Source: a virus. From it: a DNA stretch of 26,159 nt. The notes beneath the pieces are model-generated. The model was not told the DNA's origin and did not search any database. It worked only from the letters and a program-made list of their open reading frames with translations. How positions within the stretch are numbered: position 1 is the first letter of the stretch; the number at the start of each line of letters is the position of its first letter. This document shows, in pieces, positions 1 to 26,159 of the stretch. Location: positions 1 through 26,159 of IMG/VR virus record IMGVR_UViG_3300021964_000444. The stretch is one strand, 5' to 3'. Position numbers and translations under genes: made by a program.

Positions 1-1198
1 CCCCTGCCAAGTCAATCGTATTACCTGACAAGTAAATATCACGCCATCTTCTGTTTGGTGATCCTAAATCATAAGTTAATGTAGTTAATGGTTCTAAATT
101 TGAAATAAATCTTGCTGTGACATTGATTGTATCTTCTGTTGAATCTCCAGTATTAACACCAATAACTGTGTCACCTTTTAATGTAGTGTCATTTGAAACT
201 TCTAGTGTTGAACCAGCAACATAAACATTTTGAAAATAACCATTTCTAAAATTCTTAGCTGATGAACCAATATCTCTACTATTATTTGTATCAGGTATAA
301 TATTTTGATCTACTGCTGATAGGTCACTAGCAACTTCACCAAAGTCATATTGTTTTGTTGACGCATTGTATTTTAAAGCATAACCATCTGCTTGACCTGA
401 AATATCCACATCGTCCATGTTAGATATTTTGGTACTACCACCACCACCTAGAGATTGTAATTGTAAAGTTGTTAGTTGTTTAAATCTACTAAACTCTTGC
501 GTTAGTTTATCTAAATTAGTATCGCCTGATACAATATTCTCTTTGATTGACTGTGCGTGTTTAGTTAATTCTTTTACAACATTATCTTTGTTTGAAATCT
601 CTGGACTAGCAGTATCAGCAATTCTATCTTGTTGTAAACTTCTTATAGGTGTTGTTTCAGTATTGATAACTTGTCTAACATTGTTTATTAAATCTTCAGA
701 TACTAGACTTGTTGTAGATTTTGATTTAATAAATTTAGTAAAGTCATTTTCAGTAATATTAGTTTTAACAATTTCTTCTGTTTGATATTTGTTAACAGCA
801 TTTGTTAAATCTTTTAGTGTATTTAATAGGTTGTCTTCATCAATAGTAGTTTTAGTTTTATCTTTAACAACTTTATCAAATTTAGGTAAATCAAATAATG
901 CTTTAAGTTTTTCTTGTTTTTGTTGTTCTGATAGTATTGCTACTTCTAGTGATTTTTTCTCTTTCACTAATTCTTGTAGTTGATTATCTTGTTCTCTACT
1001 TACAGCTAATTCTAATTTTTTCTTTTCTGCCAAGAGAGTTATATATTCTGAATCTTGTTGAGCTTTTACTTCTTCTTGTAATCTATTTTTTTCTTTGATT
1101 AACTCTAATATCTCATTATCTTGTTCTTCAGATTTGATAGTTTTTAAAACATCTTTGCCTGCTAGTTGATTAAAAAATTTCTCTAAATCTTTTGACAT
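1..1198 (-). CDS. Tail-fibre-like structural protein with long N-terminal coiled coil (partial, 3' end outside window)
   Basis: The open frame starts at the ATG 1198-1196 and stays open to the window edge, giving about 399 residues with no stop. Residues 20-100 are highly charged with a 22-residue periodicity (QD at 26, 48 and 70, QQ at 92; Leu at 40, 62 and 84), which predicts a long coiled coil. A helical region, a GGGG hinge near residue 250 and then a beta-rich part follow. The last part (LGSPNRRWRDIYLSGNTIDL) matches a motif common in phage tail fibres of marine myoviruses. The start overlaps the stop of the upstream gene as TAATG, so translation is probably coupled. A trimeric fibre or fibre-connector role is inferred; the receptor-binding end, if any, lies outside the window. 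Confidence 0.8.
   Translation of the reverse strand, partial: MSKDLEKFFNQLAGKDVLKTIKSEEQDNEILELIKEKNRLQEEVKAQQDSEYITLLAEKKKLELAVSREQDNQLQELVKEKKSLEVAILSEQQKQEKLKALFDLPKFDKVVKDKTKTTIDEDNLLNTLKDLTNAVNKYQTEEIVKTNITENDFTKFIKSKSTTSLVSEDLINNVRQVINTETTPIRSLQQDRIADTASPEISNKDNVVKELTKHAQSIKENIVSGDTNLDKLTQEFSRFKQLTTLQLQSLGGGGSTKISNMDDVDISGQADGYALKYNASTKQYDFGEVASDLSAVDQNIIPDTNNSRDIGSSAKNFRNGYFQNVYVAGSTLEVSNDTTLKGDTVIGVNTGDSTEDTINVTARFISNLEPLTTLTYDLGSPNRRWRDIYLSGNTIDLAG
922..1126 (-). repeat. 22-residue (66-base) coiled-coil repeat, three copies and a fragment
   Basis: In the partial fibre gene, residues 25-93 repeat with a strict 22-residue step: EQDNEILELIKEKNRLQEEV, QDSEYITLLAEKKKLELAVS, EQDNQLQELVKEKKSLEVAI, then EQQ. 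QD recurs at 26, 48 and 70 (QQ at 92) and Leu at 40, 62 and 84. A 22-residue step equals two 11-residue hendecads rather than three heptads. Confidence 0.65.
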
Positions 1199-1548
1199 TA
1201 GAATTTTGTCACCTCTGGATTGACAGTAATAATACCACTATGTACTTTCTCAATAGTAGAGTCTGCCAATATTAATTCTACATCATATACATAACGACCT
1301 GCGTCTATCGCAGCAGTTATTGTATCTGTAAGTGCTAATTTGTAAGTACCAGCAGTACCTGAAACTATTGTACAAGTAAATGTGGCAGTTCTTGTAGATG
1401 AAGAATAACTTTTTCTCATTTGAGCTTGTATAGTTAAACCACTAATATCGTATGCTGTAGATCCATCGGTTGTGATTGTTAGTGTTCTACTAAAATCTGC
1501 TCCTTGATCTATTACAAAATTATCTGCTGTTTTTTGTGTGACTGCCAT
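1198..1548 (-). CDS. Small virion structural protein (marine T4-like phage type)
   Basis: This 116-residue all-beta protein has an N-terminal DQGADFSRTLT segment, a central QAQMRKSYSSST stretch and a C-terminal AGRYVYDVEL ... SGIITVNPEVT pattern. I recognise this layout from small structural proteins of cyanophages and pelagiphages that lie next to fibre genes. Its biochemical role is not known to me; a fibre or baseplate accessory protein is an inference from position. The start is preceded by a GAGAGAA ribosome-binding stretch and a late-promoter-like GATAAATA about 18 bases upstream. Its stop overlaps the next ATG (TAATG), tying it to the coiled-coil fibre gene. Confidence 0.75.
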   Translation of the reverse strand: MAVTQKTADNFVIDQGADFSRTLTITTDGSTAYDISGLTIQAQMRKSYSSSTRTATFTCTIVSGTAGTYKLALTDTITAAIDAGRYVYDVELILADSTIEKVHSGIITVNPEVTKF

Positions 1549-1566
1549 GTTCTCTCTCGTTTGTTA

Positions 1567-1574
1567 TATTTATC
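1567..1574 (-). promoter_or_regulatory. Late-promoter-like -10 element (GATAAATA)
   Basis: It has one mismatch to the T4 late consensus TATAAATA. It lies 18 bases before the ATG at 1548, leaving room for a short leader with a GAGAGAA Shine-Dalgarno. It also sits just past the end of the oxygenase cassette, so it would restart transcription for the last two structural genes. Confidence 0.5.
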
Positions 1575-1581
1575 TATTTTT

Positions 1582-2193
1582 TTATCTTAATTTAAGGGAA
1601 TATTCTAACTTTCCTAGATCACCACGAACAAAACAGTTGAAAGCTAAAGAGTATCTACGGTTGTTTGTAATATTCTCTGTGACAGAATGTTGTAAACCAG
1701 AAGGAAATATTAAAATATCACCAGGTTTTACTTTAAAAGCCACCACTTCACTATTTACAAAGTTTTTATCTGTGTAGTCTAATTTTATAACATCAGGTAT
1801 AACAGATTTATGAAAATGATTATGAAATTTAATGTCGCCAGAATCCTCAGGAATATCTATATAATATACACCACTAATAAGTGAATTAGCATGAAAGTGC
1901 ATACCTGACCAATCTTTTTTATTATGTCTTACCATCCAAGAGTTAGTAAAATAAAATTCTGCTTTCTTATCTACTCTTAACCAATCTCTTACAAAATTAT
2001 TTACATGATCTTGTATATCATTTTTCAAATCCATAGAATCTAAAATATATCTATCTTTAGATATATCACCATTATCAGTTTCCATTCTTTCGTACTCGCA
2101 AGTTTTACTAAACTCTAACCATTTGTCTTGTAATTCAATCCTAGACTGATACACAGGTGTTGGCCATAAGTTATGTTGAGTATAGTCTATCAT
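1582..2193 (-). CDS. Putative 2OG-Fe(II) oxygenase, TIGR02466-like (fourth in cassette)
   Basis: The 203 residues match the phage/marine 2OG-Fe(II) oxygenase family TIGR02466. They include an N-terminal NLWPTPVYQSRI, then MHFHANSLISGVYYIDIPE (residues 98-116), and PGDILIFPSGLQHSV with a distal iron-ligand candidate His169. An Arg pair at 179-180 before YSLAFN would bind the 2OG carboxylate. The proximal iron motif reads HFH (99, 101) rather than the textbook HxD. Enzymes of this fold couple 2OG decarboxylation to hydroxylation of a protein or small molecule; the substrate cannot be read from sequence. The start overlaps the previous gene by four bases (ATGA), so it belongs to the same translational unit. 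Confidence 0.85.
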   Translation of the reverse strand: MIDYTQHNLWPTPVYQSRIELQDKWLEFSKTCEYERMETDNGDISKDRYILDSMDLKNDIQDHVNNFVRDWLRVDKKAEFYFTNSWMVRHNKKDWSGMHFHANSLISGVYYIDIPEDSGDIKFHNHFHKSVIPDVIKLDYTDKNFVNSEVVAFKVKPGDILIFPSGLQHSVTENITNNRRYSLAFNCFVRGDLGKLEYSLKLR

Positions 2194-2858
2194 CTTGTAG
2201 GTTGTCCATAATAGAAATGAGTTATAGTAAATTTACCATCACTTCCACTATCAGGTTGTTTAAATTTTATTGGAGTTGATTTGTGTAAAAACATTGATGG
2301 AAACAAAACTGCTCTATTGTGTTTTAGTTTAATTTTTGTATTTGATTCTTCAAACTCTAAATCGCCACCTTCAAATGATTTTGGTTCTTTTACAAACCAA
2401 ATTAAATTTGTCCAATGATAAGAGTCATAATGAGAATTATAAAAATCTTCATTGTTATAATATGATACAAAAGAAGTCATAGCGTTTGATGAAAAAAATG
2501 ACCTACCATAATGACCACAATCATTTATTTTATGATGTAATTCTAATATCTTTTGTTTGTATGTACAAAATAATATATTTGATTGATCTCTACTTTCATC
2601 TCTATAAAGTTTATCTAGGTAATATCTATTATGTTTTCCTTTAGGTTTATCTTCAGCATCTTTAGCCACTATACCATCTTGCGCTGTTTCAATAGGATTA
2701 CTTGCATAATATTCTAATTCTTTCCAAACACCCTTTTCTTCTTCAGGTGTATACCAGTTGTCTACCAGAACAAATGGAAACATTGGATTATCTTTTATTG
2801 TTCTTATTTTCCAAGCTTGTTTTAAATCTCGTCTATCTTCAAAATCAACACTAATCAT
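2190..2858 (-). CDS. Putative 2OG-Fe(II) oxygenase, prolyl-4-hydroxylase-like (third in cassette)
   Basis: This 222-residue protein has a double-stranded beta-helix oxygenase signature. It shows NSHYDSYHWTNLIWFV with HxD at His143/Asp145, then GGDLEFEES, VLFPSMFLHKSTPIKF with distal His192, and a basic residue (Lys209) in the FTITHFYYGQP strand as a likely 2OG anchor. The N-terminal half (FPFVLVDNWYTPEE) resembles the entry segment of P4H-type phage oxygenases. It overlaps both neighbours (8 bases at its start, 4 at its stop), so all members of this part of the cassette are likely co-translated. It is not a close duplicate of the other three oxygenases. The substrate is unknown. Confidence 0.82.
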   Translation of the reverse strand: MISVDFEDRRDLKQAWKIRTIKDNPMFPFVLVDNWYTPEEEKGVWKELEYYASNPIETAQDGIVAKDAEDKPKGKHNRYYLDKLYRDESRDQSNILFCTYKQKILELHHKINDCGHYGRSFFSSNAMTSFVSYYNNEDFYNSHYDSYHWTNLIWFVKEPKSFEGGDLEFEESNTKIKLKHNRAVLFPSMFLHKSTPIKFKQPDSGSDGKFTITHFYYGQPTR

Positions 2859-3588
2859 AAACTATTTGATCTTTGTCTTTATCTTCTTTTTCTTCTAATG
2901 TATATTTTTTCTTTATACTAAAAATATCTTTTGGTAATCCTATGAATGGTCTTTTATCATAAGTAATATTATTCTTACCATCTTTCTCATTGTAATGTAA
3001 AAAGACTTGTGCGTGATTATTTCCTAACAAAGGCTCTCGCCAATGTTCTACTTCACAACCTTTATATATTATCATATCGCCTGGATTTAAATAAACAGGT
3101 ATACCTGTATCACCTATCTCACCATTTTTAGGACCTATAAACATAGGCCAATTCCAATTCTTATCTTTTAAATTTTCTGTATCATATCCCAAACACAGTG
3201 TAGTTGAAATTTCGCAACTAGGTCTATCTTTATGTCTAGTTAATTCTGTTCCCTTTGTGTAAAGTCTATGATAAGAATAAGTAGGAATTAATTTTAAACC
3301 AGAACCTTCTTCTACTTTTGCTGTAATTAAAGTCATTAATGTATCAAAAAACAAATCACCATATCTACTAAAATCACCTGGCGCTTGTTTATCATTAAAT
3401 GTACCCCATTGCTCCTCATCATAATTACCATAACCTAAATTTTCATCTAATAAATTTAATCTAGTGACTGCAAACTTAATATAGTTATAGCAAAAGAATG
3501 CCATATCTTTATCAATTACTTTTTGTATTTTTACCCAACCATTATCATTAAAGAATTGAGCTGCTGGACTTATATTTTTTGTATTCAT
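2851..3588 (-). CDS. Putative 2OG-Fe(II) oxygenase, cyanophage type (second in cassette)
   Basis: The 245 residues contain TRHKDRPSCEISTTLCLGYD with HxD at His119/Asp121, and PGDMIIYKGCEVEHWREPL with distal His182, followed by AQVFLHYNEKDG. This GDMxxYKGxEVEHWREP pattern is one I associate with 2OG-Fe(II) oxygenases of marine T4-like phages. The usual Arg or Lys about 10 residues past the distal His is not obvious (GNNHAQVF), so the co-substrate pocket may be built differently. The C-terminus is a lysine/glutamate-rich tail. The start is three bases after the previous stop with no clear Shine-Dalgarno, which suggests coupling. The substrate is unknown. Confidence 0.82.
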   Translation of the reverse strand: MNTKNISPAAQFFNDNGWVKIQKVIDKDMAFFCYNYIKFAVTRLNLLDENLGYGNYDEEQWGTFNDKQAPGDFSRYGDLFFDTLMTLITAKVEEGSGLKLIPTYSYHRLYTKGTELTRHKDRPSCEISTTLCLGYDTENLKDKNWNWPMFIGPKNGEIGDTGIPVYLNPGDMIIYKGCEVEHWREPLLGNNHAQVFLHYNEKDGKNNITYDKRPFIGLPKDIFSIKKKYTLEEKEDKDKDQIVYD

Positions 3589-3591
3589 AAT

Positions 3592-4344
3592 TTATCTAAA
3601 TGGTTTACCACATATCCATAATACTAATGAATATCTAGTACCTCTTGTTATAGGTGTGACTTGATGATATGTATAAGACGGAAAAAATATTATAGAACCT
3701 TGTGGTCTTATTTCTTCACATTCGTGGAATCTATCTCCACCTGAGTGAGGACCAAAATCAAATTTTAAATTACCACCATCATAAGCTCCTGGCTCATTTA
3801 GGTTAAGTGTCATAGATATTTTTCTAACTTTACCAATTAGATGTTCATTTTGACTGTATTGACAACCTTCTTCTTTTTTTGTCACTCCAGGTATAAATCT
3901 TTTGTATGCTCTATTATGACACCCACCACCATCGGTATGCCAACCATAAAATTGTTTTACTCCATATTTTGTAAATTGTATATCTTCACCAAAGTCAATA
4001 TCATACTTCCAACCAGAATTATTATTTGCTATTTTTAAAAAAGGCCATATTAAATCATAGATCCATTGATCGTTAAAAAAACAAGTTTCACTATCTCTTA
4101 CATAAGAGTGTTTTTCAGTATCTACAATACCCTCTTTTTTAAGTTGTTCGTGTGTTTTATCGTTTAATGGCTGTACTTCTTTAGTAAAATCTTGTTTGGC
4201 ATTTTTACCAAGTGTGGTAGCAGCTGTAGGTATACCTTGTTCTTTATTTTTTTTAAATATAGATTCACCATAATCAATAATGTCTTTACATTGTTTAGGC
4301 GATAAGGCACTTTTAAAAAAGTAATATGAATTACTAGGTTGCAT
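3592..4344 (-). CDS. Putative PKHD/P4H-type 2OG-Fe(II) oxygenase (first in cassette)
   Basis: This 250-residue protein has the full canonical triad. GWHTDGGG carries HxD at His136/Asp138, FFPSYTYHQVTPITRGTRYSL carries distal His227, and Arg237 lies ten residues later as the 2OG anchor. KISMTLNLNEPGAYDGGNLKF lies between and is typical of PKHD-type hydroxylases. The N-terminal SALSPKQCKDIIDYGE helix is also typical, supporting this ATG. A perfect TATAAATA ends nine bases before the ATG with no Shine-Dalgarno, so the messenger from that promoter would be nearly leaderless. It is the most canonical of the four oxygenases. The substrate is unknown; modification of a virion or host protein is possible. 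Confidence 0.87.
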   Translation of the reverse strand: MQPSNSYYFFKSALSPKQCKDIIDYGESIFKKNKEQGIPTAATTLGKNAKQDFTKEVQPLNDKTHEQLKKEGIVDTEKHSYVRDSETCFFNDQWIYDLIWPFLKIANNNSGWKYDIDFGEDIQFTKYGVKQFYGWHTDGGGCHNRAYKRFIPGVTKKEEGCQYSQNEHLIGKVRKISMTLNLNEPGAYDGGNLKFDFGPHSGGDRFHECEEIRPQGSIIFFPSYTYHQVTPITRGTRYSLVLWICGKPFR

Positions 4345-4353
4345 AATATAGAT

Positions 4354-4361
4354 TATTTATA
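4354..4361 (-). promoter_or_regulatory. Late promoter -10 element (TATAAATA) abutting the oxygenase start
   Basis: It is an exact match to the T4 late consensus, only nine bases from the ATG at 4344. A start about six bases downstream would leave a leader of only a few bases with no room for a Shine-Dalgarno. It may give a second, near-leaderless transcript of the oxygenases, or be a chance match in AT-rich DNA. Confidence 0.45.
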
Positions 4362-4374
4362 GTAGTTTAAAAAA

Positions 4375-4794
4375 TTACTTTTTTTGTATCTTGTTATAAT
4401 TTTCTACTATTCTTTTTATAAAAACATCACCATGTTCAACATCAACAGTATAAGCGTATATTGGTATTCTTATTTTACCCTCAGGTTTAGTAGCTAATCT
4501 ATGACCTTGTAAACTTGGTTGAAAATTTTGTATATTTTTTGTACATTGTACCCATAGACTTTTTTCTATGTCTAATTCAGGATAATCCGTTATCTTGTAT
4601 TTTACTTTTAGTTGTTCAACAAACATATCTAAAGGAATACCTGATTCAGCATTACCTTTAATATCTCTAATTATTTCTTTTATGACTCTTTTGAACTTTT
4701 CGCTGTTCATATCGTCCTGATTATAAACAATTTCCAATTCAGGATCATTATTTGGTATTTCTTTATCAAAATCTTCACTTGACATTGTTATCAC
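4375..4794 (-). CDS. Hypothetical protein, first gene of the oxygenase transcription unit
   Basis: I do not recognise this 139-residue protein. It has an acidic N-terminus (residues 1-30), a helical middle (SEKFKRVIKEIIRDIKGNAES, then MFVEQLKVKYKI) and a more beta-like C-terminal half with a lysine-rich end. There is no signal peptide or membrane segment. It has a strong AAGGAG ribosome-binding site (second codon is Ile; a second Met at position 4 is a less likely start). A perfect TATAAATA lies 18 bases upstream, directly after a terminator, so it leads a new late operon whose other members are the four 2OG-Fe(II) oxygenases. A partner or substrate role is only a guess from position. Confidence 0.75.
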   Translation of the reverse strand: MITMSSEDFDKEIPNNDPELEIVYNQDDMNSEKFKRVIKEIIRDIKGNAESGIPLDMFVEQLKVKYKITDYPELDIEKSLWVQCTKNIQNFQPSLQGHRLATKPEGKIRIPIYAYTVDVEHGDVFIKRIVENYNKIQKK

Positions 4795-4812
4795 TCCTTA
4801 TAGTTATCAAAG

Positions 4813-4820
4813 TATTTATA
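4813..4820 (-). promoter_or_regulatory. Late promoter -10 element (TATAAATA) for the oxygenase cassette
   Basis: It is an exact T4-late-type match, 18 bases before the ATG at 4794, with AAGGAG between. It lies seven bases beyond the terminator of the upstream fibre unit, so it is the best-supported promoter in the window. Confidence 0.68.
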
Positions 4821-4826
4821 TGATAC

Positions 4827-4850
4827 AAAAAAGGCGTCCTAAGACGCCTC
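4827..4850 (-). terminator. Rho-independent terminator after the glycine-rich protein gene
   Basis: On the minus strand AGGCGTC-TTAG-GACGCCT forms a perfect 7-bp stem with a 4-base loop (arms 4843-4849 and 4832-4838), followed by a run of T. It lies 15 bases past the stop of the 505-residue gene and just before the next late promoter. Confidence 0.85.
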
Positions 4851-4864
4851 TTTCTAAAATTGTA

Positions 4865-6382
4865 TTATGCTTTAACGATTACTATACCAGTACCACCTGT
4901 TGATCTAGGGTTGTCAGCAGGACCAGTTGCTTGTGGTCTTCCAGCACCACCAGATCCTCTAGCATCTAAACCATCAGCAGGGAAAGCCACAGTTGGCGCA
5001 GGGTTTGGACCACCGCCTCCTGTCCCACCAGTACCACTAACTCCACCACCACCACCAGCGTAAATTACTGAAGTTGTACCGTCAGCGATTGTATAAGCTT
5101 TTCCGTCTCCACCATTTCCACTAGTTCCTGGTTGACCTGCAGTACCAGCGCCACCGCCGCCACCACCACCAGTTCCACCTGGGTTTCCGAAGCCATAAGC
5201 TCCTGATTGACCTGGTTGAGTTGGTTGAGTTGCTGGACCAGGAGCACCACTTGGGCCTCTACCTGATTGTCCACCACCACCACCAGAACCACCAGCACCA
5301 CCTGGTTGATAACCGATAATGTAAAATCCTTGTTTACCAACACCACCACCTTTAGCAGTTAATGTTCCAAATACTGAATCTTGTCCAGTACCAAATTCAC
5401 CGCCACCACCGACTGTGACTGATACTTGTGTACCTGGTGATACAGTAAATCCTGGAACAAATATTAATCCACCAGCACCACCACCAGCATTATTTCCGTG
5501 TACTGCTGGGTCTGCGCCTGTTGGACGAGAACCTGGATAACCAAATGAACCTCCTCCACCAGCAATTACTAGTACATCTACTGCAGATGTTCCTGATGGA
5601 ACAGCGTATTGACCAGATGCTGTTATTGTTGTAAAACTTGGACCAACGACTGTGATTGAAAAATCTCTAAATGCAATGTTTGAGTTTGCGTCTGTTGCTT
5701 TTAGTGTAAAATTATAAACTACATCACTTGAAGGTAATGTACCTGATACACTACCACTAATAGTTCCTCTTCCACTATCACTTGTTAATGTCATTCCTGG
5801 CGGAAAAGAACCTGATTCTAATTCAAATACTGGGTCACTTCCTGATTCTGGGTCAGCAGCTTCTACAATGAAAGTTCCTGATGCTCTACAACTACCTAAT
5901 GAACCTGATGCTGTTGAAAAAGTTGGAGCGCCATCAACATTAATTTGATTTTCTAATACCACTGTTAAACCTGTACCATTTGTGACTGATACATCATAAG
6001 GTTCGTTAGCGTTTAAAAAGTTTGATCTAGCAGCAACACAAGTTAATTGTGTTAAACTATCAATCGTCACAGAGTCAAATGCTACATTAGCACCACCGTT
6101 AGTAATTAATTTTGCTGTTGTACCTGCGTTAAATCCTGTACCTGTAATAACAAAACTCTTTGTTCCCGAACCATCTAATCTTTTTACAGATGTTGGAGAT
6201 ACACTTGATACTGTTGGTGGTTGAATACCTATATTGCTTGTGTTAGTTTTTCTTAATTGGTTAAGAGATGTATCATAAATTAAAACCTTATCATCATTAG
6301 CTACCTGAGATGAAGTAGGGTTTTCTGTTAGACCACTAACCACACTTTGTTGTAAATTCGTATTTCTAATTTTTCCTGCCAT
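4865..6382 (-). CDS. Glycine-rich tail adhesin-like protein with Ig-like domains
   Basis: This 505-residue protein has several regions. Residues 1-50 form a fibre-type N-terminus (SSQVANDDKVLIYDTSLNQL). Residues 55-148 resemble an IPT/TIG Ig fold (PPTVSSVSPTSVKRLDGSG). Residues 150-247 resemble a putative-Ig/cadherin-like repeat (YNFTLKATDANSN). Residues 252-505 form a glycine-rich domain that begins ITASGQYAVPSGTSAVDVLV, passes through several runs of 4-7 glycines, and ends TGGTGIVIVKA. That ending and opening are typical of the phage glycine-rich tail domain (Gly_rich_2-type). Glycine-rich loops of this kind form the receptor-binding tips of some T-even adhesins, so host recognition is a reasonable inference. 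The start has an AGGGAGA ribosome-binding site. Confidence 0.8.
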   Translation of the reverse strand: MAGKIRNTNLQQSVVSGLTENPTSSQVANDDKVLIYDTSLNQLRKTNTSNIGIQPPTVSSVSPTSVKRLDGSGTKSFVITGTGFNAGTTAKLITNGGANVAFDSVTIDSLTQLTCVAARSNFLNANEPYDVSVTNGTGLTVVLENQINVDGAPTFSTASGSLGSCRASGTFIVEAADPESGSDPVFELESGSFPPGMTLTSDSGRGTISGSVSGTLPSSDVVYNFTLKATDANSNIAFRDFSITVVGPSFTTITASGQYAVPSGTSAVDVLVIAGGGGSFGYPGSRPTGADPAVHGNNAGGGAGGLIFVPGFTVSPGTQVSVTVGGGGEFGTGQDSVFGTLTAKGGGVGKQGFYIIGYQPGGAGGSGGGGGQSGRGPSGAPGPATQPTQPGQSGAYGFGNPGGTGGGGGGGAGTAGQPGTSGNGGDGKAYTIADGTTSVIYAGGGGGVSGTGGTGGGGPNPAPTVAFPADGLDARGSGGAGRPQATGPADNPRSTGGTGIVIVKA

Positions 6383-6393
6383 AATTTTTCTCC

Positions 6394-6636
6394 CTAACCT
6401 GGAAACTCTTTAACGACTAAATCGTCAGCAGCTTCTGGCGCTGAAACCATTGTTAATGTTGTTCCTGATATTGAAAAATCAGCTGATTTAGATTGTACAA
6501 CACCGTTCAAAGTCACCATTACTTTATCTTCAGTCATACCTTGAGTTATTACGAAACCTGTTGTTGACCCATCAGTAGTCATAGATCGTACATTTATTTC
6601 TGTAGGTCTATCTTTTCCATTTATATATCTTACCAT
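6394..6636 (-). CDS. Single-module fibre-repeat protein
   Basis: These 80 residues consist almost wholly of one beta module: DGSTTGFVITQGMTEDKVMV, TLNGVVQSKSADFSISGTTL, then TMVSAPEAADDLVV. The same module occurs twice at the C-terminus of the 514-residue fibre, once in the DUF4815 giant, and as the 55-residue micro-gene near 19400. Such modules are common in marine phage fibres. The start has AAGGTAA six bases upstream. It lies 11 bases before the glycine-rich protein gene in the same direction and is probably its partner or a detached fibre segment. Confidence 0.78.
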   Translation of the reverse strand: MVRYINGKDRPTEINVRSMTTDGSTTGFVITQGMTEDKVMVTLNGVVQSKSADFSISGTTLTMVSAPEAADDLVVKEFPG

Positions 6637-6665
6637 TGTATTACCTTTAAACTCTTATTGTGTTA

Positions 6666-7034
6666 TTACACATCTTCTAAAACTGAACATACAACATCAA
6701 TAGATGAACCTGCAGAGGCTTCAGCTCTTAAAACATCGGCATTTGAACCGTCATTTTGTAAAACTATTTTATTACCTTGCATTATTTCTACTGTTGTATT
6801 GCCTGGAACTTTTAAACCGTTAACGATATAAGAATCGTTTGTACCATCTTCATTATCTAAAAATAGTCCTACTGTTCTCTCTGCTGCGTTTTTATTACAC
6901 ACAGATATACCTATAACGATACTTTCTAAAGCTGATGAACCAGCACCTGCTGGGACAGTATAAATTGCATCTCCTGAGGCACCAGTAGATGTTCCGACAT
7001 TCGGTTTTGCGAATCTTTTAAAATCGTTAGCCAT
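6666..7034 (-). CDS. Small virion structural protein
   Basis: This 122-residue beta-rich protein begins MANDFKRFAKPNVGTS and contains VGLFLDNEDGTNDSYIVNGL and VPGNTTVEIMQGNKIVLQND. I associate this type of short protein with structural regions of marine T4-like phages, but no specific function is known to me. It has AAGGAAAA upstream of the ATG and an exact TATAAATA about 27 bases before it, so it begins a late transcript that continues into the 80-residue and glycine-rich genes. There is no membrane segment or signal peptide. Confidence 0.72.
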   Translation of the reverse strand: MANDFKRFAKPNVGTSTGASGDAIYTVPAGAGSSALESIVIGISVCNKNAAERTVGLFLDNEDGTNDSYIVNGLKVPGNTTVEIMQGNKIVLQNDGSNADVLRAEASAGSSIDVVCSVLEDV

Positions 7035-7061
7035 TGTTATTTTCCTTTATTCTCTTATATT

Positions 7062-7069
7062 TATTTATA
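7062..7069 (-). promoter_or_regulatory. Late promoter -10 element (TATAAATA)
   Basis: It is an exact T4-late-type match in the 84-base gap 7035-7118, the longest gap in the window. It sits 27 bases before the ATG at 7034. No convincing terminator hairpin was seen in the rest of the gap. Confidence 0.62.
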
Positions 7070-7118
7070 TCACCATTAATCTTAACACTAAAATTATTTT
7101 TAATGAAAAGCCAATAAT

Positions 7119-7532
7119 TTATCCTAATGCTATCGCTTGAGCAATCGCAAAAGGTTGAGTTGCAACAGTTTTTCCACCCATAGTCATAGTCCCTGCCGCT
7201 ATTGTACCACTTGCAGTCACACTAGTTATACCACTTATAGTATTATCTAATGATACCGTCAAAGTATCAGTAGCACTTACAACTGCGTTAATATTGTTAG
7301 ACCCTATTACATTTAAGGTGTCACCACCTGTTATAGCTTGAGTTGTTGAAGTCGAATCTCTTAAAGTAAATGAAGAAGTAGCTCCAAAAGCCTCATTAAT
7401 AGCACCCACTAGACTAGACTTATGACTAGTGCTCAATGTAGTTAAATCACCAATATCTGTACCCGCAGTTAAATTGTATGTGGTACGAAAAGTATTTAGT
7501 GTATCTGTTGTTGCTACTGATCTTATTGCCAT
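7119..7532 (-). CDS. Short tail-fibre-like protein
   Basis: The 137 residues start with ATTDTLNTFRTTYN, then LTTLSTSHKSSLVGAINEAF, an N-terminal segment frequent in phage fibre proteins. A Ser/Thr-rich beta region (TQAITGGDTLNVIGSNNINA) follows, and then a short tail (SVTASGTIAAGTMTMGGKTV). It resembles the first part of a longer fibre, without a receptor-binding region, so it may be a connector or a shortened fibre. The start codon is two bases after the previous stop. A GATAAATA motif lies only six bases before the ATG and no good Shine-Dalgarno is present. Confidence 0.7.
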   Translation of the reverse strand: MAIRSVATTDTLNTFRTTYNLTAGTDIGDLTTLSTSHKSSLVGAINEAFGATSSFTLRDSTSTTQAITGGDTLNVIGSNNINAVVSATDTLTVSLDNTISGITSVTASGTIAAGTMTMGGKTVATQPFAIAQAIALG

Positions 7533-7533
7533 C

Positions 7534-7752
7534 TTACTTATTTATCCCTTTAATCAATTCTTTGATTTCTCTTAACTCTGTCTTTAGATTATTTATCTCT
7601 TTTACAGCACTTCTTATTTCATCACCACTTTTCTCTCTCGCTCTTGCTCTTGCCATATACAAAGAATATTCTGAAGTATTAGTATTAATAATACCATTTG
7701 TCTTAATATCTCTTACTAAATTTTCAAATCCTTGTACTCTTAATCTACTCAT
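7534..7752 (-). CDS. Small coiled-coil protein of marine T4-like phages
   Basis: This 72-residue basic protein contains LRVQGFENLVRDIKTNGIIN, then SEYSLYMARARAREKS, and a C-terminal heptad-like helix (VKEINNLKTELREIKELIKG). I recognise the SEYxxYMARARAREK style from small genes beside large structural proteins of cyanophages, with no assigned function. The ATG overlaps the stop of the DUF4815 gene as TAATG, so it is translated in fixed coupling with that giant. A chaperone or assembly partner of the upstream protein is a plausible inference. Confidence 0.72.
   Translation of the reverse strand: MSRLRVQGFENLVRDIKTNGIINTNTSEYSLYMARARAREKSGDEIRSAVKEINNLKTELREIKELIKGINK
7539..7546 (-). promoter_or_regulatory. 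Late-promoter-like element (GATAAATA) abutting a start codon
   Basis: It has one mismatch to TATAAATA and lies six bases before the ATG at 7532, partly over the end of the 72-residue gene. It is too close for a leader with a Shine-Dalgarno, so either a leaderless transcript or a chance match. Confidence 0.3.
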
Positions 7753-10700
7753 TATACTGCCAATGCTATTGCTCTAAAGTCTTTTAATCTTGCTGGTAAA
7801 GCTGATACTGTACCATTAAAAACTATTTTAATTTGGAAAGATGTAAATTCAGGTAATGTACTAGCGCTGAATTTGTAATCTTTGAAATCTAAATCTAATA
7901 CGACATCACCATTTGACGGATCAACAGTCAAATCAGAACTACCATCTGTATTAAATGGCGTAAATGGTATATCTTCAATTCTTCTTGTTTCTTCACCACC
8001 TGATAATCTAAAGAAACATTTAATTGATGAAGTTGATCTTACACTAGCCGCTAATCTTACATCTAACGCTGTTGAAGCATTTGCCAAATTAATTGGTTTA
8101 GTAATGTAAGCGCCAGCTGAAGAACCGCCCTCTACTGCTGTGTCATCTTCATAATCAACCGTGTTTGTTAATTTTGCTATCACTTTTGATCCACTCGCTG
8201 GAGCAGTATCTAAAGTTAGAGTTGTACCTGAAACTGTAAAGTCATCAATAGGTTGTAATTTTTTTCCATCTTTTTTAACAGATAATATGTGAACACTACT
8301 TGGTGTTCCACTTATTGTGAATGCTGTCGTAGAGCCATCACCTGTCAATGTGCTTGTAGATGATACTGTAGGATTATTTAATCTATTTGAAATCGCAAAA
8401 GCATTAATTCTTTTTAAATCAATTGCTGGTGATAAGTTAGCATTTGTTGAACTCAACACTAAATTTATAATTAAAGATTTAGATCCTGACATTTCATTTG
8501 TTTGGTTAATGTCACTTGCTACTAATCTTGGATTACCAAAGTAATAGTTATCTCCTAATACAATATTTTCTGTGTCTGCCGTAGATTGTAAACTAAATGC
8601 TGTTTCTGAACCATGTACAGATTTACCACTTGTTGTTCTCATTGTACTTGATAAAGATGTATCAGGGTGTACTACTGAACCAATTTGTGGTTGTAATACA
8701 TCAAATAATCTATTTTGTGTAGCTGTCACAGCTGAACCACCAACATCGCCTGTTGCGTTTGCTGTTCCACCTGTTGTAATATCATAACTATCTAAAGTTA
8801 TATTTGAAATACTTGTATATGTTCCGTTAATCGCAGAGTGTGCGATACCATTATATGTACCTGCCGCAACTCCAGCGATTGTGACATTATCTGTTGTAGA
8901 ATGCATACCGTGGTTTTTATGGAATATTCTTATAAGACCAGTGCCGTTAAATGTTCTAATAGGATTAGTGTCTAAAGTTTTTACAGGTAAAGATGCATTT
9001 GCTAATGAAAGTGTGCCTGAAGCTGATATATCAAATACTGCTTTCTTCAAAGTAAACTTCATGTCTTCCATTTGTTCAGGTGACCAAGTACGATAGTTAG
9101 CAGATTTAAATAACACACCATTTGATGGTTGTTTAGATACTGTTCTATCTGAATCTAATGCTTTCTCACCTAGTCTAGCAATATAAGCAGTATAATCAGT
9201 TGAGTCTGAATACAATACTATACAATACTCAATACCCTCTTGTAAATAAACAGGACTATCAAAAGTAAATGTAGTTGCTGTTGATCCATCTGTACTTGTA
9301 TTTACTGAACTTGGATTTAAATATTTTTGTGCGAACGGTATAACTTTTTGTCCAGGATAACCATTGACCATATTTCTTATTTCTGCTCTTACTGGAATAG
9401 TAGATGATTTAGTAGCAAAATAAGCGTCTAAACTTGTTATGTATATTCCATCTTCTTCATCAATCATAAATGATTGAGCCAATGGATCACCACCTCGTCT
9501 ACCAATTACTCTACTTGCTGTTCTTGTAGTTGATGAAGTTGCTGTCACAGTTTGTCTAACTGTTCTTGCTTCTCTTGTTGAAACAATCGCCTCTTGTGTT
9601 GTTTCTAATAAACCTTTAGCGTCATAATCAGCTTCTGCTGATGTAGCAACATTTGTTCTATCTTGGACGTTTGTAGATGAAGCTGTTAATCTGAATACTC
9701 TTTTACCTGTTCGCCATTTAGGATTAGATGAATTATTTGGATCAGGTATAGCAAATGTACCTTTTACATAACCATTAGCATCTGTCACTACATTACCACC
9801 TAACGATCCACCATCTGGAGTAATATATGCAGAAACTGCTATGTTATCAAAAAAACCAAAAACTTTAGTGTTAGGTCTCATTCCATAAGCTTGAAATTCC
9901 ACTGTTCTGCTTCTTATGAAAGGAATAAAGTTTACTGACATAACTCTAGCACCTAAACTTTGTCTTACTGATTGAGGCACTATTGTTGTTCTAATACCAG
10001 CTCTTGTTTGTACAACATCTGTACTAGTTGATTGTACTAAAGAATTTCCTTGCCATCTAGTATTTGTTCTTGGATTACCTGACCATTGATCTTGCCATTC
10101 ATTCCATTCAGTTCCTACAGGTATTTCTGTTGTATTTGTATTATCTAATCCAGCATTAATAGCTAAATTATCAAATGTTCCATTTACATTTACAACTAAT
10201 TCAGGAGCAACTCTAGTTTCTTTCCATTCATCAACTGGAGGATCTAAAGTAATATCTCCTATCCAATCAAATACTAGGAAAGGATTTAAATTTTCTGTTT
10301 TAGTTGCATATGGTTGTTCTAAATAAGTTGCTTCTGTGTATGGTAAAGTCACCAAGTCACCTGTCTTAGCGTAATTAGCTACTGTTCTATCTGCTGCTAA
10401 TATAGCAGTTAAATCATCATCAACTTCCTCTAATTCTACAATATCTTCATTGAAAGGTGTTCTTGCCTCACCTCTTGCTCTATCTATTGAAAGTTTGTAA
10501 TCATTATTTCTAACATCACCAACATTGTGACCTGAAAAATTATCTACAACAAAACCATTTTTAAATCTATCTAAACCATCTTCATCTTGTATTTGTAGTG
10601 ATTGTGCATCAGCTTCTAATAAAGATAACTGAGTATAGTATTCTACATTTTTAATTCTATTTTCTAATGAGCCAATATCTCTCATTGTGTATCTACTATT

Positions 10701-13700
10701 ATCTTCTTTATCTACAATAACATCAGAAGTTTTTAAAGTATAACTTGGTATTGTTAGTGTTGCTAATAATAAATGACCATCTAAATTACCTGGCTCTAAA
10801 GGACTAATAGCACTAGCACCTTTTAATACTTTTATTTCGCCTTGTCTTGTAATAAAGATTTTATCTATTCTATTTAAATAAAACTCAAAGTCTGTTGTTA
10901 TATCTGAATTGAATTGTGGTATGTCAATAGTTGAAGCACCTGTACCATCAAAACTTCTATCTGAAGTACCTGAATTAATAGTTGAAGCATCATCTACTCT
11001 AGGTCTGAAATCTAAACTATCTCTTAATTCTACTTTATTACCAGTTGTATCTGAAGTATAACTTGGAATATCTTCATAATCAATTACACCTGCATAAGAA
11101 TCTACATCAAAATAATCACCTGATCCATGTGAAAAGAAATCAAAATTAACTAATAGTTGACCAGTTGGTTTTAATGCACCTGGTTTTAATTTTAATCTTC
11201 CTATGTCGTAATAGTTATCTCTTTGACCATTGTCTAAATCAAAACGACTTGTAATATCTGTATCTGAAATTGTAGCAGCGGCACCAAAACCACTTGACAT
11301 ATAAACATTATTGATTTTATATACATCTGCTTTTGATAGACCAATTACGCCACTTTCAATAATTGATTGTGATGATATGTTAATAGTTGAAGCACTATTT
11401 AAAGTTTTTGTTTTTGAACCAGCAACTGTTCTAACAACCGTTGCTAAAATTTTTACTTTATGACCAGCGAAGTCAGCACCAAAGTCTAGTGTTAATGTTT
11501 TACCTGTTGGAGACCCACCTAAAACAAATAATGCATCACCTTCATGGTTATTACCAGATAAATTTAATACATCACCAACTGCACCTGTTCCACCACCACC
11601 AGTTGTCATAATACTAACAGTAAAGTCATCACTTGCGTTTGAAGCAAAAGTTTCGTTTGTACCAGCTGTAATTGTGACATCACCGTTTGATGATAATGTA
11701 CCTGTAAAGTTTCTTCTTACATTAAAGTTTGTATCTGTTGCTCCACTATTAGCTGTAGTTTTTAAAGTCTTAATAGTAATATGTGGTAGATTAAATATTG
11801 AAGTATTGTTTTCAGGATTTGTAAGTTTTGATCTTTTCCTTGTTAACACTGAAGCTGTTGATACATCACTTCCACCAACATTTGCTGATAATTCTAATTC
11901 TGTTTGAGATACAATATACTTAACTATACCTGTCACATTACCACCAGCGTTATTCTTAAATTCAATTGTATCACCTATCTTTAAATCTGTTGTAAAGTTT
12001 GTACCTTTACCAAATACAGTTGCATCACTATTTGCTACTGTGACATTACCTGTAATTATAGTATTTGTTCCATAAGTAGATGTTGTATCTGCGTCAGCAG
12101 TATAAGTTGGCGAGCCTGCCATACCAATTTGTTTAATTGCAGTTATATCTCTTGTGCTAACTCCTTTTAATCCTAAAGTATCAGCTTGAATTGTTGCTGA
12201 TGCAGAAGAAGTAGCGCCTGTGATTACTTCACCAGCACTAAAAGTACCTTCTACATTAGATACTACACAAACTGTGTGAGAGGCTGTAGGATTACCTGAC
12301 TGTGCTGTGACATTTAATGATGTTGTACCATCACTATCAAATAATTCAAAAGTATTTGTTGTAGTGTTTCTAACAACACAAACTCTAGCGCCTGAGTTAA
12401 CCGTACTATCTACAGAATATGTTCCACCTGTTAAAGTAATTTGTTGACCATCTCTAAATCCATGTGAAGATAAAGTTGCGACAGATGGATTGGCAGCAGT
12501 AATAGCTATCGCTGCTGATTTAGTAGCAGTGACACTTTGTACAATACCTTTTGCGCCTGAAGTTGCACCTGATACTACTTCACCATTTGTAAATGAAACA
12601 GATGTTAATAAGTTTAAATGAGTAAACATTTCTATATCAAATAGATAATGTCTATAAATTGAAGATGTTGCGTTTATATCGCTTGTTTCAGTTGCTGATA
12701 CATTTTCAAAACCACGAGATTTAGCACGACCAATTTGTGGTACAGTTGTACCTACTGTTGATTGTTGCGTTCCTCTAGCTGATGTTGCAGTATCAAATAA
12801 GTTAACTGTTTTAAATGCTTCTACATCACCAGAAACAAATCCTATATCGGGTTGACCATAAACATTGTTTACAGAAATAAAGTTTTTTATATTAAATCTT
12901 GTTTTGTGATTATTTGCTGTTTCAAAATCTCTTGCCTTATCAACATCAACAAAAGTTGTTCCAATTCTTTCAGATTCATAACCTTTTACATAAGCTTTAA
13001 ATGGTGATACCCCAAGAGCTAATTTACTAGCCAATCCACCATTACCTGAAGTATAGATACCTCTATTATTACCAGAAGATAAATGTTCTCTTACATCAAA
13101 GTCAGGATTAGATAAAACATAATCTCCTGATTCGTCAAATGTTCTACGAGCAAGTGTATCTTCTAATACAGCATATTCTGTATTTCTTACAATACTTTTT
13201 ATAGTACCATTTTCAACTCTAGCGATTTCATAAAAATTTTCATCTTCAGTTGAAGACAATGTTTTTTTAGCAAGTGTTAGTAATATTTTAAATCTGTGTG
13301 CGCCTGGAGCATTAGTATTTGATGAGCCAGCTGCGTTATCATTCAAACTATTATCATCATTAGGAGTCACAAAACTTTCTGTGACTGAAAAACCTATTCT
13401 ATATGATGGTGTGTTTGTATATTTGTCTAATATTAAAGTTGATGTATCTATTTGAACAAAGAAACCATTGATATAATATACACCTGATTGAATTTTTGCG
13501 GCAGAACCTGTATGAGTAGTTGCTACAACTGCTGATAATGAAACACTATCACTATTTGTTCCTGTAATTGTTTCGCCATCTGAGAATACAAAACTTGTAT
13601 TGTTTGTTCCTGTCTTATTATATTTTACATATAAAGTATTAGGGTCAGTTCCGTCTGTTGCATCTGTTCCAGTAATCTCTGCGATTACACCTGAAGTACC

Positions 13701-13997
13701 ACCTGTTAACAATGTACCATTTGTGAATTGTGCTAAAGTATTTGAACTTGCAATACTTGTTAATTTAATTGAAGTATATTCTGTATCAATAGATACTTGA
13801 CCAGGAATAATCATTGCTCCTTTTTTGAACAGATGATCACCAACTCTTTCAATTTGGTTTTGTAATAATGTTTGTGACTGTGTTAATTCTCTCGCTTGAA
13901 CTGCAAATGACGGTCTGAAAAGTATTCTATGAAACTTTTTTGACTCTGTAAAGTCATCATAATAAGGCGAGAGGTTAAAGTCTGTTGGACTTGGCAT
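7752..13997 (-). CDS. Giant DUF4815-type virion structural protein
   Basis: This 2081-residue protein is the longest in the window. The N-terminus (DFNLSPYYDDFTESKKFHRI, then FRPSFAVQARELTQSQTLLQ and NQIERVGDHLFKKGAMIIPG, residues 6-66) is the DUF4815 signature of cyanophage and pelagiphage virion proteins. Later come G-E-V-x-x-G-A-T-S motifs near 475 and 595. A region PNTKVFGFFDNIAVSAYI lies near 1385, and DPLAQSFMIDEEDGIYITSL with PVRAEIRNMVNGYPGQK lies near 1500-1550; both blocks are conserved in such giants. One fibre repeat module sits near 1885-1950. A GAGGG ribosome-binding site precedes the ATG. A baseplate-attached fibre or spike role is inferred from family and position. Confidence 0.88.
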   Translation of the reverse strand: MPSPTDFNLSPYYDDFTESKKFHRILFRPSFAVQARELTQSQTLLQNQIERVGDHLFKKGAMIIPGQVSIDTEYTSIKLTSIASSNTLAQFTNGTLLTGGTSGVIAEITGTDATDGTDPNTLYVKYNKTGTNNTSFVFSDGETITGTNSDSVSLSAVVATTHTGSAAKIQSGVYYINGFFVQIDTSTLILDKYTNTPSYRIGFSVTESFVTPNDDNSLNDNAAGSSNTNAPGAHRFKILLTLAKKTLSSTEDENFYEIARVENGTIKSIVRNTEYAVLEDTLARRTFDESGDYVLSNPDFDVREHLSSGNNRGIYTSGNGGLASKLALGVSPFKAYVKGYESERIGTTFVDVDKARDFETANNHKTRFNIKNFISVNNVYGQPDIGFVSGDVEAFKTVNLFDTATSARGTQQSTVGTTVPQIGRAKSRGFENVSATETSDINATSSIYRHYLFDIEMFTHLNLLTSVSFTNGEVVSGATSGAKGIVQSVTATKSAAIAITAANPSVATLSSHGFRDGQQITLTGGTYSVDSTVNSGARVCVVRNTTTNTFELFDSDGTTSLNVTAQSGNPTASHTVCVVSNVEGTFSAGEVITGATSSASATIQADTLGLKGVSTRDITAIKQIGMAGSPTYTADADTTSTYGTNTIITGNVTVANSDATVFGKGTNFTTDLKIGDTIEFKNNAGGNVTGIVKYIVSQTELELSANVGGSDVSTASVLTRKRSKLTNPENNTSIFNLPHITIKTLKTTANSGATDTNFNVRRNFTGTLSSNGDVTITAGTNETFASNASDDFTVSIMTTGGGGTGAVGDVLNLSGNNHEGDALFVLGGSPTGKTLTLDFGADFAGHKVKILATVVRTVAGSKTKTLNSASTINISSQSIIESGVIGLSKADVYKINNVYMSSGFGAAATISDTDITSRFDLDNGQRDNYYDIGRLKLKPGALKPTGQLLVNFDFFSHGSGDYFDVDSYAGVIDYEDIPSYTSDTTGNKVELRDSLDFRPRVDDASTINSGTSDRSFDGTGASTIDIPQFNSDITTDFEFYLNRIDKIFITRQGEIKVLKGASAISPLEPGNLDGHLLLATLTIPSYTLKTSDVIVDKEDNSRYTMRDIGSLENRIKNVEYYTQLSLLEADAQSLQIQDEDGLDRFKNGFVVDNFSGHNVGDVRNNDYKLSIDRARGEARTPFNEDIVELEEVDDDLTAILAADRTVANYAKTGDLVTLPYTEATYLEQPYATKTENLNPFLVFDWIGDITLDPPVDEWKETRVAPELVVNVNGTFDNLAINAGLDNTNTTEIPVGTEWNEWQDQWSGNPRTNTRWQGNSLVQSTSTDVVQTRAGIRTTIVPQSVRQSLGARVMSVNFIPFIRSRTVEFQAYGMRPNTKVFGFFDNIAVSAYITPDGGSLGGNVVTDANGYVKGTFAIPDPNNSSNPKWRTGKRVFRLTASSTNVQDRTNVATSAEADYDAKGLLETTQEAIVSTREARTVRQTVTATSSTTRTASRVIGRRGGDPLAQSFMIDEEDGIYITSLDAYFATKSSTIPVRAEIRNMVNGYPGQKVIPFAQKYLNPSSVNTSTDGSTATTFTFDSPVYLQEGIEYCIVLYSDSTDYTAYIARLGEKALDSDRTVSKQPSNGVLFKSANYRTWSPEQMEDMKFTLKKAVFDISASGTLSLANASLPVKTLDTNPIRTFNGTGLIRIFHKNHGMHSTTDNVTIAGVAAGTYNGIAHSAINGTYTSISNITLDSYDITTGGTANATGDVGGSAVTATQNRLFDVLQPQIGSVVHPDTSLSSTMRTTSGKSVHGSETAFSLQSTADTENIVLGDNYYFGNPRLVASDINQTNEMSGSKSLIINLVLSSTNANLSPAIDLKRINAFAISNRLNNPTVSSTSTLTGDGSTTAFTISGTPSSVHILSVKKDGKKLQPIDDFTVSGTTLTLDTAPASGSKVIAKLTNTVDYEDDTAVEGGSSAGAYITKPINLANASTALDVRLAASVRSTSSIKCFFRLSGGEETRRIEDIPFTPFNTDGSSDLTVDPSNGDVVLDLDFKDYKFSASTLPEFTSFQIKIVFNGTVSALPARLKDFRAIALAV

Positions 13998-14008
13998 TTA
14001 TATTCCCT

Positions 14009-15469
14009 CTAAAATTCAATTATTAATTTAACATTCTCGGTTTGATCGGCCGCTCTTGTAATAGGTGCTCTATTTTCTACATAAAGAACATCACCTGTAT
14101 CAGCATCTAACTCACCAGCATTATAACCACTAGTGAATACAACACTATCAACTGTTGTTGAAGAAGTTGATGGAGTTGAAGTGACACTAGAACTTTGACC
14201 TGTAATTACATTTGCACCTGAAAACGCTGTTAAATTAGCATTCGCATCTACACCAGCATCATTAAATCTTGTTTGTATATAATAAAGAATATTATTTGAA
14301 CTATCCCATTCTACAACTTTACCGACTGCGCCAGTAGTTGCTTGATTAATTTCTTCATCTACAGTATAATCACCTGATGGACCTGTCACTAATACAGCTT
14401 TTGTAGCTCTTACAGTAGCTGCTGTAGCGGCAGAACCGCCTGACTTAGGATCTCTCATTAGTGCAACTCGTCTAAAATCATTTGCTGTTGTAAAGTCACC
14501 AGAGTTTGCTGCTTCACTAGCTTCAAAGTTAGTGTTTAACATTACATAATGTCCACCTAATTCTATAACTGCGTTTTTACCGTGTCCACCTTTTGGCTCA
14601 ATAATAACATCTAATTCAGTACCTGATAAACTTGTTGCACCAGCTGCTACTATATCAGCAAGTCTTATATAAGCAAATGTATATCCTGTACCTGGTGTTG
14701 TCACTGTGACTGCTGTCACTGCGCCACCTGCTACTGTCACAGATGCCACACCACTTGATCCGTCACCTCTGATTGCAACGCCTGTGTGTGTTCCATTAGT
14801 ACCGCCAGAACCAGCTGTTTTAATTTTAACTACATTTACAGCACCATCTACTGCTGCGGCAGCAACTGTAGCATCTGTTGCGACTGCCATGAAATCTGTT
14901 GATAAAAAGTTTGCTGCTTGAGCCGCTGATAGTGAATACATATATTTCCATTTGTATCCATCTCCAGTTGATAAAATAGATGTAGATGTTCCAGTAGGTT
15001 CTACTGTTGAAGTAGCATTACCATTGTTATCTAAACATTTGTAAACATGATTTGCGCTTGATAGTACATAAAAAGTAGCGTCAAATAAAGTAGTCGCACC
15101 ACTATTTGCTGCTTGTATTGAAGTACCACCTGTTATTCTATTTCCATAATCGTGTCTATAATAATCATAGACTGTACCTGTTGCCCAATTTCTTCTTGGT
15201 ACAACAAATGAAATATCTGAACTAGTAATTTTCTTAGCAGCCAACATATCGTCAAAATAAAAGAACTCATCTTGTATAGAATCAACTGGTGTTAAAGGAG
15301 TTGTATCAGTTCCTTCATTAGTTGTTCTTAAATCACCTCTTGTTAAAGTAGCAAAAGGTTGAGGTCTTCCTATACCCATGTAATACACATTTGCTCCAGA
15401 TTCAGTAAAAGATTCTGAAAACTGTTCTGCGTTATGTATTCTAAATTTATTTGTTATTATTGCTGGCAT
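14009..15469 (-). CDS. Baseplate wedge protein, gp8-like (marine type)
   Basis: This 486-residue protein begins PAIITNKFRIHNAEQFSESF, then GANVYYMGIGRPQPF and DDMLAAKKITSSDISFVVPR RNW. This N-terminal pattern is that of the gp8-type baseplate wedge protein of marine T4-like phages. YDYYRHDYGNRI, FYVLSSANHVYKCLDNN and GYKWKYMYSLSAAQAANFL follow and are conserved blocks of the same family as I know it. The C-terminal half has beta modules with TTGAVGKVVEWDSS and ends NVKLIIEF. An AAGGAA Shine-Dalgarno and an exact TATAAATA precede it, and it is followed 11 bases later by the DUF4815 giant. In T4, gp8 sits in the wedge with gp7, gp10, gp6, gp53 and gp25. Confidence 0.8.
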   Translation of the reverse strand: MPAIITNKFRIHNAEQFSESFTESGANVYYMGIGRPQPFATLTRGDLRTTNEGTDTTPLTPVDSIQDEFFYFDDMLAAKKITSSDISFVVPRRNWATGTVYDYYRHDYGNRITGGTSIQAANSGATTLFDATFYVLSSANHVYKCLDNNGNATSTVEPTGTSTSILSTGDGYKWKYMYSLSAAQAANFLSTDFMAVATDATVAAAAVDGAVNVVKIKTAGSGGTNGTHTGVAIRGDGSSGVASVTVAGGAVTAVTVTTPGTGYTFAYIRLADIVAAGATSLSGTELDVIIEPKGGHGKNAVIELGGHYVMLNTNFEASEAANSGDFTTANDFRRVALMRDPKSGGSAATAATVRATKAVLVTGPSGDYTVDEEINQATTGAVGKVVEWDSSNNILYYIQTRFNDAGVDANANLTAFSGANVITGQSSSVTSTPSTSSTTVDSVVFTSGYNAGELDADTGDVLYVENRAPITRAADQTENVKLIIEF

Positions 15470-15485
15470 GTTCTTTCCTTATCAA

Positions 15486-15493
15486 TATTTATA
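15486..15493 (-). promoter_or_regulatory. Late promoter -10 element (TATAAATA)
   Basis: It is an exact T4-late-type match, 16 bases before the ATG at 15469, with AAGGAA between them. It lies in the 33-base gap before the gp8-like gene and would drive that gene plus the DUF4815 giant. Confidence 0.63.
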
Positions 15494-15502
15494 ATCGTTT
15501 TT

Positions 15503-15808
15503 TTATGGTTTCGTAGGCCATACTAAATTACTTAAATTTTCTGTTAAAGCCGAACTATCAGAAGTATCATATTCAGCAGGTAAATTTCTAAGCTTTTCTC
15601 TATAAGCTGTCATTTCAGCAGACATTGTAAAGTCAGATAGACCCCAAATATCAGTTTCTGCTAATTTAATATTTCTTTGTTCTCTTAAATTTGCCAGAGC
15701 TCTAGTACCTGCAGCAGCAGCGTATGCCGCTTCTTCATTATCTCTAGCCGTTTCTTCGTCAGCAGTAAATTGGATTCTTACTCCATCTACTAGTTTGTAT
15801 CTTGGCAT
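15503..15808 (-). CDS. Phage tail assembly chaperone-like protein
   Basis: The 101 residues carry an Ala/Glu-rich helix (residues 15-45) followed by REQRNIKLAETDIWGLSDFT, then YREKLRNLPAEYD and a C-terminal LVWPTKP. The R-x-x-x-L-x-x-T-D pattern, the YR-x-x-L-R-x-L-P motif and the final WP-x-x-P are hallmarks of the phage tail assembly chaperone family Phage_tail_APC (PF16778). Members of that family are commonly found beside fibre genes. It follows three small fibre-like paralogues and precedes the gp8-like gene. It has a strong AAGGAG ribosome-binding site and an exact TATAAATA upstream, so it is probably made abundantly and transiently during tail assembly. Confidence 0.8.
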   Translation of the reverse strand: MPRYKLVDGVRIQFTADEETARDNEEAAYAAAAGTRALANLREQRNIKLAETDIWGLSDFTMSAEMTAYREKLRNLPAEYDTSDSSALTENLSNLVWPTKP

Positions 15809-15833
15809 TGTTAGTTTTCTCCTTATTCTCTTT

Positions 15834-15841
15834 TATTTATA
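15834..15841 (-). promoter_or_regulatory. Late promoter -10 element (TATAAATA)
   Basis: It is an exact T4-late-type match, 25 bases before the ATG at 15808, with AAGGAG in the leader. It lies in the gap between the third paralogue and the chaperone gene. Confidence 0.63.
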
Positions 15842-15846
15842 ATAGA

Positions 15847-16500
15847 TTACGAAAGACCATACATAGTAATAAAGCCATCTGTATAGGTTCCTGTATCTCT
15901 AAAAAATCTCATTTTTGTTATAGCTGCCGTAGTTTCAAAATAACCACCTTGTCTATAATGGTCAGCTCTTACTGCATCGTGTACAATAGATGATTCAAAC
16001 ATAAAATATGTTGCCATTCCTACTGTATGTGGATCAAAAAGATGAAGTGTCATACTAGCAGCAGTACTGTCTTGGTTAGCCCCCTCCATGTCAAACCCCC
16101 AAAATGTACCAGTTGTTCCACCACCCTGACCAGCAGGAGCATATATTTGGTGTAATTGTTGTGTTGAACTTGACCCTGTTCTATTAGCACCAGATTGTAT
16201 TGCTAAATTAAAGTTTGTTCCATCAGTAGAACCATTCATTTTCATATCTGGTTCTGTTGTATTACTAGGTCTACAATTAGAAGCAACAAACATATATTCT
16301 TTGTATCCACCACTGAGAGTAAAATCAGCAGTAGTCACACCAGTCATATCAGTGTGAGTTATTTTAGTAAAACTACCAGGAGATGATACTCCTGATGGTA
16401 GACTTGTAAAATTAGCCATGTTTGTATCATTTATAACCGAAGGTAATAGTTTACCTCCACTTGATAATCCGTTAGCAAATCCTCTAGCTCTAGCTCCCAT
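15847..16500 (-). CDS. Small fibre-like structural protein, paralogue C
   Basis: This 217-residue protein shares a start (MGARARGFANGL), a central beta body and the end GFITMYGLS with the two genes before it. It is the most diverged of the three: the middle reads FTLSGGYKEYMFVASNCRPS and TFWGFDMEGANQD rather than the aromatic-rich pattern of the other two. The xYGL ending is frequent in small tail or fibre proteins of marine phages. Its ATG overlaps the previous stop (TAATG) with AAAGGA just upstream, so the three paralogues form one coupled set. A role as alternative tail-tip or side-fibre subunits is inferred only from position. Confidence 0.75.
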   Translation of the reverse strand: MGARARGFANGLSSGGKLLPSVINDTNMANFTSLPSGVSSPGSFTKITHTDMTGVTTADFTLSGGYKEYMFVASNCRPSNTTEPDMKMNGSTDGTNFNLAIQSGANRTGSSSTQQLHQIYAPAGQGGGTTGTFWGFDMEGANQDSTAASMTLHLFDPHTVGMATYFMFESSIVHDAVRADHYRQGGYFETTAAITKMRFFRDTGTYTDGFITMYGLS

Positions 16501-17156
16501 TATTCGTCCTTTAATCCGTAAAGTTTTATTATGCCACCAGCAACATCTCCTGAACTGCAGTTAATTCTTACTGCATCTACAGCATTTGTTGAGTTAATCA
16601 CACCATGACAATGATAGTAAAAGTTTTCTTTAGCTGTTTGAAAATGTATTCCATCTATTTGAAACCCTTTATGAAATGTTGTGCTTGATGGATTGTTTAA
16701 CCACATATATCCACACATACCACTGTCGGAGTCATTACCTTGAGAGTGTGAAATTCTTTGAGCTGTTGAACTATCATGTAAATCTTTATCTGTTTCATAA
16801 CTGTATGATGTGTCTACTCCTACTGTTCTACTAAAAGTAGTCGTTTTAGATGCTCCAAAAGATGTTCCACCATTGTGTGAAAAATCAATTTGAAGATTGG
16901 CACCATCAGTTGCAACTTTTAAATTAATAAATCTCAATTGATAAATTGGATAAGTTGAATCTATATTAGCAGTAATATCCACATTTGTCGTATCAGTTGA
17001 AATAGTTGTTGTTGAAAGTAATTTTAGATTACCTGCTGATATACTTGCTGGCAATTCAGTTATATTTCCAAAAGATTTAGTATTATTAAAAGCACCAGCT
17101 ACCAATACGCCGTTTGCGCCTATATTATTTGCCAATGCTCTAGTGACTGCTCCCAT
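16500..17156 (-). CDS. Small fibre-like structural protein, paralogue B
   Basis: The 218 residues begin MGAVTRALANNIGANG, followed by ITELPASISAGNLKLLSTTT. The middle has YPIYQLRFINLKVATDGANL and MCGYMWLNNPSSTTFHKGF, and the end is AGGIIKLYGLKDE. The order of blocks matches paralogues A and C, pointing to tandem duplication followed by divergence. It overlaps both neighbours by one base (TAATG at 17156 and 16500). There is no signal peptide or membrane segment. Function is unknown beyond a probable virion role. Confidence 0.75.
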   Translation of the reverse strand: MGAVTRALANNIGANGVLVAGAFNNTKSFGNITELPASISAGNLKLLSTTTISTDTTNVDITANIDSTYPIYQLRFINLKVATDGANLQIDFSHNGGTSFGASKTTTFSRTVGVDTSYSYETDKDLHDSSTAQRISHSQGNDSDSGMCGYMWLNNPSSTTFHKGFQIDGIHFQTAKENFYYHCHGVINSTNAVDAVRINCSSGDVAGGIIKLYGLKDE

Positions 17157-17821
17157 TAGCTTTGATCCAATCCGTAAAGAGTTATTACGCCTGATTGTAA
17201 ATTACCTGAGTTAGGACTTATTCTAAATCCTGTGACAGCAGAAGTTGCATTCATAAAACCATTAAACATATGTGCTATTGTTCCATCAGTTGTTCCAGCA
17301 ATATCATTTATACTTCCCCAAAATCTTCCATGATAAGTTTTATATGTAGTTGTTATATGTGGATTCATAATCCATAACCAACCATTCATACATTCCTCAT
17401 TAGCATTTCCTACATCTCTAAAAAATTTATGATTTCCAGTATCGTTAGTTGCTTGATGATCTGTTCTATATTGATGTTGTCCATGAGACCCAGTTTTTGA
17501 ACTTAAAAATTCATTACCACCACCATATTTTGGAACATTCCAATCTGTCCCATTAAATGTAGCAGAAAATTGTATGTCTGCGCCATCAGCTGATGGGTGT
17601 ACTTCCTTAAATGTTATTAAGTATGCTTTGTGGGTTCCTATTGAAGTAAACTCTATTGTTGTACTATCACTACAAGTTTGTTTTTGTACTATCGTAAATG
17701 ACCCACCAGCCGCTCCTGGTATTGTTGTGACATTGGCTAGAGAAGCATCTTCTAATACTGGTCTATTCATAACACCACCTGTTAAAACATTGAAAGCTAA
17801 ATTTCTAGTTATCGCACCCAT
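17156..17821 (-). CDS. Small fibre-like structural protein, paralogue A
   Basis: The 221 residues begin MGAITRNLAFNVLTGG and ASLANVTTIPGA. The middle includes HKAYLITFKEVHPSADGADI and CMNGWLWIMNPHITTTYKTY, and the protein ends LQSGVITLYGLDQS. It is first of three tandem paralogues and starts one base after the stop of the 514-residue fibre. The block with ADGADIQFSATFNGTDWN resembles the corresponding segment of paralogue B (TDGANLQIDFSHNGG), which is the clearest sign of common origin. It is probably a fibre-associated structural protein. Confidence 0.75.
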   Translation of the reverse strand: MGAITRNLAFNVLTGGVMNRPVLEDASLANVTTIPGAAGGSFTIVQKQTCSDSTTIEFTSIGTHKAYLITFKEVHPSADGADIQFSATFNGTDWNVPKYGGGNEFLSSKTGSHGQHQYRTDHQATNDTGNHKFFRDVGNANEECMNGWLWIMNPHITTTYKTYHGRFWGSINDIAGTTDGTIAHMFNGFMNATSAVTGFRISPNSGNLQSGVITLYGLDQS

Positions 17822-17822
17822 A

Positions 17823-19367
17823 TTAGTTTAACCTCAATAATCTTATGCTGATCTCAGCAGATGCTGATGGAGCAGTCACAAATGTTAGAGTTGTACCTGA
17901 AACTGAATAGTCATCTGTAGGTGTCATTAATACACCATTGACTGTTGTTATTAAATCGTTTACTGTTCTTCCAGCTGCGATTGTAAATCCTACTGTTGAT
18001 CCATCACCTGTTGCTGTTGTATTACTATATGTGGCAGTACCAGCTAAAGGTAAATATCTAATTGAAATTTCATTACCTGAGCCTGGAGCAGCAGCAAATG
18101 TTAATGTAGTGCCTGAAATTGTATAGTCAGTAGTAGGAACAAATATTAATCCGTTTACTGTCACAATTACATCATCAACACTTCTACCAGCATTAATTGT
18201 AGTTGTCGTAGTAGAACCATCTCCTGTAGCAGTACCATTTGTATATGTTAAGTCACCATTTGAAAATCCACCAACGACTTGTATAACATGACCCATGTAT
18301 GCGTGGCTAGAACATTGATAGTATAATGTTAAAGGTGTATCTTTATCAATAACTATTTGAGTATAAGCACTAGCACTTCCTGGTGTACCATTTGTAGTGA
18401 CACCTGTTGTATATGCTTCAGCTTTAGCTGGGTCTTGGTAAAATAATAATGGGTGACCTGAGTTTGAAGAGTCTGCCTGGTCAAATCTATATGTTCCTGG
18501 TGATAATTGTAAAGCTGGACCTTGGTCACCATCAATAACAAATTTGTTTGATGAACCTGTACCATTATAATAATGTTCTGCTGCTTGAGCGGCAACTGTC
18601 ACTACTATGGTTTTTGTAGGTGTAGCTGAAGATGATCTATGAGATATATAACCTACATCTCTAACCACTGCGTTTGCTTGGTCTAAATCTGTACCACCAG
18701 AAAATCCTGTTAATGTAATTGTATTACCAGAAATAGCTGATGTGACTGAACCAGCGAATACTAATGTTTCTCCTAGAGCAACAGCATCAGTTGATGAATC
18801 ACTTCCTTGTATTGTAATTGCTGAATTGGATAATTTATCATTACCAATACTACCAGCAAGTTTTGCCGCAGCAATAGAACCAGCTAGTTGATCACTTGTT
18901 ATCGCAGCACTAGCTGATAAATTAGATGTAGTTAAACCTGAAATCGTATTACTACCAGCAGCGATAGTTTTATTTGTTAATTCTTGGCTACCTGTGAGAG
19001 TGGCTACAGTTGCGTCAATCGCAATAGATAATTGGTCTGTCGCAACACCAGTTGTTGTAATACCAGTACCACCTGCTACATTAAGAGTGTCATCTGTAGA
19101 AATTGTTTGGTTTGCTCCACCATCACCTGAAACAATAAAACTAGAACTTACTGAAGCTGTACCTGGTTTGAATTTACCAGACGCCGAATTGTAAACTAAT
19201 GCTTGTCCGTTAGTTGCGCCTGTGACATCAAAAGTAATTGTAGTACCATCACCTAATGCTGTATAAATTTCTGTAAAGTTATCGTTAATTAAATCACCAC
19301 CAGCACGAATTGTACTACCTGTACCATCATTAGCAGTTGTTCCTATATTAATTACTTGTTTGGCCAT
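17823..19367 (-). CDS. Tail fibre with cupredoxin-like domain and two C-terminal fibre repeats
   Basis: This 514-residue protein starts with a classic fibre N-terminus (INIGTTANDGTGSTIRAGGD, then LINDNFTEIYTALGDG). Residues 75-220 are Ser/Thr-rich shaft repeats (TGSQELTNKTIAAGSNTISG). Residues 250-367 resemble a cupredoxin: NSGHPLLFY supplies His305, and LYYQCSSHAYMGHVIQV supplies Cys352, His355 and Met358, the four usual type-1 copper ligands. Residues 370-440 and 452-514 are two copies of the GDGST...VNG...DY.(I/V)SGTTLTF module. The start is preceded by AAGAGAG and overlaps the 55-residue gene by 20 bases. A host-contact or fibre-shaft role is inferred; copper binding is untested. Confidence 0.83.
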   Translation of the reverse strand: MAKQVINIGTTANDGTGSTIRAGGDLINDNFTEIYTALGDGTTITFDVTGATNGQALVYNSASGKFKPGTASVSSSFIVSGDGGANQTISTDDTLNVAGGTGITTTGVATDQLSIAIDATVATLTGSQELTNKTIAAGSNTISGLTTSNLSASAAITSDQLAGSIAAAKLAGSIGNDKLSNSAITIQGSDSSTDAVALGETLVFAGSVTSAISGNTITLTGFSGGTDLDQANAVVRDVGYISHRSSSATPTKTIVVTVAAQAAEHYYNGTGSSNKFVIDGDQGPALQLSPGTYRFDQADSSNSGHPLLFYQDPAKAEAYTTGVTTNGTPGSASAYTQIVIDKDTPLTLYYQCSSHAYMGHVIQVVGGFSNGDLTYTNGTATGDGSTTTTTINAGRSVDDVIVTVNGLIFVPTTDYTISGTTLTFAAAPGSGNEISIRYLPLAGTATYSNTTATGDGSTVGFTIAAGRTVNDLITTVNGVLMTPTDDYSVSGTTLTFVTAPSASAEISIRLLRLN

Positions 19368-19515
19368 TGTTCTCTCTTAATACTGATATTTTATCATTTG
19401 GTTTAGGGGGTGTTTTAAAAGTAATACTATTATCTTCTAATTTATACTCCTCTTTTGTTAAAACTTTATCATTTATCTTAACAATCAAATTCTTGTTATT
19501 ATTATTTATAATCAT
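19348..19515 (-). CDS. 55-residue micro-gene: free-standing fibre repeat module
   Basis: The frame runs from ATG 19515-19513 to TAA 19350-19348. After an Asn-rich start (MIINNNNKN) the rest reads LIVKINDKVLTKEEYKLEDN, then SITFKTPPKPNDKISVLREN. It aligns by eye with the fibre module: I/V-x-V-N-G, then DY, then LTF-x-x-A/P-P, then I-S-I/V. Charged residues replace the Thr/Ser found in fibre copies. It fills most of the gap between the wedge protein and the 514-residue fibre, and its last 20 bases overlap the fibre start. No good Shine-Dalgarno is seen before its ATG, and a TATAAATA lies inside its first codons, so its true start may differ. It may be a short accessory protein or a fossil repeat. 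Confidence 0.55.
   Translation of the reverse strand: MIINNNNKNLIVKINDKVLTKEEYKLEDNSITFKTPPKPNDKISVLRENNGQTSN
19503..19510 (-). promoter_or_regulatory. Late promoter -10 element (TATAAATA) inside the micro-gene start
   Basis: It is an exact T4-late-type match overlapping codons 2-5 of the 55-residue gene. A transcript from here would start after that ATG and carry the 514-residue fibre gene with a leader of about 130 bases. It is the only late-type motif between gp25 and the paralogues. Confidence 0.5.
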
Positions 19516-19517
19516 AA

Positions 19518-22094
19518 TTAAACTGCATCAAAGGTAATGCTTGTATTATCAAATGAAGCTCTATCTTCATCAAAACTGTCGTTAGATATATGGAATATTT
19601 CAGATGGTAAGGCAAATTCAGTTTTTTGTTTATGTTCAAAATCGCCTAATATAGTTAACTCGCCATCTATACTTGTATTTTTTGTACCCATCAATCTTAA
19701 ATCATTTAATTGTCCTATTTGTATTCTACTAGCATAATGTGTGTTCAATATTAAACTAGATAAAGACTTTAAATTAGGACCAGCTACAGCTCTACCAAAT
19801 CTAGTTGTATTATTTCTAATAGCACTTTTTTCTTTCATAGTCATGTTGAAACTCATTAGTCTAGTTAAAGTTAAATCTCTTGTACTAGGTGTAAAGTGAT
19901 CACTTGTACTATCTGTAAAATCAGGATCAATACCTAAATGTGAGTTTGCTCTTAAACTAGTACCATCATCAGTTGTACCTAATCTTCTACCAAATATTGT
20001 AGAGAAAAGAGTATTGATAACTAGAGCAATATCTTCATATTCTATACCAGAATTAATACCTACAATACTTTGTATTTGAGCATTTACTTGGGATTGAATA
20101 TCTACTTGACCTGTAAAATAAAAACCAGATGTATGCATTGTCTTTTTAAAACTATCTCTCCAGTCATTAATAGTACGACCAACTTTGATTACATAAGAAA
20201 AATCTTGGTAATATAAACTATCTTGTATTTTCATTGAAGTTTCTGAACTCCAACCATCTTGGTTTATAAAAGTACCAGCAGTATCTACAACAGAACCTAC
20301 TGTGACTGTTGCTGTTGCTAAATCATTTTTTTCTACTGTAGCAGTTGCACCACCACTAGAAGTTATAGGTGTATTTTCAGCAAAGACACCTGTTGGACTA
20401 GAAACTTTTAATATACCTGTACTTGATGTATAAGATACAATAGTTGCTGTTATTACAGATGAAGCACTGTTAACACCTGTAATTGTATGGCCAGTTAAAA
20501 AACTACCTGTCACACCTGATACAATTAAATAACTTGGTAATGCTAATGTAGGTGGAGAGGGTGACGCTTCATAACCTGCGCCAGACTCAATAATTTTTAA
20601 TCCTAGTATTCTACCTATCTCTGTACCATGAGCATAAATAACTGCGCCTGAGCCAGTTGTAGTAGCAGCAGCTACCACTGGTAAAGATTGATAGTTATTA
20701 CCATTTGATATTATTCTTATATCTGTAATATCACCTGAACCAGATCCACTTTCTTGTACAATTTTATTTCCTGTGTATGGATCGCCTCTTGTAGTTTCAT
20801 CTTCTAGTACAATGTGACTTGTAGAAGAACCACCAACAGTTCCATTTTCTGTTGTGATACCACCATTAACAACTGAAACTTTTGCTTTGGCAGAACCACC
20901 ACCTGTATCTGTATTTGTAAAATTTATATCATCACCAATTTCATAAGCACTACCACCTGTAGCTATTACAAAATCTGTTATACCTCCACGACCAACAGCA
21001 TCAACTTGAAGAATAGCACCTTGTCCTCCACCAGTAGTGACTATTGAATCATTTTCAGCATATAAATTACCATCATTCGTAATACTAATTACACTAGGTA
21101 TACCTGTGATTGTTGCTTTGATGTAAGTATCAGATGTATCTGAATCTGTACCTCTAATAGTTTCACCAATAGTAAAAGTACCAACTATTGTATCATCATT
21201 TAAAATAAATTCTGTGACAATATTTGATCCTATTTGAAACTTAAATATATTTTCTACTGTGGCAGTTGCGCCAGAAGTTTCACCTTCTATTGAACGACCA
21301 ATTAATTTAGATGTATCACCTATTGTACTAATTGCTCTTAATATTTTACTCGTACTCCAACTACCATCTGATGCTCTTAAAAGATTTTCTCTAGGATAAA
21401 CTGTTTCTGATTGTAATCCAAATAATAATTTAAAAAATAACTCATGTCCACGATTAGTACCTTTTGCTTTGTATACAGATTTAATATTTTTAATTAACTT
21501 TCTTTTATCTATACCACTTGCTAAAGTTTCAGGTAATGTATTTAAAAACTCATTTCTAAATTTTGTTAAGAAGTTAGATATTGCTTTATCAGGATCACGG
21601 AAGTTTAATAAGTCTTGTATATTATTAACTGGGTTTGGTTTGTAATTATTAATTATTGCTTGAGCTTCAGATGTGGCACCTGTTATAGTTTCACCATTTA
21701 TAAATTTATCTTGTGCTGATATAAAAATTCTATTGTTATCTAAATCTTCAGCAAGAACTGTTGTTGTTGCGTTTGAAGTAGAACCTGTGATTATTTCACC
21801 TCTTGTAAATTTACCATAAGTAGAACTTTCTAAAAGAATTTTATCACCAGCATCTAATTGTGTTCTATCTGTATCTAAACGAGAACCATCTAATACTAAT
21901 TCATTATTTTGATTTGTTTCTGTTTCTAATTTGATACCGTCAGTAGATTGTACTGAAGTCACACCTAACTCTGCTGACTCCATAAAAGTATAGTATGATT
22001 TTATGAACTCTAAAAATTTAGGGTGTTGTTCTAATACGAACTCAGGAACCTGTTGATTTATCAGGTTAGATATTTTGTCTGTGAACTTTGCCAT
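19518..22094 (-). CDS. Large baseplate wedge-type structural protein (gp7 position)
   Basis: This 858-residue protein begins KISNLINQQVPEFVLEQHPK, then FLEFIKSYYTFMES (residues 7-40), a start I know from large structural proteins that follow gp6 in marine T4-like phages. LIKNIKSVYKAKGTNRGHEL, then FFKLLFG (200-226), is a second conserved block. Between and after these are at least five G-E-x-I-x-G-x-T/D-S type beta motifs (near 99, 135, 268 and later). SYVIKVGRTINDWRDSFKKT is a third conserved-looking block near the C-terminus. The ATG overlaps the gp6 stop as TAATG. By gene order it may take the place of T4 gp7, but I cannot show homology to gp7 from the sequence alone. Confidence 0.78.
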   Translation of the reverse strand: MAKFTDKISNLINQQVPEFVLEQHPKFLEFIKSYYTFMESAELGVTSVQSTDGIKLETETNQNNELVLDGSRLDTDRTQLDAGDKILLESSTYGKFTRGEIITGSTSNATTTVLAEDLDNNRIFISAQDKFINGETITGATSEAQAIINNYKPNPVNNIQDLLNFRDPDKAISNFLTKFRNEFLNTLPETLASGIDKRKLIKNIKSVYKAKGTNRGHELFFKLLFGLQSETVYPRENLLRASDGSWSTSKILRAISTIGDTSKLIGRSIEGETSGATATVENIFKFQIGSNIVTEFILNDDTIVGTFTIGETIRGTDSDTSDTYIKATITGIPSVISITNDGNLYAENDSIVTTGGGQGAILQVDAVGRGGITDFVIATGGSAYEIGDDINFTNTDTGGGSAKAKVSVVNGGITTENGTVGGSSTSHIVLEDETTRGDPYTGNKIVQESGSGSGDITDIRIISNGNNYQSLPVVAAATTTGSGAVIYAHGTEIGRILGLKIIESGAGYEASPSPPTLALPSYLIVSGVTGSFLTGHTITGVNSASSVITATIVSYTSSTGILKVSSPTGVFAENTPITSSGGATATVEKNDLATATVTVGSVVDTAGTFINQDGWSSETSMKIQDSLYYQDFSYVIKVGRTINDWRDSFKKTMHTSGFYFTGQVDIQSQVNAQIQSIVGINSGIEYEDIALVINTLFSTIFGRRLGTTDDGTSLRANSHLGIDPDFTDSTSDHFTPSTRDLTLTRLMSFNMTMKEKSAIRNNTTRFGRAVAGPNLKSLSSLILNTHYASRIQIGQLNDLRLMGTKNTSIDGELTILGDFEHKQKTEFALPSEIFHISNDSFDEDRASFDNTSITFDAV

Positions 22095-23947
22095 TAGTAG
22101 TTAGATGTTGTTGTATAACCTACGCCAGCATCAGCAGAGCCACCAACAAAGGTATCTGCCTCTACTGTGATTGTTGCATTTGCTGTATCTATTTCTAAAA
22201 TTTGATCTCTTACAGGAACTATGTCAGATGAAGCTGGTTCAACAGTTATTTCAATATTTGAAGATGAAGCACCTCTAATATTTTCTACTGACGCAACTGT
22301 TAATGAATTAATTGTAATTTGACCAGTTGTATAATTAACTGTACCTTGTGTGCTATTAACATATGTTCTAACTGAACCTACTAAATAATATCTTCTTATA
22401 TTACCTTGACCATCATCATCTAGGTAATAGACATTAGTATCATTAGGAACTTTAAAACCTGTAGAACTAACTACACCACCAGCTGATGCATTATGACCAG
22501 AGTGAGGATTGTGAATAGCATTTCTAAAATATATATCGTATTTTGTTGACAAACTTAAACTTGGTACTAAATCTTTTCTAATTTTTAGTGTTGTTATGTT
22601 TGATAAAATAGATGTATCTGTAGCATCAATTAAACCTGTAATTTTTGAGTGTCTAAAAACACCATCAAATTTACTTAATGTATTAGAATTATAATCTGTT
22701 AATGTTGTTAAAACTTCTGATTTAATTGTGTCACTAGTTTTTGTAGTTGCTCTTTCATCATACTTAACATTTGTTGTTAGTAATAATTTTGTAATTTCTG
22801 GATCAACAATTTCTGGTCTAACAGAGGCAACATTGTATTTTCTTAATTGAGCTACAATACTATCTTTTGTAGCTTCTGTAAGTGTAGAACCTGATGCTGC
22901 TTTAATCGCAATCTTTACTACACCATAAATTGGAGTTTCATCATCTTCACCACCCCAAGCTGATACTGATTGAGCATTAGGATATAATTCTTGTACTAGT
23001 GTTTCATAATCAGAAGTAGTCACTGCTCTATCTTGTCTAGCATATTGTAATGGTGCGTTAAATTTAATAGAATCTTTTGTTTGTGCATCTGCTCCACCTT
23101 GAGCATTTGAAACTGTTGTAATAGTGACATCTGTAAATCCACCAATACTACCTGATAGTGTAAATGCACTTGCGCCATTTGCTTCATCTTTATTAGAAAC
23201 AATATATTCTAATATAACAATATTACCATCATCTAATTTTTTACCTATAATACCATCTCCAAAATAAACTTCAAACTTACCATCTTCACCCTCTTGTAAG
23301 AAATAAACTTTTGAAGTTGTATCTAAAGAAGTAAAACCTGTAGCTTTTGTATATGTGTTTGTTGTAGTATCTGATACTGAATTTTGTATTTGTACTTTTA
23401 AAGTAGATGTATCAGCGTTGACACTCGGAATAATAAATCTTTGGTCTGGGTCAGATGTGTTTGCTGTATATTTAAATGTGACTAATGTTCCTTCATAAAC
23501 ACTAATATTTGAAAATTTGTAAATACCATCTATTGGTGACATTGTATGTGCTGAGTCTGTGACAAATTGATAAGTTGTTCCATCAACTGTTGTATTGAAA
23601 GAAGTACCTTTAGCCATTGTGACTGCTGCACCAGTTGCATTGTTTAATAAAATATCAATAATTGCCGTAGGAGCTTTTGGTGATGTTGGTGTATAACCTA
23701 ACATCTTTGCTATTGACACAATATTTTTTCTTATGTCAGCGCTATCTAAATACATTTCATTTGCTAACATATTAGCATTGAAACCTAAGTAGTGAGTATT
23801 GTAAGCAAGAACATCTAATAGAACAGCAAAACCAGATCCTTCAAAATTATAGTCTTGGAACTCTGATTGATTTTGTAAAAAGGTTTTTAGATTACTTTTA
23901 ATATTATCAAAATCTAATTCTGAAACTTCTAATTTATTACTTGCCAT
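22094..23947 (-). CDS. gp6: Baseplate wedge protein gp6 (J-like)
   Basis: The 617 residues carry the T4 gp6 signature at the N-terminus: LEVSELDFDNIKSNLKTFLQ, then FQDYNFEGSGFAVLLDVLAY and NTHYLGFNANMLANEMYLDS, then the DIRKNIVSIAKMLGYTP block (residues 6-92). The centre contains EVYFGDGIIGKKLDDGNIV and YETLVQELYPNAQSVSAWGG, which are typical of gp6/baseplate J-like proteins. T4 gp6 is 660 residues, so length agrees. gp6 dimers join the six wedges into the inner baseplate ring around the hub. It starts one base after the gp25 stop, in the usual order PAAR-25-6. Confidence 0.95.
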   Translation of the reverse strand: MASNKLEVSELDFDNIKSNLKTFLQNQSEFQDYNFEGSGFAVLLDVLAYNTHYLGFNANMLANEMYLDSADIRKNIVSIAKMLGYTPTSPKAPTAIIDILLNNATGAAVTMAKGTSFNTTVDGTTYQFVTDSAHTMSPIDGIYKFSNISVYEGTLVTFKYTANTSDPDQRFIIPSVNADTSTLKVQIQNSVSDTTTNTYTKATGFTSLDTTSKVYFLQEGEDGKFEVYFGDGIIGKKLDDGNIVILEYIVSNKDEANGASAFTLSGSIGGFTDVTITTVSNAQGGADAQTKDSIKFNAPLQYARQDRAVTTSDYETLVQELYPNAQSVSAWGGEDDETPIYGVVKIAIKAASGSTLTEATKDSIVAQLRKYNVASVRPEIVDPEITKLLLTTNVKYDERATTKTSDTIKSEVLTTLTDYNSNTLSKFDGVFRHSKITGLIDATDTSILSNITTLKIRKDLVPSLSLSTKYDIYFRNAIHNPHSGHNASAGGVVSSTGFKVPNDTNVYYLDDDGQGNIRRYYLVGSVRTYVNSTQGTVNYTTGQITINSLTVASVENIRGASSSNIEITVEPASSDIVPVRDQILEIDTANATITVEADTFVGGSADAGVGYTTTSNY

Positions 23948-23948
23948 T

Positions 23949-24377
23949 TTATCTTAATCTTTCTAAAAATGTTTCAACTGTGACTGGTTGTGCTACACCT
24001 ATTACATAAAAACTAATTGATACTTGGTATCTGTTTCTATCTAAATCAGGTCTTGCTATAATTTGTACTAATTTAATTCTTGGTTCAAAGTTAGCTAATA
24101 CTTCTTCAATCTTTCTTTGTAAGTTTAGAGCTGTTAATGGTGTCACTGGTTCAAATAACAATGCTCTTACATTACCACCAATCTCTGGGTGGAATGGTCT
24201 TTCAAAGTGATTAGTCTGAATTAAATTTCTTACACTTCTTTTAACTGCCTCTGCGTCAGTCAATTTATTTACATCATTAGTGACTATATTTCTACCAAAG
24301 TCTAAATCCAAGTCTTTGTATATACGACTTGCTCTTTTACTTTTGTTTGATACATTTTCTACACTATAACTAGGCAT
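23949..24377 (-). CDS. gp25: Baseplate wedge protein gp25 (sheath initiator)
   Basis: At 142 residues it is close to T4 gp25 (132). SRIYKDLDLDFGRNIVTNDV opens the fold. AVKRSVRNLIQTNHFERPFH and EIGGNVRALLFEP follow, and EEVLANFEPR contains the conserved E-P-R core (98-100). FLERLR ends the protein. In T4 and related contractile systems gp25 links the wedge to the tail sheath and templates sheath polymerisation. An exact TATAAATA lies just five bases before the ATG and no Shine-Dalgarno is visible, so translation is either from a nearly leaderless message or continues from the PAAR transcript 15 bases upstream. Confidence 0.95.
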   Translation of the reverse strand: MPSYSVENVSNKSKRASRIYKDLDLDFGRNIVTNDVNKLTDAEAVKRSVRNLIQTNHFERPFHPEIGGNVRALLFEPVTPLTALNLQRKIEEVLANFEPRIKLVQIIARPDLDRNRYQVSISFYVIGVAQPVTVETFLERLR

Positions 24378-24382
24378 ACCAA

Positions 24383-24390
24383 TATTTATA
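24383..24390 (-). promoter_or_regulatory. Late promoter -10 element (TATAAATA) abutting the gp25 start
   Basis: It is an exact T4-late-type match in the 15-base gap between PAAR and gp25, with only five bases to the ATG at 24377. If used, the transcript would start at or within a base or two of the AUG. Confidence 0.42.
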
Positions 24391-24392
24391 CA

Positions 24393-24686
24393 CTAACCAG
24401 AGGATACATTTGAGCTTCCTGTAGAAGCGGCATTAGCCACCCAACTACCATGACCACCAGTAGCGTCACCTACTCTATGAATAGCAATACTATTAACTCT
24501 GACTGTAGAACTACCAGCAACAGCAGGGTCGCCACAACTTGTTAAATCACCAACTCTTATAGAGGCAGCGCTGTTTATTGATACATTTGGCGAACCACCT
24601 ACATAGTTTGTTTGATGAAAAGGATTAGGTGTTGGACTTGCGTGTCCTACATGGACATCTAAACCTGATCTAACACATGCTGGCAT
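24393..24686 (-). CDS. PAAR-type spike tip protein
   Basis: This 97-residue protein is rich in Gly, Ser, His and Val and has the PAAR repeat layout: MPACVRSGLDVHVGHASPTP, PNVSINSAASIRVGDLTSCG, STVRVNSIAIHRVGDATGGH. The three V-x-V/I-N-S/G-x-A/x-I-x-R-V-G-D turns and the His/Cys residues fit the metal-stabilised cone that caps the central spike of contractile tails. T4 has an equivalent in gp5.4. The start overlaps the previous stop as TAATG. Its place directly before gp25 is the usual marine T4-like order. Confidence 0.92.
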   Translation of the reverse strand: MPACVRSGLDVHVGHASPTPNPFHQTNYVGGSPNVSINSAASIRVGDLTSCGDPAVAGSSTVRVNSIAIHRVGDATGGHGSWVANAASTGSSNVSSG

Positions 24687-24829
24687 TATTTTCCTTGTGA
24701 GTTGTAAAATTTAAACGATCTTTTCTTATGTTTGTTCATTGAACTAAATTTAACACCTTTACGATTACCTTGTGAAGTTTTTTTAGGTATTCTTTCGTGT
24801 GGTACAAATGATTTCGCTAATTTTGCCAT
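24686..24829 (-). CDS. Small basic conserved-type protein (47 aa)
   Basis: The frame runs from ATG 24829-24827 to TAA 24688-24686. The product is very basic: AKLAKSFVPHERIPKKTSQG, then a KFSSMNKHKKRSFKFYNSQGK end. Both ends are sealed by TAATG overlaps with the neighbouring genes, which is strong evidence that it is a real gene. I recall similar short Lys/Arg-rich proteins near the baseplate genes of cyanophages but no function. Nucleic-acid or virion binding would fit the charge and is only inference. Confidence 0.78.
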   Translation of the reverse strand: MAKLAKSFVPHERIPKKTSQGNRKGVKFSSMNKHKKRSFKFYNSQGK

Positions 24830-25086
24830 TATCTACCTGCTTCTCTGGCCGCCTTAAGTGCTGCTCGTTTTTTTTCTAATATTATTGCTTGTCTAATTTT
24901 ACGACCCATTGGTATTTCTACCGATTGACTGATATGTTTGCCTTTTTTACTTACATATTCAACGCCAATAAATTTATCTTTGTAATCACCTTGTACAGCC
25001 ATTACTGCTTTCTTTAAACTCATCGCTTCTTTTTCTTTTTCATCGCCTTTTTCGTTCCAAAACTTAAATATTCTCATTTTTTTCAT
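24829..25086 (-). CDS. Small basic hypothetical protein (85 aa)
   Basis: This is a charged, mostly helical protein: a Lys/Glu-rich N-terminus (MRIFKFWNEKGDEKEKEAMS), a middle VMAVQGDYKDKFIGVEYVSK, and a basic C-terminal helix (GRKIRQAIILEKKRAALKAA). I do not recognise a known domain. Start choice: the first ATG is preceded by GGAG eleven bases upstream, inside the end of the Cys-rich gene; a second in-frame ATG three codons later is less well placed. Its stop overlaps the next ATG (TAATG). It appears to be part of a run of small genes that lead into the PAAR-gp25-gp6 unit. Confidence 0.72.
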   Translation of the reverse strand: MKKMRIFKFWNEKGDEKEKEAMSLKKAVMAVQGDYKDKFIGVEYVSKKGKHISQSVEIPMGRKIRQAIILEKKRAALKAAREAGR

Positions 25087-25092
25087 TGTTTT

Positions 25093-25251
25093 TTATGCTC
25101 CATTAAATAAATCTTCATTATTTGTTTGTTTTTTTTCTTCTTTTTCGCAACGACAGTGTTTGCAACAAAGAGTTTCGCCACCTGTATCATATTTTTGCCA
25201 ACAATACTGATTGCAGTGGCATTTATGTCCGCAATTTTGACAAAATATCAT
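25093..25251 (-). CDS. Cys/His-rich micro-protein, putative zinc binder (52 aa)
   Basis: The frame runs from ATG 25251-25249 to TAA 25095-25093. It is dense in metal-ligand residues: CQNCGHKCHCNQYC (Cys4, Cys7, His9, Cys11, His12, Cys13, Cys17) and LCCKHCRC (Cys29, Cys30, His32, Cys33, Cys35), then an acidic/Lys tail. This suggests two small zinc knuckles. It lies in step with the surrounding minus-strand genes, six bases before the next start. A CATAAATA motif seven bases before the ATG is the only nearby signal; no Shine-Dalgarno is seen. Function is unknown; regulatory or nucleic-acid binding is inference. Confidence 0.68.
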   Translation of the reverse strand: MIFCQNCGHKCHCNQYCWQKYDTGGETLCCKHCRCEKEEKKQTNNEDLFNGA

Positions 25252-25258
25252 ATGATTC

Positions 25259-25266
25259 TATTTATG
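25259..25266 (-). promoter_or_regulatory. Late-promoter-like element (CATAAATA)
   Basis: It has one mismatch to TATAAATA and lies between the stop of the lipoprotein-like gene and the ATG of the Cys-rich gene, seven bases before that ATG. It is one of four such motifs that abut a start codon. Confidence 0.3.
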
Positions 25267-25470
25267 TTAATATTTACAACGCACATTTGCGTGTTTTAGA
25301 TTCGTTTCTGTCAAATTTTCTTTATTTTCTAACGCCGAATCGCCAATTTTCTCTAAATCTGGCCTAATTTTACACGATTTTACGATACAAGAACAAAGGG
25401 TGAACAAAAAAAGTAAAAAAGTTAAGTAAATCAACCCTTTTTTAACCAATTTATTTGCTATTTTTACCAT
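25267..25470 (-). CDS. Small putative lipoprotein / membrane-anchored protein
   Basis: This 67-residue protein has a basic start (MVKIANKLVKK), a hydrophobic run GLIYLTFLLFLFTL (12-25) and then CSC. Leu25-Cys26-Ser27-Cys28 is a possible lipobox with lipidation at Cys28, although Cys at the -2 position is unusual. The remaining 39 residues are hydrophilic. Small lipoproteins of this size include phage outer spanins, but no partner is visible, so that is speculation. It is the first leftward gene after the strand switch, with GATAAATA 17 bases upstream and a weak AGAAA ribosome-binding stretch. The frame is AT-rich, so some chance of a spurious ORF remains. Confidence 0.5.
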   Translation of the reverse strand: MVKIANKLVKKGLIYLTFLLFLFTLCSCIVKSCKIRPDLEKIGDSALENKENLTETNLKHANVRCKY

Positions 25471-25514
25471 TTTTTTCTGTACTAATCTATTTATCCTGAT
25501 ATATTAGCTAGTAT
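25471..25514. promoter_or_regulatory. Divergent intergenic region between leftward late genes and rightward small genes
   Basis: These 44 bases separate the two directions of transcription. They hold a late-type motif for the leftward side. For the rightward side I see AT-rich sequence but no convincing -35/-10 pair, so the promoter of the rightward genes is not identified. Confidence 0.4.
25488..25495 (-). promoter_or_regulatory. Late-promoter-like -10 element (GATAAATA) at the strand switch
   Basis: It has one mismatch to the T4 late consensus and lies 17 bases before the ATG at 25470. It is the most upstream late-type motif of the leftward gene block, so it could start the transcript that enters the PAAR-gp25-gp6 genes. 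Confidence 0.45.
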
Positions 25515-25706
25515 ATGATAAACAAAAACATAAAAACAAATAATATGACGATAGTTAGAAATATCGCATATAAACAAATAGAAAAAATGAAGACTAATAT
25601 AAAAGATACTATTGAAGTTGACAATACTCTTTTAAATTTAATTGATATTAATATGAAAAACGCTATTAATAGTATCATTTACAATTATAAACTAAACAAC
25701 AAATAA
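25515..25706 (+). CDS. Hypothetical protein (63 aa)
   Basis: This is a small, Asn/Lys/Ile-rich, probably helical protein: VRNIAYKQIEKMKTNIKDTI, then EVDNTLLNLIDINMKNAINS. No domain is recognised. No good Shine-Dalgarno lies before the ATG at 25515; an in-frame ATG at 25545 (before TIVRNIAYKQ) is an alternative start, equally without a clear site. It is followed by 14 bases with AAAGGAG leading into the next gene. Being first of the rightward block it may be an early or middle gene, but that is inference from direction. Confidence 0.55.
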   Translation: MINKNIKTNNMTIVRNIAYKQIEKMKTNIKDTIEVDNTLLNLIDINMKNAINSIIYNYKLNNK

Positions 25707-25720
25707 AAGGAGAAACCACT

Positions 25721-25978
25721 ATGATTAAAGAAATGAACACTTTTAACAATAAATTATTTTCAATGTCTATTGAAGATTTAAATATCACTAAAGACTTAAT
25801 CGCTGATATTATTAAGAATAAAGTTAAGTCTGTAATGAAAGTCGGTATGAAAGTTAATGTAGTACAAAAGACTAAAAAGACACCTGGTGTTATTACAAAA
25901 ATTATGCAATCAAAATGTTTGGTTGACTTAAATGGTAGAATTTACAGAGTACCAATGTCAATGTTGGAGGTTGCGTAA
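25721..25978 (+). CDS. Small protein with SH3/KOW-like C-terminal half (85 aa)
   Basis: The start has a textbook AAAAGGAG ribosome-binding site. The N-terminal half is helical (MSIEDLNITKDLIADIIKNK). The C-terminal half reads VGMKVNVVQKTKKTPGVITK, then IMQSKCLVDLNGRIYRVPMS MLEVA. The G-x-x-V-x-V ... G-x-V-x-K-I ... V-D-x-x-G-R-x-Y-R-V-P pattern resembles small five-stranded SH3/KOW-type barrels seen in many short cyanophage proteins, which often bind nucleic acid or protein. I do not know a named family. The stop overlaps the next ATG as TAATG. Confidence 0.75.
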   Translation: MIKEMNTFNNKLFSMSIEDLNITKDLIADIIKNKVKSVMKVGMKVNVVQKTKKTPGVITKIMQSKCLVDLNGRIYRVPMSMLEVA

Positions 25979-26159
25979 TGACAATGTATAATATATCAGT
26001 AGAACAATATAATCAATTAAGAGAAAAGGAAGAAACTATGAAAAAACAAAAAAACAAAATGAAAAAAGTATATGAATATATGACAGTATTCTTCGCAGTA
26101 CTAGGTACCTTAGCTATGGTATCAGCAACTGGTGCGATAGAAACTGATCAATGGCTATT
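25978..26159 (+). CDS. Small membrane-anchored protein (partial, runs off right edge)
   Basis: The frame opens at ATG 25978 (TAATG overlap with the previous stop) and stays open to the window end, about 60 codons. The first part reads YNISVEQYNQLREKEETMKK. Then a basic stretch and one hydrophobic segment, EYMTVFFAVLGTLAMVSATG, precede AIETDQWL. This could be a membrane anchor or an uncleaved signal. An internal ATG at 26038 with AAAGGA eight bases upstream is a credible alternative or second start, which would give MKKQKNKMKKVYEYMT as the N-terminus. Function is unknown; the C-terminus lies outside the window. Confidence 0.65.
   Translation, partial: MTMYNISVEQYNQLREKEETMKKQKNKMKKVYEYMTVFFAVLGTLAMVSATGAIETDQWL

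Follow-up and report, generated by a model that had tools for sequence, protein, structure and literature searches.

Pelagimyophage-like DNA purged of the word GTWAC and a putative restriction endonuclease gene in GTWAC-free relatives

Introduction

Some viruses carry nucleases that attack host DNA and spare viral DNA. T4 endonuclease II and the restriction enzymes of the Chlorella viruses are of this kind; T4 is protected by its modified cytosine and the Chlorella viruses by methyltransferases. The arrangement typical of type II restriction–modification (R-M) systems is a nuclease gene beside a methyltransferase gene, and phages that avoid restriction sites lose short self-complementary words by mostly synonymous changes. 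The recognition words of two type II R-M systems overlap the word considered here, GTWAC (GTAAC or GTTAC): MaeIII reads GTNAC and Tsp45I reads GTSAC. Neither, however, cuts GTWAC while sparing GTSAC, and we know of no characterised enzyme for GTWAC.

Among the SAR11 bacteria, R-M was found in one of more than 100 genomes (PMC7029224) and in none of eight Pelagibacterales MAGs (PMC9516812). The phages of this group, whose hosts are said to lack R-M, are divided by the density of a short word, GANTC, much as the phages described below are divided by GTWAC; GANTC differs in being a known host methylation mark (PMC9516812). A literature search for GTWAC, as a methylation mark or otherwise, gave nothing relevant.

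Here we analyse a stretch of viral DNA, the window, which is a whole virus record of 26,159 bases. Its lack of GTWAC resembles phage restriction-site avoidance in kind, but differs in being complete (0 of about 48 sites) and nearly all-or-none between close relatives.

Results

The window (positions 1–26,159) is probably a fragment of a pelagimyophage-like phage of the T4 type. Its gp6-, gp25-, gp8- and VrlC-like baseplate genes are ordered as in the Pelagibacter phages Mosig and HTVC008M, and every gene named in this paragraph lies on the minus strand. The gp6-like baseplate wedge gene (22,094–23,947; 617 aa), whose product is 68% identical to that of Mosig and 56% identical to that of HTVC008M, was our marker for finding relatives. 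It adjoins the gene of an 858-aa structural protein (19,518–22,094), which is in synteny with Mosig_00105. Annotated relatives identify a gp25-like baseplate wedge protein (23,949–24,377; 142 aa) and a gp8-like baseplate protein (14,009–15,469; 486 aa). The longest gene (7752–13,997) encodes a VrlC-like structural protein of 2081 aa; it has an annotated syntenic homologue and was included in the codon-level test. Four adjoining small genes (1582–4344; 203, 222, 245 and 250 aa) resemble those of 2OG-Fe(II) oxygenases in annotated relatives, among which such genes are common. No nuclease or methyltransferase was apparent when the translations of the window genes were inspected.

Neither GTAAC nor GTTAC occurs in the window, which contains 35 copies of GTCAC and 37 of GTGAC. 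When pentamers were counted against a maximal-order Markov model, GTWAC was the most depleted of all (0 versus 47.6 expected, z = −6.9) and GTSAC, at a twofold excess, the most over-represented (72 versus 35.2 expected). The original prediction, that GTWAC is wholly missing while GTSAC is abundant, was thus borne out; its figure of about 65 GTSAC was too low, and its chance estimates were close. It had also held that the depletion would be undone if shuffled codons reproduced it, and they did not. In 500 shuffles of synonymous codons in the window genes, which preserved proteins and codon usage, GTWAC occurred 58.3 ± 4.4 times with a minimum of 44, and GTSAC occurred 26.0 ± 4.5 times with a maximum of 43, compared with 69 observed in coding sequence. 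As no shuffle had fewer than 44 copies of GTWAC, its absence is not a product of codon usage or chance. Relatives with similar proteins have normal numbers of the word, which also argues against such a cause, and we give it practically no weight.

GTWAC is not the sole depleted word in the window. CGCG (0 observed/12.3 expected), TCGA (1/22.1) and ACGT (1/25.1) are also scarce.

Among the first 80 related contigs, which had 73–84% gp6 identity, six contained zero GTWAC and nearly all others had about the expected number, apart from a few partly low ones (L052 and L053, for example). When pooled, the GTWAC-free contigs contained 0 sites versus 209 expected, and the others contained 2400 versus 2010. 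Numbers in the cultured phages were 302 versus 297 expected (Mosig) and 410 versus 377 (HTVC008M). Related contigs are therefore bimodal: a minority has either no site or a single conserved site in gene 23, and most are normal. On the gp6 tree, the loss of GTWAC took at least two changes, and the absence of the word is restricted to particular lineages. More GTWAC-free or GTWAC-poor contigs came from scans that used gp20, gp22 or a methyltransferase, and these cover gp17–gp23, UvsW, gp46/47, DNA polymerase, gp41 and other genes. Thus, the loss extends beyond the baseplate genes. Scans with NrdA and gp32 found no GTWAC-free contigs, and a gp6 scan started from another GTWAC-free contig found nothing new. 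One GTWAC-free group (G003, L023, L476, L477 and L486) differs in its other words, as CATG is missing and ACGT and TCGA are present.

Several further patterns were seen in these phages. In contig G316 (L463), all 10 GTWAC sites are central and both flanks are empty, with flank expectations of only 7.4 and 5.1; this contig may have arisen by recombination of a GTWAC-free phage with a normal one. Marine T4-like phages lose other palindromes (GATC, ACGT, TCGA and CATG) in an all-or-none manner, as seen in L118, L144, L179, L477, Mosig (L082–L084) and many others. Contig L179, which is T4-like and filed in the bacterial MAG Rickettsiales MED606, has no GATC, TCGA or ACGT in 15 kb and has normal GTWAC. 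CGCG is almost missing across the whole phage group. GGATG/CATCC occurs once in the window versus 23.7 expected, and is low among relatives too.

Codon choice in the GTWAC-free contigs follows the word. Valine before ACN was written GTA or GTT in 0 of 240 cases, compared with about 91% elsewhere in those contigs and in relatives, which agrees with the codon choice before threonine that had been predicted. After NGT, tyrosine was TAC in 0 of 102 cases and asparagine was AAC in 0 of 170. The excess of GTSAC was found only in frame 0 (6.33 versus 0.89 per 1000 codons), and there was none in frames 1 and 2. In frame 0 the central base is the sole silent position, so GTSAC is the sole silent escape from GTWAC. 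A plain W-to-S change would lift all frames. Restriction-site avoidance is recognised by silent escape in every reading frame, which was found here, and by a word far below the expectation that preserves proteins and codons, which was also found (0 versus 58.3 ± 4.4). These results show that the loss of GTWAC is selected at the DNA level. There is good support for avoidance of a restriction-type site, or of an activity that cuts GTWAC.

A single GTTAC survives in six GTWAC-poor contigs, in each case at one shared position close to the start of gene 23; contig L402 has GTGAC in its place. Thus, the avoidance, though very strong, has exceptions. The retained site sits in a segment with strong DNA conservation in the relatives examined. 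By eye, conservation of the gene 23 start segment AGACGNGCCGTTAC...ATCTTGGAAAACCAAGA seems to exceed what its codons require in pelagimyophages, and to some extent in cyanophages (L399:11277, L436:11278, L396:2909 and other loci). The same segment contains a CTTGG-AAAA-CCAAG inverted repeat.

An open reading frame of 253 aa, which we call orfR, lies downstream of the gp41 helicase gene in the GTWAC-free contigs L514 and G317/L535, and was confined to these among 80 methyltransferase loci. A scan of IMG/VR with orfR found nine carrier contigs, all nine of which had zero GTWAC (about 129 expected), and all 10 loci that span gp41 and its downstream gene but lack orfR had normal GTWAC. The Fisher p value for this association is 1e-5 if the contigs are taken as independent; they are not, so this value overstates the evidence. 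On the gp41 tree, orfR is a single gain (one change and one independent pair) and its carriers all fall on the same side of a single branch. An equal association with GTWAC loss would therefore be expected of every gene found in that clade alone. ACGT is missing from the carriers too, and TCGA almost so. However, these two words are lost without orfR in phages with normal GTWAC, namely Mosig (ACGT, 0/188) and HTVC008M (TCGA, 2/121), and thus GTWAC is the word that accompanies orfR. None of the contigs of the CATG-free group spans the orfR position.

orfR was found in other contigs of GTWAC-free relatives and not in the window, and no contig joins it to window genes. The window is linked to the carriers in two ways. 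They share a motif profile in which GTWAC, ACGT, TCGA and CGCG are missing or nearly so, and metagenomes 3300005913 and 3300009507 hold orfR contigs together with other GTWAC-free or GTWAC-poor contigs.

Searches of Pfam, NCBIfam, PADLOC and PDB sequences gave no credible nuclease-family match to orfR. Many restriction enzymes escape family and structure-sequence searches, so this result lowers, but does not exclude, the claim that orfR encodes a nuclease. Strong homologues were present in three of 297 genomes of the Ca. Pelagibacter TMED128 family (E values 5e-26, 3e-25 and 2e-14; identities 31, 36 and 25%). All three lie directly upstream of, and overlap, a DNA methyltransferase gene of the N6_N4_Mtase kind. 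As these homologues abut methyltransferases in the manner of type II R-M systems, orfR is most simply read as a putative restriction endonuclease relative. In a five-row alignment, residues D156 and K173 do not vary, a nuclease hint that is only suggestive.

Outside the TMED128 family, class-wide matches to orfR were weak, and the short loci fetched had no neighbour of the N6_N4_Mtase kind. Plasmids gave no match to orfR and named phages gave only weak, short ones. A homologue of the bacterial N6_N4 methyltransferase was not found in the GTWAC-free contigs fetched, which represent incomplete genomes; other methyltransferases (MT-A70 and C5-cytosine) are present in GTWAC-free contigs. In sampled stretches of the three operon-bearing bacterial genomes, GTWAC density was normal, with no depletion. 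Thus, bacterial DNA of this family would be a substrate for a GTWAC-cutting enzyme. Two of the bacterial R-M-like operons, L563 and L564, encode methyltransferases that are 98% identical and putative nucleases that are only 40% identical. We also looked for a Tsp45I-type enzyme (PF06300) in the 297 genomes of the TMED128 family, and no match exceeded the cut-off.

Discussion

Two explanations of the loss do without a restriction-type enzyme. In one, a modification or mutator, such as a methylated base, alters GTWAC without selection; in favour of this, G313, a contig poor in GTWAC, has a gene for a C5-cytosine methyltransferase. However, escape from GTWAC falls on the silent position of each frame and not on a fixed base, and relatives with normal GTWAC commonly have methyltransferases of this family. 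We rejected the G313 enzyme as the cause because it is found in many GTWAC-rich relatives, and conversion by mutation seems to us very improbable. Two related C5-cytosine methyltransferases (L461:8762–10048 and L514:1193–2353) lie in pelagimyophage replication regions, with and without GTWAC loss. In the other explanation, phages avoid a binding protein, a transcription signal or some other defence system that reads GTWAC. A self-complementary word that is wholly missing from both strands, in the coding sequence of many genes and in several lineages, would point more to a cleavage site than to a binding site. We consider avoidance of this second kind unlikely, if less so than mutation.

We propose instead that GTWAC was purged by selection and that the most likely agent is a phage-borne orphan type II-like endonuclease, orfR, although we put this reading somewhat short of an even chance. 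An enzyme that cuts GTWAC during infection would select a lineage to lose all of its sites. The most likely source of such an enzyme may be the phage itself. The orfR product, as such a restriction endonuclease, would attack the DNA of the host and of any co-infecting phage that still has GTWAC, and the phage's own genome would be spared because it has no such sites. The sequences show that orfR co-occurs with GTWAC absence and that its relatives in the host group sit in R-M-like operons. We infer that orfR may be a nuclease with GTWAC as its word, and that the phage of the window may carry it too.

Alternatively, the hosts may carry a GTWAC-specific restriction system, which would have favoured phages with fewer and fewer sites, down to zero; orfR would then be an incidental or captured host gene. 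Host restriction is the classical cause of site avoidance, and R-M-like operons with orfR-like genes do occur in three of the 297 TMED128-family genomes. The all-or-none loss of many other palindromes fits varied host enzymes, and single retained sites would be expected if each site has a limited cost. Against this, R-M is reportedly rare in SAR11, which matters if this phage infects that group, and erasing hundreds of sites per genome would seem to need constant exposure. That the three operon genomes show no GTWAC depletion also counts against it; this is a weak point, as the operons may read another word. We regard host restriction as a substantial possibility, but still a doubtful one. The original prediction had offered two causes, restriction by the host or a nuclease of the phage to which phage DNA is immune, and it is partly supported. 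That a restriction-type site is avoided has held up, and the nuclease branch has gained a candidate, orfR, in other contigs of GTWAC-free relatives. Of the two, we give a small lead to the orphan nuclease borne by the phage, since R-M is reported to be rare in SAR11 (PMC7029224, PMC9516812) and an R-M-related gene accompanies the loss of GTWAC.

The proposed orfR nuclease would resemble those of T4 and the Chlorella viruses in being virus-borne and directed against host DNA, but would differ in that protection comes from having no sites. Competing phage genomes hold hundreds of GTWAC sites. We tentatively suggest that an orphan restriction endonuclease from a family not yet described, related to R-M systems of the host group and with a new specificity for GTWAC, is present in some pelagimyophages. 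It would be a weapon against hosts and rival phages, and its carriers would be immune by site erasure; we hold this to be rather less likely than not. The host restriction alternative concerns bacteria that are thought to have almost no R-M. If the proposal is true, GTWAC would be a restriction specificity not previously known to us, and a virus would protect itself by erasing sites rather than by modification. It would also offer a direct test of whether the all-or-none loss of palindromes in marine T4-like phages reflects phage nucleases or host restriction.

Follow-up and report, generated by a model that had tools for sequence, protein, structure and literature searches.

Rusticyanin, plastocyanin, amicyanin and pseudoazurin are type-1 copper cupredoxins, small secreted electron carriers, and blue copper proteins of this kind have a part in photosynthesis. 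In the type-1 copper layout, a His lies before one strand, a Cys stands at the end of another, and a His and a Met lie in the loop that follows. The step from His37 to Cys84 of plastocyanin spans 47 residues, and amicyanin has the short ligand spacing CxxHxxM. In phages, metal has been reported or proposed in the iron-binding HxH tail fibres, including gp37 of T4 and the fibre of Alteromonas phage R22Y (PMC11705849, in the part of the article available). In the open-access literature searched, comprising titles and the beginnings of abstracts, no earlier description of a cupredoxin domain in a phage fibre or virion was found, although a description elsewhere is possible. The suggestion of the initial annotation that such a domain would be novel on a phage fibre can be upheld within that literature, and does not extend beyond it. 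In the available parts of three papers on marine phages and their relatives, copper, gp9 and tail fiber are absent from a 2010 comparison of T4-like cyanophage genomes, which names plastocyanin only as petE (PMC3037559); copper, plastocyanin and cupredoxin are absent from a pelagimyophage paper (PMC7029224); and plastocyanin and cupredoxin are absent from a methylophage paper in which copper occurs once (PMC9004378).

We analyzed a stretch of viral DNA of 26,159 nucleotides, referred to as the window, that encodes a fibre with a candidate copper site. The fibre domain resembles rusticyanin, plastocyanin, amicyanin and pseudoazurin in its predicted fold and in the order of its four candidate ligands, aligned on those of plastocyanin; unlike these carriers, it is built into a phage fibre, and its copper is a prediction. 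It differs from the iron-binding tail fibres, which have iron and a repeated HxH, by its predicted thiolate site, and none of the five His positions of the fibre forms an HxH motif. The features of the gene are as follows, the fractions giving the rows of the viral-contig alignment that carry the residue among those with any residue there.

17823..19367, minus strand: 514-residue fibre protein of the T4 gp9/gp10 type (open reading frame; PF07880; phrog_677; phrog_30742)
18930..19361, minus strand: N-terminal region, residues 3 to 146, T4 gp9/10 N-terminal family (PF07880; phmmer)
18270..18656, minus strand: predicted cupredoxin domain, residues 238 to 366 (AlphaFold2 model; Foldseek and VIA; 73 distinct homologous rows)
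18453..18455, minus strand: His305, predicted copper ligand (72/72)
18312..18314, minus strand: Cys352, predicted copper thiolate ligand, sole Cys of the fibre (71/71)
18303..18305, minus strand: His355, predicted copper ligand (70/71)
18294..18296, minus strand: Met358, predicted axial copper ligand (70/71)
17826..18254, minus strand: two C-terminal tandem repeats of about 70 residues, residues 372 to 441 and 445 to 514 (by eye in the translation)

We consider it probable that this protein is a fibre anchored to the baseplate and that each chain has one type-1-like copper site, which would probably stabilise a host-contact module.

The N-terminus of the fibre belongs by profile to the T4 gp9/10 family, with a PF07880 score of 28 bits for a gathering cut-off of 25. 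In the Pfam search of the whole fibre, this was the only match above its cut-off, three others falling below theirs. The best stretch of the match to phrog_677, 'baseplate wedge tail fiber protein connector' (E 6.2e-30), covers residues 1 to 64, and phrog_30742, 'tail fiber protein', matches residues 188 to 364 (E 6.9e-40). A phmmer search of the PDB with the whole fibre returned four matches, all baseplate gp10 or connector sequences, with T4 gp10 matching residues 3 to 79 (E 1.7e-6); NCBIfam gave no match. Neighbouring genes match a PAAR family and families of the baseplate wedge. Among named phages, the closest is Pelagibacter phage Mosig (EXVC030M), whose baseplate J protein is 68% identical to that of the window. 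Its tail fiber is 48% identical to the window fibre at 99% coverage in three pieces, and 68% identical in the domain. The Mosig fibre, a frame of 581 residues that contains two Cys and bears only the annotation putative tail fiber, is similarly placed among genes of the baseplate, with J and gp8 on either side, in a gene order similar to that of the window. From the likeness to Mosig and the neighbouring genes, the window most likely derives from a pelagiphage-like T4-type myovirus, and the gp9/gp10-type N-terminus probably attaches the fibre to the baseplate.

Other features of the window were recorded beside the fibre. Directly after the gene, three tandem ORFs of 217 to 221 residues (15847-17821, minus strand) all match phrog_14820, to which no function is assigned; these may possibly be fibre-tip or receptor-binding proteins. 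A stretch similar by eye to the C-terminal repeat of about 70 residues (17826-18254) occurs in a separate 80-residue ORF (6394-6636, minus strand). Further away, four neighbouring ORFs lie within 1582-4344 (minus strand); Pfam places three in 2OG-Fe(II) oxygenase families (1582-2193, 2190-2858 and 3592-4344), and the ORF among them, 2851-3588 (minus strand), had no Pfam match at E up to 0.01.

Translation of 17823-19367 placed His305, Cys352, His355 and Met358 exactly where the initial annotation had located them, and both the 47-residue step from His305 to Cys352 and the CxxHxxM spacing were correct. The domain is larger than the extent that had been given, residues 290 to 365, and spans about residues 250 to 366. 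The fibre contains a single Cys, five His (positions 243, 265, 305, 355 and 360 only) and three Met among its 514 residues; having only one Cys, it can offer only Cys352 as the proposed thiolate ligand. The exact ligand spacing did not appear in 200,000 shuffles of the fibre, and a loose version appeared 23 times. Across both strands of the window, every other stop-to-stop frame of 60 codons or more also lacked the loose pattern. Since Cys, His and Met are scarce in the fibre, and the pattern is rare or absent in the shuffles and absent from the other frames, the ligand spacing is not due to chance. The domain carries a complete predicted set of type-1 ligands, His-Cys-His-Met, with a short amicyanin-like loop. 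His265 (18573-18575, minus strand), which is not one of the four, is present in 64 of 65 rows of the close subfamily, and lies in a stretch that most other rows of the more diverse A2 alignment lack.

Residues 238 to 366 were modelled with AlphaFold2 from an alignment of 44 family sequences. The model has nine strands (pLDDT 90.3, pTM 0.82), including the two that had been guessed from the sequence, LLFY at domain residues 70 to 73 and TLYYQC at 110 to 115. In a Foldseek search against solved structures, rusticyanins occupied the first seven rows (best E 6.9e-4), and 43 of the 50 matches listed were cupredoxin-fold by title. The best VIA match was 2dv6 (Z 8.7, 98 residues aligned, 2.6 A), followed by laccases and rusticyanin. 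2dv6 is a copper nitrite reductase of three domains, and the part matched is the N-terminal one, which we take to hold type-1 copper. This Z is only just above the values of 7 to 8 that unrelated models can attain; Z alone is thus not decisive.

A second model (pLDDT 91.7) represents a relative that shares 37% identity with the window domain; of the 23 rows in its alignment, 11 are in common with the first. Foldseek placed 2dv6 first (E 1.1e-4), then rusticyanin, pseudoazurin, the cupredoxin AcoP and plastocyanin; again, 43 of the 50 matches listed were cupredoxin-fold by title. Both tallies count factor V/VIII and SufI as cupredoxin-fold, which is our assumption, and for each model the other seven matches listed have other folds by title (immunoglobulin-like receptors, semaphorin, SO1698 and the like). 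VIA again gave 2dv6 (Z 8.8). The best matches of both models were cupredoxins, as the initial annotation had supposed from the strands around the ligands. The assignment of residues 238 to 366 as a cupredoxin domain, with a Greek-key beta sandwich, is well supported by structure prediction and profile. In the first model, His305 lies just before one strand, Cys352 ends another, and His355 and Met358 are in the next loop. From these strand positions, and from the profile alignment onto plastocyanin, we infer that the four ligands would be clustered. The placement of Met121 of the model opposite Met148 of rusticyanin, counted back from the end of the VIA alignment on the assumption of no gap, was set aside as evidence. 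The fold search also matched the window domain model to 'beta-sandwich proteins' of Pithovirus and Marseillevirus (E 2.3e-8 to 3.1e-6).

The link to copper proteins at the sequence level runs through intermediates. PF00127 (Copper-bind) gave no match to the window domain at E up to 10, and its gathering cut-off was not reached. It matched 2 of the 44 rows of alignment A1 (best E 0.009) and 8 of the 18 rows of A2 (best E 5.3e-8). PF25489 (At5g54830-like) scored 24.6 bits against the window domain, below its cut-off of 27 (E 2.6e-5), and matched 14 of the 44 A1 rows at E up to 10. Among the members, weak matches to CBM, prealbumin-like and further Pfam families were dismissed as scattered and low. 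Searched against the PDB, the 44 close rows alone gave one match, a pseudoazurin on the ligand loop (E 0.23). The profile built from the 18 diverse A2 rows matched 75 PDB sequences at E up to 10, and all 35 of those with E below 0.1 were copper proteins; the copper matches comprised nitrite reductases, plastocyanins, amicyanins, rusticyanins and pseudoazurins. The better stretch of the first-ranked match, a nitrite reductase, aligns only the Cys-His-Met loop. In three plastocyanin alignments, the His, Cys, His and Met of the profile fall on the His, Cys, His and Met of plastocyanin. The A2 result depends in part on two plastocyanin-like rows. After their removal, seven PDB matches were left, headed by three copper nitrite reductases (best E 2.8e-4 over the whole chain and 0.056 over the best single stretch); a plastocyanin, a laccase and two ribosomal L31 chains rank lower.

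PF00127 and the phage profile coincide on one stretch in five places, in P-SSM2, P-TIM68, P-HM1, ACG-2014h and a Bacteroidetes genome, the last alone exceeding the PF00127 cut-off. Two marine bacterial cupredoxin-like proteins aligned by hhalign with the fibre profile over 122 columns, ligands on ligands, at 95.8%, and the same two proteins matched cyanophage plastocyanin at 95.2%. One of them (L230) is a 148-codon frame in a Prochlorococcus single-cell genome, and the other (L231) occupies part of a Bacteroidetes genomic frame of 825 codons; unlike the window domain, both are bacterial and above the PF00127 cut-off. L230 further differs from the fibre domain in standing alone, with an N-terminus that by eye looks signal-like, and in having a longer loop from CxxH to Met. 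The direct comparison of the fibre domain with cyanophage plastocyanin by hhalign failed (1.6%), and the link therefore requires the intermediates. These profile comparisons establish common ancestry of the fibre module with marine bacterial cupredoxin-like proteins. A site built like that of electron-transfer proteins might pass electrons to or from the host surface, or detoxify copper near the virion. We regard such a redox role as extremely improbable, because the Pfam search of the fibre shows neither an enzyme domain nor one of an electron-transfer partner.

With E values of up to 1 accepted, a threshold that admits some chance matches, the domain matched 346 of 50,697 phage records; 333 of the 346 are named Synechococcus phage, Cyanophage or Prochlorococcus phage. 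Each of 13 named phage records, picked for having matches, contained at least one profile match, and five contained five each, partial matches included. In the records examined, the domain is labelled hypothetical, tail fiber, structural protein or gp9. Cyanophage gp9, the 'baseplate wedge tail fiber connector', resembles the window fibre in combining a gp9/10 N-terminus (S-RIM12, P-SSM4) with a C-terminal His-Cys-His-Met domain. The domain stands at the very C-terminus of the cyanophage proteins, unlike in the window fibre, and gp9 of S-RIM12, which aligns with 71% of the window fibre, shows 28-29% identity there. Eight gp9 or gp9-like baseplate connectors, picked as hits (S-RIM12, P-SSM4, S-RIM2, S-SSM5, ACG-2014d, S-RIM8, S-ShM2 and S-MbCM100), all end in the domain with all four ligands. 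In gp9 of both S-RIM12 and P-SSM4, the single Cys is the ligand. Among the close relatives of the window fibre, L001 to L003 have one Cys, and L005 has two, as does Mosig. Judged by profile, the domain belongs to a family that extends more widely through the baseplates and fibres of marine phages.

This distribution bears on whether the metal could be a lure. Metal-loaded fibres might be recognised by an outer-membrane metal-uptake receptor of the host, as a copper version of the iron 'Ferrojan Horse'. The domain does occur in proteins annotated as tail fibres. It is also found in gp9 baseplate connectors, and gp9 of T4 is not a tip protein; moreover, we know of no copper receptor for these phages. 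Even with iron already proposed in tail fibres (PMC11705849, in the available part), we therefore judge a bait function very unlikely.

Conservation of the ligands was assessed in three sets of relatives. The 90 matches in viral contigs, gathered with six patterns of which one includes the ligands, gave 73 distinct rows after duplicates were dropped, with one exception to conservation, L038, in which the second His and the Met are lost together. Cellular genome assemblies were scanned with two patterns that both lie outside the ligands, and some of the contigs found may be phage DNA in single-cell or metagenome assemblies. All four ligands are present in 46 of 46 distinct rows of this set, duplicates dropped, at a mean identity to the window of 49% over the 87 columns counted. 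Outside both patterns, 15 of 720,720 choices of four columns, the ligands themselves included, are equally invariant; these are the combinations among the four ligands and two glycines, which are the only other invariant columns there. The relatives in cellular assemblies include frames of up to 9219 codons. The domain lies inside a 5494-codon frame on a marine Bacteroidetes contig (L183) and a 9219-codon frame on a flavobacterial chromosome (L195), and each frame probably encodes a giant surface protein.

The third set was obtained with a profile in which the ligand columns were masked, and comprised 214 rows after duplicates were dropped, 202 of them covering all four sites. His-Cys-His-Met is present in 199 of these 202 rows, drawn from loci mostly gathered by ligand-aware searches. 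Twelve of the 214 rows are incomplete: three run through His-Cys-His but not as far as the Met, two lie outside the site altogether, two include the first His alone, and in the remaining five a ligand position that is covered carries a substitution (His replaced by K, Y, N or S, or Cys by N). The profile comparison of these relatives demonstrates that the predicted site is kept intact under strong selection.

The masked profile also detected second relatives in S-RIM12 and P-SSM4 (L249 and L250) in which all four ligands are lost. Twelve further cyanophage loci were picked by hand from the spread of the list of phage matches, and eight of these have the complete set. Of the other four, a locus in the unannotated MS29 record has lost three ligands and a tail fiber protein of ACG-2014b all four; in P-TIM40 the first His is missing, in P-RSM6 it is present, and the other three sites are not covered in either. 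Four phage relatives (L249, L250, L264 and L272) keep the same outline with three or four ligands lost and provide a natural control. Several of the relatives that lost ligands look alike and seem to form a fibre subfamily. The initial annotation had reasoned that the four residues should not be freely replaced; this holds in the main family (199 of 202 and 46 of 46 rows), and does not hold for a set of fibre relatives without ligands.

The existence of fibre relatives without the ligands indicates that the sandwich can exist without them. The cupredoxin-like sandwich might thus be kept for its shape alone, with inherited and neutral ligands, as the ligand-free relatives of the same outline could suggest. 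Such neutrality is highly improbable given four ligands invariant in every one of the 46 cellular rows despite a mean identity of only 49%. Most of the losses seen remove more than one ligand, and a metal site therefore fits better than conservation for folding alone.

The metal itself could be another one. The site may hold zinc, or nothing, in the virion, the residues being kept for a zinc-stabilised fold; thiolate sites, including those of the His-Cys-His-Met type, can take zinc, which is also easier to obtain than copper in the cytoplasm, where phages are assembled. An axial Met in type-1 spacing, present in 199 of 202 rows, is not part of the usual zinc ligand set, and the PDB matches of the A2 profile with E below 0.1 are copper proteins without exception, which makes zinc, or an empty site, an unlikely occupant.

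Copper is the likely metal at the predicted fibre site, and a blue colour, with an absorption band near 600 nm, and redox activity are likewise predictions. For a fibre with one copper per chain, the following sequence of events can be proposed. The chain would fold in the host cytoplasm as a ready-made beta sandwich. Free copper is scarce in the cytoplasm, so the ion, presumably one for each chain, would most likely be taken from the lysate or from sea water, after lysis. The domain would sit in the outer half of the fibre, and copper would lock the two sheets and the ligand loop of the module that faces the host surface. The metal would thereby act as a cofactor of stability and adhesion, and we infer for the site the role of stabiliser of a host-contact or joint module.

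A domain that records label hypothetical, tail fiber, structural or gp9 now has a name, cupredoxin. Were ocean phages to have full type-1 copper sites in parts of their virions, copper would count among phage cofactors, and phage adsorption would be tied to trace-metal chemistry. Because the four ligands are complete here and preserved in most relatives, copper may be present in the particles of many ocean phages. A bolder view, which we consider unlikely, is that many marine T4-like virions are copper particles, their fibres and gp9 baseplate parts being assembled copper-free in the cytoplasm and loaded only after lysis, the metal serving outside the cell as a bait or as a switch that stiffens or arms the host-contact parts. 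If this were true, phage particles would constitute a copper-binding pool in the sea.
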